Assembly (NCBI RefSeq): GCF_001189845.1
Contig: NZ_LFLZ01000004.1
Span: forward strand, 124,001-188,000
From: Bradyrhizobium tropiciagri
GTDB lineage: Bacteria; Pseudomonadota; Alphaproteobacteria; Rhizobiales; Xanthobacteraceae
Length of the DNA: 64,000 bases
Direction of reading: 5' to 3'
Positions within the stretch are counted from its first letter, which is position 1. Each line of letters opens with the position of its first letter. Both the position numbers and the translations under genes were made by a program. Under the pieces are notes generated by a model. The model made no database searches, had not been told where the DNA came from, and saw only the letters and a list, made by a program, of their open reading frames with translations. Shown here piece by piece: positions 1 to 64,000 of the stretch.

Positions 1-62
1 TGTGATATGATTGCATCAGTTCGCAATTCCCGCGGGCGATCGCACTCAGCTCAATTGCCGGT

Positions 63-2510
63 ATGACCAGCGCAGAGACAACCGCTTCAACGTTACACGC
101 GCCGCCGGCCGAGCCCCATGCAGAGGCGCGGGGCTTTCCGCTGCGCCGCTGGCTGGCGCCGTTCGCCGTGGCCATCGCGCTGCTCTCCGCCTTCCTGACC
201 TTCGTGGTCCTGACCGGCCTGACCCCGATCGAGCCGACCTCCGAGGTGGTCCGCTCCTTCCTGATGATCAACGCCGGCACGATCCTGCTGCTGGTCGGGA
301 TCATCGTCCGGGAAGTCTGGCAGATGGTGCAGGCGAGGCGGCGGGGCCGGGCGGCGGCACGGCTGCACGTCCAGATCGTCGGCCTGTTCTCGGTGATCGC
401 GGTGCTGCCCGCCGTGCTGGTGTCGATCGTCGCCAACGTCACCATCGAGCGCGGCCTCGACCGGCTGTTCTCGGGCCCCACCAAGCAGGTGATCCAGAAC
501 TCGCTGACGATCGCTAGCGCTTACATGCAGGAGCACGCCCAGCTCATCAACGGCGACACGCTGGCGATGGCCAATGACCTCGCCCATGCGCGGCCGCTCT
601 ATGACCAGGACCGCATGACGTTCCTGCAGCTGATGACAGCCGGCGCCGAGTCACGCAACCTGCCGGTCGCGGTGCTGATGGACAAGGATGGCAAGATCGT
701 CGCCAGCGCCGAAACCGGAGTTCGCCTGAACTACGAGGCGCCGCCGCCCGACATCCTGAAGGACATCAACGAGACCGAGCCGAAGATCTCGGTGTTCCCG
801 GAAAATTACGTCGCCTCCGTGGTCCGGCTGCGGGCCTATGACGACATGTTCCTGTACGTCGCGCGGCTGCTCGATCCGGCGGTCGTGGCCCAGCTCAAGC
901 AGACCCAGACCAGCGCCGCCGAATATGCCCAGCTCGAGACCCGAAGGCTCGGTATCCAGGTCGCGTTCGCGCTGATGTTCGCGGTGATCGCGCTGACCAT
1001 CCTGATGGCCTCGGTGCTGATCGGGCTGAACTTCGCCAACGGGCTGGTGTCGCCGATCCGCCAGCTGATGGGCGCGGCGAGCGAGGTCTCGACCGGCAAC
1101 CTCAACGTCCAGGTGCCGGTCCACAAATCGGCCAGCGACCTCGCGCTGCTCGGCGAGATCTTCAACAAGATGACGCAGGAGCTGCGCACCCAGCGCAACG
1201 AGCTGGTCGACGCCAGCGAGACCATCGACAGCCGCCGCCGCTTCATCGAAGCGGTGCTGTCGTCGGCCTCTGCCGGCATCATCGGGGTCGACGCGTCGGG
1301 CACTATCGGCGTACTCAACCGCTCGGCGGAAAAGCTGATCGGGCACGCCGAGTCCGAGACGCTCGGCCATCCGCTCTCTGACGTGCTGCCCGAGCTCGAT
1401 GAGATGATGAAGACCGCGCGCGAGGGCACGCAGCGCCTAGTGCAGGGGCAGGTCACGATCCTGCGCGACGGCCATGAGCGCAATCTGTCGGTTCGCGTCT
1501 CGGGCGAGCAGACCAGCCAGTCGCGCGACAACTACATCATCACGCTCGACGACATCACCGAATTGGTCTCCGCGCAGCGCACCTCGGCCTGGGGCGACGT
1601 CGCCCGCCGCATCGCGCACGAGATCAAGAACCCGCTGACCCCGATCCAGCTCTCGGCCGAGCGAATCCGCCGCAAGTTCGGCAAGACCATCACCGAAGAG
1701 AAGGACAAGTCGATCTTCGAGCAGTGCACCGACACCATCGTGCGCCAGGTCGACGACATCAGGCGCATGGTCGACGAGTTCTCGCGCTTTGCGCGGATGC
1801 CGAAGCCCGTGATGGAAGGCGAGGACGTCGCCGACGTGGTGCGCCAGGCGGTGTTCCTGATGAAGGTCGCGCATCCCGATCTCGCCATCGAGGCCGACAT
1901 CAAGCAGTCGCCGCTGCCGGCGCAGTTCGACCGCCGGCTGATCTCGCAGGCGCTGACCAATATCATCAAGAATGCGACCGAGGCGATCGAGCAGGTGCCG
2001 CCCGAGGAGCTCGGCAAGGGCCGCATCGACGTCGTGGCGCAGCGCGAGAACGACGACATCCTGATCGACGTCGTCGACAACGGCATCGGCCTGCCCAAAG
2101 TCGCGCGCGCGCGGCTGCTCGAGCCCTATGTCACGACGCGGGCGAAGGGCACCGGCCTCGGACTTGCGATCGTCGGCCGCGTTCTGGAGGACCATGGCGG
2201 CCGCATCGAGCTCAAGGACGCATCAGATTTCCGCGAGGGCCAGCGCGGTGCCTGGATGCGGCTGCGCTTTTCCGTCACCGGCCAGGCGGCCAAGCCGGAG
2301 AACAAGCCCGAGAGCAAGGACCAAAAGCCGGACGTGAAACCGGAATCGAACGACCCCGACAGTGAAAAAAATCCGCCGGAAGAGCCGACCAACGGCCCGG
2401 CCCAGACGACCAACAATGAACCAAAAATCCAAGAAGCAAATAACCAAGAGCCAAATGCGCAAGAGCCAAGAAGCCAAGAGCCAAAAATCAAAGCCGCGAC
2501 GGGCGACTGA
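63..2510 (+). CDS. ntrY: Nitrogen regulation sensor histidine kinase NtrY
   Basis: This is a membrane sensor kinase of 815 residues, partner of the NtrX regulator encoded 17 bases downstream. Hydrophobic segments sit near residues 30-55, 70-90 and 295-325, so the protein has a periplasmic or membrane-proximal sensing region, then a HAMP linker (about 325-380), a PAS domain (about 390-490), a phosphoacceptor region with the motif RRIAHEIKNPLTP (His near residue 519), and a HATPase domain with NIIKNATEAIEQ, DNGIGLP and GTGLGLAIV. The family senses redox or nitrogen status and signals to NtrX in alphaproteobacteria. The length is somewhat above the usual size because of a 50-60 residue charged, Q/E/P-rich tail after residue 755, encoded by short DNA repeats. 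The ATG at 63 is the first good start; upstream sequence is too short to judge its promoter. Confidence 0.95.
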   Translation: MTSAETTASTLHAPPAEPHAEARGFPLRRWLAPFAVAIALLSAFLTFVVLTGLTPIEPTSEVVRSFLMINAGTILLLVGIIVREVWQMVQARRRGRAAARLHVQIVGLFSVIAVLPAVLVSIVANVTIERGLDRLFSGPTKQVIQNSLTIASAYMQEHAQLINGDTLAMANDLAHARPLYDQDRMTFLQLMTAGAESRNLPVAVLMDKDGKIVASAETGVRLNYEAPPPDILKDINETEPKISVFPENYVASVVRLRAYDDMFLYVARLLDPAVVAQLKQTQTSAAEYAQLETRRLGIQVAFALMFAVIALTILMASVLIGLNFANGLVSPIRQLMGAASEVSTGNLNVQVPVHKSASDLALLGEIFNKMTQELRTQRNELVDASETIDSRRRFIEAVLSSASAGIIGVDASGTIGVLNRSAEKLIGHAESETLGHPLSDVLPELDEMMKTAREGTQRLVQGQVTILRDGHERNLSVRVSGEQTSQSRDNYIITLDDITELVSAQRTSAWGDVARRIAHEIKNPLTPIQLSAERIRRKFGKTITEEKDKSIFEQCTDTIVRQVDDIRRMVDEFSRFARMPKPVMEGEDVADVVRQAVFLMKVAHPDLAIEADIKQSPLPAQFDRRLISQALTNIIKNATEAIEQVPPEELGKGRIDVVAQRENDDILIDVVDNGIGLPKVARARLLEPYVTTRAKGTGLGLAIVGRVLEDHGGRIELKDASDFREGQRGAWMRLRFSVTGQAAKPENKPESKDQKPDVKPESNDPDSEKNPPEEPTNGPAQTTNNEPKIQEANNQEPNAQEPRSQEPKIKAATGD
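2417..2492 (+). repeat. Short tandem repeats encoding the NtrY C-terminal tail
   Basis: An A-rich stretch built from variants of the nonamer-like unit AAGAGCCAA (aaccaagagccaaa, gcaagagccaag, gccaagagccaaa). It encodes an imperfect QEPx repeat at the end of NtrY and contrasts strongly with the GC-rich gene body. It lies outside the kinase fold, so length variation here should be tolerated. Confidence 0.7.
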
Positions 2511-2527
2511 CAAGGCAGGTGTAACCC

Positions 2528-3898
2528 ATGGCAAGTGACATTCTGATTGTCGACGACGAAGCTGACATTCGTGACCTCGTCGCGGGTATCCTGGACGATG
2601 AGGGGTTCTCCACGCGCACCGCGCGCGACAGCGATTCGGCGCTGGCCGAAATCGCGAACCGCCGCCCGAACCTGATCTTCCTCGACATCTGGCTGCAGGG
2701 CTCCAAGCTCGACGGCCTGCAACTGCTCGAGCAGATCAAGAAGGACAATGCCGATCTGCCGGTCGTGATGATCTCCGGCCACGGCAACATCGAGACCGCG
2801 GTCGCCGCGATCAAGCGCGGCGCCTACGACTTCATCGAGAAGCCGTTCAAGTCGGACCGGCTGATCCTGGTCGCGACCCGTGCGCTCGAGACCTCGCGGC
2901 TGAAGCGCGAGGTGAAGGAGCTCAAGCAACTGGCGCCCGCAGCGAGCGTGCTGACCGGCCGCTCGGCCTGCATGAACCAGCTGCGCCAGACCATCGACCG
3001 CGCCGCCAAGGCCAACAGCCGTATCCTGATCGTAGGTCCCTCGGGTGCCGGCAAGGAGCTCGCCGCGCGCACGCTGCACCATGCGTCGGGTCGCGCTGAA
3101 GGGCCGTTCGTGGTGATCAATGCGGCCGCGATCACGCCGGAGCGCATGGAGATCGAGCTGTTCGGCATCGAGGGATCGAACGGCGAGCAGCAGCGCAAGG
3201 CCGGTGCGCTCGAGGAAGCGCATGGCGGCACGCTGTTCATCGACGAGATCGCGGACATGCCGCGCGAGACCCAGAACAAGATCCTGCGCGTGCTGGTCGA
3301 TCAGACCTTCCAGCGCCAGGGCGGCACCAGCAAGGTGCATGTCGACGTCCGCATCATTTCCTCGACCGCGCGCAATCTCGAGGAGGAGATCGCCGGCGGG
3401 CGTTTCCGCGAGGACCTCTATCACCGCCTCTCGGTGGTGCCGATCCGGGTGCCGCCGCTGTCGGAGCGCCGCGAGGACATCCCCGAGCTGATCGACTATT
3501 TCATGGACCAGATCTCGGCGGCCACCGGCCTGCCGAAACGTCAGATCGGACAGGACGCGATGGCCGTGCTGCAGTCCCATGTCTGGCCGGGCAACGTCCG
3601 TCAGCTGCGCAACAACGTGGAGCGGGTGATGATCCTGGCCGGCGGCGGCCCGGAGGCGATCATCACCGCCGACATGCTGCCGCAGGACGTCGGCTCCATG
3701 GTGCCGGCGATGCCGACCTCCAACAATGGCGAGCACATCATGGGCCTGCCGCTGCGCGAGGCGCGTGAGGTGTTCGAGCGCGACTATCTGATCGCCCAGA
3801 TCAGCCGCTTCTCCGGCAACATCTCGCGCACCGCGGAGTTCGTCGGCATGGAGCGTTCGGCGCTGCATCGCAAGCTGAAGGCGCTCGGGGTCGGCTGA
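2528..3898 (+). CDS. ntrX: Response regulator NtrX
   Basis: This is a 456-residue NtrC-family response regulator. A receiver domain occupies about residues 1-120 (acidic pocket near the start, phosphoacceptor Asp in FLDIWLQG, Lys in EKPFKS), followed by an AAA+ domain (Walker A GPSGAGKE, Walker B GGTLFIDEIAD, arginine-rich region at EDLYHRLSV) and a C-terminal Fis-type helix-turn-helix (ISRTAEFVGMERSALHRKL). The loop where sigma-54 activators carry GAFTGA instead reads FGIEGSNGEQQRKAGALEEA, so the sigma-54 contact motif is missing. This is known for alphaproteobacterial NtrX and suggests it acts on other forms of RNA polymerase. It follows ntrY by 17 bases and is almost surely co-transcribed. 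A small hairpin, GGGGTC-GGCT-GACCCC, overlaps the stop codon. Confidence 0.95.
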   Translation: MASDILIVDDEADIRDLVAGILDDEGFSTRTARDSDSALAEIANRRPNLIFLDIWLQGSKLDGLQLLEQIKKDNADLPVVMISGHGNIETAVAAIKRGAYDFIEKPFKSDRLILVATRALETSRLKREVKELKQLAPAASVLTGRSACMNQLRQTIDRAAKANSRILIVGPSGAGKELAARTLHHASGRAEGPFVVINAAAITPERMEIELFGIEGSNGEQQRKAGALEEAHGGTLFIDEIADMPRETQNKILRVLVDQTFQRQGGTSKVHVDVRIISSTARNLEEEIAGGRFREDLYHRLSVVPIRVPPLSERREDIPELIDYFMDQISAATGLPKRQIGQDAMAVLQSHVWPGNVRQLRNNVERVMILAGGGPEAIITADMLPQDVGSMVPAMPTSNNGEHIMGLPLREAREVFERDYLIAQISRFSGNISRTAEFVGMERSALHRKLKALGVG

Positions 3899-4274
3899 CC
3901 CCGCGCACCGGGCCGGCGACTGGAATGCGGGCGACTTGGCGTTAAGCCCCGGCGATCACCCGCCGGGGTGGCAGGACCAGGGTCAGGGCCTGGTAGGCGG
4001 GCGAGCGAGGCGAGGGTGAGGCCGGTACAACCGGGGGATTTATCCACTCTCCACGAGAATATTCGTCTCTTTCCTCGCTCTTTCTTAGAATTGCCACCGT
4101 GTTCCTACCGACTGCACCGCGAACCGGCTTGCCTAAAAACCGCGCGTGGCCTCTAATCCTACCGCTACGCCTGCCAGAGGGGGATCTCAGGGCAGGTGGG
4201 CAGCCGGGGGAGGCTCCGTCAGAGAGCCGCAACCGGTTCAATAAAAAGAAGCACAAGCTTGCGGGACAAAAACA
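3899..4274. other. Intergenic region between ntrX and hfq
   Basis: About 375 bases without a supported gene. The first 150 bases are GC-rich; the centre (around 4040-4110) is pyrimidine-rich and more A/T-rich and most likely contains the hfq promoter and leader. No convincing tRNA, small RNA terminator or conserved protein was seen on either strand. Confidence 0.5.
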
Positions 4275-4523
4275 ATGGCGGCAGACCGCGCACAAAATCT
4301 ACAAGACACCTTCCTTAATCACGTTCGTAAAACCAAGACGCCACTGACGATATTTCTGGTCAACGGAGTAAAGCTGCAGGGCATTGTCACATGGTTCGAC
4401 AATTTCTGTTTGCTGCTGCGGCGCGACGGTCACTCGCAGCTTGTCTACAAGCATGCGATCTCGACCATCATGCCCGGAGCCCCGATTCAGCTGTTCGAAG
4501 GTGGTGAGGACGCACCGGCTTGA
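4275..4523 (+). CDS. hfq: RNA chaperone Hfq
   Basis: An 82-residue Sm-like RNA chaperone that forms hexameric rings and pairs small RNAs with mRNAs. Sm1 is visible in [23 protein letters not shown] and Sm2 in [12 protein letters not shown], the latter containing the YKHA variant of the proximal-face YKH motif. Size matches the short alphaproteobacterial form, which has little C-terminal extension (FEGGEDAPA). It is followed after 11 bases by hflX, the usual hfq-hflX arrangement, so the two are probably one operon. Confidence 0.96.
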
Positions 4524-4534
4524 GAGTGAACTGA

Positions 4535-5929
4535 TTGGAACCCTTCGATCGTGAAGGGGGCGCCGACCGGACCAAGTCTAGGCCCGGGTCGGCGGGGAAC
4601 GGCAGCAGCGGGCGGGTGATCGTCATCGGCCCGTATCTGCGCGTGCGTCGTGGCGACGGCGACGCGCAAACGGAGTCCTCTGTCCGCGACTATGAAGCGC
4701 GGATCGAGGAGGCCGCCGGCCTTGCCGGAGCGATCGACCTCACCGTGGTGGAATCCGTCGTCGCGCCGATCAGCCAGATCCGGCCCGCGACCTATCTCGG
4801 TAAGGGCAAGGTCGAGGAGATCAACGGCCTCGTCGCCAGCAACCATGTCGAGCTCGTGGTGATGGACTGCGCGCTGTCGCCGATCCAGCAGCGCAACCTC
4901 GAGAAGGCCTGGAGCACCAAGGTGCTCGACCGCACCGGCCTGATCCTGGAAATCTTCGGCCGCCGCGCCAAGACCAAGGAAGGCGCGCTGCAGGTCGAGC
5001 TCGCCCATCTCAACTACCAGCGCAGCCGCCTGGTGCGGTCCTGGACCCATCTCGAGCGCCAGCGCGGCGGCTTCGGCTTCATGGGCGGCCCCGGCGAAAC
5101 CCAGATCGAGGCCGACCGCCGCCTGATCTCCGAGCGCATCACCAAGCTCGAAGGCGAATTGAAGAAGGTGCAGGCGACGCGGCGGCTGCATCGTGCCGGC
5201 CGCCAGCGCGTGCCGTACCGCGTGGTGGCGCTGGTCGGCTACACCAATGCCGGCAAATCGACGCTGTTCAACCGCCTGACCCGGGCCGACGTGCAGGCCG
5301 CCGACATGCTGTTCGCGACGCTCGACCCGACGCTCCGCGCGCTCAACCTGCCGCATGGCGGCAAGGCGATGCTGTCGGACACGGTCGGTTTCATCTCCAA
5401 TCTGCCGACCCAGCTGGTGGCCGCGTTCCGCGCCACGCTGGAGGAGGTGCTGGAAGCCGACATCATTCTGCATGTCCGCGACATCTCGCATGAGGATGCG
5501 GAGGCGCAGGAGCGCGACGTCGAGGGCGTGCTGCGCCAGCTCGGCATCGATCCCGACGCCGACGGCGGCCAGCGCATCATCGAGGTCTGGAACAAGATCG
5601 ACCGCTTCGATCCCGAGGAGCGGGACAATCTGCGCAACATCGCGGCGCGTCGGCCGCCGGAGCGGCCCTGCTTCCTGGTTTCGGCTGTATCCGGCGAAGG
5701 GATCGACGCACTGCTGTCGGCGATCGAGGATCGCCTGGCGGCCAAGCGCATGACGCTGCAGCTTTCGATCGACGCCTCTGACGGCGCCGGCATCAGCTGG
5801 CTGCATCGCAATGCCGAGGTCCTGAACAAGGAGCTCCATGGCGAGCGCTTCGACATGACGGTGCGGGTCGACGAGACCAAGCGCGACATCGTGGTGAGCC
5901 GGTTCGCCGCCGTGCCGCACGTGGCGTGA
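4535..5929 (+). CDS. hflX: Ribosome-associated GTPase HflX
   Basis: A 464-residue GTPase of the HflX family, which splits stalled or stressed ribosomes. The N-terminal HflX domain covers about residues 30-200 (the glycine-rich stretch GGFGFMGGPGETQIEADRR is typical), then the G domain with G1 GYTNAGKST, G3 DTVGF, G4 NKID and the G5-like VSAVSGEG, then a short C-terminal domain. The start is a TTG at 4535, 11 bases after hfq; no in-frame ATG gives a better N-terminus. The gene sits in the canonical position downstream of hfq. Confidence 0.95.
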   Translation: MEPFDREGGADRTKSRPGSAGNGSSGRVIVIGPYLRVRRGDGDAQTESSVRDYEARIEEAAGLAGAIDLTVVESVVAPISQIRPATYLGKGKVEEINGLVASNHVELVVMDCALSPIQQRNLEKAWSTKVLDRTGLILEIFGRRAKTKEGALQVELAHLNYQRSRLVRSWTHLERQRGGFGFMGGPGETQIEADRRLISERITKLEGELKKVQATRRLHRAGRQRVPYRVVALVGYTNAGKSTLFNRLTRADVQAADMLFATLDPTLRALNLPHGGKAMLSDTVGFISNLPTQLVAAFRATLEEVLEADIILHVRDISHEDAEAQERDVEGVLRQLGIDPDADGGQRIIEVWNKIDRFDPEERDNLRNIAARRPPERPCFLVSAVSGEGIDALLSAIEDRLAAKRMTLQLSIDASDGAGISWLHRNAEVLNKELHGERFDMTVRVDETKRDIVVSRFAAVPHVA

Positions 5930-6083
5930 GTCTCCTGCGCCGCGCGCCGTAATCCACCGAAACATGACGGCGCCGTGACGCGGCCTCGCTCCGGCACACC
6001 TGCGACCCGCCGCCGCACTTTCCGTTTGAAATCTCCGCCGCCTTGGTTCATTGCGCTGCAGGACGCAAAGGCGAGGGCGATCG

Positions 6084-7448
6084 ATGCAAGACTCCGAAAC
6101 CATGACCAAAGAGACGCTCAGCCCGAACGGGGACCTTGCCCATGTGCGGGCACCCGAGATCGTCGATGCCCTGAACGCCCGCGAGCCGGCGGATGCCGCC
6201 GCGCTGCTGCGATCGCTGCCCGCCGAAAAGGCGATCGAGGTGCTCGACCTGCCCGGGCTCGACAACACCTGCGAGATCCTGGCCGAGCTGCCGCAGGACA
6301 CCGCGGTGTCGCTGCTCTCAGGCGTCTCCGACGACCGCGCCGCCGACATTTTCAAGGAACTGGTCGAGCCGCTGCGCACCACGCTGCTGAACGGCCTCAA
6401 TCCCGATACCCGCAACGTCATCTCGGGGCTCTTGGCCTATCCCGAGCGCAGCGCCGGCAGCATCATGACGACAGAGTTCGTCAGCGTGCCCTCGAATTGG
6501 ACCATCGCCGAGGTCCTGCATCACATCCGGATGGTCGAGCGCACCCGCGAGACCGTGTACTCGATTTTCGTGATCGACCCGGTCAAGAAGACCTTGATCC
6601 AGGCCGTGCCGCTGCGCCGCCTGATCTCGGCCGATCCGCACGCCAATGTGCTGACCGCGGCGCCTGCGCGAAAGCCGCTGATGATCGCGCCCGAGGCCGA
6701 CCGCATGGAGGCGGCGCGGCTGATCTCGCGCTACGACCTGCTTGCGGTCGCGGTCGTCGACGGTCCCGGCCACATCCTCGGCATCGTCACGGTGGACGAC
6801 GTCATCGACGCCATCGTCGAGGAATCGACCGAGGACGCCCAGAAGTTCGGCGGCATGGAAGCGATCGACGAGCCATACTTGCGGATCGGTTTCGGCGAGA
6901 TGATCAAGAAGCGCGCCGGCTGGCTGTGTGCGCTGTTCCTCTCGGAAATGCTGACCGCGACTGCGATGCAGTCGTACCAGAGCGAGCTTGAGAAGGCGAT
7001 CGTGCTGACGCTGTTCATCCCGCTGATCATGAGCTCCGGCGGCAACTCCGGCTCGCAGGCGACTTCGCTGCTGATCCGCTCGCTGGCGCTGCATGAGGTG
7101 CGGCTGCGCGACTGGTGGCGTGTCGCGGTTCGCGAACTGCCGACCGGCATCGTGCTCGGCGCCATCCTCGGCTTGATCGGCATAATCAGGATCACGCTCT
7201 GGCAGACGCTCGGCCTGTTCGACTACGGCCCGCATTGGGTGCTGGTGGCCGCGACCGTCGGCGCTGCGCTGGTCGGCATCGTCACCTTCGGCTCGCTGTG
7301 CGGCTCGATGCTGCCGTTCATCCTCAAGCGCATTGGCTTCGATCCAGCCAGCGCCTCCGCGCCGTTCGTCGCGACGCTGGTCGACGTGACCGGCCTCGTG
7401 ATCTATTTCGGTGTTGCCGCGGTTATATTGCGCGGGACGTTGTTGTGA
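6084..7448 (+). CDS. mgtE: Magnesium transporter MgtE
   Basis: An MgtE-family magnesium channel of about 454 residues. The N-terminal helical MgtE_N domain (superhelix of short repeats, about residues 20-130) is followed by two CBS domains (about 135-260) that sense cytosolic magnesium, and a five-helix membrane domain (about 285-454), with the pore signature SSGGNSGSQATSL. A TTG lies upstream in frame at 6051, but the ATG at 6084 has a purine-rich sequence just before it and removes an arginine-rich extension without family resemblance, so it is preferred. It lies 150 bases downstream of hflX and is likely its own transcription unit. Confidence 0.93.
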   Translation: MQDSETMTKETLSPNGDLAHVRAPEIVDALNAREPADAAALLRSLPAEKAIEVLDLPGLDNTCEILAELPQDTAVSLLSGVSDDRAADIFKELVEPLRTTLLNGLNPDTRNVISGLLAYPERSAGSIMTTEFVSVPSNWTIAEVLHHIRMVERTRETVYSIFVIDPVKKTLIQAVPLRRLISADPHANVLTAAPARKPLMIAPEADRMEAARLISRYDLLAVAVVDGPGHILGIVTVDDVIDAIVEESTEDAQKFGGMEAIDEPYLRIGFGEMIKKRAGWLCALFLSEMLTATAMQSYQSELEKAIVLTLFIPLIMSSGGNSGSQATSLLIRSLALHEVRLRDWWRVAVRELPTGIVLGAILGLIGIIRITLWQTLGLFDYGPHWVLVAATVGAALVGIVTFGSLCGSMLPFILKRIGFDPASASAPFVATLVDVTGLVIYFGVAAVILRGTLL

Positions 7449-7494
7449 GGCGAGGGGGCTGCATTTTTTGACGCAGCTCCGTCGACATGCTCAA

Positions 7495-7669
7495 CGTCGT
7501 CCCTGCGGAAGCAATGCGGAAGCAGGGACCCATAACCACCGGCCCTCATTGTTGAGCACGGTGTGAGTTCAGCTGCGACGGCGCCTGGTTCTGGAATTGC
7601 GCGGGACAGGTTCCGTCATCCAATCGACAGATCACGCGGTGTGGGTCCCTGCTTTCGTAGGGACGACGG
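7495..7669. repeat. Palindromic intergenic repeat, copy 1 (REP/MITE-like)
   Basis: Two inverted arms, CGTCGTCCCTGC...GCAGGGACCCATA at 7495-7533 and GGGTCCCTGC...GGGACGACGG at 7643-7669, enclose about 110 bases with the internal motif CATTGTTGAG. The same architecture and internal motif recur at 9632-9760. The left arm holds an extra internal duplication (GCGGAAGCAATGCGGAAGC). The right arm runs into the 3' end of the reverse-strand mazG gene and supplies its last codons. Repeats of this kind are very common in Bradyrhizobium-type genomes (recalled, not searched). Confidence 0.75.
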
Positions 7670-8477
7670 CAGATTTCGCCTCGTTCCACAGCGCGTCCAT
7701 CTCCTCGAGCGACGCCCCCTCCAGCGAACGCCCCTTCGCCGCCAGCGCCTTCTCGATATACGCGAACCTCCGCTCGAACTTGGCGTTAGTCGCGCGCAGC
7801 GCGGTTTCCGGATCGGCGTCGACGTGGCGGGCGAGATTGACCAGCGCGAACATCAGGTCGCCGGTCTCCTCCGCGATTTCTTGCCTGTCGTTGCGGTCGA
7901 GCGCGGCCTCGATCTCGTCGGCCTCCTCGCGGATCTTGGCGAGCACCGCGCGCGGGTCGTTCCAGTCGAAGCCGACGGTGGAGGCCTTGCGCTGCAATTC
8001 CATCGCGCGCGTCAGGGCAGGCAGGCCCGCCTTTACGCTTGCGAGCAAGGATTTGTGCGCAGTGTCCTCCGGCGGACGGCGCGCCGCGCGCTCGGCCTTC
8101 TCCTCGGCCTTGATGCGCTCCCAGGCGCTCTTGACGCCGGCGGGCTGAATGTTGCCGTCCTTGTCGGCAAAGACATGCGGATGACGGCGGATCATCTTCC
8201 TCGTGATCGCCTCGACCACATCGCCGAACGCAAACGCGTTCTGCTCCTCCGCCATCCTGGCGTGATAGACCACCTGCAGCAGCAGATCGCCGAGCTCCTC
8301 GCGCAGATCGTCGAGGTCACCGCGCGTGATCGCGTCCGCGACCTCATAGGCCTCCTCGATCGTGTAGGGGGCGATGGTCCCGAAGTTCTGAATGAGATCC
8401 CATGGGCAGCCGGTCACCGGCGTGCGCAGCGCGGCCATGATCTCGATCAGGCGGGAAATGTCGCGGGAAGGGGTCAT
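7632..8477 (-). CDS. mazG: Nucleoside triphosphate pyrophosphohydrolase MazG
   Basis: A 281-residue MazG protein, an all-alpha NTP pyrophosphohydrolase that cleans up non-canonical nucleotides. Two MazG-like domains are visible: the first with CPWDLIQNF and the metal-binding EEAYEVADA and EELGDLLLQVVYHA, the second with EEADEIEAAL and EETGDLMFALVNLARH. These E-x-x-E plus E-x-x-D pairs are the magnesium ligands. The start MTPSRDISRLIEIMAAL is well placed. The last 12 or so residues (SAVVPTKAGTHTA) are encoded by an intergenic palindromic repeat, so the C-terminus was remodelled by repeat insertion. The gene is convergent with mgtE. Confidence 0.94.
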   Translation of the reverse strand: MTPSRDISRLIEIMAALRTPVTGCPWDLIQNFGTIAPYTIEEAYEVADAITRGDLDDLREELGDLLLQVVYHARMAEEQNAFAFGDVVEAITRKMIRRHPHVFADKDGNIQPAGVKSAWERIKAEEKAERAARRPPEDTAHKSLLASVKAGLPALTRAMELQRKASTVGFDWNDPRAVLAKIREEADEIEAALDRNDRQEIAEETGDLMFALVNLARHVDADPETALRATNAKFERRFAYIEKALAAKGRSLEGASLEEMDALWNEAKSAVVPTKAGTHTA

Positions 8478-8606
8478 GGGACACCGGACTGTGAAGGGTA
8501 GACGCGTTATGCCAAATCGGCCCAGCCGATCCCAGAAAAACGCGCCGGAATCACGGCGCTGTCCACCGATTGGCCACAGGCGCCGTCAGATGCTAAATCG
8601 CGTTCC

Positions 8607-9335
8607 ATGACCGATCAGAACACTTCCGACACCGCGCTGGTGCTGTTTTCCGGTGGCCAGGATTCCACCACCTGCCTGGCCTGGGCCTTGTCGCGGTTTG
8701 CGCGCGTCGAGATGCTCGGCTTTTCCTACGGCCAGCGCCACGCCGTCGAACTCGATTGCCGCGACCGGCTGCTGGCCGGGATCAAGCAGATGCGGCCCGA
8801 TTGGGCGGCGAAGCTCGGCGACAGCCACACGCTTGATATCCCGACCCTGTCTGATATCTCGGACACCGCGCTGACCCGCGACGTCGCCATCGAAATGGGC
8901 GCGGACGGCTTGCCGAACACCTTCGTGCCCGGCCGCAACCTCGTGTTCCTCACCTTCGCCGCGGCGCTGGCGTACCGGCGCGGCATCCGCCACATCATCG
9001 GCGGCATGTGCGAGACCGATTATTCCGGCTATCCGGATTGCCGCGACGAAACCATCAACGCGCTGCAGTCGGCGCTCAACCTCGGCATGGCCAAGGACTT
9101 CGAGCTGCACACCCCGCTGATGTGGCTCGACAAGGCCGCGACCTGGCGGCTCGCGCACGAGCTGGGCGGGGCAGGGCTGGTCGATCTGATCCGCGAGCAC
9201 TCGCACACCTGCTATCTCGGCGAACGCGGCGCGCAGCACGATTGGGGCTATGGCTGCGGCGAATGCCCGGCCTGCAGCCTGCGCGCCAAGGGCTGGCGGG
9301 AATATGTCGCGCAGGCCGGTGGCGACAATCATTGA
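8607..9335 (+). CDS. queC: 7-cyano-7-deazaguanine synthase QueC
   Basis: A 242-residue QueC enzyme, which converts 7-carboxy-7-deazaguanine to preQ0 in the queuosine pathway using ATP and ammonia. The PP-loop ATPase motif [12 protein letters not shown] is at residues 14-25, and the C-terminal zinc site is seen in [14 protein letters not shown] with an upstream HSHTCYLG. Length matches the family. It is divergent from mazG, with about 130 bases between the two starts. No other queuosine genes are seen in the window. Confidence 0.95.
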
Positions 9336-9631
9336 GTTGCCTGACGGCGCGGCCCCCTCAGCGATCGCATCCAACGCTGCGTCGCAGGCGGCGCTCTGCC
9401 AAAATATCGAAAACAACCCCATGCAAAGTAGCCGTCGGCGGTCGACGTCCGACAGGGCCCCCTTGACACGTCGGGCAAATCAGCCGTACTTTTCCATTAT
9501 TCCGAAATCGAGCAGCTCGTTGACCGGGCGGCGCAGTGCGTTGCGGCCTCTCGGCTCAAGCACTGCTAGTACTCATCACCTGCATGCGCACACGCGGGTG
9601 ATGACAGCGCCTTGAATCGCGAACTCACCTA

Positions 9632-9760
9632 TCCGTCGTCCCGGCGTAGGCCGGGACCCATTACCACGAATGGTCATTGTTGAGAGGCGGTGGAACGACG
9701 AGTCGCGTTCACACAATATCCGCCGCAGAGTATGGGTCCCGGCCTTCGCCGGGACGACGG
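9632..9760. repeat. Palindromic intergenic repeat, copy 2 (REP/MITE-like)
   Basis: Arms CCGTCGTCCCGGC...CCGGGACCCATTA (9632-9662) and TATGGGTCCCGGCC...CCGGGACGACGG (9731-9760) surround a core with CATTGTTGAG, as in copy 1 at 7495-7669. Read on the reverse strand, the outer arm encodes VVPAKAGTHT. The rest of the 450-base gap between queC and the nitrile hydratase operon (9336-9788) holds no gene that I can support. Confidence 0.75.
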
Positions 9761-9788
9761 AGAGAGCCACACGCATGGCATTCGAACG

Positions 9789-10166
9789 CTACTCGAAATC
9801 CGCCGCCGTCAGTACGATCGGTTGGCCGTGCGGGGTGCGGTCGGCGGCGTGATCCCAGGCGTCGCGATAGCGATGCAACGTTTCGTGTGTCGTGACGCCC
9901 TTGGCGGCGACGAGGTGCTCGAGCGTCGCCAGCCAATGCTGGTAGTAGGTCTCGCCGGTGTCGGGATCGCCGGCGGCCTGCGCGCGCTTGATCTGATCGG
10001 CAAGCGCAGCCGCCCATTCGGGCCAGGTGAATACGCCACGGTCATGCAGCGTCAGTGCCATGGCGAACGCCTGCGCCTCCCAGGGCGCGCGGAACACTGG
10101 ACCGTCCTGATCGCGCGGAATGCTGGACACGGCGCTGGTCGCGCGCGCAGCGGCTCCGGCATCCAT
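9789..10166 (-). CDS. Nitrile hydratase accessory (activator) protein
   Basis: A 125-residue protein of the nitrile hydratase accessory family (P14K/NhlE type), which helps insert cobalt and oxidise the active-site cysteines of the alpha subunit. Recognisable family text includes FRAPWEAQAFAMALTLHDRG, FTWPEWA and TYYQHWLATLEHL. It is last in the alpha-beta-activator operon; its ATG shares a base with the beta-subunit stop (TGATG), implying translational coupling. A longer open frame continues upstream to 10742 but lies over the beta gene. It resembles a diverged beta-subunit N-terminal half, as is typical of these activators. Confidence 0.88.
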   Translation of the reverse strand: MDAGAAARATSAVSSIPRDQDGPVFRAPWEAQAFAMALTLHDRGVFTWPEWAAALADQIKRAQAAGDPDTGETYYQHWLATLEHLVAAKGVTTHETLHRYRDAWDHAADRTPHGQPIVLTAADFE

Positions 10167-10825
10167 CAGATGGCCTCCAGATACGGCTCGAACGCGTCGA
10201 TCGAAACCTTGATGGTCGGATCGGAGTCCGGTCCCCACAATTCGCGTCCGTCGAACACGACGGTGTACAGCCATTGCGGATGCTCGCCGGCGTCGTTCGC
10301 CGCGGTATCGGGGAAAACGTGACAGCCATGATCGCGCTCGACCACGCCGACATGACCACGCACGTAGCGCGGCAGCCGGGTGTGCGTGGCCGGATGGACG
10401 TTCTTCGCCCGCACCCGGTCGCCGGCCTTGAATTTCGCAGCAGCCGGCGCGGTGCGGCCGAACTTGCCGCGCACCATGATGCGTTCGATATCGGCGGTCG
10501 AGAATTTGCCGTGCTTGAGCGCTTTCGCCGGCGCGACGGAATGTCCGGCAGCGACGTCGTCCTTCGAGATATAGCCCTTGTCGAGCAGCAGGGCCTCGAG
10601 CCCGAGCAGCCATTTCCGGTAATAGGAGCTCGACAGATAGACCTGCGGGGGCAGGGTCTCGCGATAGAAGCGCGAGGCATCGATGTTGAACGCGCCGGCC
10701 GCGCCCATTGCGCGGACCATGGCGAGCACGCGCGATTCCCATTCCTGATGGAACATCGGCTCGTTCGGCTCGGGCTCGACCTTGCCGAAGCCGTCCATGC
10801 CGCCCATGTCGTGGACGCCGTTCAT
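10166..10825 (-). CDS. Nitrile hydratase subunit beta
   Basis: A 219-residue beta subunit of nitrile hydratase, which with the alpha subunit hydrates nitriles to amides in the cytoplasm. The start [14 protein letters not shown] and the following [19 protein letters not shown] are diagnostic. The C-terminal SH3-like barrel carries [20 protein letters not shown] and the [18 protein letters not shown] segment. It overlaps the alpha stop by four bases (ATGA) and the activator start by one base, so all three are one operon. Confidence 0.95.
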
Positions 10826-11451
10826 GACGGCGCTCCCGGGGCTTTCGGGAAGCCGGTGCCGATCATGGAATCGCGCGTCACGAGCTCGGCGAGTTGCTCC
10901 TCGCTCCAGCCCTCGGTGCCTGCGGGCCGCATCGGCAGCACCAGGAAGCGCGTCTCAGCCGTGGAGTCCCAGACCCGGATTTCCGTCTCCTTCGGCAGGC
11001 TGACGCCGAAATCGGCGAGCACGCCGCGCGGATCCTTGACGGCGCGCGAACGGTACGGCGAGGCCTTGTACCAGACCGGCGGCAGCCCGAGCATTTCCCA
11101 GGGGTAACAGGAGCAGAGTGTGCAGACGACCATGTTGTGGCGGCCAGGCGTGTTCTCGATCGCGACCAGATGGTCGCCGACCCGGCTGACATGGCCGAGG
11201 GTGCCGACCGCCTTGCTGGCGTCCTCGAGCAGCGCCTGCTTGAAGGCGGGATCGGTCCAGGCCTTGGCGACCACTCGGGCGCCGTTATGCGGGCCGATCT
11301 TGGTCTCGTAGGCCTGCACGATGGCGTCGAGCGCAGCAGCCTCGACATAGCCTTTCTCGGTCAGGATCGATTCCAGCGCGCGGACGCGCAGCTCGGTCTC
11401 CGACAGTTCGGAATGGTCGTGATCGTGGTGGTGGTGATCATGTTCGCTCAT
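10822..11451 (-). CDS. Nitrile hydratase subunit alpha, cobalt type
   Basis: A 209-residue catalytic alpha subunit. The metal site is [15 protein letters not shown]: cysteines of C-T-L-C-S-C bind the metal, and the threonine after the first cysteine marks the cobalt type (iron enzymes have serine). The N-terminus has a histidine-rich run ([12 protein letters not shown]), common in these subunits. First gene of the operon; about 75 bases separate it from the divergent crotonase gene, so the two share a promoter region. Substrate range cannot be told from the sequence. Confidence 0.95.
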
Positions 11452-11525
11452 GCCCAGAGAATAGGCGAAACCGCCATGCTATGTCGAGGCAAGCCGTACA
11501 CAACAATGCGAGCTGGGAGGTATGC

Positions 11526-12332
11526 GTGGTTGACTATGTGACGATCGAGAAAGGCCTCGGGCCGGAGGGGCGCATCGCCGTGGTGCGGTTCGACCGCGGC
11601 GACGGTATCAACGCGCTGTCGCCGGAGGCGCTGCGGCAGCTGACCGACGCGGCGCGCAGCTTCGAGGACGACGGCGAGACCTCGGTGGTGGTGCTGACCG
11701 GCGGCGCCAGATCGTTCAGCGCCGGCTTCGACCTCAAGGATGCCGAAGGGCGTTCGCGCGCGACCATGGACATGGGCACGCTGCGCCGGCACCTGAAGCT
11801 CGGGCCGCGGCTGACGCGCGCCTGGCAGGACATGGAGCAGGTCACGATCGGCGCCATCGAGGGGTTTTGCGTCGGCGGCGGCGTTGCGCTCGCGGTCGCG
11901 CTGGATTTCCGCGTCATGGCGCGCGATGCCCACATGCGGGTGCCGGAGATCGCGCTCGGCATGAACATGAGCTGGCAGAGCGTGCCGCGCATGCTGCATT
12001 TGATGGGGCCGGCGCGCACCAAGCAGGCCGTCATCCTGGCCGACGACCGGATCTCGGCCGAGCAAGCCTACGAATGGGGCTTGGTGGAGCAGGTGGCTGA
12101 TCCCGGCAAATCCTTTGAGGCCGCGATGGCGCTCGCGGCCAAGGTTGCCGCGCAGCCGCCGATCTCGGTCGCGATGACCAAGCTGACGGTCAACCGGCTG
12201 GCGCATGCGCTCGACGATCTCGCCAGCCACATGGATCTCGACCAGTTCGCATTGGCGAGCCTGACCGAGGATCACAAGGAAGGCGTCGCGGCCTTCCTCG
12301 GACGGCGCAAGCCACGCTTCAGGGGGCGCTAA
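11526..12332 (+). CDS. Enoyl-CoA hydratase/isomerase family protein
   Basis: A crotonase-fold protein of about 268 residues. The oxyanion-hole segments are GGARSFSAGFDLKD and the glycine-rich GAIEGFCVGGGVALAVALD, and the C-terminal helices are complete (FLGRRKPRFRGR). The start chosen is the GTG at 11526, preceded seven bases upstream by GGGAGG; an ATG at 11481 is in frame but has no ribosome-binding site. It is divergent from the nitrile hydratase operon, a plausible but unproven link to downstream amide or acid metabolism. Exact substrate unknown. Confidence 0.88.
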   Translation: MVDYVTIEKGLGPEGRIAVVRFDRGDGINALSPEALRQLTDAARSFEDDGETSVVVLTGGARSFSAGFDLKDAEGRSRATMDMGTLRRHLKLGPRLTRAWQDMEQVTIGAIEGFCVGGGVALAVALDFRVMARDAHMRVPEIALGMNMSWQSVPRMLHLMGPARTKQAVILADDRISAEQAYEWGLVEQVADPGKSFEAAMALAAKVAAQPPISVAMTKLTVNRLAHALDDLASHMDLDQFALASLTEDHKEGVAAFLGRRKPRFRGR

Positions 12333-12653
12333 CACGGATTATGGCCGTGAGGGGTAGCCCATCCATACATCCAAATAGCCACCCGCCGCTCCTTGCTTTC
12401 GTGTCTTCCCGATCGCTTAATCGACGAAATCTGCACGAACGGCGCGGCTGTTCGTCGGAGGCAATTGGCTTGCGCGTGAGCGCGCTCTCGCGATCGGAAT
12501 GCACGTATGACGTCTGACTGCCGCCCCGAGCCCGACTTTTGCCAAGCTTCCGTCGCGTGCAGAGACGATCGCGACGGCGCATTGGGTGCGAGTCGGGGAA
12601 CAGCGTCACGCAGTCTGAGCTCCTTCGATGAAACCGTCGAGCTGAGACCCGGG

Positions 12654-13310
12654 ATGATCACGCCCGTTCTCGAGAATGACGGCTTAAATGACGGCTTGGA
12701 GGTCCTGGCATTCACGCTCGATGCGGAGCCGGACATCATTGGCGCCATGGATGTCGGCCTGAACGAGGAGGAACGCCGGCGCGCCGAGCGGCTGAGACTG
12801 GAGCGGGACCGCCGCCGCTTTGTTGTTGGACGCGGCCAGTTGCGCCGGGTCCTCGCTTCCAAGCTGGGAATTTCGCCGTCCGACGTCGAACTGGAATACG
12901 GACCGCTTGGCAAACCCTATTTGTCGCACCGCATGCCCGCGCGCAATCTGCGCTTCAGCTTCTCCCGATCCGGCGCTGTGGCAGTCGTGGCCCTCTCGAC
13001 CGGGCAAGAGGTCGGCGTGGACATCGAGGCGGTACTCCCTGTGCCCGAAGCGGACGAGATCGCAGCGCTCTGTTTTTCCGCATCCGAGGGCAGGTCCTAC
13101 GCCACCCTTGGCACGGAAGACCGGCTGGAGGGCTTCTTCCGGCGTTGGACGCAGATGGAAGCTATCTCCAAGGCCTTGGGGTGCGGCTTGGGACAGTCCA
13201 TGTCCTGGAATGAAAGGGATTGGGTCGTCCGAAGGTTCATACCTCGAAGTGGGTATATCGGGAGCGTGGTCATCCCGAACGGGCATTCGCGCGATGTCAC
13301 TATGCATTGA
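12654..13310 (+). CDS. 4'-phosphopantetheinyl transferase, Sfp type
   Basis: An Sfp-type PPTase of about 218 residues that would load the phosphopantetheine arm onto carrier proteins. The magnesium/CoA motif is GVDIEAV (about residue 120) and the second motif is RRWTQMEAISKALG, the equivalent of W-x-x-K-E-A-x-x-K with the first lysine changed. Other family text is RRRFVVGRGQLRRVLA and GPLGKPYL. An in-frame ATG at 12507 would add 49 residues with no family resemblance; the ATG at 12654 matches the usual length, though neither start has a strong ribosome-binding site. It begins a same-strand cassette with a thioesterase and a PCP protein, its obvious substrate. Confidence 0.85.
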   Translation: MITPVLENDGLNDGLEVLAFTLDAEPDIIGAMDVGLNEEERRRAERLRLERDRRRFVVGRGQLRRVLASKLGISPSDVELEYGPLGKPYLSHRMPARNLRFSFSRSGAVAVVALSTGQEVGVDIEAVLPVPEADEIAALCFSASEGRSYATLGTEDRLEGFFRRWTQMEAISKALGCGLGQSMSWNERDWVVRRFIPRSGYIGSVVIPNGHSRDVTMH

Positions 13311-13412
13311 ACGAGCAGGCTCATCGAAGTCCATTAGACTGCACGGGGGCTCATACGCGCCGCACTTCGCTCCCGCACATGGCGGTCGCAGACGAGAACA
13401 CGGGCCAGCCCC

Positions 13413-14411
13413 ATGTCAGCGCAGTTGATACAGTTTTCCGAGCTCCTCGCAGCCCTCGCGGTCAGGGACATCAGGCTCTGGGTGGAGGGCGACCGGCTGC
13501 GGTGCAACGCGCCGGCTGGCGCACTCACGTCAGAGCTTCGCGACCAGTTGCAGGACCGGAAAAGCGAGATCATCGCGTTTCTGAACATGGCCACGGCGGC
13601 CACGCGACAGCCTGCAATCATTCCCCTGCAGTCCGGCGGAACACGTACGCCGATTTACGCCGTCCCCGGGCATGTCGGGGCGCCGTTCACATTCTCGGAC
13701 CTGTCGAAGCATCTAGGCGGCGATCAGCCATTCTACGCACTGCAACCCACCGGCTACGATGGGCAGAGCGAGCCGATGGACCGCGTCGAAGATATCGCCG
13801 AGTATTTCGCCCGCCAGATCGTCGAGTATCAGCCCAGCGGTCCGTACATCATCGCCGGATATTGCTCCGGCGCGCCAACTGCTTTCGAACTCGCGAAAAT
13901 CCTTGGGCGCCGCGGAGCGGAGGTCCCATGCATCGCGCTCTTTGGCCCTCTTCACCCGACCACCTATCAGGAACTGCCGCGTCTGCTTTATTTCTCCGCC
14001 AGGAACAGACGCGAAGCAATTCAGCGCGAGATGGCGAAGCGTCCGACGTTCGGCGCTCGTCTGCAATATTTCGGCAGCCGTCTCCGCGTTCTCGTGAGCT
14101 TCGTTCGGAAGGGCAAGGAGCCGATCGCGACAGATCTGGTGCTGGCGAGCAGAGTCCGGCTCAAATCCACGGCGATCACCGCGTTTCGGCAGTACGTTCC
14201 CGCTCCGTATTCGGGGCGGGTCTGCATATTCCTTCCGAACAAGGCCTGGCTGCGATCGGGGGCGGGGCCGCGCCGATGGCTTCGTGCGGTGCCTCATGCC
14301 GAATTCTATTTCGGGCCCGAGGGCTGTCACGCGGACTCCATGCTGGAAGAACCTGACGTGTCCGCGATCGCAGCGCTTTATCGCCAGGCGACCCAGGAAC
14401 TGAGCGACTGA
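13413..14411 (+). CDS. Thioesterase with N-terminal TubC-like docking domain
   Basis: A 332-residue two-domain protein. Residues about 7-57 match the TubC N-terminal docking domain of NRPS enzymes (DIRLWVEGDRLRCNAPAGALT and the following RDQLQDRKSEIIAFL). Residues about 70-330 are an alpha/beta-hydrolase thioesterase of the NRPS/PKS type, with IYAVPGHVGAPFTFSDL near the oxyanion hole and the nucleophile elbow IIAGYCSGAPTAFELA. The elbow carries cysteine where most have serine (GYCSG). The catalytic His is likely in the GPEGCHADSM segment. Docking domains normally start a large NRPS module; here it is directly fused to a releasing enzyme, which suggests either a trans-acting TE or a deletion that removed modules between. 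It precedes the adenylation protein by about 50 bases. Confidence 0.85.
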   Translation: MSAQLIQFSELLAALAVRDIRLWVEGDRLRCNAPAGALTSELRDQLQDRKSEIIAFLNMATAATRQPAIIPLQSGGTRTPIYAVPGHVGAPFTFSDLSKHLGGDQPFYALQPTGYDGQSEPMDRVEDIAEYFARQIVEYQPSGPYIIAGYCSGAPTAFELAKILGRRGAEVPCIALFGPLHPTTYQELPRLLYFSARNRREAIQREMAKRPTFGARLQYFGSRLRVLVSFVRKGKEPIATDLVLASRVRLKSTAITAFRQYVPAPYSGRVCIFLPNKAWLRSGAGPRRWLRAVPHAEFYFGPEGCHADSMLEEPDVSAIAALYRQATQELSD

Positions 14412-14463
14412 CGCAATTTCACTGATGCAATTTGATTATTGATTGCTTGATGGAGCGTGGTTC

Positions 14464-16430
14464 ATGAATGAAGTCCTGCCCATTGTGGAGGAGGGCGTAG
14501 CGCTTCCCCTTCTGAACAGTGCCGATCATCAAACGCTGGTTGTCGCGTACAACGCCACGGCGGCAAGCTACCCGTCGGACCGGACGATCATCGATCTGTT
14601 TCGCGACCGGGTGACGCGTAGCCCGGACGCTGAAGCGATCCGCTTCGGCGATGTCATGCTGACGTACCAGCAGCTCGACGGACGCTCCAATCAGATGGCC
14701 GGGCATTTGAGCGCGATGGGCGTAGGGCCGGGTCGGATTGCCGTGGTGTTCATGGAGCACTCCATTGAGGTCGTCGTCGCGATCCTGGGCGTCCTGAAAT
14801 CCGGCGCAGCCTATGTGCCGGTGGACGCGGCAACGCCGAAGGGGCGCATCGCAACGATCCTGACGGATATTGCCAACGGAACCGACGGGCGGTCGCCGGT
14901 CGTGATCACGCAGCGCGCCTGGAATCCGCCATTTCGCCCGATCTTGCCGAGATTGTCGTGCTCGAGGCCGACTTCGCTGCGATTGCGAGTCAACCGGACT
15001 CTGCCCGGCCGTCCGCTGCCACGCCGGACGGCACCGCCTACATCATCTTCACCTCTGGCTCGACCGGCACACCCAAAGGCGTCGAGATCACGCACCGGAG
15101 CCTGGTGAACTACATCTGGTGGGCCGCCCAGGTCTACAGTTCGGGCGAACGTCTGGCCTGGCCTCTGTTCTCATCTCTCGCTTTCGACCTGACCGTCACG
15201 ACGCTTTTCACGCCCCTCATCACCGGAGGCCGCATCGTGGTCTATCTCGGTGATCCCGGCGTGCAGAGTATGGTCGTACTCAAGGTCATCGACGACAATG
15301 CCGTCGACATCATGAAGCTGACGCCGGCGCATCTGGCGATGATACGCGACCGCAATCTTGAAACCACACGCCTGCGGAAATTCATCGTGGGCGGTGAGGA
15401 CTTCAAGACCGAACTGGCCCGCGACATCACGAAGGCCATCCCGCATCCGGTCGAGATCTACAACGAATACGGACCAACCGAAGGCACGGTAGGCTGCATG
15501 ATTCACCGTTTCGACATCGACCGGGATCAAGCGGGCTCGGTCCCGATCGGCGTTCCGGCCGCCAATGCCGGAATCTACGTCCTCAGCGAAGCATATCAGC
15601 CGACCGGTCCCGGCATCATCGGTGAGATGTTCATTGCCGGCGACGGCCTTGCGAGGGGCTATTTCAATCGGCCTGACCTGACCGACGACCGTTTCCGCAC
15701 GGCGATCGATCCCCGAGACGGGTTCACGAAGCTGCGGCTCTACAAGACGGGCGATCTTGCCCGCTGGAGTCCGGAAGGACGCCTCGAATTTCTCGGCCGC
15801 GCAGATCATCAGGTGAAGGTCGGTGGTGCGCGTATCGAGCTCGGCGAGATCGAAGCGCGGCTCCTCAAGCACCCGCAGGTGCAGGAATGCGCGGTCGCCG
15901 TCATCGAGCCGTCCGCGGCCGGAGGCGGCATGGCACGACTTGCGGCCTACTATGTTTCGCCAGACGCTCTGGCCGTTGCGGACCTGCGCGCCCACCTGGC
16001 CGAAGAGCTGTTGGAGGCGATGATTCCGACGCACTATGTTCGCCTTGAGCGGATGCCGCTCACCTCCAACGGCAAGGTCGACCGCACCGCGCTGCCCGAG
16101 CCGACGGCGGAAAACATCCGGCCAGCGCAGGAATTCACCGCTCCCGCGACGGAGACCGAAAAGACGCTGGCCGGGTTGTGGTGCGATCTGCTGAAGGTCA
16201 AGTCGATCGGACGTCGCGACAACTTCTTCGAGCTGGGCGGCGAGTCGCTGCTGGTGGTGCGGGCGGTGGCGCGGATGCGAAAGGTCTTCGGCGTCGACGT
16301 GCAGATTCGCAACCTGTTCGAGCGCCCGACACTGTCCGAACTGGCGGAAGTGATCGACGGGATGCGCTGGGTGGCCCATTCCGAAGCCGCTTCTGCATCG
16401 GAGGGACCGAGAGAGGAAATCGAACTGTAG
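14464..16430 (+). pseudogene. NRPS adenylation-PCP didomain protein, frameshifted
   Basis: An adenylation domain followed by a peptidyl carrier domain, without condensation domain. The N-terminal subdomain is read in one frame up to about 14913 (ending VVITQR), and the rest (RLESAISPDLAEIVVLE onward) in another; the shift lies in the alternating CAGCGCGCCTG at 14911-14921. After it all core motifs are intact: FTSGSTGTPKG, YNEYGPTEGT, YKTGDLARW, FLGRADHQVKVGGARIELGE and NGKVDRTALP, then the carrier site FFELGGESLLVV. The specificity pocket read against GrsA is D-L-T-K-I-G-E-V-G-K, one residue from the published asparagine code. Either a real pseudogene or a sequencing slip; the lack of other damage and intact neighbours make an error or very recent mutation possible. 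Confidence 0.85.
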
Positions 16431-16477
16431 CGTGGCGGCACGCTCCCGATCCGGACGGAAACATTTGCGTTGGACTG

Positions 16478-17668
16478 ATGGCAGAGCGCACGAACATGAT
16501 GGACAAAGCTTTGGGAGCGGCGCGAGGACCGGGGCTGCCTTGGACGGCGGCGGAGTATGAGCTGCTGCGGGATCAGGTCCGCCGGTTCGTCGAGGAGGAG
16601 ATCAAGCCCTGCGCGGATAGCTGGGAAGAGCAGGGGTTCATTCCCCGACCGGTCCTGCGCCGCATGGGCGAACTCGGTTTCTTCGGTATCCGTTACCCAA
16701 GCGGGTATGGCGGTGCCGAGATGGACGCGGTCGCGTCGACGGTTTTCGCCGAGGAGCTTGGGCGCTCGACGTATGGGGGAGTCGCCGATGCGATGCTGGT
16801 CCAGGCCGAGATGGCGTCCGTGTATGTCTTTCATGACGGGACCAGAGCCCAGCGGGCCCGCTGGATGCCGGGCATCATCCGCGGCGAGGTGATCACCGCG
16901 GTTGCCATCACCGAACCGGATGCCGGCTCGGACGTGAAGGCCATCCGCACGCGCGCGCTCCGGGAGGGCGACACCTACATCCTCGACGGCACCAAGCTCT
17001 ACATCACGAACGGTGTCCACGCGGATCTCTACTGCGTCGCGGCCAAGACCAATCCCTCGGCAGGAAGCAACGGGATCACGATGTTTCTTGTCGAGAAAGG
17101 CACGCCCGGCTTCGGCGTCGGCCGTGTGCTGGACAAGCAGGGCTGGCGCTCCTCCGACACGGCGGAACTCGTCTTCGACGGTTGCCGGGTGCCCGCCGAG
17201 AACGTGCTCGGCGCGGAGGGGCAGGGCTTCTACTCCATCATGCGCAACTTCCAGAACGAGCGCCTTGTCCTCGCCGCCATGGCGATCGGAATGGCCGAGG
17301 CGGCGATCGATATGACCCTCGCCCATGTGAAAGTTCGCCGCGCCTTCGGCGGCGTCCTGTGGGACTTGCAAGCGATCCGTCAACGCCTCGCGATGCTCGC
17401 CGCGAAGGTCGAGGCAAACCGCGAGTTTCTCTATGCCACCGCGTGGCGCATGGCGGCGGACGACGATTGCATCCGTGAGATCTCGATGCTGAAAGCGATC
17501 TGCGCCGAACTCGTCAACGAGGTCGCGTATGCCTGCGTCCAGTTCCACGGCGCCATGGGCGTCATGCGCGAGAGCCCGATCGAGCGCATCGCGCGTGACG
17601 CGCGCGTCCTGCCCATTGCCGGCGGCGCAACCGAGGTGATGCTGGAGGTGGTCGCCTCGATGTCGTGA
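16478..17668 (+). CDS. Acyl-CoA dehydrogenase family flavoprotein
   Basis: A complete acyl-CoA dehydrogenase fold of about 396 residues. N-terminal helical domain (LPWTAAEYELLRDQVRRF), middle beta domain with AVAITEPDAGSDVKAIRT and LYITNGVHADLY, and C-terminal FAD domain with VRRAFGG and CVQFHGAMGVMRESPIER. The C-terminal motif is IAGGATEVM; the classical EGT catalytic glutamate is replaced by glycine, as in several subfamilies that use another base. It follows the adenylation-PCP gene by about 50 bases, and such enzymes are known to oxidise PCP-bound amino acids (prolyl-PCP in pyrrole biosynthesis), so it may act on the neighbouring carrier-bound aminoacyl group. ATG 16478 chosen; 16496 is an alternative. 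Confidence 0.88.
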   Translation: MAERTNMMDKALGAARGPGLPWTAAEYELLRDQVRRFVEEEIKPCADSWEEQGFIPRPVLRRMGELGFFGIRYPSGYGGAEMDAVASTVFAEELGRSTYGGVADAMLVQAEMASVYVFHDGTRAQRARWMPGIIRGEVITAVAITEPDAGSDVKAIRTRALREGDTYILDGTKLYITNGVHADLYCVAAKTNPSAGSNGITMFLVEKGTPGFGVGRVLDKQGWRSSDTAELVFDGCRVPAENVLGAEGQGFYSIMRNFQNERLVLAAMAIGMAEAAIDMTLAHVKVRRAFGGVLWDLQAIRQRLAMLAAKVEANREFLYATAWRMAADDDCIREISMLKAICAELVNEVAYACVQFHGAMGVMRESPIERIARDARVLPIAGGATEVMLEVVASMS

Positions 17669-18003
17669 GCTGTATGCGGCCGTCGGGTCGCGGAGGGCGT
17701 CCAGCAGCGACGCCTGGTCCAGTGCGGCATCACCCCAGGTGTAGTTTCGGGCCGGGCTGGAGTCTCGGTGCCAGAAAACCCTTGATATTCTAACTGGAAT
17801 TTCTCGCTGCATTCGAGTCCGCTCTGGTTCCATACGAGTCGGCAGGCCGAAATTCGCGGTTGGACCGGAGTCCCGCAAAGCCCCATTGGAATCTATTCAT
17901 CGGAAACGTGATCCGATAGCCAGAGCGTTTGCGCTGCGGTGCAACAAGTGCCGGCCGGAGTTCTGATATCTCCAAGCGCTGCTTTGGAACGTCACCCTGC
18001 TCA
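17669..18003. other. Junction between NRPS-like cassette and mobile island
   Basis: 335 bases with no supported gene. Composition changes from GC-rich chromosomal style to the more A/T-rich style of the island around 17760. A boundary of the Tn7-like element is expected here because tniQ ends at 18004, but I could not identify a convincing TGT terminus, target-site duplication or inverted repeat matching the other side. A short reading frame on the forward strand ends in RCNKCRPEF, resembling a zinc-knuckle tail, but is too short to call. Confidence 0.4.
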
Positions 18004-18816
18004 TTAAAGTCGTGAGGCGCGGATTCGGTCGATTGTATGCTTCACGGCTGAACGCCAACTAAACGAAAGATGATCGACGCTTCCAGGAAGCCCCTTAAGC
18101 AGCAACGTGCCGCTATCCAAGCCGCGGGGATGTGCCAATTCCTCAATGGATCCCAGATATTCTGCTAGTCGCATCAACCGCCCTGGATCGCAATCTCTGA
18201 TCGGCGAATACAGCGCCGAACGAGCTTCCAAGCGCTTCCGAGGCTGAAAGGAGTACATCGACGCCCAGAAACGGCTGACTTCGATTTGCCTTTCGCTTCC
18301 GAGGACCGCTGGGACCAATCTTATGTCTTGCCCGCAAGCACTGCACTTCAACAGATGGTGCATGCTCCGCCACCACAAGGGGTTGCCGCAGGGACAACGG
18401 TCGATCAAGCGTTCTCCAGACGTGGGATCACAACTAATCACTCGTATTGACCACAACGCGCGCAGGAAGGGCACTTCGCCTTTTGTTACTTGACCCGGAG
18501 CAATCCGGCGTTTGCCGCGCTCGAGTGCTGACCATGGGATTGGCTGATCGAAGAACGTCGTTATCGCGGGATCGACTTCGGAATGCATCATCGCGCGGAT
18601 GATCGCGGTCCCGCATCCAGTGACACATCCTAAGGCTATGGCATGTTCAACCCGCGTGGCGAGTGCGGCAAACTCTCTCGAATCTCTTCCTACTATCTGC
18701 GAAGTGAGTTCCGAAGTGGAGACGTCGTTTGCGTCGCATAGCCTGGACACCCAGCTCAGTAGGGACTCCCCATGAGCAGCAGGGAAAATTGCAGAAAGGC
18801 GAAGAAAGCTCGCCAC
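18004..18816 (-). CDS. tniQ: TniQ-family transposition targeting protein
   Basis: A 270-residue TniQ-family protein. The N-terminal signature PAAHGESLLSWVSRLCDAN is the typical TniQ opening, and the zinc-binding region is seen in DRCPCGNPLWW followed by LLKCSACGQDIR (two CxC/CxxC pairs). TniQ/TnsD proteins join the target-site selector to the TnsC regulator in Tn7-like and Tn5053-like transposition. It is the last gene of the reverse-strand module tnsAB-tnsC-tniQ, four bases after tnsC. It is short compared with TnsD (about 500 residues), closer to TniQ of CRISPR-associated and Tn5053 elements, so target recognition may rest with another protein. Confidence 0.88.
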   Translation of the reverse strand: MASFLRLSAIFPAAHGESLLSWVSRLCDANDVSTSELTSQIVGRDSREFAALATRVEHAIALGCVTGCGTAIIRAMMHSEVDPAITTFFDQPIPWSALERGKRRIAPGQVTKGEVPFLRALWSIRVISCDPTSGERLIDRCPCGNPLWWRSMHHLLKCSACGQDIRLVPAVLGSERQIEVSRFWASMYSFQPRKRLEARSALYSPIRDCDPGRLMRLAEYLGSIEELAHPRGLDSGTLLLKGLPGSVDHLSFSWRSAVKHTIDRIRASRL

Positions 18817-18820
18817 ACTT

Positions 18821-19852
18821 TTAGCGCCAAATCATCGCGCCTTTGCCCTTTGGCGCCGTGGGCAACTTGGGCTTCGCAAATCGCCTTTGTTCTACTTCCT
18901 TTCGCACTTCCTGTATTTCGGTGAGGGTAGGCGCATCATCGCGCTTAAATGGATTGAATTTGAGCGGCGAGTCCCGCGCCATCTGGAGGCGCCATGTTTC
19001 GGCAAAATCGTCACGCGTGACGGTATATGGGGAATTGCGTCTCTTTTCCTTACGCTCCCTAACAACAGTAAGAAGGGTCTCACGGACCAGCGCAACGATT
19101 CCTCCAGGAGAACCCCAGGAGCCTGCCCAGAAACATTTGGCCCAATCGTCTGTTGCCAGTATCAGCTTGATTCCGAGCTGATCTAGGAGTGAACGCAGCT
19201 CTTGCTGAATAACTAGCAAGAAATCGTGGACTTTGCCCAAGTCCGCTCCGCGAGTGTATGCAAGCGGAGCGAGATCTACAAACTCCGCAAAATGTCCGAC
19301 CATGTGCAGAAGCTGCCCCGCCAGTGCAGAAGTCCCCGTCCGGCCTGACAAGATGATTGGCGCAACTCCAGATGCAATAATTGCCGCCAAGACGTCGAGA
19401 GTCTCCTCGGTTAGCAAATGGGCATTGTCGACGGCAAGCAACGCCGGCTTGCGTTCGTGCCTCTCAATCCGTTTGCAAAGGTATTCGGCCAGCCGGGGCA
19501 CATTGCCGAGCCCGATTATTGGCGTACCCAGCGCGCGACACAGTAGCAATCCCAAAGCGCTCGCGTTGGTGGGTGACCTGCATTCTGTACGACAGGTCCA
19601 TCCAGCAATGGGCGAAACATAGTTGCTCCGGATATCACCACTGATGAGGTTCAGCACCCTAGTCTTGCCTAACAGTGGTTCGGCTTCCATAACCAGCATC
19701 TGCGCGGGTTGCAGCGGACTTCGATAGACGAGTGCGTGAGCGCGTTTGACCACAGCGCATTGATCTGGCAGATCGACGTGGATGCGCGTTATCGTTTCGC
19801 GCAACTGCGCTTCAATCGTGTTGCTCGCCGGTTTGGATGCGTCAGTACTCAT
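18821..19852 (-). CDS. tnsC: TnsC/TniB-like AAA+ transposition regulator
   Basis: A 343-residue AAA+ family protein in the TnsC/TniB position. The P-loop region at residues 56-64 is EAEPLLGKT: the GKT is kept but the leading glycine of GxxxxGKT is not. The Walker B region at 137-145 is LLAVDNAHL, with asparagine where the catalytic glutamate is expected. Sensor 1 is plausible at PIILSGRTGTS. The C-terminus (about 280-343) is basic and proline-rich. TnsC proteins form filaments on target DNA and activate the TnsA/TnsB transposase. The gene overlaps the end of tnsAB by 11 bases, so translation is coupled. The degenerate Walker motifs suggest weak or absent ATP hydrolysis. Confidence 0.85.
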   Translation of the reverse strand: MSTDASKPASNTIEAQLRETITRIHVDLPDQCAVVKRAHALVYRSPLQPAQMLVMEAEPLLGKTRVLNLISGDIRSNYVSPIAGWTCRTECRSPTNASALGLLLCRALGTPIIGLGNVPRLAEYLCKRIERHERKPALLAVDNAHLLTEETLDVLAAIIASGVAPIILSGRTGTSALAGQLLHMVGHFAEFVDLAPLAYTRGADLGKVHDFLLVIQQELRSLLDQLGIKLILATDDWAKCFWAGSWGSPGGIVALVRETLLTVVRERKEKRRNSPYTVTRDDFAETWRLQMARDSPLKFNPFKRDDAPTLTEIQEVRKEVEQRRFAKPKLPTAPKGKGAMIWR

Positions 19853-22800
19853 CGTCGTTCACGCTGGAATCGTTGGTTGGGCTAAAATTGCGAGGATAAT
19901 CTTGAGTTTCGGGTTGAACGGTATCGGGCCAGTCGTCCATCAGCCGAGCGCGCGCGGCTGCTGGGTCCGATGCCAAGTCGGCCTCAGGCAGAAGATTGGA
20001 ATGTGGAGCCTCATGATGAGGGGGGACCGGCTCGTCCTGCAGCGGAAATGGCGTGGCACCGTGGGACGTCATTAGCTGACCGAGTCGAGCTACCTGACCG
20101 ACCGTCCTTGTAGTTGCTCTACGCTTCATGACCTTCTCAACCGCGCGCCGAGTAACCTCCACGTAGGTATCTGCCAATAGTTGCTCCGTAAGCTTCTGGC
20201 GCTTCTTTTTCGCCTTCATTGCAGCGTTATGGATGATTTCGTGAACATCCATTGATTTGCCCGGAGCATAGCCTCGGTAGAGACAGTCGATCTCGGGCCG
20301 CTTCCGCCATCCGCCGGTCTTTGGGTGGGGATCGTGGATGATAACGTTGGTGATATCGTCGGGGCGCATCCGCATCTCTACCTGCGGATTGCCTTTTTTA
20401 TGTGCGTGGTGATCGGACCTGATTTTTTGAACGGCGGGTCCGTTGTATGGAACACCCTTCCATACAACGCCTTCCCTCGTTGCCGTTCCCAAAATGCTCA
20501 CGCGGAGTTCGCGATCGAGCTCTTCTTCTGAACTGGCAGTATCGGTCGACCAGCCTGGATGCGTCTTCTGATAATGCCGCCATGCATCGCGAGCCGAGTG
20601 TGTGCGTGTCCGCGCAACGTGGTTCGCATACCGATTGCAGACCCAGAGAATAAACCGACGATCGAGCTCGTCTATAGCCAACAGTTCGCCTGGGGTAGCT
20701 CGTTTCTCCGGGCGCACTAAGACATTGCGGCCGATCGCTCCAGGCAGTTTTGAGAAGAAGTCCGTTTCGACGACACCGAAGAACCGCTCAATGTGCGGTC
20801 GCCTCTTCGGTTTTTCCTTCTCAGCAGCCTCAATCTCAATCCCGAATTTGCCTGAGGCCCTTACAACGTCACGGGCGAGGTTTGCCTTGCCATGATCAAG
20901 CGAGATTATCTTGGGGAAGCCGCCTGCTAACCAATCCTGCGCTCCATGGTGACTATAGCTTGGTTTGTCTCTGCAGATATGGGCGTACGCGCGCATGATA
21001 TCTGCTTCGCTTGGGCCACCAACCGACCAGGCGTAGCCAGCGGGCCAACTTGTTGTGGTGTCTATGCCGGCGATTAGCCACAAGCGAGGAATCCGAATTC
21101 CCGCAAGCTCACTTAGAAATTCCGCTTGAGCTGGATATGTGTTCTCAAGGTCGATCAAGTGCCAATCGAACTCGACCCTCGTAAAGGGCTCTTTTGGAAT
21201 CGGAAGCTTGCCCACGATGTCGTAGGTCTGGCGAGCGATTTTGCGTCCGAGCGTTGCTTCGCAAAGATCCATGCCCGGAAGTGACGAAATCAGATTGTCA
21301 ACTGCTGTGCGACCGATGTAGGGCAGTTGATCTTCGGAGGACCGCGATGCGTTCTTGGCGTCTATACTTTGGTTCACCCTGAGAACTGTGCCCGAAACGC
21401 TCTCAAATTCTCTGGTCGCGAAATCGGTCTCGATGACATCCAATGCAGCCCGCTGCACCGGTTTGTCGGTGCGCGCTGGATGATGGGCAATCGTTCGACC
21501 GTCGACCAATTGGCTTGCCGGAATCACGTCCAGATGAGCAACCCGCTTCAGGGTTTTCGCGACCGTCTTCCAGCTCGGTTGCTTTCCGAGGGGGATACCT
21601 TCGTCTTGAGCAAGGTTTGCGATCAGTTCGGCGAGATCTCTCGGCGGATGGTGCGGCTCGGACTTTCCACCTTCCTCACTCGGGCCGGTTATGTGCAACT
21701 TGGGAAGCCCTTCCGACTGGCGTCGGCGAAACTCTTCTCTGATCAGGGGAATAAAAGTCCTATTGTCCCAAACATGCGCCTGAGGTTTCCCAAGGCGTTC
21801 ATTGCTAATCATTCCCTTCGCCGCCGCTTCGTGCGCACGCGACGGGCACACACGAATTCCGCGATCGAGGCGCACAAGGATTCGTTCGGAAAATTCGGTA
21901 CGTAAGCGCCAAGCAGAACGGTTGATTGGTGTAGCGCCGTCTTCCGGTTCGAAGCAAAATAATCCCGTAGTAGCGCGCCTTTTGTAAAAGAACACGGCAT
22001 CCCAAAATTGATACCGTTCTCCGATTTTCATTGGGAATGGAGGATTGTCATCGGCATTAGCTCCGGGATCTCCGGGCCAATCCTCATACAGGCCGGGTAG
22101 GGGAACGGCGTCTGTCAGACGCTGAGATAGATTGTTCATCATGGCTGCGACCGTGTATGAACCAAGATCAATGCTGCCGAGACGCACGGTCGACCCGTGG
22201 TTGATCGGACCCAAATGAAGATCAATTGTGATCGTTCCGTCGGCGTGGAGAGCGAGGGCGCGACGCGGATCGCCGGTCCCCAGGATTGTGATCACGTCGC
22301 CGAGAAGCATGGGGCCGTGGGCCAGCGCGGAAAGAACTGCGTTCCGCGCATTGGCATCAACACGGACGCGCCTCGCTCGCCAAATTTCGTCGACGCAGTC
22401 AGCGAGAGGTAGACGATACAAATCCTCGCTTGTTACCGTTTCAAACAGGAGCCCCTTCTGCGCGTAGGCGCGAGCGATCGCGCCAAACTTATCTGCCAGC
22501 CAAGGAGCATAGGCGAATCCGGTTACGCCCTTCACGCCGAGACGAACAAATCCGCTAGGTCGCTCGACCAGAAAATCCGTGACGTGGTCGACGATCCGTC
22601 CGTCGACTTCAAATCGAATAATCTCCGGCTGCGAAACCGCCGATAGGGCGCGACGTACAAGGCGCTCAAACCATAAGGTGCGGCGCTCGTTCTCACCCTC
22701 CCAAGTGATTTGTGTATCGCCAAAGACCGGACTGATGCCTTTCTTGGTCCAAAACAACTTCATCAGTTCGCGAACAGGCCCTCCGTCGGCCATCGTGGCG

Positions 22801-22862
22801 ATGCCAATCGTTTTGACTGGGGCATTCCAGTTGGTTGCGGCGTCTCGATTTCGTCTGCCCAC
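19842..22862 (-). CDS. TnsA-TnsB fusion transposase
   Basis: A 1006-residue fusion of both Tn7-type transposase subunits. Residues about 50-230 look like TnsA: a restriction-endonuclease-like core with Glu in WEGENERR (E59), SQPEIIRF, Asp in HVTDFLVERPSG (D96), Lys in RLGVKG (K111), then an RVRVDAN-x-helical domain. Residues about 420-870 are the TnsB/Mu-type integrase: Asp566 in RVEFDWHLID, Asp656 in KIISLDHGKAN and Glu692 in PHIERFFGVVE, giving a D-D-35-E arrangement, followed by a Mu-type beta-barrel and a basic C-terminal tail (about 900-1006) that would contact TnsC. A fused TnsAB implies cut-and-paste transposition, with the nuclease cutting 5' strands. The gene starts the tnsAB-tnsC-tniQ operon; repeats lie in the 800 bases upstream. 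Confidence 0.87.
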   Translation of the reverse strand: MGRRNRDAATNWNAPVKTIGIATMADGGPVRELMKLFWTKKGISPVFGDTQITWEGENERRTLWFERLVRRALSAVSQPEIIRFEVDGRIVDHVTDFLVERPSGFVRLGVKGVTGFAYAPWLADKFGAIARAYAQKGLLFETVTSEDLYRLPLADCVDEIWRARRVRVDANARNAVLSALAHGPMLLGDVITILGTGDPRRALALHADGTITIDLHLGPINHGSTVRLGSIDLGSYTVAAMMNNLSQRLTDAVPLPGLYEDWPGDPGANADDNPPFPMKIGERYQFWDAVFFYKRRATTGLFCFEPEDGATPINRSAWRLRTEFSERILVRLDRGIRVCPSRAHEAAAKGMISNERLGKPQAHVWDNRTFIPLIREEFRRRQSEGLPKLHITGPSEEGGKSEPHHPPRDLAELIANLAQDEGIPLGKQPSWKTVAKTLKRVAHLDVIPASQLVDGRTIAHHPARTDKPVQRAALDVIETDFATREFESVSGTVLRVNQSIDAKNASRSSEDQLPYIGRTAVDNLISSLPGMDLCEATLGRKIARQTYDIVGKLPIPKEPFTRVEFDWHLIDLENTYPAQAEFLSELAGIRIPRLWLIAGIDTTTSWPAGYAWSVGGPSEADIMRAYAHICRDKPSYSHHGAQDWLAGGFPKIISLDHGKANLARDVVRASGKFGIEIEAAEKEKPKRRPHIERFFGVVETDFFSKLPGAIGRNVLVRPEKRATPGELLAIDELDRRFILWVCNRYANHVARTRTHSARDAWRHYQKTHPGWSTDTASSEEELDRELRVSILGTATREGVVWKGVPYNGPAVQKIRSDHHAHKKGNPQVEMRMRPDDITNVIIHDPHPKTGGWRKRPEIDCLYRGYAPGKSMDVHEIIHNAAMKAKKKRQKLTEQLLADTYVEVTRRAVEKVMKRRATTRTVGQVARLGQLMTSHGATPFPLQDEPVPPHHEAPHSNLLPEADLASDPAAARARLMDDWPDTVQPETQDYPRNFSPTNDSSVNDDEY

Positions 22863-23136
22863 GCCAGCGCCCTCTCTAGTGGCAGCCGCTAAGGACTTCG
22901 CTGGCTCAGGTCATCGCGGCCTGAGCTTGGGTTAGGGCGATCACTCGCCGTTGCGCAAAAGGACCGGAACTGCGAATTAGGGGAGCTCCCGACGCTGGAT
23001 TGCCAGCAAACGGCGTACCGAGTGTCAGGGGAAGTGGATGGGTGGAGTGGAGCGGGTTCCCCTTGCACATCAGCAAGGCAGTCCTTGCGAAACATCCTTC
23101 AGCCCAGACGACCTCTGCCATTGGCTTGATCCTCAC

Positions 23137-23424
23137 AGCTAGGATTCGGCGCCCTTTGGAGGCGCCTAAGAACGTGCGCGACCTTGGTCGATCCGCGGTG
23201 TTCCCGACCGACCAAGTCGGGTCAAGTTTAGCGTGTGGAGGGAAGGCTGGATAGGGGGTAATTTCCAAAAAACAATAAATTATTTCAAGGATTTGCTGTC
23301 GCTTTTTCAAGGATTCGTTTAACGAAGCGGGCGCCCTTCAAGGATTCGATTGTCGGCAGGAGAGTGCTGAATTTCAGGAGCTTTGTCCGATCGAATCCAT
23401 CCTTTAAGGATTCGATGATCGGCC
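23137..23424. repeat. Repeated AAGGATTCG motifs upstream of tnsAB
   Basis: Four close copies of TTCAAGGATTCG occur in the same orientation at 23284-23295 (ending TTTG), 23306-23317, 23337-23348 and 23403-23414 (TTTAAGGATTCG), with a weaker TAGGATTCGG at 23140. The third and fourth copies extend to about 20 matching bases (GATTCGAT then GTCGGC or ATCGGC). An inverted half (GATCGAATCC) at 23390-23399 forms a dyad with the fourth copy. Spacings (22, 31 and 66 bases) are irregular, unlike CRISPR. Array-like sites near a tnsAB gene could be transposase-binding sites of a transposon end or an operator for the tns operon. The rest of 22863-23669 holds no supported gene; a GGCGCC hairpin is at 23148-23166. 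Confidence 0.6.
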
Positions 23425-23669
23425 GTGACCGTAGCCTTGTCTTTTCCCAATGCACTATCGTTGGGAACTCTTGGCTTAAGCTCGACCACAGCACGTGCTG
23501 AGCCGGCATCTCCCGCGCCACGCATCGACGTCCCGCGGTTTGGGGCATAAAAACGCGGTCGCGAACAGCTATGGTAATAAAATACCTAAGAGATGAGTTG
23601 CGTGCTCAGGGGGGGGTCCTTGAATCATGATTCGCCCTATCTTTGTGCTTACCCGATCGAAGGTAGGGC

Positions 23670-24203
23670 TCAGAGTAGTGCTTCGGGATCTACGTCTACA
23701 AAAGCATCCAGCGTTCGATCGTAACGCCGACACCGAGCAATCGGTATGTCCGTTTCAACATATTCTCTGACAATGTGAGCATTCGCAAAGCCTAGGGGAG
23801 TGAGCACCGGCGTGCCGCGCGCATGGTCAACGCAGGCTGTGACAAGGCAACCGTAGTCGCTGAACAGCTGACCTTCGGCGCCGCAGCTTGAGCAGGTGCA
23901 CACCGACGCTGCCTCGGCCAGTGCAACTGCTTCGTCGATCGCATGTTCGACTTCTTGAGGAAGTCCTACTTTGGCGGTCCAATAAATCTCTAGCCGTCCC
24001 CATTTCTCGCTGATCTGAACGAAGCGTACGGGATAATCTGCCGCGGCGTTCGAGACCCGATCCACGAGCTTGATTACGATACGGCGCCAGCCTGGCCCGC
24101 ACTTGGGAAAACCGGGGGCGAACGGAGCGCCATGGAAGCTGCGAACGAACAGTTTCTGATGACTTCGGATAAGCGCTTGCTCCCAGCTTATGAGTTCGAC
24201 CAT
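23670..24203 (-). CDS. Conserved protein with CxC/CxxC zinc-like motif
   Basis: A 177-residue protein of a type often found on proteobacterial mobile elements and not functionally known. Its recognisable pattern is a GWRRIVIKLVDR helix, an EKWGRLEIYW beta-hairpin, then an alanine/glutamate helix leading to a cysteine cluster, CTCSSCGAEGQLFSDYG, and ending TACVDHARG. The cysteines and histidine would bind zinc. It follows the TnsA-like gene by 15 bases on the same strand and lies 800 bases before tnsAB. It is likely soluble; no membrane segment or signal peptide is visible. Confidence 0.7.
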   Translation of the reverse strand: MVELISWEQALIRSHQKLFVRSFHGAPFAPGFPKCGPGWRRIVIKLVDRVSNAAADYPVRFVQISEKWGRLEIYWTAKVGLPQEVEHAIDEAVALAEAASVCTCSSCGAEGQLFSDYGCLVTACVDHARGTPVLTPLGFANAHIVREYVETDIPIARCRRYDRTLDAFVDVDPEALL

Positions 24204-24218
24204 GGCAATGGCTTTTCA

Positions 24219-24920
24219 CTAGGTGGGAAAGGGTATCCCGAGGGAGGGGGTGACACGATCGGCCGCGTTGGAAACAACCGAGTTCGTATTCAGCGGCTTG
24301 GAAACATTAGTCGCGATCAATCCGCGGCAGATCAGCGCGCAGGCTGTCGGCATCGGATCTCTCAACCCAACCTTCGCGCCCAACGTTCGAATTGCCATAC
24401 GGCGACGTCGAGCCAGAGCAGACACGACACTCTCGATCACAGGCGCCGGAACGGGGTGGTCACGATATCGCCAGATCCGGCGGCAGTTGGCTGCGCGGGG
24501 CTCGGCATCGATTATCGAACTGTCGATCTCGATCAAACGTATCCCACTTCCTTGAAGGGCAATCAGTAGCAGCCCTTGGGTATCGATATCTCGGTAGGGT
24601 CGCTTGTCGATAATGTCGTAGGCGACGCGACCATCGTTCCTGTCCGCCACAATCATCCGAACCGGAACTTCGTCGCCATCGAGCGCGAGAGATTCCATGA
24701 AGCTGATTGACCGAACGGAGGGGTCGAGCGAGAGCTGAATGCGGAGATCGTGCAATGAAGGAGAGCGGCTAGAAGTGATCGCTGCTTCGAGTGCACGCTG
24801 ATTGGCTAACAGTTTGCTGTTGAACCTACCGCCCGTGGAGTTGGTCCGCGCAGGGAGATTCCGAGCGCGATGGGATTTCACTCCATTGGGTGGCAGCTCC
24901 TTGCGCCCCATCGGTTCCAT
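24219..24920 (-). CDS. TnsA-like protein, probably catalytically inactive
   Basis: A 233-residue protein that I align by eye with the TnsA half of the nearby TnsAB fusion: SVRSISFMESLALDGDEVPV pairs with the SQPEIIRFEVDGRIVDHV segment, RMIVADRNDGRVAYDI with TDFLVERPSGFVRLGV, and the later NCRRIWRYRDHPV with DEIWRARRVRVDA, followed by a similar helical domain ending in a hydrophobic strand. In this pairing the catalytic Asp is replaced by Met and the Lys by Ile, so nuclease activity is doubtful. It may be a structural or regulatory TnsA paralogue. The gene is first in a reverse-strand pair with the zinc-motif protein, and an AGATAG-N4-CTATCT dyad lies 85 bases upstream of its start. The alternative reading is an unrelated hypothetical protein. 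Confidence 0.6.
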   Translation of the reverse strand: MEPMGRKELPPNGVKSHRARNLPARTNSTGGRFNSKLLANQRALEAAITSSRSPSLHDLRIQLSLDPSVRSISFMESLALDGDEVPVRMIVADRNDGRVAYDIIDKRPYRDIDTQGLLLIALQGSGIRLIEIDSSIIDAEPRAANCRRIWRYRDHPVPAPVIESVVSALARRRRMAIRTLGAKVGLRDPMPTACALICRGLIATNVSKPLNTNSVVSNAADRVTPSLGIPFPT

Positions 24921-25004
24921 TTCCTCGGCAAATCCAACAACAGATAGGCCCGGAATACCTCGAGGCCCGCAGCAACACTAAGCAGTCAGTTAGGTTTAGT
25001 CAAT

Positions 25005-25028
25005 AGATAGCGAGCTATCTAGCTATCT
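25005..25028. promoter_or_regulatory. Operator-like dyad AGATAG-N4-CTATCT, site 1
   Basis: AGATAG-CGAG-CTATCT at 25005-25020, followed by a further CTATCT half-site at 25023-25028. It is preceded by AGTCAATAG (24998-25006). A 23-base core (25006-25028) is matched at 21 of 23 positions by the site at 32014-32036, in the same orientation. It lies between the reverse-strand TnsA-like gene and the forward RHH gene, so it could serve both. Confidence 0.7.
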
Positions 25029-25153
25029 ATGATTAAGGCTATCGTGTTGTTGATACAGGAGAAGTTTGCTCGGCCTGAGGCCGCATGGGGGCGGGCGACG
25101 TGATGCCAATTTTCAGTCTTTCGACTCGGGCGCAGGAATGGTATTCAGCGGAC

Positions 25154-25171
25154 AGATAGTCGGCTATCTAG
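25154..25171. promoter_or_regulatory. Operator-like dyad AGATAG-N4-CTATCT, site 2
   Basis: AGATAG-TCGG-CTATCT at 25154-25169, a perfect 6-4-6 dyad centred about 37 bases before the GTG start of the RHH gene. The position overlaps where its promoter should lie, suggesting autorepression. It shares half-sites and spacing with sites at 25005 and 31997-32036. Confidence 0.68.
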
Positions 25172-25198
25172 GGACCCGAGCTGTCCAGGAGAGAATTG

Positions 25199-25396
25199 GT
25201 GCGAAAGCCCCGGGAAGATGCCTCTAGTGTCCGCAAAAGAGCTGACGGACGCAGTCAGCTTCTAATTTATCTGCTGCCAGACATAATTCGGGAGCTTAAA
25301 GTTGCAGCCCTTTCGCAAGATAAGCCAGCCTACGAGCTCGCCGAGAAGGCGATCGTGCAATACCTGAAGAAGGTCAAGCGCAGGAGTAAATCATAA
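25199..25396 (+). CDS. Ribbon-helix-helix (CopG/Arc-like) regulator
   Basis: A 65-residue protein with the hallmark of ribbon-helix-helix regulators: a beta strand QLLIYLLP, then helix IIRELKVAALSQD and helix AYELAEKAIVQYLKKV, ended by a basic tail. The N-terminus is basic and probably disordered. RHH proteins bind as dimers to short dyads of about six bases per half-site, which fits the AGATAG-N4-CTATCT elements beside this gene and upstream of the cargo operon. Start is GTG at 25199 with AGGAGAG eight bases before; a TTG at 25196 is adjacent. It might alternatively be the antitoxin of a toxin-antitoxin pair, but no toxin-like gene is adjacent. Confidence 0.75.
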   Translation: MRKPREDASSVRKRADGRSQLLIYLLPDIIRELKVAALSQDKPAYELAEKAIVQYLKKVKRRSKS

Positions 25397-25531
25397 GCGC
25401 CCGCGGGGCTGCAGAGCTGGATTTCGCTCGACTAGGTGGTCGACTGGATTGGTGCCGTCTGGCCGAGCTGGTGCAATCGCGGCTTTGCAAATAGAGCCAC
25501 CTTTTATGACCGTCGCGTGCTATCTTCATAA

Positions 25532-25687
25532 ATGAAGCCGGCTGCAGCTGACCTATTCCCGCTTTCCGCCGAGGAAAGTAAGAGCGTAGTACCGTCCCTA
25601 ATCCAGGTCGCGAGCCGCGAATTTGACTTCGTTTCGAGTTCAATTTCTGGCGCTGGAGTGAGCGGTGCGGTCACGAAGTCCGTTTGA
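25532..25687 (+). CDS. Possible small protein before the recombinase-like gene
   Basis: An ATG-initiated frame of 51 codons (MKPAAADLFPLSAEESKSVV...) that overlaps the start of the recombinase-like gene by 23 bases, an arrangement that could couple their translation. No ribosome-binding site is clear and I recognise no family. It may simply be leader sequence. Confidence 0.25.
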   Translation: MKPAAADLFPLSAEESKSVVPSLIQVASREFDFVSSSISGAGVSGAVTKSV

Positions 25688-26750
25688 AAATGGTGCGCCT
25701 GACAAAAGTGAGGTGGTCTTTCTAGAAGACGGAAGACCTGCTGAGTTGCCTGGATTTGATCCATTCTTCGGCGGTTGGATCGCGCAGCTCAGGAAACAGA
25801 ATAAGTCTCATTCAACAATCTCTACATACGCGCCAGCGCTTTCTCGTTGCATCGCGACGATCCAATCAAACTGCATTTTCGAGGTGAACGTGCAGACAAT
25901 ATCGTCTGTCGATCGCTTAGTTCTTGAGCAAATGCAGCAAACTATGATTGAAGACGGCGCGCCCGATCCAACTATCAGGTTGCGAATAGCTGCGCTTCGT
26001 TCGTTCGCGAAATTTCTTGTTCAGCATGGTCACGCTGTGTGCGGAGCCTTGCTGGCGAGTCGCTTCCCTCGAATTGCACCCCGATCGATGCACACCCCTG
26101 GAGAGGAGGACTGCAACAGTCTGATACGCTGTGAAGAATCGGAAGACGAGACGTGGGAGCATGTGAGGAACAGAGCGATTTTGCGATTGATTTCAGTCGA
26201 TGGCTTAACCATCGCCGAGACATTGGCAATCGATCGTGAGCATTTGCGCCTCGTCGATTGCACCCTGAATATTGTCAGTGGGAGGTGTCCTCGTGTTATT
26301 GTGATTGAGGCCGACGTCGCCGAGGACATTGTAGCCTACTTGGAAGTTTGCCCTCACGAAATTGAAAATGGATCAGCCCTGTTCGTCGGATCGCGCGGCG
26401 AGCGGTTGACCGCGAGAGTCATTCAGTTGGCCGCCAGGGATCTACGCAACCAACTCGGGCTACACAATGAGACAACTCCACGCGCACTAAGAAGAAGCCG
26501 GGTCTTACAGTTGCGAGCGAGCGGCGTACCTGTACAAGAGATAATGCAACGGCTTGGCATCTCGGCTTCGGCGATCGGCGCAATACTAGAGGAAGCTCCC
26601 CTCAGTCCTCTGGAATTGCAGCAGGCCATTCTCAAAGTTGAATCAATTTGGAACCGGATTCGCCGGTTGCAGACGGACACCAATGGGGCGCAATGGAAAG
26701 CGCAGAAGCCAGAGCTCAAACGGAAAAGTCGCAAACCGACTAAGACGTAA
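25665..26750 (+). CDS. Tyrosine-recombinase-fold protein with lost catalytic residues (TnsF-like?)
   Basis: A 361-residue XerC/XerD-like protein. Residues 30-125 form the SAM-like DNA-binding N-terminus (STISTYAPALSRC, IRLRIAALRSFAKFLVQHG); residues 145-310 follow the catalytic fold (AILRLISVDGLTIAETLAI, RVIVIEADVAEDIVAYL, LFVGSRGERLT). The active-site positions are degraded: the first Arg of GLR is Thr182, the Lys segment reads SGRCPR, HxxRH reads R273-A-L-R276-R277, and the GH and Tyr positions are GI and Ile/Leu. Only one of the canonical residues remains, so it cannot recombine DNA. Tn6022-type Tn7 relatives use TnsF, an inactivated tyrosine recombinase, for target selection; this gene sits near tnsAB-tnsC-tniQ and may do likewise. 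A basic tail (KRKSRKPTKT) ends it. Start GTG 25665 follows GGAGTGA. Confidence 0.75.
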   Translation: MRSRSPFENGAPDKSEVVFLEDGRPAELPGFDPFFGGWIAQLRKQNKSHSTISTYAPALSRCIATIQSNCIFEVNVQTISSVDRLVLEQMQQTMIEDGAPDPTIRLRIAALRSFAKFLVQHGHAVCGALLASRFPRIAPRSMHTPGEEDCNSLIRCEESEDETWEHVRNRAILRLISVDGLTIAETLAIDREHLRLVDCTLNIVSGRCPRVIVIEADVAEDIVAYLEVCPHEIENGSALFVGSRGERLTARVIQLAARDLRNQLGLHNETTPRALRRSRVLQLRASGVPVQEIMQRLGISASAIGAILEEAPLSPLELQQAILKVESIWNRIRRLQTDTNGAQWKAQKPELKRKSRKPTKT

Positions 26751-26959
26751 GATCGTGCCAAAGTGAGCATTCTCCATCGAACTGGCTCCGCTACAAGTGC
26801 CGAGCCGTGAAGATCGTCGCGGGCCAAAGGTGGACACCGATGACCGATAGTCGGGAAATCGCGTCATCAGCCACGTACAATTTCCGAACTAAGGGCACCC
26901 TATCGCCAGGGCGTCGGACTAACCTCGTGCTGACGACGTTCATTGGTAGTTGCTACTGA

Positions 26960-27313
26960 TCAGGTCGATGTTGAGGCTTCTTCGGTTGTTTGCGTTCCAA
27001 GCCGGTAGACCCGATTCCACGTGCGGGCCCATTTGCGGTTGCGGTCAAGCCAGATCAATGGCGAGGTGCGAATTGTCGCGGTGTCATAGAGCTGCGGATG
27101 CCCGGTGACGCGTCCCAACAATACGACGACCCTTGGCCAAGGATCTCGTTCGCGCTTGAACCGCAACACAGTCGTGCGCCAGCACTCGAGCAGAGGGGCG
27201 CAGGAGAGTTCGGGCGACGACGGTTCTCCGCCCTTCAGATAAGATTCGAAGTCGCGCTTCAACTTCGCCGCGGCATCACGATCCTCTGGGGGCATGTGGA
27301 AAGTCCCAATCAT
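26960..27313 (-). CDS. Small island protein, paralogue A of a tandem pair
   Basis: A 117-residue protein of unknown function. It is clearly a paralogue of the gene immediately upstream (27329-27661): both share a YLKGxxPxxxEL segment, APLLExW, a GxVxxxPxLxD stretch and the C-terminal IWLDRNxKWART plus YRLG. This copy carries a tail of TQTTEEASTST. It is the last gene of the cargo operon, 15 bases after its paralogue. Soluble by appearance; no catalytic motif seen. Confidence 0.65.
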   Translation of the reverse strand: MIGTFHMPPEDRDAAAKLKRDFESYLKGGEPSSPELSCAPLLECWRTTVLRFKRERDPWPRVVVLLGRVTGHPQLYDTATIRTSPLIWLDRNRKWARTWNRVYRLGTQTTEEASTST

Positions 27314-27328
27314 TTGTCCGACTTGGCG

Positions 27329-27661
27329 CTAACCCGCTACGTCGGACCGGCTTCCGAGTCGGTAGAGAAGATGCTTGGTTCTCGCCCATTTTTCATTGCG
27401 GTCGAGCCATATCAGTATTGTCATCGTAACCAGAACTTCGTCGGTTAGCCCGGGACGTTTGGCGACATGGCCACTGAGCGACATGGTGTCCTTGAACAAC
27501 ACCGAGGATGCTGTCTCGATTCTTTCGTACACAAGGTTCACACACCACCGCTCTAGGAGAGGGGCGCTTGCAAGCTCAACCGGTCTGGGTCCTTGGCCCT
27601 TGAGATAGCGCTCGACATCCAGTCTAAGCACTCGGTCGAAATGGTCCTGTACAAGCGACAT
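27329..27661 (-). CDS. Small island protein, paralogue B of a tandem pair
   Basis: A 110-residue protein related to the downstream gene (26960-27313), with shared YLKGQGPRPVELASAPLLE and IWLDRNEKWART motifs. It starts directly at the AAA+ ATPase stop (ATG at 27661 and stop at 27664-27662 are adjacent), so the two are translationally linked, which hints that it works with that ATPase. The divergence between the copies is considerable, so the duplication is old. Function not recognised. Confidence 0.68.
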   Translation of the reverse strand: MSLVQDHFDRVLRLDVERYLKGQGPRPVELASAPLLERWCVNLVYERIETASSVLFKDTMSLSGHVAKRPGLTDEVLVTMTILIWLDRNEKWARTKHLLYRLGSRSDVAG

Positions 27662-29044
27662 TCAGTGCCTCACCGCAGTGGCATTGCGCGCCTCAATGGT
27701 GGCTGCAACGATTTTCTGCAGCTTGCGGATGCTGAATCCGGACCGTTCCCAGGACCGGGCAATTAGGTCGAGCTCATCATAGGCAAGTGGCCAAATGAAT
27801 GCCTGGTCGCCGTTCTCGATCGCGAGATCCTGCAATACGTTGGCTGCAAGGAGCGGCAGATCACTCACCCGAGGCGCTGGGATCTTGATGATACGGAAGC
27901 GATCCCGCAACGGGGCGGGCAGGGCATCGATCGAGTTTGCAGTCGCGATATAGGAGATAAAGGACAGGTCTAGCTCGACATCGAGTGAGACGTCGCGGTA
28001 CCTCGCCGCGGTCTCGCTCTCGAGGAACGGCAAAAGGGCGTCCCATAGTCGGCCGTTGTGCGATGACGTGCCAGCTTTCTCAATCTCGTCGACCATCAGA
28101 ATTGGGTTGGCGATGCGCATCTGATGGATAGCGCGCACAGGTGCTGATGGTGTGGTGTTACTCCATCCTTTCGGACTGCCGCCGAACATGTTGTCAGAGG
28201 CGCTGGCCCCGTCATAGCGGTAGACGCCGATCCCGAGCAGATCACCGATCCTGCGCACGAGGCGCGACTTGCCAACGCCGGCAGGCCCGGTCAGAAGCAG
28301 AGGTTTGAGCCGTACTGGTTCACCGTTGCCCAGGTTGCGCAGTACGAGATCGATTGCGGTGGTGGCGTGCGGATACTCGGTCATCAACGTGGCGCGCACC
28401 CTGCCAAGGTCGCGCGCTACGACCAGCGGAAGCCTCAGATCGAGGAGGTCCTTGAAGCTAGACTGCCTATCAAGAGCGGATGCCTTGTCCTTGGGCATGA
28501 CGACAAGCCCGGGCTCCGTGGGCTCATCTTGCTGCTCTCCCTTGTTCTGTTCCCGCGAGGCTGGCGGCTCATGTGAGGAGGCGTCCTGATCCCGCGTCTC
28601 GAGATAGGCGATGTAAAAGATGCTCCGCGGTTCGTCCTTGAAATCGCCCCTTGCCGCACGCCACCAGATGCCGAGGCGCCGAAGCGCCAGAGGTTTACAT
28701 ACATTGACGATGGGCGAGTCCCATAGGTGCTCAATGGCGTAAGCCAATTGCGGCAACACAACTTCGAAGGTTTTCTGCTTACCGGGATCGGCCGCGAGCA
28801 TGAGCGCCGCGAGCGCCTCCTCGCCGCGGCCAACCGCGAACAAGCCGTCGGCGAGCTTCTCGCAGGCCTGCTTGCTGCGTTCCTTCCTGCCCGACCAGAA
28901 ATCGGCCGCAACTTGATCGCGAAGACCTTCGCTCTCGCCAATGCGCGCCCAGAACAGCAGTGCCGCCGGGGGCCAGCCAGACAGACACAGAAGCTCGACC
29001 GGCAAAGGCATCAATACCGAATCGCTTGTTACGTCCTGAGCCAT
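27662..29044 (-). CDS. Lon-like AAA+ ATPase without protease domain
   Basis: A 460-residue protein. Residues 1-150 are helical and unlike known domains; 150-200 is a polar linker; 205-450 is an AAA+ module closely resembling that of Lon protease: Walker A GPAGVGKS (253-260), Walker B PILMVDEIEKAG (314-325), sensor 1 ISYIATANS (363-371), and arginine fingers in LPAPLRDRFRII (375-386), ending with an alpha-helical lid. There is no serine-lysine protease domain after it, so it is an ATP-driven remodeller or sensor. It sits in the middle of the island's cargo operon with a metallophosphoesterase upstream. Such ATPase plus phosphoesterase sets occur in defence and stress modules, but no function can be assigned. 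Confidence 0.82.
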   Translation of the reverse strand: MAQDVTSDSVLMPLPVELLCLSGWPPAALLFWARIGESEGLRDQVAADFWSGRKERSKQACEKLADGLFAVGRGEEALAALMLAADPGKQKTFEVVLPQLAYAIEHLWDSPIVNVCKPLALRRLGIWWRAARGDFKDEPRSIFYIAYLETRDQDASSHEPPASREQNKGEQQDEPTEPGLVVMPKDKASALDRQSSFKDLLDLRLPLVVARDLGRVRATLMTEYPHATTAIDLVLRNLGNGEPVRLKPLLLTGPAGVGKSRLVRRIGDLLGIGVYRYDGASASDNMFGGSPKGWSNTTPSAPVRAIHQMRIANPILMVDEIEKAGTSSHNGRLWDALLPFLESETAARYRDVSLDVELDLSFISYIATANSIDALPAPLRDRFRIIKIPAPRVSDLPLLAANVLQDLAIENGDQAFIWPLAYDELDLIARSWERSGFSIRKLQKIVAATIEARNATAVRH

Positions 29045-29137
29045 TACTCAGTTCCTCGATGCGCGCAGGCTTGGCTGCGTATGATCGCCTTGGTGTAGTA
29101 CGGCGAGGAGGCCGCGAGGCGTCGCCGAAAAGCCGCA

Positions 29138-29386
29138 TCACAATTTGCTCAGATCGTTCGGTACCTTGCCGAACGAGCAGATGATTTTGGCGTCCCGAAA
29201 ATCTCCCGTCGCCGGATCACCCGTCCGGCTGAACGCAAGCGCGCCGACGTAGCCGGGCTTGTGCGAATACGCCTTGGCGCGCATCACTGCCGAATTCGGG
29301 TTGAAGCACTCGACAGCCTCGCCAGGGAGGATGCCGTTGCAGGTGGCGACGAAGGGCAGGGCGACGTAGTAGGTGACCTCGGACAT
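29138..29386 (-). CDS. Small conserved-looking protein of the cargo operon
   Basis: An 82-residue protein, MSEVTYYVALPFVATCNGILPGEAV..., that I do not recognise by function. The ATG at 29386 is preceded by GGGAGG at the right distance, which strongly supports translation; an ATG at 29401 is in frame but less well placed. It has an alternating hydrophobic pattern with SAVMRAKAYS and ending KVPNDLSKL, likely a small beta-rich fold. It is between the AAA+ ATPase and the 287-residue protein on the same strand. Confidence 0.6.
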   Translation of the reverse strand: MSEVTYYVALPFVATCNGILPGEAVECFNPNSAVMRAKAYSHKPGYVGALAFSRTGDPATGDFRDAKIICSFGKVPNDLSKL

Positions 29387-29407
29387 TCCAGGACCTCCCA
29401 AAAAAGC

Positions 29408-30271
29408 CTAAAGTCGTTCCAGGATTTCGCAGATGGCGTCCTGCTCATCGTCTTCGAGAAGACTGAAAGGGTTACCTTCGCGCGCGGCGAATGACTGGTA
29501 GTCGCCAGTCTGCCCGTCGGGCGCCCGCGCTTCCTGCACGTATTTCATCCCGAAATTGCGTTTGAACGCCTGGATCGTCCAACCATCGACCGTGAACTCG
29601 CCGACGCCATGGTACAAAAGTTTCCAGCCATCCTGTGGAGAGACGACCTGTGGGCGTGCAGACCCGCTTGCGATACGCCGCAAGATGTCCACCACCTCCG
29701 CAACATCGACTTGGCCCGGCGGCGGCGGCGGAAACTGCCGCGCTGCTGGTAGATGACGACGCGCCTTGGCCAGGATCTCCGCGATCTCCGGCAGGAGCGG
29801 ACCTTGGTCTTCTGCCTCGTACCACACCCGGCGATGAAGCTCGGACAGCGCGTCTAGAGAATCGTGGAATGCGTCATCTGCGATCCGTCGACGGCGCCAG
29901 TCGCGCCAGAGCCTATCGATCGCGTCGAGCCAGGCCGCCGCCCATTTGCCGGCCACAGGTCGGCGCCACGCAACGACGAGGTGAGGTCCGTTCCATTCTG
30001 GCGGCGCGGCCGCGCGAAGCCGCGCTTCCAGCTCGATCCGGTCAGGCTCGTTCATGGCCCAGGTGCGGGCATCCCGTATTTCGATCTCGACGTGAGGCCC
30101 CATAAAATATCGGAGCGCTTGCTGATCCCACCTTTGCTCCTGAAGGATCGTAGCCGCGGCCGCTGGAATGCCCGCGGACTCCAGAGCGGCGAGGACCGCC
30201 TTCCACTGCGCGTGGTCGGTTACCAGTCCCATCGAGTGACGATTGCTATTCTCCAGCGCATCCGTACTCAT
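29408..30271 (-). CDS. Protein of unknown function, cargo operon
   Basis: A 287-residue protein with two visible parts. The N-terminal part (about 1-200) is helical and tryptophan-rich (WRRPVAGKWAAAWLDAIDRLW, RRVWYEAEDQGPLLPEIAEIL); after a proline run (FPPPPPGQ) the C-terminal 85 residues form a small domain with DGWKLLYHGVGEFTVDGW and MKYVQEARAPDGQTGDYQ, similar in style to short domains seen in proteobacterial hypothetical proteins. Start ATG at 30271; the frame is open to 30415 but the extension is arginine-rich and overlaps the neighbouring gene. No catalytic signature seen. Confidence 0.62.
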   Translation of the reverse strand: MSTDALENSNRHSMGLVTDHAQWKAVLAALESAGIPAAAATILQEQRWDQQALRYFMGPHVEIEIRDARTWAMNEPDRIELEARLRAAAPPEWNGPHLVVAWRRPVAGKWAAAWLDAIDRLWRDWRRRRIADDAFHDSLDALSELHRRVWYEAEDQGPLLPEIAEILAKARRHLPAARQFPPPPPGQVDVAEVVDILRRIASGSARPQVVSPQDGWKLLYHGVGEFTVDGWTIQAFKRNFGMKYVQEARAPDGQTGDYQSFAAREGNPFSLLEDDEQDAICEILERL

Positions 30272-30401
30272 TTTGAGCTCTTGTCTTTCGGCAGTCGTAA
30301 GCAGGGCGGACGCGTCCTCAGCTCCCGGTCGTAAAGTCGGCCTATTGCTTCGATACTTTCGATCAAGCGGTCGACCACACCGGCGCTGAAGAACAAGCGC
30401 C

Positions 30402-30680
30402 TTACCCGACCCCACTAGAGTTCGACGGATCAGACTTCACGACCTCGTCTGAAGCCTTCGCCAGCAACGCCCATACCGATTGCGCCCGAGCGTGTCCGTG
30501 TACGAGGCAACGAACTGTGCGAGGTGGAGTGCCGGCTATGGGATTGTTCGTTTCGCTCGCCACGATCTGATAGTCCGAGATCTCTGTCAGGTCAGAAATG
30601 TTCGCTATTCGCATCGCAGCGATCGTACGCCGCATCGGTTCGTATCCGCCCGGTATGAGATCGACCGTTATCACCAGCAT
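30402..30680 (-). CDS. Small conserved protein, cargo operon
   Basis: A 92-residue protein, MLVITVDLIPGGYEP at the start, with RRTIAAMRIANISDLTEISDYQI and a C-terminal GHARAQSVWALLAKASDEV. I recall this pattern from rhizobial and Bradyrhizobium hypothetical proteins on plasmids and islands, without known function. The compact beta-rich start and amphipathic end suggest a small soluble protein. It is separated by 190 bases from the metallophosphoesterase gene, which it follows on the reverse strand. Confidence 0.68.
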   Translation of the reverse strand: MLVITVDLIPGGYEPMRRTIAAMRIANISDLTEISDYQIVASETNNPIAGTPPRTVRCLVHGHARAQSVWALLAKASDEVVKSDPSNSSGVG

Positions 30681-30871
30681 CCTTCATCTCCTACGAATGA
30701 GAAGCCATTTTCTCGCGCACGCACCGGATGCGCTTGGCGCCGTCGAAGATTCGGTACTAACCCGTTCCCATACGCGGGGTAGGGCTCTTGAGCCGCGTTG
30801 ACGGAACAATGGAATTGCATCCGATGCCGCCTCTCGTTTCGAGTGCTCGCAGTGCGGCGTCCTTCCCAACC

Positions 30872-31714
30872 TTAGATTTCAATGACGAAGTTCGGATTGA
30901 AGTGCGGGTTGTCCCAGGCGTGCTGCTGCGGCAGCCATGGCCCGTAACCCTTTGCGTTCGACACTACGCGCGTCACGCCGATCACGGTGTCCTCAGACTC
31001 ATGAGTGTGTCCGTAGATCCAGAGATCGGCGGGTCTCAAAGGGCCGCGTCCATCATCGTCGGACGCAGGTCGCATCAAGGCCGTCAGGTCGCTGCGGTAT
31101 GCGGCGTCGAGTACCTCTTCCTCGGAGAGGCGCGAGCCGGGATAATGAGGCGCCACTCGATAAGCGCGGCTCGGTATCGGTGCGTGATGGGTAACCACCA
31201 CCAATGGCCCGCTTCGCGGCTTACGCATCTCGATATCGAGAAAGGTACGCGTTTGTATGTGGCGGCCCAACGCGTGGTGAGGCCGAAACCGCTGCTTATG
31301 ATGCGCCATCCTGATCTTCCGAAAATCGTTCATCCGATCAGCCGCGACTCTCATCGCGCGGTATGGGTCGCCAAACATGTCAAAATCCGTCCAGGCTGTG
31401 CCGCCTGCGAAGGTCACCTCGCCAAGCTTGATCCAGCGATCCTGCAACACGAATACCTTGGTTCCTTCCGCGGCGGCCATCGCCTTTTGGACGGTCCCGT
31501 CGATGTCGGTTCCGTAGGCCTCGTGATTGCCCGGGACATAGATCACTGGATTGTGCGGGACGCGCTCGAGTAGCCATTTCACGCCCCGCTCCATACGCGG
31601 GATAAGGTCGCCGGCGACCACCAGGACGTCGAATTGCGGGCGCGCTTCACCAGCCGGCAGGTCCCAGCCACGTGTCAGTTCAACGTGCAGATCTGACAGG
31701 ATCCACAGACGCAC
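30872..31714 (-). CDS. Calcineurin-like metallophosphoesterase
   Basis: A 280-residue phosphoesterase with the full set of metal-binding motifs: SDLHVE (residues 6-11), VVAGDLI, VPGNHEAYG, VVTHHAP and YGHTHES. These ligate a two-metal centre that cleaves phosphomonoesters, phosphodiesters or nucleotides. Start GTG at 31714 is preceded eight bases upstream by AAGGAG; an open frame extends to 31933 but has no family resemblance. It is the first gene of the reverse-strand cargo operon ending near 26960, and a dyad operator cluster lies about 270-320 bases upstream. Substrate unknown; pairing with an AAA+ protein suggests nucleic-acid or nucleotide processing in defence, as inference only. Confidence 0.88.
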   Translation of the reverse strand: MRLWILSDLHVELTRGWDLPAGEARPQFDVLVVAGDLIPRMERGVKWLLERVPHNPVIYVPGNHEAYGTDIDGTVQKAMAAAEGTKVFVLQDRWIKLGEVTFAGGTAWTDFDMFGDPYRAMRVAADRMNDFRKIRMAHHKQRFRPHHALGRHIQTRTFLDIEMRKPRSGPLVVVTHHAPIPSRAYRVAPHYPGSRLSEEEVLDAAYRSDLTALMRPASDDDGRGPLRPADLWIYGHTHESEDTVIGVTRVVSNAKGYGPWLPQQHAWDNPHFNPNFVIEI

Positions 31715-31985
31715 GGCTAAAGCTCCTTCTTGTTGCGTCTCTTTGAGAGAAATCCTCCGTTTTGAGCAGCGGATCCTCATCCGGAACTTCGTCCCGCTTA
31801 AGCAGGTCGCGCCAGCCTCGCCGCACTCGGAGGAGACATGGGCCGCAGCGTGCGCGCCAGTCGGTGGAAGGATGAGGTCGGAGGCAGCCCCAACCAGTAC
31901 GACACTCGAAGCTCGAACGACACTTGTCATCATACGGCCTCAGCACGACTTCCATTAAATAGAACAAAGCAGGAACATAAAGCCA

Positions 31986-32036
31986 AGTCAATAGCTAGAT
32001 AGCTCGATAGCTAGATATCGAGCTATCTAGATATCT
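31986..32036. promoter_or_regulatory. Operator-like dyad cluster, site 3, near the island's right edge
   Basis: A 51-base A/T-rich cluster: AGTCAATAG (31986-31994), an AGATAG-CTCG-ATAGCT unit at 31997-32012, then AGATAT-CGAG-CTATCT at 32013-32028 with a further ATATCT half-site. 32014-32036 matches 25006-25028 at 21 of 23 bases. It lies upstream of the metallophosphoesterase operon and close to the right boundary of the island, so it could be an operator for the RHH protein, a transposase-binding end, or both. The gap 31715-32109 has no other supported feature. Confidence 0.7.
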
Positions 32037-32109
32037 GAATCCGCTCGGCTCACGAGCTCATGTCATCGGAGAAAAGCGCAGTATCTTCTTGGCATCGCGG
32101 TAACAGTGG

Positions 32110-33069
32110 TCAGATGTCTCGCAGCCAGGCGATCAGTCTGCTGTTTACTTCGTCGGGCCGTTCCTGCTGGGTCCAGTGGCCGCAACCGGGTAGCAAATCC
32201 ATACCGCGCAAATCGGGCAGGGCGTCCTTCATCAGCGGAAGTATGTTTCCAAGCATGGTGAGGACAAGGTCGCGATCGCCGCCGATGTAGAGTGCGGGCT
32301 GTTCGATCGTTTTGCCCTCGAAAGTGCGGAGAAAGGCATAGTCCCGATCGTGGTTGCGATAGCGATTGAGGGGGCCACGGAAACCCGAGCGTTCGAACTC
32401 ACCGACGTAGTAGTCCAGATCGGCCGTGCTGAGCCAGGAGATGTCGCCGGAAGGGTCTTCCACCCGGTCGAACAGCTTCTCGCCCAGGAGCTTGTCGGTC
32501 GGCCAAGTGCCGTTCGGCGCTTCGCCGCTCCGGGCGTAGTAGAAGCGCCGGAGGCTGCTGGGGACATCCGGCTCGAGCTCCTGTTCGGCGATTCCTTCCT
32601 GGGCGAGGTAGTGCTGGTAGAAGAACCGTCCCTTGCTGGTGTAGAGGTAGTCGATAACGTCATTGAGCGACCGTCGTGGCGTTCCAGTGAAGGGCACCGA
32701 TAATCCCGCGACTGCACGGACCTTGTCCGGATGTACAAGCGCCGTCGTCCAGGCGATCGGCGCGCCCCAGTCGTGTCCGATGACCACGGCCGGGCGGCCT
32801 CCATTGATAGCAGTGATGAGTTCGGCAACGTCGCCGCTGAGCGCCTCGAGCGTGTAGGCGTCGACAGGAAGCGGCTTATCCGATCCGCCGTATCCGCGAA
32901 CATCGATGGCGCAAGCCGTGTACCCGGCCTGCGCAACCGGGTCCATCTGGTGCCGCCACGAGTACCAGGACTCGGGAAAGCCGTGCACGAAGACTACCAG
33001 CGGTCCCTTGCCCTGCATGGCAACCCGCAACGTCACGTTGCTCAACGAAACTGTTCTGAATTCGGGCAT
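32110..33069 (-). CDS. Epoxide-hydrolase-like alpha/beta hydrolase
   Basis: A 319-residue alpha/beta hydrolase of the soluble epoxide hydrolase type. The oxyanion segment is VFVHGFPESWYSWRHQM, the nucleophile elbow VIGHDWGAPIAW uses aspartate as in epoxide hydrolases and dehalogenases, the lid contains tyrosines (FYYARSG, LDYYVGEFERSGFRG), and the charge-relay acid and His are in GDRDLV and GCGHWTQQERP. It would open epoxides to diols. Start ATG at 33069 follows GGAGAG; the frame extends to 33099. It is the first chromosomal-style gene right of the mobile island. Confidence 0.9.
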   Translation of the reverse strand: MPEFRTVSLSNVTLRVAMQGKGPLVVFVHGFPESWYSWRHQMDPVAQAGYTACAIDVRGYGGSDKPLPVDAYTLEALSGDVAELITAINGGRPAVVIGHDWGAPIAWTTALVHPDKVRAVAGLSVPFTGTPRRSLNDVIDYLYTSKGRFFYQHYLAQEGIAEQELEPDVPSSLRRFYYARSGEAPNGTWPTDKLLGEKLFDRVEDPSGDISWLSTADLDYYVGEFERSGFRGPLNRYRNHDRDYAFLRTFEGKTIEQPALYIGGDRDLVLTMLGNILPLMKDALPDLRGMDLLPGCGHWTQQERPDEVNSRLIAWLRDI

Positions 33070-33156
33070 GTCGCTCTCCGGCTGAGGGGCGCGCTGCACG
33101 GCGCATCTGCTTGGTGCTTGGTCGAGGTGATTGTGCCGGCGAAGTTCATGTAAAGG

Positions 33157-33181
33157 GGTCCCCGGCCTTGGGCCGGGGACC
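33157..33181. repeat. Perfect GC-rich hairpin, possible solo arm of the palindromic repeat
   Basis: GGTCCCCGGCC-TTG-GGCCGGGGACC is an 11-base perfect stem with a 3-base loop. It has no following T run on either strand, so it is a weak terminator candidate; its sequence resembles one arm of the repeats at 7495 and 9632. Confidence 0.5.
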
Positions 33182-33244
33182 TCAGGGCCTCATCGAGTCC
33201 CGGGAGTATTAGGTGATCGATCTTCCCCTGAATTAGACCGCGGA

Positions 33245-33320
33245 TCAGACCGCGGTGACCCCTCCGTCAACCGCCAGGATCTGTCCGTTGATGCGCTTGC
33301 CGGCGCCGGGGCGACTCATC
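33245..33320 (-). pseudogene. C-terminal remnant of an SDR gene
   Basis: Reverse-strand codons read AGKRINGQILAVDGGVTAV then stop, nearly the same as the C-terminus of the intact SDR at 36918-37697 (AGKHITGQILAVDGGITAV). Only about 24 codons remain; upstream sequence goes directly to the end of the crotonase gene. It is the tail of a duplicated SDR whose body was deleted. Confidence 0.75.
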
Positions 33321-33357
33321 CCAAAAGGTCGAATGCCTTTTTTAAGCTCTCCATGAT

Positions 33358-34149
33358 CTAGCGTCCCTTGAACACCGCAGCGCGGCGCTCCACGAAGGAC
33401 TGGATGCCTTCCATCATGTCCTGGCTGCTAAAAACGCGATCCTTGACCGTCGGAATGTAGTCGATTGCGGCACGCTCGCCCGCCTCGATGTATTTCAGCG
33501 CGGCTTCCTTGGTCACCTGGATCCCGAGCGGGGCATTTTTCGCAATCGTCTGCGCAATCTCCATGGCGCGTTCGATCTGCTTGCCGGGCGGGACGACCTC
33601 CTGCACGAAGCCGATCTTGTGGGCGCGCTCCGCATTGAATTCGTCGCAGAGGAAGAGGTGGTACATCGCATCGCCCCAGCCGGCGCGGGTGAGATAGCGG
33701 AAATGGGCGCCGCCGAGCGGGGCAATACCTCGTTTGGATTCCATCTGGCAGAACCGGCTGTCGGAAGCCGCGACTACGATATCGCCGGCGAGCATGATCT
33801 CGATGCCAATGGTGTAGACGATGCCTTGCACGGCCGTGACGATCGGCTTGCGACAACGTCCCTTGAGCGCGAACGCGTCGATATTGTCGGGCTTTTCCTC
33901 GATCGTTTCAGCCTTCGGGCCGAAGAATTTCGGCATGTCGAGTCCGGCCGTGAAGTCGCTACCCTCGGAGCAGATCACACCCGCCCAAAAGTCCTCGGTG
34001 CGGTCCAGCAGGGTGATGGCGTCGGAGATCTCCGACATCATCTGCGGGCTAAACGAATTCTTCTTGGTCGGGTTGTCGATGATGATCTTGAAAACATGGC
34101 CGTGTACTTCGGTGCGAATCCGGCCAGCCTGCGGCTTCTCGTCGCTCAT
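33358..34149 (-). CDS. Enoyl-CoA hydratase/isomerase family protein
   Basis: A 263-residue crotonase. Family landmarks: IIIDNPTKKNSFSPQMM, the oxyanion loop GSDFTAGLDMPKFFG, the second oxyanion segment VTAVQGIVYTIGIEIMLAGDIVVA, and the C-terminal VERRAAVFKGR. Start ATG at 34149 follows GGAGGAACGAG; an upstream in-frame start to 34260 is rejected for lack of similarity. The usual catalytic glutamates are not clearly kept (SKRGIAPLGGAHFR in their place), so it could be an isomerase or a hydrolase of the same fold. It sits near SDR, MaoC and ACAD genes. Confidence 0.87.
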   Translation of the reverse strand: MSDEKPQAGRIRTEVHGHVFKIIIDNPTKKNSFSPQMMSEISDAITLLDRTEDFWAGVICSEGSDFTAGLDMPKFFGPKAETIEEKPDNIDAFALKGRCRKPIVTAVQGIVYTIGIEIMLAGDIVVAASDSRFCQMESKRGIAPLGGAHFRYLTRAGWGDAMYHLFLCDEFNAERAHKIGFVQEVVPPGKQIERAMEIAQTIAKNAPLGIQVTKEAALKYIEAGERAAIDYIPTVKDRVFSSQDMMEGIQSFVERRAAVFKGR

Positions 34150-34882
34150 CTCGTTCCTCCACGTGGTGGACCGCCCATGCAGGACGAAGTCCAAAAATGC
34201 GCCGCAGCCGCGGTCGCCTCTATCGCCGCCACATGACAGCGAGCGCGAAGTGCAGGCCACAACATTCTTGTCGCTAGGCTATTCAGATTTGAATGCCAGT
34301 TGTCGCCCGTCGTCGGTGATGCCGCGGTCGCGTGCGCGACGTGCGCATCCGCGATGCAATCATCGATGCTGCCCTCAGACTTGGTCGGCGATGATACATG
34401 TCTCTGGCGTCACCAGCGGGGCAAAGACACGCTTGGGCTTGGCGATCATGATCGACGCAATCTTCGGGTTGCATGAACATGCGTCGCCATACACGGCGTG
34501 CGCCCATTCGACAGGGCGTTGCGCCCCACGGGATTGAACGTAAATGGCGATCCGCTCGTCGATCTCGCGGGTCGGTTTGTGCCGGAATCAACAGGTCTGT
34601 CCAAGGCCAGCTCCCGTCAGATGGTTGGGGCTTGCGAGCCGCGCATCGGCTACCCGGGATGCAATGAATTCGAGTTCAGTTGTGGTGATCGGGGAGAGGC
34701 CGGCAATCCCGTGAAGGAAGCACTTGACGTTCTGCATGACACGCATCATCCTGAAATCTGAATGATGTCGATCATGCAGATGGCGGGCCGAATCCAATCG
34801 CATCGCCGCTTTACGTCGATAATCGTGCAACCCGACGCCGCATCCGCCGAGGGGCTGAAGGCACATTCACAGGGAGTGGAAA
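34150..34882. other. Gene-poor gap before a LysR regulator
   Basis: About 730 bases with no gene I can support on either strand. A forward frame (LNVNGDPLVDLAGRFVPEST..., about 34510-34760) has protein-like composition but no recognised family and no start with a ribosome-binding site. Probably a mixture of promoter sequence and decayed coding DNA. Confidence 0.4.
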
Positions 34883-35944
34883 ATGGCTGCCGAACTTCGG
34901 ACGACCTGGTGTGCCAGCGAGGACGGCGGTTGCCAGGATGTCAGTCCCGAAACCTGCGCCGGGGAGGCTGCCCCAGTCTTGTTGCCGCGGGTGCGGATGA
35001 CCGAGGCGAATTGGGACCTCTTCAGATTGTTCTTCGCGGTGGCAAGCACCGGGAGCGTCAACCGTGCGGCGCGCGAGCTTGGGATGAGCCAGCCGACATT
35101 GAGCCGGCGATTGAAGGAATTGGAGCGTTACATCGGCGCGCCGCTGTTCTTCCGCGTCTCCTCCGGCGTCAAGCTGACGGAGGAAGGCGAGGCGTTACGC
35201 CGGTCGGCGGAAGGCATGGTGCGGTCGTTCGAATCCTTCCATCGCGATCTTTCCCTCCGCGTGGGCGACAGGTCGTGTGCGGTGAAGATTTCCGCGACCG
35301 AGGGATTGACCAAGCATTGGCTGCTACGTCGCGTCAGGAAGCTGCATGCGCTCAACAGCCACATCCGGCTGGAAATCAACTCGACCGTTCAGCAGCAGAA
35401 TCTGGCTGCCAGCGATCTCGATTTCGTCATCCGGATGGGACATCCGGGCGACGACGAATTGATTGGCCGGCGCGTGGCGACGGCGTCTTTCGGCATCTTT
35501 GCATCGGAGGTCTATCTCGCGAGGCATCCCGCACCTCAATCGTTCGCCGAACTGAGTGAACACGAGATTATCGGCTGTCCGACCGATTTTGCGGCGCTTC
35601 GGGGCGAACGGACCGGAGAATTGGAGCTGCTTACCCGGTTCAAGGCGGCCGGTGACACAAGGGGCTGGCTGCGCACGATGCCGATCGCCAACCACTTTGC
35701 GGCCACGGTCGAAGGATTGGGTCTGGCGTTTCTCGCTGTTCCATTCGCCCTGGCTGAAGGACTGGTTCGGGTATTGCCGCATGAATCCTCCACCATGGAC
35801 GTCTGGCTGCTGCGCCGGCGCGAAACCGACCTCAGGAAGATGACGCGGCAGGTGCGCCGTTTCCTCGAGGCCGAATTCAACGATTCCCGGGCGTGGTTCA
35901 TGGGCCATCAGGGGCTGCGCACGCCGCTGCAGCGGACCGCCTGA
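34883..35944 (+). CDS. LysR-family transcriptional regulator
   Basis: A 353-residue LysR regulator. The winged helix-turn-helix is at about residues 42-100 (NWDLFRLFFAVASTGSVNRAARELGMSQ start and LSRRLKELE), followed by a substrate-binding domain. A 38-residue N-terminal extension precedes the helix-turn-helix; ATG 34883 has GGGAG upstream, whereas ATG 34997 gives the usual length without one. The gene is divergent from the crotonase region and could regulate the catabolic genes, but its effector cannot be inferred. Confidence 0.9.
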   Translation: MAAELRTTWCASEDGGCQDVSPETCAGEAAPVLLPRVRMTEANWDLFRLFFAVASTGSVNRAARELGMSQPTLSRRLKELERYIGAPLFFRVSSGVKLTEEGEALRRSAEGMVRSFESFHRDLSLRVGDRSCAVKISATEGLTKHWLLRRVRKLHALNSHIRLEINSTVQQQNLAASDLDFVIRMGHPGDDELIGRRVATASFGIFASEVYLARHPAPQSFAELSEHEIIGCPTDFAALRGERTGELELLTRFKAAGDTRGWLRTMPIANHFAATVEGLGLAFLAVPFALAEGLVRVLPHESSTMDVWLLRRRETDLRKMTRQVRRFLEAEFNDSRAWFMGHQGLRTPLQRTA

Positions 35945-36241
35945 GCGCCGTCGCCTTTGCTCGTCCCGGAGTGATTGTCGGCAATCGCGGGCGGCGCATG
36001 CCCGGTCGTGCGGATGATGGCTTGTGCCCAATTCAGTGATGAATAGCCGCGACAGCAGATTGGCGGTACCTCATCGTGGCGGCGTCGCTTACGTATGATG
36101 GCGCTGATGCGTACTGGTTCATTACCAGGACGCTGCAGCTAACGGGTGAGCTGGCGAGCAGAGGCATCACCACAGACGGGCCCATCTGAGCTGCTGGCTG
36201 CGTTCGGCCGCTACTTCCCAAAGAGTGCTGACTGGATCGCT

Positions 36242-36865
36242 ATGCACCATGACAAGGACAACGGAAGCGAGACTTGTGCGCGGATTGTCGCGCTTGCGTC
36301 GCGGCATATCCGCAAGCATGGCGTCGACAGCTTGCGCGTGGTAGACCTCATGCGGGCGGCGGGGCTGACCCATGGCGGCTTCTACTACCATTTCGACTCG
36401 CGCAAAGACCTGATCGACCGTGCCTTCGCGCATGCTGTCGGCGAATCGGTCGGGCAATGGCGATCCATTTCTGCGCGTGCGGAAGCAGGCAGAGCCTTTG
36501 CGGATATCGTCGCCTTCTATTTGAACGAGGGCCAACGCCTAGACGTGGGGGCTGGATGCGCGCTGCCTGCGCTCGGCGCCGAAGCGTCACGGGCAGGCGC
36601 GGCCGCGCGCAACACCTTCACGGCCGGACTGCGGGAGATGGTCATGCTCATCGTACAAGGCTCGACATCGCGCGCCATGTCGCGTTGCGAGGCGATGGCC
36701 GCCCTGTCGCTGATGGTTGGATCGGTGCTGCTGGCGCGCGCTGCCGATGACGAGTGTCTGGCCGGCGAAATCCTGAGTGCGGGACGCGCCATGGCCGACG
36801 CCGCCGCAGCGACCTCGTTGTCTCCCCGTTCGCAAGGCGCGAGACGTTCAGGCCGATCGACATGA
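36242..36865 (+). CDS. TetR-family transcriptional regulator
   Basis: A 207-residue TetR-type repressor. The DNA-binding domain is at about residues 10-60: ARIVALASRHIRKHGVDSLRV then LMRAAGLTHGGFYYHFDSRKDLI, the HGGFYYHF form typical of TetR proteins controlling acyl-CoA or aromatic catabolism. The ligand domain is alanine-rich. ATG 36242 is chosen; the frame is open to 36146 without similarity. About 50 bases separate it from the SDR gene, so it probably controls or is co-expressed with it. Confidence 0.88.
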   Translation: MHHDKDNGSETCARIVALASRHIRKHGVDSLRVVDLMRAAGLTHGGFYYHFDSRKDLIDRAFAHAVGESVGQWRSISARAEAGRAFADIVAFYLNEGQRLDVGAGCALPALGAEASRAGAAARNTFTAGLREMVMLIVQGSTSRAMSRCEAMAALSLMVGSVLLARAADDECLAGEILSAGRAMADAAAATSLSPRSQGARRSGRST

Positions 36866-36917
36866 ATGCCGCTCTATCGACCGGCAATCGACCGCACCTC
36901 GAAAGGAGAGTTACAAG

Positions 36918-37697
36918 ATGAACAGCGTTCTGAAAGCATTCGATCTGACAGGAAAGAATGCATTGATCACCGGCGGATCCCGTGGGCTCGGCCTGCAAGT
37001 CGCGGAGGCGCTTGGAGATCAGGGTGCGCGCCTGGTGATCTCCTCGCGCAAGGCCGCCGATCTCGAAGCGGCGGTCAAGCATCTGCGCGACCGCGGCATC
37101 ACGGTCGACTGGATCGCTGCGGATAATGCAAAGGACGATGACATCGTCCGCCTGGCCGACGAGACGATCGCCAAGCTCGGACGCATCGATGTCCTCGTCA
37201 ACAATGCAGGTGCGACCTGGGGCGCACCGGCGGAGGATCATCCCATCGACGCCTGGGACAAGGTGATGAACCTGAACATCCGCTCGCTGTTCGTGCTGTC
37301 CCAGCAGATCGGCAAGAAGTCGATGATCCCGAACAGGTATGGCCGCATCGTCAACCTGGCTTCAATCGCCGGGCTTCGCGGCAATCGCGGCCTGACCCAG
37401 ACGATCGCCTACAACACCAGCAAGGGCGCGGTGGTCAATTTCACCCGTGCGCTCGCCGGCGACTGGGGCAAGTACGGCATCACCGTGAATGCGCTGGCGC
37501 CGGGGTTTTTCCCATCGAAGATGACGCATGGGACTATCAAGACGGTCGGCATCGAGAAGCTGGTCGAAGGCGTGCCGCTCAGGCGAATCGGCGATGACGA
37601 GGATCTGAAGGGCGCGGCGCTGCTGTTTGCGAGCGACGCCGGTAAGCACATCACGGGGCAGATCCTCGCCGTCGACGGCGGCATCACCGCTGTTTGA
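36918..37697 (+). CDS. Short-chain dehydrogenase/reductase
   Basis: A 259-residue classical SDR. NAD(P)-binding TGGSRGLG near residue 15, NNAG at about 95, catalytic Ser in VNLASIAG, Tyr-Lys in YNTSKGA, and the C-terminal AVDGG typical of 3-oxoacyl-ACP reductase-like and gluconate-5-dehydrogenase-like enzymes. ATG 36918 follows AAAGGAGAG. Its C-terminal end has a decayed twin at 33245-33320. Confidence 0.9.
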   Translation: MNSVLKAFDLTGKNALITGGSRGLGLQVAEALGDQGARLVISSRKAADLEAAVKHLRDRGITVDWIAADNAKDDDIVRLADETIAKLGRIDVLVNNAGATWGAPAEDHPIDAWDKVMNLNIRSLFVLSQQIGKKSMIPNRYGRIVNLASIAGLRGNRGLTQTIAYNTSKGAVVNFTRALAGDWGKYGITVNALAPGFFPSKMTHGTIKTVGIEKLVEGVPLRRIGDDEDLKGAALLFASDAGKHITGQILAVDGGITAV

Positions 37698-37725
37698 CAA
37701 CTCAGCCGATGGCAGTCGTCCGGCG

Positions 37726-38364
37726 CTAGTTGCCGGACGATTGTCGCGCCGCGGCCTGCTCGAGGATGGTCTTGCGCGCCGCCAGCAGCAACTTGTCCGA
37801 CAACGCCTCGTCGCCGACTGCGCGGGAGAGCGTGACAGCGCCGACCACAGCGCACATCACGGACATGGCAAACTCGCCGGCATGGTCGTCGTCGAGCAGC
37901 TTGCAGAGGGTGTCGACCCACGCTTCGGCATGCCGGGTCATGATATCGCGCGATCGTTGGTCGGCACGGGCGACGTCGCCGGCGAGGGCGGCGAACGCGC
38001 AGCCGGAGCTCGGATCATCGCGATGGATCCGGCTGAGATAGTTGTTGAGAAACGACTTCAGCGTGCGCGGACCCTTGGTGCTGCCGGCACGGACTGCGGA
38101 CGCCTCGCCGTCGGTCAGCGCCTGGTCGAGCGCCTGTGCGACCAGATCCTCGCGCGATTCGAAATGCCCGTAGAAGCCGCCATGGGTCAGCTTGGCGGAC
38201 TTCATCAATTCGCCGATACTTATTCCGGCGAACCCGAGCTCGCGCAGCTGCAGCGATGCCGCATCAAGTATCCGCTGACGGCTCTTCGCCTTGTCGGCCT
38301 TCGAATGTCCCACGATGCCAGCTCCAGTGAAATTGCCCTTGACGATGTCGATGTTGCTCGTCAT
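37726..38364 (-). CDS. TetR-family transcriptional regulator
   Basis: A 212-residue TetR regulator with DNA-binding segment KSRQRILDAASLQLRELG and LMKSAKLTHGGFYGHFESREDL, related to but distinct from the TetR protein at 36242. The ligand domain contains CAFAALAGDVARA. The gene is convergent with the SDR and divergent from the MaoC gene at 38587, with about 220 bases between, the likely site of its operator. Start ATG at 38364; the long frame continuing to 39087 is antisense to MaoC and rejected. Confidence 0.88.
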   Translation of the reverse strand: MTSNIDIVKGNFTGAGIVGHSKADKAKSRQRILDAASLQLRELGFAGISIGELMKSAKLTHGGFYGHFESREDLVAQALDQALTDGEASAVRAGSTKGPRTLKSFLNNYLSRIHRDDPSSGCAFAALAGDVARADQRSRDIMTRHAEAWVDTLCKLLDDDHAGEFAMSVMCAVVGAVTLSRAVGDEALSDKLLLAARKTILEQAAARQSSGN

Positions 38365-38586
38365 CTTGCCATGTGGATGACAATCATCATGCAGATAGTC
38401 TGCCAGCAAGATACGAGTGTCACCCCGGATTTCAAGGGTTTTCGCCAACGGCACGGGTGCCGGGGTTCGCGTCAGCGGGCCCGAACGATCGCTGTGGGAG
38501 GCCGCTGCAACGAGCATTGAATCCGACCTGCCCGGCCAGGAGACGTTCGTTTCGCCAGTGGAAGAACCGCGCAATTTGCAACCATC

Positions 38587-39072
38587 ATGGTCAAGAAAAT
38601 GCCAGGTATCGACGTGAAGGAATATGCCGCGCTCAGGGGCAAGGAGGTCGGGGTGTCGCGCTGGTTCGAGATCGATCAGTCGCGCATCGACAAGTTCGCC
38701 GATGTAACAGAGGATTGGCAGTTCATCCATATCGATCCGAACAAGGCGGCAGAGTCGCCGTTCGGCGGCACCGTCGCCCATGGCTTCCTGACCCTTTCGA
38801 TGCTGGCGGCGATGGCCTATGACGGGCTGCCGGCGATCGAGGGCCGCGTGATGGGCGTCAACTACGGTTTTGACAAGATCCGGTTCGTGACGCCGGTGCG
38901 CTCGGGAAGCCGGGTGCGGGCGCGCTTCAAGCTGCTCGAAGTCACACCGCGCGGCCCCAAGGAGATCATGACCAAGTCTGAGGTCTCGGTCGAGATCGAG
39001 GGAGCGGAAAAGCCCGCAATCGTCGCCGAATGGCTCGGCATGTACTATTTCGCCGAGCCGGTGGCCGCCTGA
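38587..39072 (+). CDS. MaoC-family dehydratase
   Basis: A 161-residue hot-dog-fold (R)-specific enoyl-CoA hydratase-like protein. The signature is DWQFIHIDPNKAAESPFGG then VAHGFLTLSMLA, containing the catalytic Asp and His. It would hydrate 2-enoyl-CoA to 3-hydroxyacyl-CoA. It is divergent from a TetR gene and convergent with an acyl-CoA dehydrogenase gene. ATG at 38587; an ATG at 38599 is a near alternative. Confidence 0.9.
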   Translation: MVKKMPGIDVKEYAALRGKEVGVSRWFEIDQSRIDKFADVTEDWQFIHIDPNKAAESPFGGTVAHGFLTLSMLAAMAYDGLPAIEGRVMGVNYGFDKIRFVTPVRSGSRVRARFKLLEVTPRGPKEIMTKSEVSVEIEGAEKPAIVAEWLGMYYFAEPVAA

Positions 39073-39177
39073 CATCAGCGGCCGCATGATGAAGCGCCGC
39101 GGTCCTTGCGGGCCGCGGCGTTGTCTCTGGAATGTGCAGGCGAGGTGACCGATTGGCGGCCTGCCACCCGATGTCCT

Positions 39178-40967
39178 TCAGAACGCCTCCGCCGGAACGT
39201 CGATGATGCTCTTGCCGCCGGCCGAGATGCGGCGGAGCAGGAGCGCCGTCTCCGGCAGGATTCGCTCGAGGAAGAACGTTCCGGTCGACAGCTTTGCGGC
39301 CAGGTAGTCCGAGGTATCGCCGGCGGCGATCTTCTCCTGGGCGGTTACGAGCATCATGGCCCACATGTACCCGATCGCGAGCAGCCCGAGCAGGTGCATG
39401 TAGTCAGTCGAGCCGGCGATCGCGTCATTCGGGTTCTTCATCGCAAACGTCATAAGCGTCCCGGTCGCCTTCTTCAGGTCGGAGACCGCATCACGCAAGG
39501 CGACGACGGCGGTCGCTATGCCGTCCCGGCCGCTATTGTCCTCGATGAAGCGGTCGATCTCCGCAAGCAGGGCCTGGATAGCGCGGCCATTGTTGCGCTG
39601 CAGCTTGCGTCCGACAAGATCGAGCGCCTGGATGCCGTTGGCCCCCTCGTAGAGCATGGTGATCCGGGCATCGCGGACGAACTGCTCGGCACCGGTCTCC
39701 ACGATATAGCCATGACCGCCGAACATCTGCTGGGCCGAAACGGCATTGGCAAAACCGCGGTCGCTGAGCACGCCTTTGATGACCGGGGTGATCAACCCCA
39801 TGTAGTCGTCATTGGCTTCCTTCAGCGCCGCATCGTCGCTGCGGTGCGCGACGTCGTTGCGCAGGGCGGTGAACATCACCAGCGCACGGGCGCCCTCGTT
39901 GAAGGCGCGGATGCCCTGCAGCGTGCGGCGCACGTCCGGGTGCACAATGATGGGATCGGCGGGCTTGTCCGGGTACGCGGCGGCGCCGATCGCGCGGCCC
40001 TGCAGGCGCTCCTTGGCGTAGTTGGCGGCATTCTGATAGGCGATCTCCGCCTGCGCGGTGGCTTGCATTCCGACGCCAAGGCGCGCCTCGTTCATCATCA
40101 CGAACATCGCCTCCATGCCCTTGTTCTCGCGGCCGACCAGCCAGCCCGTCGCGCCCTCATAGTTGAGTACGCAAGTCGGATTGCCGTGAATGCCCATCTT
40201 GTGCTCGAGCGAGCCGCAGCTCACCGCGTTCTTCGCGCCAAGCGAGCCGTCCGCGTTCACCAGCCGCTTCGGCACCACAAACAGGGACACTCCCTTGATG
40301 CCGGCGGGCGCGCCTTCGACGCGCGCCAGCACGAGATGAACGATGTTCTCGGTCATGTCGTGCTCTCCGCCGGAGATGAAGATCTTCGTGCCCGTGATGC
40401 TGTAGCTGCCGTCGGCCTGCCTGACCGCCTTGCTGCGCATCAGGCCGAGGTCGGTACCGCAATGCGGCTCCGTCAGGTTCATCGTTCCGGTCCATTGCCC
40501 CGACAGCATGTTGGGGATGTACGTCCGCTTCTGCTCCTCGGTGCCGTGCACCAGCAGGGCGGCGACCGCGCCCCGGGTCAGTCCGGCGAACATTTCGAGC
40601 GCCATATTGGCCGAGGAGAATATCTCGCCGACGACGCAAGACAGCGCCGTCGGCAGGCCTTGTCCGCCGTACTCAGCCGGTGCCGTCAGGCCGATCCAGC
40701 CGCCTGCGCCGAGCTCCGCATAGGCCTCGCGAAATCCTGCCGGGGTGGTGACGCTGGCATCCGGACTGCGTACGCAGCCGTCGAGATCGCCGCGGGCGTC
40801 AAGGGGTGCATGACCTCTTCGCCGAGCCGCGCGGCCTCCGACAGGATGGCATTGCGGACATCGCGCGACGCGTCGGAGAAACCAGGCAGGTTGTCGAACC
40901 GGTCGATCTTGAGGACATCGTCCAGGAGGAAATGCATGTCTCTGACTGGGGCGCGATAGATGGTCAT
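39178..40967 (-). pseudogene. Acyl-CoA dehydrogenase (DmdC-like size), frameshifted
   Basis: A long acyl-CoA dehydrogenase of about 595 residues, the size of the DmdC/FadE-like class with an extra C-terminal domain. The N-terminus (MTIYRAPVRDMHFLLDDVL to EEVMHPLTPA) is read in one frame and the rest (GDLDGCVRSPD, WIGLTAPAEYGGQG, MNLTEPHCGTDLG, YEGANGIQALDLVGR) in another; the shift is at about 40787-40798 in a CGCCGCGGG run. All FAD and catalytic motifs, including the EG of YEGANGIQ, are present after it. Either a recent inactivation or a sequencing slip. It would carry out the first step of a CoA-linked oxidation together with the neighbouring hydratases and thiolase. Confidence 0.87.
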
Positions 40968-41159
40968 CGGTCGATCCTGCCTGCTGTTGGTGGTGCGAGT
41001 GAGGTTGCGGGTTGAGGTCGATGTACCTCGCAACGCGCGCCTCTCACCAATTCTCCTTTGAATAGCCGTTCGTCACATTTTGGCCTACCGCGCCCGGAGT
41101 GACGGGCCCAACGTGCGGTGGTGACAAGGCGCCGATAAAGGCTCCGAGGGGGAAACATC

Positions 41160-42731
41160 ATGGACAGATTGATCGCAGCTTCCGCTGAGCTGCAGCTGAA
41201 TTCGCTCGCCGACGTCGTGCGCAGGCACGCCGAGCTGACGCCGGAGAGGGTGGCTATCACGTTCGAGGGCCGGCATACCACCTATCGCGAACTCAACCGC
41301 CGGTCCGACCGGGTGGCCAACGGTCTTTCCGCCCTTGGCGTCGAAGCGTCCGATCGCATCGCAATTCTCGACAAGAACACTGACCGCTTCTTTGAGATAT
41401 GGCTCGGTCTCTCGAAGTTGAACGCGGTGATCGTGCCAATCAACGCGCGTCTGGCCGCACCCGAAATCGAGTATGTAATCAACGATGCCGGGGTGAAGGT
41501 GCTGTTCATCGGCGAGCCCTTTGTCGAGCTCGTCGACAGCATTCGCGGCCGCCTCACCAGTGTGAAGAGGATCATCGTCATCAACCAGGAATACGAGGCC
41601 TGGCGCGAGAGCTTTCCCTCAGCAGAGGTTCGACTGCAGACCTCGGCCGATGACGTCACCATGCAGCTTTACACTAGCGGCACCACCGGACACCCGAAAG
41701 GCGTCCAGCTTGCCAACTGCAATGTGCTCGAAGGGATGTCCAGCACGCTGCAGGCCTGGGGCAATTGGACGGCGGCAGACACGGCGCTGGTGGCGATGCC
41801 GTTATTCCATATCGCCGGTTGCGGGCTCGGAATGCTGAGCTTGGTCGGCGGCCTGCGCATCATGATGGTGCGCGAGTTCGTGCCAGCGCAGGTGATCGCA
41901 CTGATCGAGCAGGAGCGCATCACGGTCGCCTTCCTGGTGCCGGCAATGCTCTTGTTCCTGCTTGACGACCCGAGCATGGCCAAGGCGGATATGAGCTCGC
42001 TGCGGCGAATTGTCTACGGCGCCTCGCCGATACCGGCCAAGCTTCTGCGGCGGGCGATCGAGCGCTTCGGCGCGACCGGATTCGTGCAGATCTATGGCCT
42101 CACGGAGACTTCTGGCGGCATCACCGTTCTTATGCCGGAGGACCATGTCGATCCTGAGCACCCGCGCATGAAGTCCTGCGGCCGTCCGATGGGGGGCGTC
42201 GAGCTGCGCATCGTCGATGTCAACGGTCAGGCGATGCCGCAAGGCGAGGTCGGCGAGATCGTCTGTCGTACCGCAAAGAACATGAAGGGTTATTGGAATC
42301 GCGACCAGGATACTGCGCGTACGCTACGCGGCGGATGGCTCTACACGGGCGATGCAGGCTATGTCGATGACGAGGGCTATCTCTACATCCATGACCGCGT
42401 CAAGGACATGATCGTGTCAGGTGGCGAGAACGTCTATCCAGCCGAGGTCGAGAGCGCGATGTTCGGGCATCCGTCCGTTGCCGACGTCGCCGTGATAGGT
42501 GTGCCCGACGAGCGCTGGGGCGAGGCGGTCAAAGCGTTGGTTGTGCTCAAGCCGGGCGCGAGTGAGGACGCCGCGAATATACTGGCTTACACGCGCGAAC
42601 GTCTTGCCGGCTTCAAAACGCCGAAATCGATCGAATTCATCGATGTTCTGCCGCGTAATCCGTCTGGCAAGATCTTGAAGCGAAAGCTCCGCGAGAAATA
42701 CTGGCAGGGCTACGAGCGGCGCGTGAACTAG
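41160..42731 (+). CDS. AMP-dependent acyl-CoA synthetase
   Basis: A 523-residue acyl-CoA ligase of the FadD/class-I adenylate-forming family. P-loop-like motif [16 protein letters not shown]5 [10 protein letters not shown]7 [16 protein letters not shown], the hinge [20 protein letters not shown], and the catalytic lysine region [11 protein letters not shown]. It activates a carboxylic acid to its CoA thioester. The ATG at 41160 lies after GAGGGGG. It is divergent from the acyl-CoA dehydrogenase and starts a forward run of thiolase, SDR and FadB-like genes. Confidence 0.93.
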
Positions 42732-42879
42732 CACGCTGCACAGCTCCTATTCAGCCCTGAATAGGCGCTCGACAGATGAACGCTGGCTGAGGGGGCGCGG
42801 CCGCACTACCAACACTGTCAACGTGCGCGCGGTGCGTCTCGCCCTCGCGCTGCGCCGAAGAGAGGCCAGAGGACCCAAG

Positions 42880-44055
42880 ATGAGAGATGCCGTCATCGTT
42901 TCGACCGCGCGGACGCCGATCGGTAAGGCCTACCGCGGCGCCTTCAACGACGTTCCGAGCCCAACGCTTGCGGCGCACGCGATCCGTGAGGCGGTAAAGC
43001 GCGCCAGCGTTGCGCCGGAGGAGGTCGACGACTGCATCATGGGCTCCGCGATCCAGCAGGGCTACCAGGGCATGATCGGTCGCAACTCGGCTCTGCGCGC
43101 CGGTCTGCCGGTCAGTGTTCCCGGCCTGTCGCTCGACCGGCAATGCGCATCCGGGCTGATGTCGATTGCGACTGCGGCAAAGCAGGTGGTGGTTGACCGG
43201 ATGGATGTGGTGGTGGCCGGAGGCGTCGAGTCGATCTCGCTGGTCCAGCAGCCGCGCGCCTGGTTCGAGCAGGACCCCGAATTGCTGGCGATGCACGAGC
43301 ACGCCTTCATGGCGATGATCGATACCGCCGAGGTGGTGGCGCGCCGCTACGGCATCTCGCGCGAGGTGCAGGATGAGTACTCGCTGGAATCGCAGAAGCG
43401 GACCGCCGCAGCGCAGGCCGCCGGCCGCTTTGATGCCGAGATCATTCCCGTCACCGCGAAGATGAAGCTGACCAACAAGGAGACCGGCGCGGTCAGCTAT
43501 CAGGAAGTGACCCTCACCAGGGACGAAGGCAATCGCCCGGACACCACAGGGGAGGGGCTTGCGTTGCTGAAACCGGTCAAGGGGCCGGATGCCTTCATCA
43601 CCGCCGGCAATGCCAGCCAGCTTTCGGACGGCGCCTCGGCTTGCGTGGTCATGGAAGCGAAGGTGGCGCAGGCGCGCCGACTGAAGCCGCTCGGCCGCTA
43701 CATGGGCATGGCGGTCGCGGGCACCGAGCCGGACGAGATGGGGATCGGGCCGGTCTTCGCCGTGCCGAAGCTGTTGAAGCGGTTCGGGCTCAAGGTCGAC
43801 GACGTCGGGCTGTGGGAACTCAACGAGGCGTTTGCCGTGCAGGTGATCTACTGCCGCGACAAGCTCGGCATTCCCTCCGATCGGCTCAACGTCGATGGCG
43901 GCGGCATCTCCATCGGCCATCCCTACGGGATGACCGGTGCGCGTCTGGTCGGCCACGCGCTGATTGAAGGCAAGCGGCGCGGCGTCAAGCATGTCGTGGT
44001 GACGATGTGTGTCGGAGGCGGCATGGGCGCCGCAGGCCTGTTCGAAGTGCTATGA
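42880..44055 (+). CDS. Acetyl-CoA acyltransferase (thiolase)
   Basis: A 391-residue thiolase. Active-site Cys in [20 protein letters not shown], His in [16 protein letters not shown], and the second Cys in [14 protein letters not shown]. It splits 3-oxoacyl-CoA to acetyl-CoA and a shortened acyl-CoA. ATG 42880 gives the family N-terminus [17 protein letters not shown]. Its last bases overlap a possible ATG of the next gene, indicating an operon. Confidence 0.94.
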
Positions 44056-44069
44056 GCGGGGAGCGAAGC

Positions 44070-44861
44070 ATGAGCGATAGTATTGGCACGGCGGTGGTCA
44101 CGGGTGCTTCGTCCGGGATTGGTGTGGCCTATGCCGAGCAGTTGGCCCGGCGCGGTCATGACCTGGTCCTCGTGGCGCGGCGCAAGGACCGGCTCGACGC
44201 GCTGGCGGCACGGCTGTCGAAGGTGGCCTCGCGCAAGGTCGAGGTCCTCGTCACTGACCTGGCCAAGCCGGAGGGCATCCGCTCGGTCGAGACGTTGCTG
44301 TCGGAGCGCGACGACATCGATCTCCTGGTTAACAATGCCGGCCTTGGCGCGCTCGGGCCGGCCGCGGCTGCGAATGCCGACGCGGTCGAAAGCCTGGTGC
44401 TGGTCAACGTCCTCGCGCTGACCCGGCTGTCGCTGGCGGCGGTGCGCAATTTCCAGAAGCGCAACCGGGGAACGCTGATCAACATCGCCTCGGTGATCGC
44501 TCTGGGGCCGGCGCCGGGTGCTGCGGCGTATAGCGGGTCGAAGGCCTATGTCCTCAACTTCTCGCGCTCGCTGGAGATGGAATGCGCCAACACCGCCGTG
44601 TCGGTGCAAACCATCCTGCCCGGGCCAGTGCACAGCGAGTTCTTCGAGCAGTCCGGCGTCACCAAGCCGATGTTCCCCGAGCATCTCTACATGACCGCGG
44701 ACCAACTGGTCGCAACCTCGCTGAAGGGGCTTGAGCTCAAAGAAAGCGTCTGCTTCCCGACACTACCGGAGCTGGATCAGTGGGGCGAATACGAGAGCGC
44801 GCGCAAGAAATTCGCAAAATCCATTGTCACTACCGGCATTCCGGCGCAGCGCTACGCCTGA
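44070..44861 (+). CDS. SDR-family oxidoreductase
   Basis: A 263-residue SDR with TGASSGIG near the start, NNAG, and YSGSKAY. Helix after YxxxK (VLNFSRSLEMECANTAVSV) and PGPVHSEFFEQSG resemble the NADP-dependent DltE/YqjQ-like SDRs. ATG 44070 follows GGGAG; an ATG at 44052 overlapping the thiolase stop is possible. It lies between thiolase and the FadB-like gene in the same operon; whether it acts on an alcohol, ketone or CoA ester is unknown. Confidence 0.88.
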   Translation: MSDSIGTAVVTGASSGIGVAYAEQLARRGHDLVLVARRKDRLDALAARLSKVASRKVEVLVTDLAKPEGIRSVETLLSERDDIDLLVNNAGLGALGPAAAANADAVESLVLVNVLALTRLSLAAVRNFQKRNRGTLINIASVIALGPAPGAAAYSGSKAYVLNFSRSLEMECANTAVSVQTILPGPVHSEFFEQSGVTKPMFPEHLYMTADQLVATSLKGLELKESVCFPTLPELDQWGEYESARKKFAKSIVTTGIPAQRYA

Positions 44862-44868
44862 GGACATC

Positions 44869-46947
44869 ATGACCAGTTCTGTTACCATCCAGAGCCATGA
44901 CGGCGTCGCTGTTCTCCTCGTCGATAGTCCCCCGGTCAACGCGCTTGGTATCGCGGTTCGGTATGGGCTGCGTGATGGCATGCGCGAGATCCTGGACAAT
45001 CCGGCCTACGGGGCCGTGGTCGTTGCCTGCGCCGGCCGCACCTTTGTCAGCGGTGCCGATATCAGGGAATTCGACCTCGAGATGTCGGGGCCGGGCCTCG
45101 ACGAGATCAATGCGCTGTTCGAGAACCGGTCCAAGCCGGTGGTCGCCGCGATACATGGCGTTGCGCTCGGCGGCGGGCTTGAGATCGCGATGGGCTGCCA
45201 TTTCAGGATTGCCACCCGTGAGGCAAAGCTCGGCCAGCCCGAGGTGAAGCTCGGACTCATTCCCGGCGGCGGTGGCACGCAGCGCCTGCCTCGCGCGATC
45301 GGCCCGGTGCGGGCGGTCGAACTGATCGTGTCAGGCGATCCGATCGACGGTACCGAGGCGCTGAAGCTTGGACTGATCGATGAGATCTTCGAGGGTGATC
45401 CGGTCACAGCTGGGGTCGCCTTCGCGCACAAGGTCCTGACCGAGCGCCGTCCGTTCCGGTCACTCCGCGGCGACGATTCCAAATTGGTGCCCGTCCGCGC
45501 TGATCGCAGCCTCCTGACCGAGGCCGCCGCGAAAGCCATGAAGCGCAACCGTGCTCTGGATGCACCGCAAGCTTGCGCGGAAGCGGTCGGCTGGTGCCTT
45601 GATGCTGCATTCGATGAGGCGGTCCGGCGCGAGTGGGAGCTGTTCGCCAGGCTGAAGGATGGCGCGCAGTCGAAGGCGCTGCGCCATGTTTTCTTCGCCG
45701 AGCGCAACAGCAGCAAGATTACTGGCGTCGCGGCCGACGTTCGCCCGCGCAAGGTGAACTCCGTTGCGGTGATCGGGGCGGGAACGATGGGCGGCGGCAT
45801 CGCCATGTCGTTCGCCAACGCCGGCATCCCTGTGAAGCTCGTCGAGGTGGCCCAGGACGCGCTCGATCGCGGCTTGTCCACGGTCCGAAAGAACTATGAA
45901 TCGACGGCCGCGCGCGGCGGCATGTCCATGGATGATGCCGCCCGTCGCGCCGCCCTGATCACCGGGGCGATCGGGCTCGAGCAGGTCGCCGATGCCGATC
46001 TCGTCGTCGAGGCGTTGTTCGAGACCATGCAGATCAAGAAGGATGTCTTCGAGAGGCTCGACAAGCTTGCCAAGCCCGGCGCGATCCTGGCGACCAACAC
46101 CTCCTTCCTCGACGTCAATGCCATCGCCGCGATGACCAAGCGGCCGTACGACGTGGTCGGGATGCACTTCTTCAGCCCGGCGAACATCATGAAGCTGTGC
46201 GAGATCGTGCGCGGGGCGCAGACCGCGCCGGACGTGCTGGCGACGGCGGCTGCCGTCGCACGTCGTATCGCCAAAGTGCCGGTCGTCGTCGGCGTCTGCC
46301 ATGGCTTTGTAGGCAACCGGATGCTGCTCGTCCGCATCGCGCAGGCGCGCAAGATGCTGCTCGAAGGCGCGTTGCCGCAACAGGTCGATGCGGTCGCCAC
46401 GAAGTTCGGCATGATGGGGCCGTTTGCGATGAGCGATCTGGCGGGCCTCGATATCGGCTGGCGCTCGCGCAAGGATTCCGGCGAGACATCGCCGATCGAG
46501 GACGCGCTCTGTGAGGGCGGCCGCTTCGGGCAGAAGACCGGCGCGGGCTACTACCGCTACGAGCGGGGCTCGCGCTCGCCGACCCCCGATCCGGAGGTGG
46601 ACGCGCTGATCCTCGATACCAGCCGCCGCCTCAACATCACCCGCCGCGACATCAGCGACACGGAAATCCACGAGCGGCTGATCTATCCGATGATCAACGA
46701 GGGCGCGCGGATTCTCGACGAGGGGATCGCGGAGCGCGCAGGCGACATCGATGTCGTCTGGCTCTATGGCTATGGCTGGCCGGCGCAGACTGGCGGTCCG
46801 ATGTTCATCGCTGACCAGACGGGGCTTGCCATCGTCGCCGAGCGCCTCCGCTATATGGCCGGTCTCGACATGGACGAGACGCTGCGTCCCGCCCCGCTCA
46901 TGGAGCGGCTCGCGATGGCGGGCGGCACCTTCGCATCGTTAAAGTAG
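44869..46947 (+). CDS. Bifunctional enoyl-CoA hydratase/3-hydroxyacyl-CoA dehydrogenase
   Basis: A 692-residue FadB/FadJ-type multifunctional protein. Residues 1-190 are a crotonase domain (AGRTFVSGADIREFDLEM, IHGVALGGGLEIAMGCHF, GLIPGGGGTQRLPRAIG with the catalytic Glu before it), and residues about 295-570 are the dehydrogenase (VIGAGTMGGGIAMSFANAG, HFFSPANIMKLCEIVRG, GFVGNRM), followed by a second dehydrogenase C-terminal domain. It performs hydration and oxidation in beta-oxidation. It starts seven bases after the SDR stop, in one operon with the thiolase. Confidence 0.94.
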   Translation: MTSSVTIQSHDGVAVLLVDSPPVNALGIAVRYGLRDGMREILDNPAYGAVVVACAGRTFVSGADIREFDLEMSGPGLDEINALFENRSKPVVAAIHGVALGGGLEIAMGCHFRIATREAKLGQPEVKLGLIPGGGGTQRLPRAIGPVRAVELIVSGDPIDGTEALKLGLIDEIFEGDPVTAGVAFAHKVLTERRPFRSLRGDDSKLVPVRADRSLLTEAAAKAMKRNRALDAPQACAEAVGWCLDAAFDEAVRREWELFARLKDGAQSKALRHVFFAERNSSKITGVAADVRPRKVNSVAVIGAGTMGGGIAMSFANAGIPVKLVEVAQDALDRGLSTVRKNYESTAARGGMSMDDAARRAALITGAIGLEQVADADLVVEALFETMQIKKDVFERLDKLAKPGAILATNTSFLDVNAIAAMTKRPYDVVGMHFFSPANIMKLCEIVRGAQTAPDVLATAAAVARRIAKVPVVVGVCHGFVGNRMLLVRIAQARKMLLEGALPQQVDAVATKFGMMGPFAMSDLAGLDIGWRSRKDSGETSPIEDALCEGGRFGQKTGAGYYRYERGSRSPTPDPEVDALILDTSRRLNITRRDISDTEIHERLIYPMINEGARILDEGIAERAGDIDVVWLYGYGWPAQTGGPMFIADQTGLAIVAERLRYMAGLDMDETLRPAPLMERLAMAGGTFASLK

Positions 46948-46991
46948 CCACGTGGGAAGACGTAGGCATCACGCAGGAAGAATGATTCAAG

Positions 46992-47291
46992 ATGGTCTAT
47001 GTAATTGCGACGCTGACGGTGAAACCGGAAATGAAGGCTGAGCTGTTCGCCGCAGCCAACGACGCCATCGCCGGTACAAGGCAGGAGAAGGGTAATGTCT
47101 CCTATGAGCTCTTCGAAAGCACCACCGATCCGAACAAGCTCGTGTTCGTCGAGGAGTGGGAGTCGGCGGAATACCTGCCGCTGCACTCGAAGACCGATCA
47201 CATGCGCGCATTCGGCCGCGTCGCCGTCAAATGCTTTGCTGCGCCGGTGCAGGTCCAAATCATCACCCCGGAGAAGGTCGAGAAGCGGTAA
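46992..47291 (+). CDS. Antibiotic biosynthesis monooxygenase (ABM) domain protein
   Basis: A 99-residue ferredoxin-like-fold ABM protein: VIATLTVKPEMKAELFAAA, EKGNVSYELFES and LVFVEEWESAEYLPLHSKTDHM are the classical strand-helix landmarks, with conserved His and Trp. Members act as small monooxygenases on quinol-like compounds, or as homologues of unknown role. It follows the FadB-like gene by 44 bases and precedes a nitronate-monooxygenase-like gene by 40, so it is likely co-transcribed. Confidence 0.86.
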   Translation: MVYVIATLTVKPEMKAELFAAANDAIAGTRQEKGNVSYELFESTTDPNKLVFVEEWESAEYLPLHSKTDHMRAFGRVAVKCFAAPVQVQIITPEKVEKR

Positions 47292-48314
<1,023 letters not shown>

Positions 48315-48367
48315 GCTGACGGGTTCATTCGGGTTGACTTTGAAAGAAACACCCCAACTGGTAGGGA

Positions 48368-49162
48368 TTGAAGAACTTGCTCAAGATCAGCGACAGAGGG
48401 CATGTCAGAACAATCGCTCTGAATCGCCCGGAGAAAAAGAACGCGCTTAGTGAGGCCCTTGCGTGGGCCGTTGTTCGTGCGGTGGACGACGCTGCTCAGG
48501 ATGACGATGTTTGGATCGTTGCCATTACAGGATCGGGCGACTCGTTCTGCTCGGGGCTTGACCTTTCCGAACCCGAGCGATTCTCACCTTTCTCGCCGCA
48601 GAACGCTCAGCTGGACGACCTTGGTTGGGTAGGCCACTTCCTGCTTTCAATCCGAAAGCGATGCGACAAGCCCGTTGTGGGTGGGATAAATGGCGTCGCG
48701 GTGGGAGCCGGGCTTGGCCTTGCAATGGCGACCGATGTGCGGCTTGTGAGCCGAAGTGCTCGCCTCATGGCAGGGTATACCCGCATTGGTGGCTCGCCCG
48801 ATGCGGGACTAACGATCACGCTTCCGCAGGCAATGGGGTACGAACGCGCGATGCGGTTCATGGCGGAGAACCGCAGCTTGACGGGCGAGGAGGCCGTCAC
48901 TTGGGGGTTGGCGGGCGAAGTGATCGACGAGGATAAGTTCGCGGCCCGCCTGGAAGCCTATTGCGACGAGCTCGGCGCCTGGTCACCGATCACCCTGCGT
49001 CTATTGAAGCGAGGTCTGGTCAGTGCTTGCGGTGCAGTCGACATGGAGCATCAGCTTCGCTTCGAAGTTGCAAACATTCGCCGCGCCTTCGCAAGCCAGG
49101 ACGCCCAAGAGGCCCGGCGTGCGTTCGCCGAGAAACGAGTGCCTAGATTCGCCGGAAAATGA
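48368..49162 (+). CDS. Enoyl-CoA hydratase/isomerase family protein
   Basis: A 264-residue crotonase with LNRPEKKNALSEALAW, the oxyanion loop GSGDSFCSGLDLSEP, INGVAVGAGLGLAMATDVRLV, and the C-terminal AFAEKRVPRFAGK. The first glutamate position of hydratases is not obvious. TTG start at 48368; codons show more A/T than the preceding genes, and it and the next gene may have a different origin. It precedes the MDR gene by 23 bases. Confidence 0.87.
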   Translation: MKNLLKISDRGHVRTIALNRPEKKNALSEALAWAVVRAVDDAAQDDDVWIVAITGSGDSFCSGLDLSEPERFSPFSPQNAQLDDLGWVGHFLLSIRKRCDKPVVGGINGVAVGAGLGLAMATDVRLVSRSARLMAGYTRIGGSPDAGLTITLPQAMGYERAMRFMAENRSLTGEEAVTWGLAGEVIDEDKFAARLEAYCDELGAWSPITLRLLKRGLVSACGAVDMEHQLRFEVANIRRAFASQDAQEARRAFAEKRVPRFAGK

Positions 49163-49185
49163 TGCTCGCGATTTGAGAGGAAGAC

Positions 49186-50163
49186 ATGCGCGTAGTTCAA
49201 ATCTCATCATTCGGGGAGCCGGCTGAGGTAGCCAAACTTGTGGAGCTACCAGATCCGGGCCTCCCCGGGCTGGACGAGGCATTGGTACAGGTCGAATATT
49301 CGCCGATAAATCCGGCCGATTTGCTGCAGATCCGAGGGCTCTACGGCGTACGACCGAAACTGCCGGCCATCGTTGGAAGCGAAGCCGTCGGATGCGTCGT
49401 CGCGCTTGGGGCTCGCGTAAAGCACATGGCACTGGGCGATCGAGTTCTACTGCCGTTTGGAAGAGCTGCGTGGCAGGAGACTGTTCTTGTCCCGGCGAAA
49501 GACCTCTTCGTGGTGCCTCTAGAAGGAGATCCTAAGCAGCTGTGTATGCTCGCTGTGAATCCACCGACCGCCGCATTGATGTTGAAGAGCTTTGTGCCCC
49601 TGTCCCGGGGCGACTGGATCATACAAAATGCCGGTAACTCCGGAGTCGGTCGAGCGATTGCAGCTTTCGCGCGCGAATGGGGTCTTCGTCTTGTCAGCGT
49701 CGTCAGGCGAGAGTCGCTGGTCAGTGAATTGAAAGAGACGGGCAGTGAGATTGTTTTGATCGAGGGGCGGGATCTTGCGGCTCGCGTCGCAGAGACGACG
49801 AATAGAGCGCAAATTAAGCTTGGGCTAGACGCGCTTGCAGGCGAAGCTGGATTTTCACTCGCGACGACGCTCGCGCCCGGCGCTACAATGGTTGTGTACG
49901 CGGCGCTCAGCGGCAAACCTTCGTCGGTCAATCCGCTGAGCATTGTTTTTCGAAGCCTAACTGTGCGGGGTTTTTGGCTGGGAGACGACAGCTTCAATGG
50001 CTCACCGGCCTATCAGGAGGCGCTTCGCGCAGGCGCAGATCTTGTGGAGAGCGGAAAGCTACAGGTGCCGATTGCCGCGACCTATCCATTGGGTCGTATC
50101 AATGAGGCAATTAAGCACGCCCAATCAGGTGGCAAGGTACTGTTGGAGCTTGGTGGGCGATAG
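49186..50163 (+). CDS. MDR-family enoyl-thioester reductase-like protein
   Basis: A 325-residue zinc-free medium-chain dehydrogenase/reductase. The N-terminal GroES-like domain shows YSPINPADLLQIRGLYG and GSEAVGCVVALG; the nucleotide domain reads WIIQNAGNSGVGRAIAAFA, the QNaxNSGVG pattern of mitochondrial-type 2-enoyl thioester reductases (MECR/ETR), and lacks zinc-binding cysteines. It would reduce 2-enoyl thioesters with NADPH. Preceded by AGAGGAAG and in line with the crotonase gene. Confidence 0.87.
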   Translation: MRVVQISSFGEPAEVAKLVELPDPGLPGLDEALVQVEYSPINPADLLQIRGLYGVRPKLPAIVGSEAVGCVVALGARVKHMALGDRVLLPFGRAAWQETVLVPAKDLFVVPLEGDPKQLCMLAVNPPTAALMLKSFVPLSRGDWIIQNAGNSGVGRAIAAFAREWGLRLVSVVRRESLVSELKETGSEIVLIEGRDLAARVAETTNRAQIKLGLDALAGEAGFSLATTLAPGATMVVYAALSGKPSSVNPLSIVFRSLTVRGFWLGDDSFNGSPAYQEALRAGADLVESGKLQVPIAATYPLGRINEAIKHAQSGGKVLLELGGR

Positions 50164-50384
50164 ATAGGTGTTGGCCGTTTCTGCTTAGGACCGGCAAGCC
50201 GAAGCGTCAATGAAACCAAGCACAAGAGGAAATTGCTAACCGATGGGTAGGTGCGGCTACACGGTAGAAGCTGCCGAGTTCTACGGTGGATACGGGCGAG
50301 ACCGTTCTGCCAACAAGTGGAGAGCCGGTTCGCGAAAGGCTTGACTATCGTCGCCGGTGACCGAGTCCAACTTCATCTTAAAAC

Positions 50385-50525
50385 GGCATGGGATTGTGGC
50401 TAACAATCTGCCGTTCAATCGTCGAAGCGCATGGCGGACGCCTGTGGGTCAGCGCGTGTGAGCCGCGCGAGGTTCTCTTTCAGTTTGCGAGTCCTGTCTG
50501 GCGTCATGATCAACCGAATCTGTGT
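50385..50525 (+). pseudogene. C-terminal fragment of a sensor histidine kinase
   Basis: Codons read GMGLWLTICRSIVEAHGGRLW and then VSACEPREVLFQF, the G2-box end of a HATPase domain (usually GxGLxxxICRSIVExHGGRxW). No N or F box, phosphoacceptor or sensor precedes it. The remainder of 50164-50622 contains nothing I can support. It is a leftover of a deleted two-component gene. Confidence 0.75.
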
Positions 50526-50622
50526 TTCATGGCGGACGGCAGTCAGGCCGGTGCTAATCCGCTCCGCTCCCATATTGAGTTGGGGATAGGCGGGCCGAAA
50601 CGTCTGGTTGGGGAACGGCGGA

Positions 50623-50775
50623 TCAGCCGTTATAGTTGCCCGCTGCTACGCGCAGAATATCCGAGCGATGAAGGCCGATGTCGGCCAATTCGCGATCGCT
50701 GAATTGGGATAGCTCGGCGATATTGCGCCGACGGTTCCCGAACGCCTTGATCATGTGGATGAGCGAAAGCAACAT
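50623..50775 (-). CDS. DUF1127 small protein
   Basis: A 50-residue arginine-rich protein: MLLSLIHMIKAFGNRRRNI, then AELSQFSDRELADIGLHRSDIL. This is the DUF1127 (YjiS-like) pattern, with the conserved LxxLSDRxLxDIGLxRxDI core. These small proteins are associated with RNA turnover and phosphate/nutrient responses in alphaproteobacteria. The ATG at 50775 is preceded by AAAAGGAGAC. It is shorter than many ORF filters allow. Confidence 0.82.
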   Translation of the reverse strand: MLLSLIHMIKAFGNRRRNIAELSQFSDRELADIGLHRSDILRVAAGNYNG

Positions 50776-51053
50776 TGGTAAGTCTCCTTTTCGGTCGATT
50801 CAGCTCTCGAAAAATGCGGTTTTCCAACGCATCCAGCTTAAAGACGATCGTGATCAGCGGTTCAATTGGACGCCGGTGGTCGTCGGACGCACCGAAGGGG
50901 AACGGAACGATACAAAAATTTATGACACTCTGGTCGTGACCGCGCACCGACGATGTTCTCGGCCATCAATGCCACCGCTGATGCGACATCGAGCTGGAAC
51001 GAAAACGCCGCCGCCATGCGCAAGGTCGCGGCGCTCGTGCGACGCGGTTGAGC

Positions 51054-51215
51054 CTAACGCCTGCCGTGCTGGTCTTGATCGTAGGCCTGCAGTATGCGGA
51101 CAAAATCGGCCATGCTGGATTGATCCCGACCTTCGGTCACAGCCGCAACCTGAACATCGGACGCGGGCTGGCTCCGTTGCCAAAACTGGATTAGGAGATC
51201 GGCGATGTTTCTCAT
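51054..51215 (-). CDS. Small protein of unknown function
   Basis: A 53-residue frame, MRNIADLLIQFWQRSQPASDV at the N-terminus, with GGAGAGT nine bases before the ATG. It begins like a DUF1127 relative (short hydrophobic helix) but has no DRxLxDIG core. Real translation is plausible because of the ribosome-binding site, but no family is recognised. Confidence 0.45.
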   Translation of the reverse strand: MRNIADLLIQFWQRSQPASDVQVAAVTEGRDQSSMADFVRILQAYDQDQHGRR

Positions 51216-51666
51216 GGCGTACTCTCCGCAGCCAACTGTGACGGTAGACACCAATTACTGGAGCGGCGACGCGGGCTCGATCGGGAGAAAGGTCGGCGGG
51301 CGCTACGCCGCCGGCCTTTTCCTGCAACTGCCGGCTCGCAGGCCGGTTCCGTTGCGCTTCACTCCGCATTCATGGATAGCAGCGAGTACCTGATGGAGCC
51401 ATTGCGCGCGGGTATCAAGCGATCGGACCAAGGAACGCTCGGGCTAGTGCATCGGTATAAATCGACTAGACGTTGGTTTAGTCCCAGGTCACCTGGCATG
51501 CTCGGCCGCGCCAACCGGGCGACAGAGCGCCGCAACGAACCGCTTTGTCGCATAGGCCTCCTGCCGCCAATCCGCGCTCTTAAGCCAAGGTCCAAATCAG
51601 ACTCGCATTCCGACGCCGCGATAGGCACTTGCATTTGGTTGGTGGCGAAGGAAGGGAGTGCTATCG

Positions 51667-52384
51667 TGAGATTTGCGGCCGTCAGCGGCGGCGCGACCCA
51701 GTTGTCGATCACCGCGCCGCCGTAGGCGTTGTTTGGCTTCTCCGCTCCCAGCAGGTTGCGCGGCGTATGGCAGGCGCCGCAGTGGCTCAAGCCCTGCGCG
51801 AGGTAGCGCCGCGATTCCACTCCGCACTCCTGGTGACATCCGGTTCGAAGCGCCCGAGCCGGAAAACAGCAGCTTCCATCCCACCTGCAGGTAGCGGATG
51901 TTGAACGGAAATGGGATGCCGTTCGGCTGCCGCGTCGCATAGACTGGAGTTCTGGTCATGAAGTAGGCGTAGAGAGTGTGTACGTCATCATCGGAGAACT
52001 TGGCGAAATGGTCGTAGTAGAACACCGGAAGGAGATGCGAGCTGTCACGTGAAACGCCCTTCTGCATCGCGCGCGCGAAGGCCGCTTTCGACCAGGTGCC
52101 GATGCCGGTCTCCGGATCGGGCGTGATGTTGGTCGAATAGATCACGCCAAACGGGGTTTCCATTCCGTAGCCGCCGGCGAACCTCTCTCCACCGTTCCGC
52201 GTGTGACAGGCTGCGCAATAGCCGCCGCCCGCACGAGTTCGCCCCTTCGCGACCAATTCCGGCGCAAAGCTTGCCGACGCGGAAGGGACGACCGGGACAA
52301 GGGCCGGTCGCCACGCCAACGCGCCAAATCCGCAAGCCCGAGACATCCGAGTGCAACGGTCGCGATAAGCAGCTTCCTGAACAC
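51667..52384 (-). pseudogene. Cytochrome c (alcohol-dehydrogenase-type), frameshifted and truncated
   Basis: A broken membrane-anchored multiheme cytochrome c. The signal-like start MFRKLLIATVALGCLGLAD (from 52384) leads by a frameshift near 52320 into FGALAWRPALVP and the first heme site GGYCAACHTRNGGERFAGG, then YSTNITPDPETGIGTWSKAAF. A second frameshift near 51860 brings the second heme site HCGACHTPRNLLGAEK and ends at GGAVIDNWVAPPLTAAN near 51667; the third heme domain is absent. Such subunits pass electrons from periplasmic dehydrogenases to the respiratory chain. Two frameshifts plus a 3' truncation show true decay. Confidence 0.85.
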
Positions 52385-52411
52385 GACGACGTCCTAAAGC
52401 CACCCTTGCGG

Positions 52412-52597
52412 TTAGGGCGCGCGCGCAATTCGCCAATAGGCGATCAACGCAACGACGAGCGCAAGGAGCGTCCATATGATGGCGTCGATGCCCGGCAACA
52501 TGCTCAATCCGTGCGGATGCACATGTGGCACGAGTGATTCATGAGCTTGAGCCGGCATGCTGAATGCGGGCAGAAGCAGTGCGATGATTCGTTTCAT
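52412..52597 (-). CDS. Small exported or membrane protein near DyP cluster
   Basis: A 61-residue protein with signal-like MKRIIALLLPAFSMPAQAHES, a histidine-rich PHVHPHG segment and a C-terminal membrane helix (IDAIIWTLLALVVALIAYW). Its ATG overlaps the stop of the DUF4331 fragment (TGATG), so it belongs to the DyP operon. Possibly a metal-binding membrane peptide; family not recognised. Confidence 0.6.
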   Translation of the reverse strand: MKRIIALLLPAFSMPAQAHESLVPHVHPHGLSMLPGIDAIIWTLLALVVALIAYWRIARAP

Positions 52598-52833
52598 CAG
52601 ATCACCTGATCTGACATGTTTGGCGACGAGCTTCGACGCAGTGTCTCGGTCTCGCCTTTTGCGGAGTTCTCGACTACCACCTCGCTGATCTGAATGATCG
52701 GCGTCACATCAGTGAAGACGCATGCGGCGAGGACGGTGTGCGCTGGACTCTCCGGACTCATAAACGCGAAGAGGTCGGTGAGATCGGCCGCAGGCTCGCT
52801 GATCGATCGCGGGCCGTCAACGTGATCGGACAT
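52597..52833 (-). pseudogene. Truncated DUF4331-like protein
   Basis: A 78-residue frame whose first 40 residues, MSDHVDGPRSISEPAADLTD then LFAFMSPESPAHTVLAACVF, match the start of DUF4331 proteins (usually 250-500 residues). The remainder (TDVTPIIQISEVVVENSAKG...) does not continue the family and soon stops, so the gene was clipped and joined to unrelated sequence. It overlaps the DyP gene end by 17 bases. A short functional derivative cannot be excluded. Confidence 0.65.
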
Positions 52834-54217
52834 CGTCAGCCTCCATCATCGGCTTTAAGTCTGCGATCCATCGCAGTGCGCGCAGCCCAGGCATGAAGCA
52901 GTATTCACCGCCGCGGACGGAAACGAAGCTCGGCAGCCCTTGCAGACGACGCCGAACCGGAACCTTGGGAATGGTGAAGACACCCTCGCCATCGTTGTTG
53001 CCGATGAGCGGATCCTGCTCGGTTCCATGACTGATGAAGTTGCCGTCAGTGACCCACTGCGACTGCACAAACTCGAACTGCCGTTGCAGGTGCGCACCGA
53101 TCAGGAGGAACACACCGCCCCGCTCGGCGCCGTCGTCTTCCAGCACGCCGTCAGGCAGTGGCGATCCATAATTGGTGCCACGACGTAGAAAGTGATGGAG
53201 ATTGGTGGCGACGACGTCGTCTTTCAGGGCATCGCGCGGATTGACGCGACGGATGTGCGCGCTGAACGGGCACTTCAATCCCTTCTTATCATCTGCATAT
53301 CTGAAATTATTGTTGCGGTTCGCATCACCTCCAAGCGAGGGATCGTCGTGGTCGGGCGTCAGCACCAATGGCGCACCGCTGCGCCATCGACCTACCATTT
53401 TGGCGGCGAGCAGTTCCTCTTCCTCGGGTGAGGATGCTTGCGCGCGCAGGTATTTGCGAAACGCCGCGACATCCATGTAGAATTTGCGGATGGCGACGAA
53501 GGTGCCGTTGCGACGCAGCTCCAGAGGAATCGGGACGTTGGCCGTTTCCCCGCGCTCGTCGGGATAGCCCATGACGAACTCGCCGGGCTTGATTGATGGT
53601 TCTTCTCTGGTGGTTGCCGCTGGACCGCTTCCTTCAACGTGAGGATTGTGCAGTCCATCCTTGAAGCCGAATGGGTTGCGTCCTTCCGGCAGTTCGCCAA
53701 ATGCCATGCGATACACAACCGCAATTTGCGGGAGGTCGTGATGACTCTTGCGCGCGATCTCCAAGACTTCCTGCAGGTCTTGATTGCCTTTTGCGTATAT
53801 CGCCAAGGCGACGTGCACGTCGGGTGTGCCGAACGGATATTCCCAGTTGGCCGGCGCATTGGCACCGAAATCATGCAGGATCGCGGCGCGCGCCGCCATG
53901 CCCTGTCGGAATTCGATCGGAAAACTGTCCAAGGACGCTTGTGGCACGCCCAACGCCTTGAGCCCCTCGAACGTGAACGCAATGCCCAACCAGCCGAGCG
54001 CTGATGGCGCCCACCATTCGTCAGCGGGAGCGATATGAGGAAGGACCCGGCGCAGCATTTCCCGTCCTTGCTCGGCGTTGCCTATGCGTAGAACGACGTA
54101 TTCTCCGCAGTATGGTTTGGGACGCGGTCGCAGAACGGTTGCCTGAATGTCGCTCGTTTCGAGCGCCGGCGCGCGCATCGAAAGAGTCTCGCCGGCGGAT
54201 TCCTTAATGGACAACAT
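52817..54217 (-). CDS. DyP-type peroxidase
   Basis: A 466-residue dye-decolourising peroxidase family protein. The catalytic GxxDG motif is NPFGFKDGLHNPHVEG, and the heme-binding C-terminal part has KCPFSAHIRRVNPRDAL, with the conserved His and Arg-rich segment, then HHFLRRGTNYG and GVFLLIGAHLQRQFEFVQSQW. No signal peptide. ATG 54217 follows AAGGA. It heads a short operon with the truncated DUF4331 frame and the small histidine-rich protein; the 208-residue protein upstream probably belongs too. Confidence 0.9.
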   Translation of the reverse strand: MLSIKESAGETLSMRAPALETSDIQATVLRPRPKPYCGEYVVLRIGNAEQGREMLRRVLPHIAPADEWWAPSALGWLGIAFTFEGLKALGVPQASLDSFPIEFRQGMAARAAILHDFGANAPANWEYPFGTPDVHVALAIYAKGNQDLQEVLEIARKSHHDLPQIAVVYRMAFGELPEGRNPFGFKDGLHNPHVEGSGPAATTREEPSIKPGEFVMGYPDERGETANVPIPLELRRNGTFVAIRKFYMDVAAFRKYLRAQASSPEEEELLAAKMVGRWRSGAPLVLTPDHDDPSLGGDANRNNNFRYADDKKGLKCPFSAHIRRVNPRDALKDDVVATNLHHFLRRGTNYGSPLPDGVLEDDGAERGGVFLLIGAHLQRQFEFVQSQWVTDGNFISHGTEQDPLIGNNDGEGVFTIPKVPVRRRLQGLPSFVSVRGGEYCFMPGLRALRWIADLKPMMEADDVRSR

Positions 54218-54281
54218 GCGAGCATCCTTTCAGGAGTCCGGTCCATTGCGGACCGGACTCTGAGCGAATGATGAGCGTCGG

Positions 54282-54908
54282 CTATTGAATCTTGTCGAGG
54301 AACTCTTCAGCGGCCTTGCCGATGCGCTTCAGGCGCTGGATGTCCCTCACGGTGAGATCCGGATGGGCGACGTACCAGCCGACCGCCGGGATCTGGTATT
54401 TGGCAATCCAGTCCTTTACCTCGGGGTTGCGAATGCCTGGCCAGCCTTCGCATGCCGAGAAGAGGACGTCCAGGCCGTCGGGAATCGTCGCCGCGAAGTC
54501 GCCGATGTAGGGGTCCCACTCGCCGTCGTAGGCAGTGGCGAAGAGCAACTTCGTGTCGTTGTCCAGAAAGACGAAGCGCATATCATGGACGGTGCCGACC
54601 CTGTCCGTGTCGCTGAAGTCGCCGTTGCGCAATTCCAGCAGCGCGCGCAACCGCTCGGCTCCGCCCGGCGCGAATGGGACGATGAAGAGCAGCTCAGAAA
54701 CCTTGCCCTGACGGCTGCCGACCCGGCCAGCGCTTGACATCCGGGTCGCAGGCTCGCGCCGTGATGATCCCGACTTCAGCTCACGGATTAGGGTCTCCAA
54801 TGCGGTTTTGCCCACCTCTGGGCCAGTCGCATAGAGCTCGCGCACCCTCGCGATCTTTTTCTCGACCGCCTGATCCGATTCCGGCCTTGTCGGTGTTTGC
54901 GTTGTCAT
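54282..54908 (-). CDS. Conserved protein upstream of DyP peroxidase
   Basis: A 208-residue cytosolic protein. Recognisable stretches are ELLFIVPFAPGGAERLRALL, VHDMRFVFLDNDTKLLFATAYDGEWDPYI and GWYVAHPDLTVRDIQRLKRIGKAAEEFL. I recall similar proteins beside DyP-type peroxidases and DUF4331 proteins, but no function is established to my knowledge. Paired ferredoxin-like folding is plausible. ATG 54908 follows CGGAGAA. It precedes the DyP gene by 64 bases on the same strand. Confidence 0.75.
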   Translation of the reverse strand: MTTQTPTRPESDQAVEKKIARVRELYATGPEVGKTALETLIRELKSGSSRREPATRMSSAGRVGSRQGKVSELLFIVPFAPGGAERLRALLELRNGDFSDTDRVGTVHDMRFVFLDNDTKLLFATAYDGEWDPYIGDFAATIPDGLDVLFSACEGWPGIRNPEVKDWIAKYQIPAVGWYVAHPDLTVRDIQRLKRIGKAAEEFLDKIQ

Positions 54909-55751
54909 GTCGGTATTCTCCGTTCGGTTTAGATGCTCGGTTGCCGTCACGGTTGCCTTCTCGCTTTGACGTGACCAACAGCTAGATGATGATCGTCAGT
55001 CAAATATTTGACCCACGTGTGCCATTGTCGCGAGTAAAGGCCGGCAAACCGCGCCAAATTGTTGCGAAGGAGAGGGCGGAAGAAGCAGACACGCTCGATC
55101 AGACAAGACAAACCGGCAGCTGGCATTTTTCAGGCGATGCGCTACGAGCGAGAGAGGCGCGCCCACGGCGCACGTTAGGATTGGCGAACCGAACTCAGTT
55201 CGGTGGACGGATGCCGGAGGCTGATGGATGGCACCGCATTCGCTGAATACTCGGACGGCGAATCCGGCGAATTTTAAGTCTTGTGGGAGGACGAATGCCG
55301 ACTTTGTGGATGTCGGAAGCGCGGGTCGTCTGGTTGGTCAATAGAACCGCCCGAACGTCCGCCAACAGGGATGCGAAGCCCTGCCTCCACCACCGTTTTG
55401 CGATAGCGCAGAAGTCCTTTAGAAACACGGTCTTCGAACCGTCGGAAGAAAACTGGCGGTGGAACATCACGGTGGAGCGCCGGGCTGATCTAGGTTGCGA
55501 TCAATGCGACGTTGATCAACGGGAATCCGGCGTCGAATTCACGCGGTGATCGAGTCGATGCAAATGCTGAAGATCCCGGTGCGTATCGCCGAAACTCTGT
55601 ACGTCAGTAGGTCTTAAGGATCGTCGGCCCACTGGCATCCGCGTGCTTCTTTGCCCGAGCAGGATTTCTCTCAATTGCTTGATTACGGGGGCTCAAGTGC
55701 CTCGAGTTTCGCGGCTACTTGCGGATCCGGAATACCTTCGCGGCCACCTGA
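54909..55751. other. Gene-poor gap between DyP cluster and LysR gene
   Basis: About 840 bases with no supported gene on either strand. Several short frames exist (for example a 91-codon reverse frame around 55195-55470) but none has a ribosome-binding site or family resemblance. The promoter of the DyP operon is expected just right of 54908. Confidence 0.45.
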
Positions 55752-56633
55752 TCAGCCATAGCGTTCGGCAATATAGTCGATAAAGGCGCGCAGCTTCGGT
55801 GTCACGCGCCGGCTCTGCAGCCAGACGAGATGATGCGGTCGTGACAGTGTCTTGTAGTCAGACAGCACTCTTACAAGGCGGCCGCTATCCAGATCGTCGT
55901 TTACGAATTCAAGACGGAGCATCGCGAGTCCCGCGCCGGACAGAGCGGCGTGCCGAATTCCAAATGCATTGTTGATTTGTAGCCGGCTCTTCACCTCTAC
56001 GTAGATTTCCCCCTCAGGACCATAGAAAGTCCATCCGGGACCATCCATCCAGCCAGAGAATGCCATGCAGTCGTGTTGTTGCAAATCAGTTGGATGTTTG
56101 GGAACTCCGTTCGCCGCAAGATAATCGGGCGACGCGCACACGAGTTGCCTGAAGGGCGATAACGATCGTGCGATCATGGTTGAATGGTTGAGAGCTCCGA
56201 CGCGGATTGCGACGTCGACGCTCCCTTCGAACAGGTCTGCCATGCCGTCACTCAGGAGCAACTCGACCGAGACCTCCGGATAGAGCTGCATGAATTTCAC
56301 TATCGCCGGCGTCAGGCCGTAGGCGCCGAAAGCGGCGGGAGCTGCGACGCGAAGCTTTCCGCGGGGTGTGCGAAGAGTCTCCTCGGCCAAAGCATCTCCT
56401 GCTTCGGCTTCCTCAAGCAGATGACGGCAGTGGTCAAGACAGTTGCGTCCCAACTCCGTTAACTGCTGACGACGGGTGGAGCGATTGATCAAAGACGATC
56501 CGAGGCGGGCTTCGAGGAAGCGAATGTGCTTTCCGATCATTGTCGGCGACAACCGCAGTTCCTTGGCGGCTGTCGTGAACGATCCCGTATCGGCGACCCT
56601 GACGAAGACGGCCATGCTGCTCAGGCGATCCAT
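55752..56633 (-). CDS. LysR-family transcriptional regulator
   Basis: A 293-residue LysR regulator: MDRLSSMAVFVRVADTGSF start, helix-turn-helix AAKELRLSPTMIGKHIRFLE, and a substrate domain (TPRGKLRVAAPAAFG, FGIRHAALSGAGLAMLR) of the group that often regulates adjacent divergent genes. It is divergent from the exported PfpI-like gene at 56813, with 180 bases between, so that gene is its most likely target. Confidence 0.92.
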   Translation of the reverse strand: MDRLSSMAVFVRVADTGSFTTAAKELRLSPTMIGKHIRFLEARLGSSLINRSTRRQQLTELGRNCLDHCRHLLEEAEAGDALAEETLRTPRGKLRVAAPAAFGAYGLTPAIVKFMQLYPEVSVELLLSDGMADLFEGSVDVAIRVGALNHSTMIARSLSPFRQLVCASPDYLAANGVPKHPTDLQQHDCMAFSGWMDGPGWTFYGPEGEIYVEVKSRLQINNAFGIRHAALSGAGLAMLRLEFVNDDLDSGRLVRVLSDYKTLSRPHHLVWLQSRRVTPKLRAFIDYIAERYG

Positions 56634-56812
56634 GGATTAAGAACCATCGGTGTCTAATTAAACAACTGCGCGCCGGTTTATACACCAGGGGTAATTGCTA
56701 GATTTGCCGCGATCAAGTCCGAGGCCGCCGCTGACTTCGGCTCTGGCCCTCAAGGCTGAGTCTCAGGGGAGGGAGCGGGTCGCTTTCATGAATAGAACCG
56801 AGAGGATTTAAG

Positions 56813-57754
56813 ATGCCGAACTCTAGCCATCGGTCCAAAGCCGGCGAGCATCGCGCGGCGGCGGAAACCCAAGGCAAACTTCCGAGCGTCAGGGCAGCTT
56901 TGCTGGCGATCGCGAGCCTTGCTCTCCCTCATGCGTCCACGCTGGCGGCCGCAGCCGACGGTGGCAAGGTCCTGGTCATCTTGTCGAGCGCAAATCAACT
57001 CCAGCTGCGGGACGGCAAGCAATACCGGACGGGCTTCTATCTCGACGAACTGTCTCTTCCACTGCGAAAGATCATCGACGCCGGATTCACGCCGGTCTTC
57101 GCGAACCCGAAGGGCAATGCCGTCGACTTCGACCCGGTCTCCAACGACAAGATGTTCTTCGGTGGCAGCGAACAGGTCCGTGACGAAAATGTGAAGTTCG
57201 TTGAAAACATCAGGGAGCTTCAGCATCCGAGAACCTTGGCAGAAATCGCCAAGGAGGGGACGTCGGGCTATGTCGGCATCTTCATTCCTGGCGGCCACGC
57301 GCCAATGGAAGACCTCTCGCATGACAAGGTGCTGGGCGGCATCCTGGCGAGCTTCCATGCGGCCGGAAGGCCGACCGGCGTGATCTGTCACGGGCCGACG
57401 GCCTTGCTCTCTGCCGTCAGCGATCCCGAAGCCTTCCGCAAGGCCATCATCGCCAACGATTTCACTGCCACCCAGAAGATCGCGGCAAACTGGCCCTATG
57501 CCGGCTATCGCCTCACGGTCTTCTCGTCAGGCGAGGAGCACGCGATCGAGGGAGATGGACGGCAGCTGGGAGGCTCGGTGCTGTTCTATGCAGCGGACGC
57601 CCTGGCTCAGGCTGGCGCACATGTCGACCGGTTGGCCGCCTGGAATGTCAACGTGCTCGAGGATCGCGAACTGGTCAGCGGCCAGCAGCCGTTCTCCTCC
57701 GAAGCGTTCGGGGACGTATTCGTGGCAAAACTGAAGAGCTCCAAGTCGCTCTGA
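56813..57754 (+). CDS. Exported DJ-1/PfpI family protein
   Basis: A 313-residue protein with an extended N-terminus and a hydrophobic stretch (RAALLAIASLALPHASTLAAAA) that looks like an export signal ending near residue 48. The mature part is a DJ-1/PfpI (class I glutamine-amidotransferase-like) domain: GGKVLVILSSANQL, the Glu in YLDELSLPLR, IPGGHAPMEDL, and the nucleophile elbow TGVICHGPTALL with the cysteine. Family members are glyoxalases, chaperones or peptidases. It is divergent from a LysR gene. Confidence 0.87.
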   Translation: MPNSSHRSKAGEHRAAAETQGKLPSVRAALLAIASLALPHASTLAAAADGGKVLVILSSANQLQLRDGKQYRTGFYLDELSLPLRKIIDAGFTPVFANPKGNAVDFDPVSNDKMFFGGSEQVRDENVKFVENIRELQHPRTLAEIAKEGTSGYVGIFIPGGHAPMEDLSHDKVLGGILASFHAAGRPTGVICHGPTALLSAVSDPEAFRKAIIANDFTATQKIAANWPYAGYRLTVFSSGEEHAIEGDGRQLGGSVLFYAADALAQAGAHVDRLAAWNVNVLEDRELVSGQQPFSSEAFGDVFVAKLKSSKSL

Positions 57755-57998
57755 CATCCGAGTTGGCGGCTTTCGAAAGTCCTGCAATGTGATCGGGGCG
57801 AGAAGGGGGATCGTGCGGCGTCTTCGCAGCTCGATCCCGCCTTCGCCACGACCTGCATAAAGGTTCGTAAAGACCCAAGCCGCAGAGCCAACTCCAGACG
57901 GTACAACCATCATGATCTCCGTAAAGCGGTCGGATGGAAGGCAATCAGCTTCCGTCCACGCATGGAAGCAAAGGTATCTGTCATAACGAGGCGTCTCC

Positions 57999-58808
57999 AT
58001 GAAGCGATTATTTCTGGCCTGGATGGCTGTTCACCTGCTGGTCTCGCCTGCCTGGGCCACGCACTACGCAGACAAGCTGATTGTCATCGACTGCGGCGAG
58101 GGACATGCAGACGACAAGTCGCTCTGGTCGCCCGGAGAGAATGCTGGCCAGCCATTTGACATGGCCAACAACTGCTACCTGGTTCGGCATGAGAAGGGCT
58201 GGTTGCTCTGGGACACCGGTTTGCCGGACACAGCTGCCGATCAGCCCGGTGGCCTCCGTGTCGAGGCGATCAGAACGACCTGGAAGCGCAAGCAGAAGCT
58301 GCTCGTCACGCTCAACGCGCTTGGTCTCAAGCCCTCCGACATCGACCTGATTGGGTTGTCGCATCTCCACCCTGATCACGTCGGAAACGTGGCGCTGTTT
58401 CCTCAAGCCACGTTTTTGATCCAGACCGCGGAATACAATAATCCCGTCCCGCTTCTCGGCCTGCCATTTCTGCCGGGCCAGTCGGTCAAGAAGATCGACG
58501 GTGATTACGATGTGTTCGGCGACGGCAGCGTTCAGATCCTCGCAACGCCAGGCCATACCCTGGGTCACCAATCGCTGCTTGTGCGTTTGAAGAGCACTGG
58601 CACGGTCATTCTCAGCGGTGACGTCGTCCACTCTGAAGAGTCTTGGAACAGGCAATGGATTCCGGCGAGAAACGTCAGCATTGAGATGACCCGTTCATCG
58701 CGCGCGAAGATCGCAAGATTGCTTCTGACCGAGCACGCGCAGCTCTGGATCAATCATGATGTGCAGCAGAGCGCACAGCAGAGGAAGGCGCCGGACTTCT
58801 ACGAATGA
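57999..58808 (+). CDS. Exported metallo-beta-lactamase-fold hydrolase (lactonase-like)
   Basis: A 269-residue MBL-fold enzyme. Signal peptide MKRLFLAWMAVHLLVSPAWA, then the metal-binding SHLHPDHVGN, the later His in ATPGHTLGHQSLL, the bridging Asp in LSGDVVH and a final His in LWINHDV. The overall order resembles AiiA-type N-acyl-homoserine lactonases, but an export signal is unusual for those, so a general lactonase or esterase is equally possible. It lies 244 bases after the PfpI-like gene; that gap holds no supported gene. Confidence 0.85.
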   Translation: MKRLFLAWMAVHLLVSPAWATHYADKLIVIDCGEGHADDKSLWSPGENAGQPFDMANNCYLVRHEKGWLLWDTGLPDTAADQPGGLRVEAIRTTWKRKQKLLVTLNALGLKPSDIDLIGLSHLHPDHVGNVALFPQATFLIQTAEYNNPVPLLGLPFLPGQSVKKIDGDYDVFGDGSVQILATPGHTLGHQSLLVRLKSTGTVILSGDVVHSEESWNRQWIPARNVSIEMTRSSRAKIARLLLTEHAQLWINHDVQQSAQQRKAPDFYE

Positions 58809-58875
58809 CAAGGGAGACGGCAGACAATTCCCTTGGGGGGCGACCACTCCGCGCAACGAGCGGTTGCGCTCTCCC

Positions 58876-59204
58876 GTGAACTTGGCTGATGAGGCGAAAG
58901 TGAAATTGCCAGATTTGGCCAACGCGAGTGGACCTGTTCATGGCGACGTCCCACGAGAGAAGAGCCGGACGCGAGCTGCCGATCCCAATTTCATGGCGTC
59001 GCTCGCTCGTGGCCCTGCCGTCATCGAGGCATTCACGGCCAGGCTGGCTGCCTACACGCCGAAGACAATCACCACTGCGGCTGCCTTGCGAGAGGAGCTG
59101 CTACGTGATCGACGAGGACCTGGAGATGGACCTTCGCACGATCGCAGTGCCGATCTTCGATCAAACGGGTGCAGCGATCGCTGCTGCTGAGATCAATTGG
59201 ATCG
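58876..59204 (+). pseudogene. Internally deleted IclR-family regulator
   Basis: The start of an IclR regulator of the PcaR type (ADPNFMASLARGPAVIEAF, from about 58980) runs straight into material from the C-terminal effector domain (RLAAYTPKTITTAAALREEL) and, after a frame change near 59100, into YVIDEDLEMDLRTIAVPIFD. The helix-turn-helix core and most of the effector domain are missing. The end overlaps the 3' end of the reverse-strand kinase gene. Confidence 0.75.
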
Positions 59205-59916
59205 CTTCATCGCCCGGTCGATCGTTCTGACCATCGTGGTGCCGGCCGGACGGAGCGCGGCGGATCCTGCGCCGCCTCAGCGGACTAATTTGTGCCGCAC
59301 CGGCGGCGCGTTGCTCGGCCTTGGTCATTGGGAAGGTGAGAAGAAAGGACGATCCGTCCTTGCCGCAAGACGTATGAATGCGGCCGCCCAGACGGTTGGC
59401 CAACTCGCTGATGATGGTTAGCCCCCGACCGCGCCGAACGGCTTCAGGTGCCGAGCCATTATCAGAAACCCTGCACTTAGCCACGTTGTCAGCAAAACTT
59501 AGTTCCACTCGCACTGCCGGACACCTACCGTCAAACCGCGCGTGTCGGGCCACATTGGTCAGTAGCTCGGACACAATGAGTCCAAGCTTCCAGGCGCGTT
59601 CTTTCTCAAGCGGCAGATCGTCCCCTGAAAACATCAAGCGAATTGTCAAGGGCGCCAGTCGGCATTTCGTGATCGAGACACAGAGCTGCTGAAGGTATCG
59701 CGCGGCATTGGCGAGACGCCCTCGACTTGGCGTGCGCAATGCGCCGTGAACGTCGGCGTATTCATGCAGGAGGTCCACGACGTCGAGGAGGGCGACCTTG
59801 ACCGCAACGTTATCAGAGTCAATCGCTTTCGCCGAAACCGCGCAGATTGCAGACGTGAAGTCGTTATTTATCCTGTGATTCAATTCGCGAAGAAGCAAGG
59901 ATTCATCGGGATACAT
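59161..59916 (-). CDS. Soluble sensor histidine kinase (HisKA_2/HWE type)
   Basis: A 251-residue histidine kinase without sensor or membrane segments. The phosphoacceptor motif LLLRELNHRINNDFTSAI is near the N-terminus (His about residue 14); the ATPase domain has GLIVSELLTNVARHARF, VSDNGSAPEAVRRGRGL and LGGRIHTS. The C-terminal 40 residues are basic and may be an extension read through into the neighbouring IclR remnant. ATG 59916 follows GGAGTACGG. It is 50 bases downstream of cyoD on the same strand and may be part of that transcript; no cognate regulator is seen nearby. Confidence 0.85.
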   Translation of the reverse strand: MYPDESLLLRELNHRINNDFTSAICAVSAKAIDSDNVAVKVALLDVVDLLHEYADVHGALRTPSRGRLANAARYLQQLCVSITKCRLAPLTIRLMFSGDDLPLEKERAWKLGLIVSELLTNVARHARFDGRCPAVRVELSFADNVAKCRVSDNGSAPEAVRRGRGLTIISELANRLGGRIHTSCGKDGSSFLLTFPMTKAEQRAAGAAQISPLRRRRIRRAPSGRHHDGQNDRPGDEAIQLISAAAIAAPV

Positions 59917-59967
59917 TCCGTACTCCTATATGTCTTTTTCTCGCTCAAGCCGTAGCTAGGCGCTGGG

Positions 59968-60363
59968 CTAGTGCTGCATCTGCAAATTCATCAACTCGGA
60001 ATGCGCCATCATATTCTCATTCAGATTGGCCATGATCACGAGCGAGCCCGCGAGAACCAGGAAGACGATGAGTACGCCGAAGGCGAGCGCCAGCACATTA
60101 TTGCTGCTGTCGGGTCCAGTCGTGATGTGAAGGAAGAACACCAGGTGCACTCCCATCTGAGCGATTGCGAGGACGGCAAGCCCGGCCGGCACGCCGGGCG
60201 CCCAGATTACCGAGGTGTTTGCCACCCAGAAGGACGTGACCGTCAGGATCACTGCGAGCAGCAAGCCGATCGTGTACACAAGGAAGCCGGAAGAAGCTCC
60301 TTGCTCCGAGGCCGGGATCGTCGGCCTGTCTCCCGGTGCAACATCCCAACGCATTTCAGTCAT
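59968..60363 (-). CDS. cyoD: Cytochrome o ubiquinol oxidase subunit IV
   Basis: A 131-residue membrane subunit with three hydrophobic helices (SGFLVYTIGLLLAVILTVTSF, WAPGVPAGLAVLAIAQMGVHLVFF, LALAFGVLIVFLVLAGSLVIM) and the family HLVFFLHI. It stabilises the oxidase. ATG 60363 overlaps the cyoC stop (ATGA type), so translation is coupled. No cyoE is seen after it in this window. Confidence 0.93.
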   Translation of the reverse strand: MTEMRWDVAPGDRPTIPASEQGASSGFLVYTIGLLLAVILTVTSFWVANTSVIWAPGVPAGLAVLAIAQMGVHLVFFLHITTGPDSSNNVLALAFGVLIVFLVLAGSLVIMANLNENMMAHSELMNLQMQH

Positions 60364-60992
60364 GGAAGCACTCCCATTAGATAGACAATGGTGAAAATCA
60401 GAACCCAGATGATGTCGAGCGCGTGCCAGAACAGGGAGAAGCAATGCAGGCGGCGGACCACGACGTCCTGAAAACCTCTCAGTGACAGCTGAACCATCAT
60501 GAGAACCAGCCATGCAAGTCCGACCGTCACGTGCAGCCCGTGACTGCCGACCAGCGTAAAGAATGCGGACAGAAATGCGCTGCGTTGGGGCGTCGCTCCC
60601 AACGCAATCATGCCCTGGAATTCGCGAAGCTCGAGGGCAAGAAATGCCGCTCCCAGGAGGAATGTCACTGCAGCGCCAAGGAAGGTGGCGAAATATCGCC
60701 GCGAGTTGATGGCTAAGGACATCATCCCGCAGGCGTAGCTGGAGAGTAGAAGCAGGGCGGTCTCAATAGCGACGTTCCGCTGGTCAAACAGCTGAACACC
60801 GGTCATACCGCCCGCAGTCGCTTTTGCGAGCACGGCATAGCTCGCAAACAGCGCCGAGAACATCACGATGTCGCTCAGGAGGAATATCCAGAATCCAAAG
60901 CCGGCGATGATTCGCTTGGATGCGGGACCCGCTTCACTTGCGCTCAGCAGTTCGCCGTGGCGAACAGCGTCCATCTCGACTGCGACGTTCAT
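60360..60992 (-). CDS. cyoC: Cytochrome o ubiquinol oxidase subunit III
   Basis: A 210-residue five-helix membrane protein of the heme-copper oxidase subunit III family. Landmarks: [58 protein letters not shown] and [21 protein letters not shown] 60992 overlaps the cyoB stop by four bases. The upstream open frame to 61127 is antisense-like extension and rejected. Confidence 0.94.
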
Positions 60993-62977
60993 AGCGATAC
61001 CTCCACCGGGTGCGCCCGGTTGAACAGATCGATCTGCTCTGCGGAGATCTCGACCTCGGCCTGGGCGCGGAACATGAACGCAAGCAACGTCACGGCCGCG
61101 CCTAGCAGTCCCAGGCCGGCAATCCACCAGATGTGCCAGATCAGCGCGAAGCCGGTGACGACCGAGAAGAACGCGGTAATAAAACCGGTCGGACTGTTCT
61201 TGGGCACCTCGATTGGCGCGTACTCGCGCTGCCGGACGGGCAGGTCTTGCCTCGCGAGCACGCGCTGCTTCTGTGCCCAGAAGGCATCGATCTCATGTAC
61301 CCGCGGCTGGACTGCGAAATTCCAGGCCGGCGGCGGCGATGCGGTGGCCCATTCCAGGGTGCGGCCATTCCATGGGTCGCCGGTCGTATCGCGAAGATTC
61401 TCACGGTTGCGGATGGACACCACAAGTTGCCCGATCTGACAGGCAATTCCGGCCAGAATGATCACTGCGCCCGCCTCCGCGATCCACAACCATGGCTGCC
61501 AGGCGAGCACATCGGAATGCTGGAGGCGGCGGGGCATGCCCATCAGTCCCGTTACGTAAAGCGGCATGAAAGCGAGATGGAAGCCGATGAACCAGCACCA
61601 GAACGCCGCCTTGCCCCAGCTCTCATCCAGCTTGAAGCCGAATGCCTTGGGAAACCAGTAATTGTAGCCGGCAAACGCCCCGAACAGCACGCCCGGGATG
61701 ATGACGTGATGGAAATGGGCCACAAGGAACAGAGTGTTGTGGACCTGCCAGTCGACGGGGGGCAAGGCCAGCAGCACGCCGGTCAGGCCGCCGAATACGA
61801 ATGTCACTATGAAGCCGATGGTCCACAAAACCGGGACCGTGAACCGGACTCGGCCTCCGTACATCGTGAACATCCAATTGAAGACTTTGACGCCGGTCGG
61901 CACCCCGATGATCATGCTTGTGATGCCGAAGAAGGCGTTGATGTTCGCGCTGGCGCCCATCGTGAAGAAATGATGGAGCCAGACCGTGTAGGAGAGCACG
62001 CAGATCGCCATGGTGGCGAGCACCATCGAGCGATAGCCGAATAGAGGCTTTTCGGAGAACGTGGCGGCCACCTCGGAATAGATGCCAAATGCCGGCAGAA
62101 CCAGGATGTAGACTTCGGGATGGCCCCAGACCCAGAACAGGTTCACATACATCATCACGTTGCCGCCGGCGTCCACGGTAAAGAAGTGAAAGCCGAGGTA
62201 GCGATCGAGCAGCAACATTGCGAAAAGCGCGGTGAGCACCGGGAACGCCGCCACCATCAGCAGGTTCGAAGCAAGCGCCGTCCAGCAGAAAACCGGCATG
62301 CGCATATAGCCCATGCCCGGGGCCCGCATCTTCAAAATCGTAGTGACGAAGTTGACGCCGCTCAACAGGGTTCCGATGCCGGAGAGTTGCAGCGACCAGA
62401 GATAGTAGTCGACCCCGACACCGGGCGAGAACTGCAACTCGCTGAGCGGCGGATAGGCGAACCAGCCGGTCTTTGCGAACTCGCCGATGCCGAGTGATAC
62501 GTTGATGAGGAGCACGCCGGACGCGGTAAGCCAGAAGCTTATCGAATTCATCGTGGGGAACGCGACATCGCGGGCGCCGAGTTGCAGCGGCACGACGAAG
62601 TTCATCAATCCGATCACAAGCGGCATGGCCACGAAGAAGATCATGATCGTGCCGTGCGCCGAGAAAATCTGGTCGAAATGCTCGGGCGGCAAGTACCCTT
62701 GTCCTCCGCCGGATGCGATTGCCTGCTGCGTGCGCATCATGATTGCGTCCGCGAAACCGCGCAGCAGCATGACCAGCGCCAACACGATATACATGACGCC
62801 GACGCGCTTGTGGTCGACGGAGGTGATCCACTCGCGCCAGAGATAGGGAACGTAACCCTTGAGCGTGACCAACGAAAGGATGGAGACGATGGCGACGACC
62901 ATGCCGCCTACCGTGCCCATGATGATCGGCTGATCGAAGGGAACAGCGCTCCAGTCCAGTTTGCCGAGTAGAGTCAT
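60989..62977 (-). CDS. cyoB: Cytochrome o ubiquinol oxidase subunit I
   Basis: A 662-residue catalytic subunit with about 14-15 membrane helices. Heme/copper ligands are visible: [12 protein letters not shown] (low-spin heme His), [17 protein letters not shown] (CuB His and cross-linked Tyr), [10 protein letters not shown] (CuB histidines) and [20 protein letters not shown] (heme histidines). It reduces oxygen to water with quinol electrons and pumps protons. ATG 62977 ([18 protein letters not shown]) overlaps the cyoA stop by four bases; the frame to 63013 is rejected. Confidence 0.95.
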
Positions 62978-63852
62978 TTTTCTGCCCTCATCGAATTGGG
63001 GTAGCTTTGGCACAACGCATCGTCGGACCGCATTGAAGACATCCGGATGTTGTCAAACAGGCCAGGCGCGACCGAATGAAAGGTGAATGGCGTCACGGCG
63101 GCGCTCGGCCTGGCGAGATCGGCATAGCTCTTCGAATCCAGAGCGAGACCGGCGCTGCGGGTCGACGCGACCCACTGCGCAAAGCGTTCGGGCGGCAACG
63201 CGTCGACGTTGAAGTGCATATCGGCGAAGCCGTCGCCGCTGAAATTGGCCGACATGCCGCGATACGTTCCCGGAAAATCGGCCTGGAAGTTGAGCCGGGT
63301 CACCATCCCGGCCATGGTGTAGATCTGGCCGGCGAGCTGCGGGACGAAGAAGCTGTTCATGACGCCCGATGAGGTCAGCTCGAAGCTCACCGGGGTGCCG
63401 GCCGGTATCGGCAGTTGATTGACGCTCGCGACACCCAGCTCCGGATAGATGAACAGCCATTTCCAGTCGAGTGAGATGGCTTGGACCTTGATGGGCTTCG
63501 TCGAAGAGGCAATCGGCTTGGGCGGATCGAGATCGTATGCACCAACCCAGGCCACAGTGCCGGTGAGCAATACGGTCATCAGCGGGATCGACCAGACAAG
63601 CATCTCGATGCGGCCGGAATAAACGAAATCCGGCCGATAGCGCGCCCGTTCATTCGATGCACGGAACCAGAAGGCAACGCCAAGCGTCGCAATGACCACC
63701 GGGATCACGATCGCCAGCATGATGCCGGTCGCGTTGAACAGAATCTGCCGCTCGGCAAAGGCGATGGGTCCCTTCGGATCGAGCACGCCTTCACTGCAGC
63801 CACCGAGCATCGAGGCACTAATCAGGACAACAGCAAGCAAACCGTATCGCAT
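62974..63852 (-). CDS. cyoA: Cytochrome o ubiquinol oxidase subunit II
   Basis: A 292-residue lipoprotein subunit. Signal peptide and lipobox [19 protein letters not shown], two membrane helices ([21 protein letters not shown] and [21 protein letters not shown]), then a periplasmic cupredoxin-like domain ([21 protein letters not shown]). The CuA cysteine ligands of cytochrome c oxidases are absent ([20 protein letters not shown]), as expected of a quinol oxidase. ATG 63852 chosen; an open frame extends upstream to 63984. First gene of the cyoABCD operon; the remaining 148 bases to the window end should hold its promoter. Confidence 0.94.
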
Positions 63853-64000
63853 GTCAGACCTCGTGCCTGCTGAGAGTGATGAGGCTGCTCGCACCCAAGG
63901 CAGCGCTTGGCAGGGCCTCGGCATGTACCCGTCCGCCGCTGCGGTCAGCGTGCGGGGCAGGGGTGCGCGGGAATGAACCACCACCGTGGTCGAACAGGAG

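What the first reader, a model, noticed from the sequence alone, without database searches (positions are those of the whole stretch)
17669..32109. Tn7-like island with TnsAB fusion, TnsC, TniQ and an inactivated tyrosine-recombinase protein
The sequence shows a 1006-residue protein with both a TnsA-type nuclease set (E59, D96, K111) and a TnsB-type D566-D656-E692 set, followed by coupled TnsC-like and TniQ genes. About 3 kb away is a XerC-like protein whose catalytic residues are nearly all replaced. TnsF of Tn6022-type elements is an inactivated tyrosine recombinase used for target selection (established). Finding the same kind of protein with a short TniQ suggests a related or independently derived selector for an unknown target site. 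No cas genes are present, so this is not a CRISPR-associated transposon.
Basis: partly seen in the sequence, partly recalled or inferred. Interest (0 to 1): 0.85.

Follow-up and report, generated by a model that had tools for sequence, protein, structure and literature searches.

The report
Transposon that homes to dif
A large Tn7-like transposon in Bradyrhizobium sits right beside dif, the site where bacteria untangle their replicated chromosomes, and it carries a disabled copy of XerC, the host enzyme that normally recognises dif, which it most likely uses as its address reader.

Summary
The extent was wrong: the element starts at window 17740 and ends 93,234 bp later, outside the window (own contig C4:234973). 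It has TGT/ACA ends, TnsB-site arrays and a CCAGG target duplication; relative G164 has the empty site with one CCAGG. The unknown target is dif: the right end lies 27 bp from the genome's one dif match. Recombinase and TnsB searches gave the same gene set in nine more genomes. In nine of the ten the right end lies 27-43 bp from a chromosomal or second-replicon dif (G225: 130 bp), and eight of eight elements with both ends located have matched 5-bp duplications; in three of these the duplication helped to place an end. Three Tn7-like loci of the genus without a detected dead protein are far from dif. The dead recombinases group apart from host Xer rows and differ from TnsF in architecture, gene order and target. 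dif targeting is shown by sequence; that the dead XerC relative is the selector is a strong inference, untested at the bench. My searches of the held literature found no Tn7-like element at dif.

The parts
17740..64000 (.). Tn7-like element, part inside the window; it continues to window coordinate 110973 (own contig C4:141740-234973, 93,234 bp)
   Evidence: ends, CCAGG duplication and empty site
17735..17739 (.). left copy of the 5-bp target site duplication CCAGG (right copy directly after the right end, C4:234974-234978)
   Evidence: single copy in empty site L139/G164
17740..17764 (+). left terminal repeat TGTAGTTTCGGGCCGGGCTGGAGTC
17746..17872 (+). four TnsB-type sites (starts 17746, 17801, 17822, 17854), nearly the same spacing as in the G089 relative (L057 7295, 7349, 7370, 7401)
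   Evidence: these sites also built the weight matrix
18004..18816 (-). tniQ, 270 aa (short)
   Evidence: PF06527
18821..19852 (-). tnsC (AAA)
   Evidence: PF13401; 43% to G062 TnsC
19842..22862 (-). tnsAB fusion, 1006 aa
23670..24203 (-). 177-aa protein with CxxC pairs (by eye), no family match; function unknown
24219..24920 (-). second, separate TnsA-like protein
   Evidence: hhalign to TnsA profile prob 97, E 1e-10; VIA Z 9.3 to TnsA 1f1z
25004..25171 (.). palindromic repeats of the type TAGATAG...CTATCTA, putative operators of the small regulator
   Evidence: similar motif at L043 about 13250
25199..25396 (+). 65-aa small protein, ribbon-helix-helix-like by eye (no Pfam match), counterpart at L043:13562
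25665..26750 (+). catalytically dead full-length XerC-like tyrosine recombinase, the putative dif-reading target selector
27662..29044 (-). AAA ATPase resembling the Lon ATPase domain (accessory or cargo)
31986..32038 (.). second cluster of the same operator-like repeats, upstream of leftward genes

Best explanation
This is a Tn7-like transposon that homes to dif. SHOWN by sequence: the element has paired ends with TnsB-site arrays and a 5-bp duplication; in it and its relatives the right end lies a few tens of bp from dif; they encode, within about 3 kb of tnsA, a full-length Xer-type tyrosine recombinase that has lost its catalytic residues. INFERRED: the dead protein keeps the XerC-type DNA-binding fold and binds the dif arm (or pairs with host XerD there), bends the DNA and recruits the short TniQ. 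TniQ passes the position to TnsC, and the TnsA/TnsB transposase inserts the element at a near-constant offset with the right end towards dif. Because the protein should not cleave and the insertion lies outside dif, the 24-bp core stays intact. dif is found on almost all bacterial chromosomes (recalled) and on several second replicons here, so it is a nearly universal, safe address.
For: Right end, duplication and 27-bp distance to dif of the window element. The 24-mer TTCGCATAAGGTATATTATGGAAT (up to 3 mismatches) occurs in 260 of 265 Bradyrhizobium genomes, by my count of the table exactly once in 235; further copies in the listed places differ in the 6-base centre and lie on other contigs: this is dif. 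Empty sites: the left flank abuts dif in G164, G118 and G141, exact single CCAGG in G164. Ten genomes carry a dead recombinase with tns genes: G000, G062, G071, G107, G193, G008, G016, G415, G288, G225. All are hits of recombinase or TnsB searches. Right end 27-43 bp from a dif in 9 of 10. Matched 5-bp duplications in 8 of 8 with both ends located: in G000, G071, G107, G193 and G288 the ends were placed by terminal-repeat similarity first. G288 was not in the profile that found it and fitted (42 bp, GTGTG). Tn7-like loci of the genus without a detected dead protein: 0 of 3 opened near dif (G017, G019, G027). Four catalytic positions lost in 7 of 7 dead rows and all six kept in 8 of 8 XerC rows. 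One group, support 100/99. Xer fold, Z 20.7 to XerA and 18.8 to XerH on difH.
Against: No binding or transposition assay; no TniQ-dead Xer complex was modelled. In G225 the only candidate right end lies 130 bp from dif and no left end was found. G062 lies on the other (XerD-type) arm of dif and its left end was not found. G089, G075 and G021 have right ends 26, 26 and 39 bp from dif but no dead-type recombinase match, so a lost or trans-acting selector must be assumed there. In G016 the left end was sought with the expected duplication, in G008 the terminus was set at TG to fit it, and in G415 it helped to choose between two right ends. G415 has no match to the Bradyrhizobium dif pattern; its dif was recognised with a relaxed pattern in 89 kb and not tested for being unique. 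For G071, G107, G193, G008 and G016 I opened the locus after noticing a dif or an end at dif nearby, so these five are not blind. Spacing is not fixed (27-43 bp). Nine of ten are from one genus.
Confidence: 0.82

Rival explanations
1. The transposon reads the host XerC/XerD complex sitting on dif, in the way Tn5053-type elements need the resolvase at res; the dead Xer protein is only an adaptor or modulator of that complex.
For: IS1202-family elements with a TnsB-like transposase and no helper protein sit 5 bp from the XerC site and are proposed to touch host XerC (PMC10132070, passages seen); G089, G075 and G021 have ends at dif without a dead-type match.
Against: A dead Xer gene is kept beside tns genes in 10 genomes although its sequence has diverged (33% window to G062), and the three opened Tn7-like loci without it are not near dif.
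Confidence: 0.13
2. The dead recombinase is a DNA-binding repressor of the element's own genes, like the tyrosine-recombinase-fold regulators of SPbeta-type phages, and target choice is made by TniQ alone.
For: The model also matches YopR, MrpR and SroF with Z about 14-16; a putative operator cluster lies nearby.
Against: Those matches are weaker than XerA and XerH; TniQ is short (270 aa); a dif-side address fits an Xer relative far better; a different small protein sits next to the operator-like repeats.
Confidence: 0.04
3. The position reflects a general preference for the replication terminus or tolerance of insertions there, not recognition of dif.
For: One side of dif is variable: the window element's left flank matched 0 of 30 dif loci fetched.
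Against: Right end towards dif and 27-43 bp away in 9 of 10, also beside variant dif sites on other contigs (G016, and the G089 remnant at 26 bp) and in another family (G415).
Confidence: 0.01

Closest known systems
TnsF of Tn6022-type Tn7-like transposons (PMC10293859; passages and two sections seen)
   Same: A tyrosine-recombinase relative that lost catalysis, carried by a Tn7-like element with a short TniQ and proposed to bend target DNA and hand over to TniQ/TnsC.
   Different: TnsF is 498 aa with N-terminal zinc fingers, two CB domains and a partial CAT, sits with tniQ and reads comM. Here one CB plus a whole CAT, no zinc-finger match, encoded upstream of tnsA, next to dif. The words dif site, XerC and XerD do not occur in that paper's main text.
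IS1202 family (ISAjo2 group), 'dif site hunters' of Acinetobacter (PMC10132070; passages seen)
   Same: TnsB-like DDE transposase, TGT/ACA ends, 5-bp duplications, insertion beside the XerC arm of dif or pdif.
   Different: 1.5-kb IS with only a transposase, 5 bp from the site; no further Tn7-type proteins.
Tn5053/Tn402 'res site hunters' (recalled; titles seen in a listing and reference lists)
   Same: A Tn7-related element aimed at a site-specific recombination site.
   Different: They sense res occupied by its resolvase; here the element brings its own dead tyrosine recombinase and lies at dif.
IMEX-type elements and dif modules that use host XerCD (recalled)
   Same: Located at dif.
   Different: They recombine into dif with host XerCD; here dif is left outside the element and a 5-bp duplication shows DDE transposition.

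Membership tests
Tn7-like transposon | TnsA, TnsB (DDE), TnsC and TniQ encoded together | tested here: met
Tn7-like transposon | TGT...ACA ends with arrays of TnsB sites | tested here: met
   four sites left, two right; G008 fits only with TG..CA termini
Tn7-like transposon | 5-bp target site duplication and clean empty site | tested here: met
   CCAGG
TnsF | inactivated tyrosine recombinase | tested here: met
TnsF | N-terminal zinc-finger region of about 199 aa | tested here: not met
   the SAM-like CB domain starts at residue 38 and no zinc-finger family was listed; the G415 homolog is only 283 aa
TnsF | CB1 + CB2 with only a partial CAT | tested here: not met
   one CB match and a model that aligns over residues 30-314 with XerA and 28-327 with XerH; G062 has two CB-CAT units in one protein
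TnsF | forms an operon with tniQ | tested here: not met
   opposite strand and upstream of tnsAB in the window; upstream of tnsA in relatives
TnsF | targets comM | tested here: not met
   inserted beside dif
TnsF | direct sequence similarity to TnsF proteins | not tested
   no TnsF sequence was obtained; two Acinetobacter plasmid loci opened for this were other Tn7-like loci
Tn7 target selector | required for targeted transposition and binds target | not testable with these tools
   needs assays
IS1202 dif hunters | single transposase gene, about 1.5 kb | tested here: not met
   93,234 bp with tnsAB, tnsC, tniQ
XerCD-integrated element (IMEX) | element joined at dif by Xer strand exchange, no duplication (recalled) | tested here: not met
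   5-bp duplication 27 bp outside dif
CRISPR-associated transposon | cas effector genes | tested here: inconclusive
   no Cas effector among the rows shown for 20 proteins, though TniQ and TnsB match CRISPR-transposon-type models; rest of the 93 kb not scanned

The most novel reading that the evidence does not exclude
A separate, ancient domestication of XerC, distinct from TnsF, turned it into a catalytically dead, full-length dif-reading selector for a clade of Tn7-like transposons. It may work by mimicking XerC on dif, possibly together with host XerD/FtsK and so in step with chromosome segregation. In some members a tandem double-Xer protein could clamp both dif arms, and a second TnsA-like protein is a further conserved part of the targeting complex.
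Probability: 0.6. Interest if true: 0.92.

Novelty: new variant of a known kind. Interest (0 to 1): 0.87.

Why it matters
It identifies the target of a Tn7-like group whose selector was unknown, and that target, dif, is one of the most conserved and least disruptive sites in bacterial genomes. It makes directly testable how an inactive recombinase can become a transposon guide, since relatives with one and with two Xer units, beside chromosomal and variant dif sites, are available. A compact element that inserts next to dif could also be a broadly usable integration tool, and it explains part of the gene turnover beside dif in Bradyrhizobium.

Tried and rejected
Left end of G062 not found in the about 27 kb left of its tniQ; G225 left end not found. 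TnsF for direct comparison: the Acinetobacter plasmid hits opened were other elements, not used. The tree took wrong reading frames for at least two outgroup rows and was discarded; one search replaces it, with 17 rows: the second Xer unit of G062 and the masked G193 copy were left out, five other host integrase loci gave no row, and own L001 is taken as XerD without further test. The right-end candidate at C4:234949 was one of 40 three-mismatch matches in the own genome, a number at chance level; it was accepted for its second TnsB-type site, the duplication and the empty site. The left flank matched 85 of 257 genomes; it abuts dif in three, while in other strong matches such as G133, G010, G088 and G065 it lies elsewhere. 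A script picked a false right end in G415 (11 bp from dif, no matched duplication); the end that shares the 9-bp terminus and the repeats gives CTGAT on both sides and 31 bp. In G008 the duplication matches only if the termini are TG..CA. G089: the ends face away from each other and their flanks differ, so it is counted as rearranged. Foldseek alone gave no significant match for the small TnsA-like protein (best E 0.03); profile comparison and VIA-align did. The 65-aa regulator has no Pfam match. The TnsB profile search (cut-off 1e-30, up to 3 candidates scored) missed G071, G107, G193, G008, G016 and G288, so prevalence is a lower bound; genomes with a single recombinase match were not rescanned with the dead profile, and G052 was not opened. 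No published Tn7-like element at dif was found in searches (69, 90, 94, 95 and 138 combine dif with Tn7 terms); preprints and most subscription papers are not in that library.
Full report
WHAT IS THERE. The window lies in a 9.77-Mb genome of a genus that includes Bradyrhizobium agreste (G062). On the minus strand it encodes a TnsAB fusion (19842-22862), TnsC (18821-19852) and a short TniQ (18004-18816); on the plus strand, 2.8 kb upstream of tnsAB, a XerC-like protein (25665-26750). The XerC-like protein matches PF00589 and PF02899 above their cut-offs and TIGR02224 (XerC) below its cut-off. A model made from 15 aligned rows (pLDDT 76.8, pTM 0.52) has the Xer fold over both domains: Z 20.7 to XerA, 18.8 to XerH bound to difH (rmsd values of 6.7-10.5 are large). 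Its residues at the six catalytic positions are T182, S205, R273, R276, I299 and L308; eight host XerC rows all read R, K, H, R, H, Y.

THE REAL EXTENT. Comparing the non-coding DNA after tniQ with a degraded relative (G089, L057) exposed a conserved terminal repeat, TGTnGTTTCGGG, and four TnsB-type sites with nearly the same spacing. In L057 a 27-bp perfect inverted repeat marks a left-type and a right-type end. In the window's own genome the end pattern has one exact copy, at window 17740; among 40 three-mismatch matches, a chance-level number, one on the same contig, C4:234949-234973, has a second TnsB-type site next to it. The five bases outside both ends are CCAGG. The element is therefore 93,234 bp long, at 60.3% G+C against 64.9% in the flanks fetched, and ends 47 kb beyond the window. 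A search for the left flank in 257 genomes of the genus matched 85; in three of them, G118, G164 and G141, the match abuts the dif position. In G164 the sequence runs through a single CCAGG without interruption; G118 lacks 9 bp there and G141 is more diverged. G164 is a clean empty site.

THE TARGET IS DIF. Twenty-seven bases beyond the right end lies TTCGCATAAGGTATATTATGGAAT. It matches the arm-spacer-arm layout of published dif sites (the A. baumannii site quoted in PMC10132070). By that layout the element lies on the XerC-arm side.

THE SAME SET ELSEWHERE. Recombinase and TnsB searches hit G062 and, within the same genus, G071, G107, G193, G008 and G016; a TnsB profile hit G415 in another family of the order. 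G062 and G415 were opened before dif came up or without it; the other five I opened after noticing a dif or an end at dif nearby, together with the three remaining full TnsB hits G017, G019 and G027. Profiles showed a dead-type recombinase with tnsA, tnsB, tnsC and tniQ in each of the seven, and a separate TnsA-like protein in all but G415. Right ends lie 43 (G071), 37 (G107), 36 (G193, across two contigs), 31 (G008), 41 (G016, beside a variant dif), 31 (G415) and 27 bp (G062, on the other arm) from dif. G415 has no match to the Bradyrhizobium pattern; its dif was recognised with a relaxed pattern. Duplications match in G000 (CCAGG), G071 (AAGGA), G107 (CAGGA), G193 (GCCAG), G008 (CAACC), G016 (TCGAT) and G415 (CTGAT). 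In G016, G008 and G415 the duplication itself helped to place an end; in the others the ends were placed by terminal-repeat similarity.

A TEST ON NEW DATA. A profile of seven dead recombinases was run over 50 genomes: 47 with two or more matches, plus G021, G075 and G089. Known dead copies scored 395 bits or more; apart from two new ones, the next matches, which include host XerC genes, scored 175 or less. The new ones are G288 (368 bits) and G225 (229 bits). G288 fitted fully: tns genes, right end 42 bp from dif, duplication GTGTG, ends placed by repeat similarity. G225 has the gene set 69 kb from dif, but its candidate right end is 130 bp away and no left end was found. So 9 of 10 elements lie at 27-43 bp and 8 of 8 with both ends have matched duplications. 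Among 30 dif loci fetched, 5 have a Tn7-type right end beside dif (L073, L083, L090, L093, L095). Three of these (G062, G071, G008) are members already counted; G075 and G021, like the G089 remnant, have no dead-type recombinase match. As a contrast, three opened Tn7-like or TnsB loci of the genus without a detected dead recombinase are far from dif: G019 about 959 kb away, G027 more than 4.6 Mb, G017 on another contig; in G017 only tnsB was detected.

HOW THE DEAD PROTEINS RELATE. In 7 of 7 rows R1, the first H, the last H and Y are lost; K is lost in 6 of 7 (G062 has K226); the HxxR arginine is kept in 7 of 7. In the tree of 17 rows the seven form one side of a branch with support 100/99 against ten host Xer rows (nine XerC-like and own L001, taken as XerD); several rows are long, so the order inside the group is unsure. 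G062 has two CB-CAT units in one 680-aa protein. One domestication event is the simplest reading.

MECHANISM. Shown: insertion at dif by DDE transposition, polarity, offset, association with a dead Xer gene. Inferred: the dead Xer binds dif, TniQ and TnsC follow, and TnsA/TnsB insert. The chain is modelled on TnsF-TniQ (PMC10293859: passages and two sections read) and on Tn7 in general (recalled).

KNOWN OR NEW. The closest published cases are TnsF of Tn6022 and the IS1202 dif hunters (PMC10132070, passages seen). The first shares the principle and differs in architecture, gene order and target; the second shares the target and has only a TnsB-like transposase. Nine literature searches of the held library, five of them combining dif with Tn7 terms, gave no Tn7-like element at dif. 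In a survey of Tn7-like cargo (PMC8649781) and a review (PMC11406308) the words dif and XerC are absent from the main text (term search only). I therefore call it a new variant of a known kind: a Tn7-like element with a new selector type and a new target.

LIMITS. All evidence is sequence and predicted structure. Searches scored only a few candidates per genome and missed members, so counts are lower bounds.

Noticed in passing
window 24219-24920; L043:12551-13207; L101:2589-3281 and 4717-5304; L106:4029-4781 and 5101-5931; L109:18610-19317; L178:4520-5197 and 5749-6363: A second TnsA-like protein, one or two copies per element, accompanies the dead recombinase in all members but G415; by eye its nuclease residues look changed. 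Possible extra part of the targeting or transposase complex.
   Followed up: partly
window 25004-25171 and 31986-32038; L043 about 13250: Repeats of the type TAGATAG...CTATCTA next to a 65-aa small protein that precedes the dead recombinase in both the window and G062; perhaps an element-wide regulator and its operators.
   Followed up: partly
L043:13854-15896: A 680-aa protein made of two Xer-type units in tandem, both lacking catalytic residues, in the element that lies on the opposite arm of dif.
   Followed up: partly
L057:398-424 and 7287-7313: G089 remnant beside a palindromic dif variant on a 1.3-Mb contig, with broken and inverted tnsB pieces and ends facing away from each other.
   Followed up: partly
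window 37726-46947 and 60989-63013: Cargo includes acyl-CoA dehydrogenase, AMP-binding ligase, thiolase and 3-hydroxyacyl-CoA dehydrogenase genes and a cytochrome oxidase subunit I, which seems unusual freight for a Tn7-like element.
   Followed up: partly
L069:3921-5714 and L067:2023-7926 (beyond the window, inside the element): An E1-E2 protein (PADLOC 754 bits) and a 1967-aa protein with Ser/Thr kinase, AAA, GAF, PAS and histidine-kinase ATPase domains.
   Followed up: no
window 27662-29044; L055:4464-6428; L113 about 5113-7302: AAA proteins (Lon-like, or FtsH-like by eye) recur near tns genes in several of these elements, also in G027, which lacks a detected dead recombinase.
   Followed up: no
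dif loci L071-L100: 28 of 30 align with the window element's right flank over 0.7-1.6 kb on one side of dif, while 0 of 30 match its left flank: the XerC-arm side looks like a general insertion hotspot.
   Followed up: partly
L108 (G075) and L114 (G021): Tn7-type right ends beside dif with no tns genes found in the adjacent 20 kb; decayed or very long elements.
   Followed up: no
L110 and L118 (G016): Two different dif variants on one 222-kb contig; the element's right end lies beside the one at 210372.
   Followed up: no
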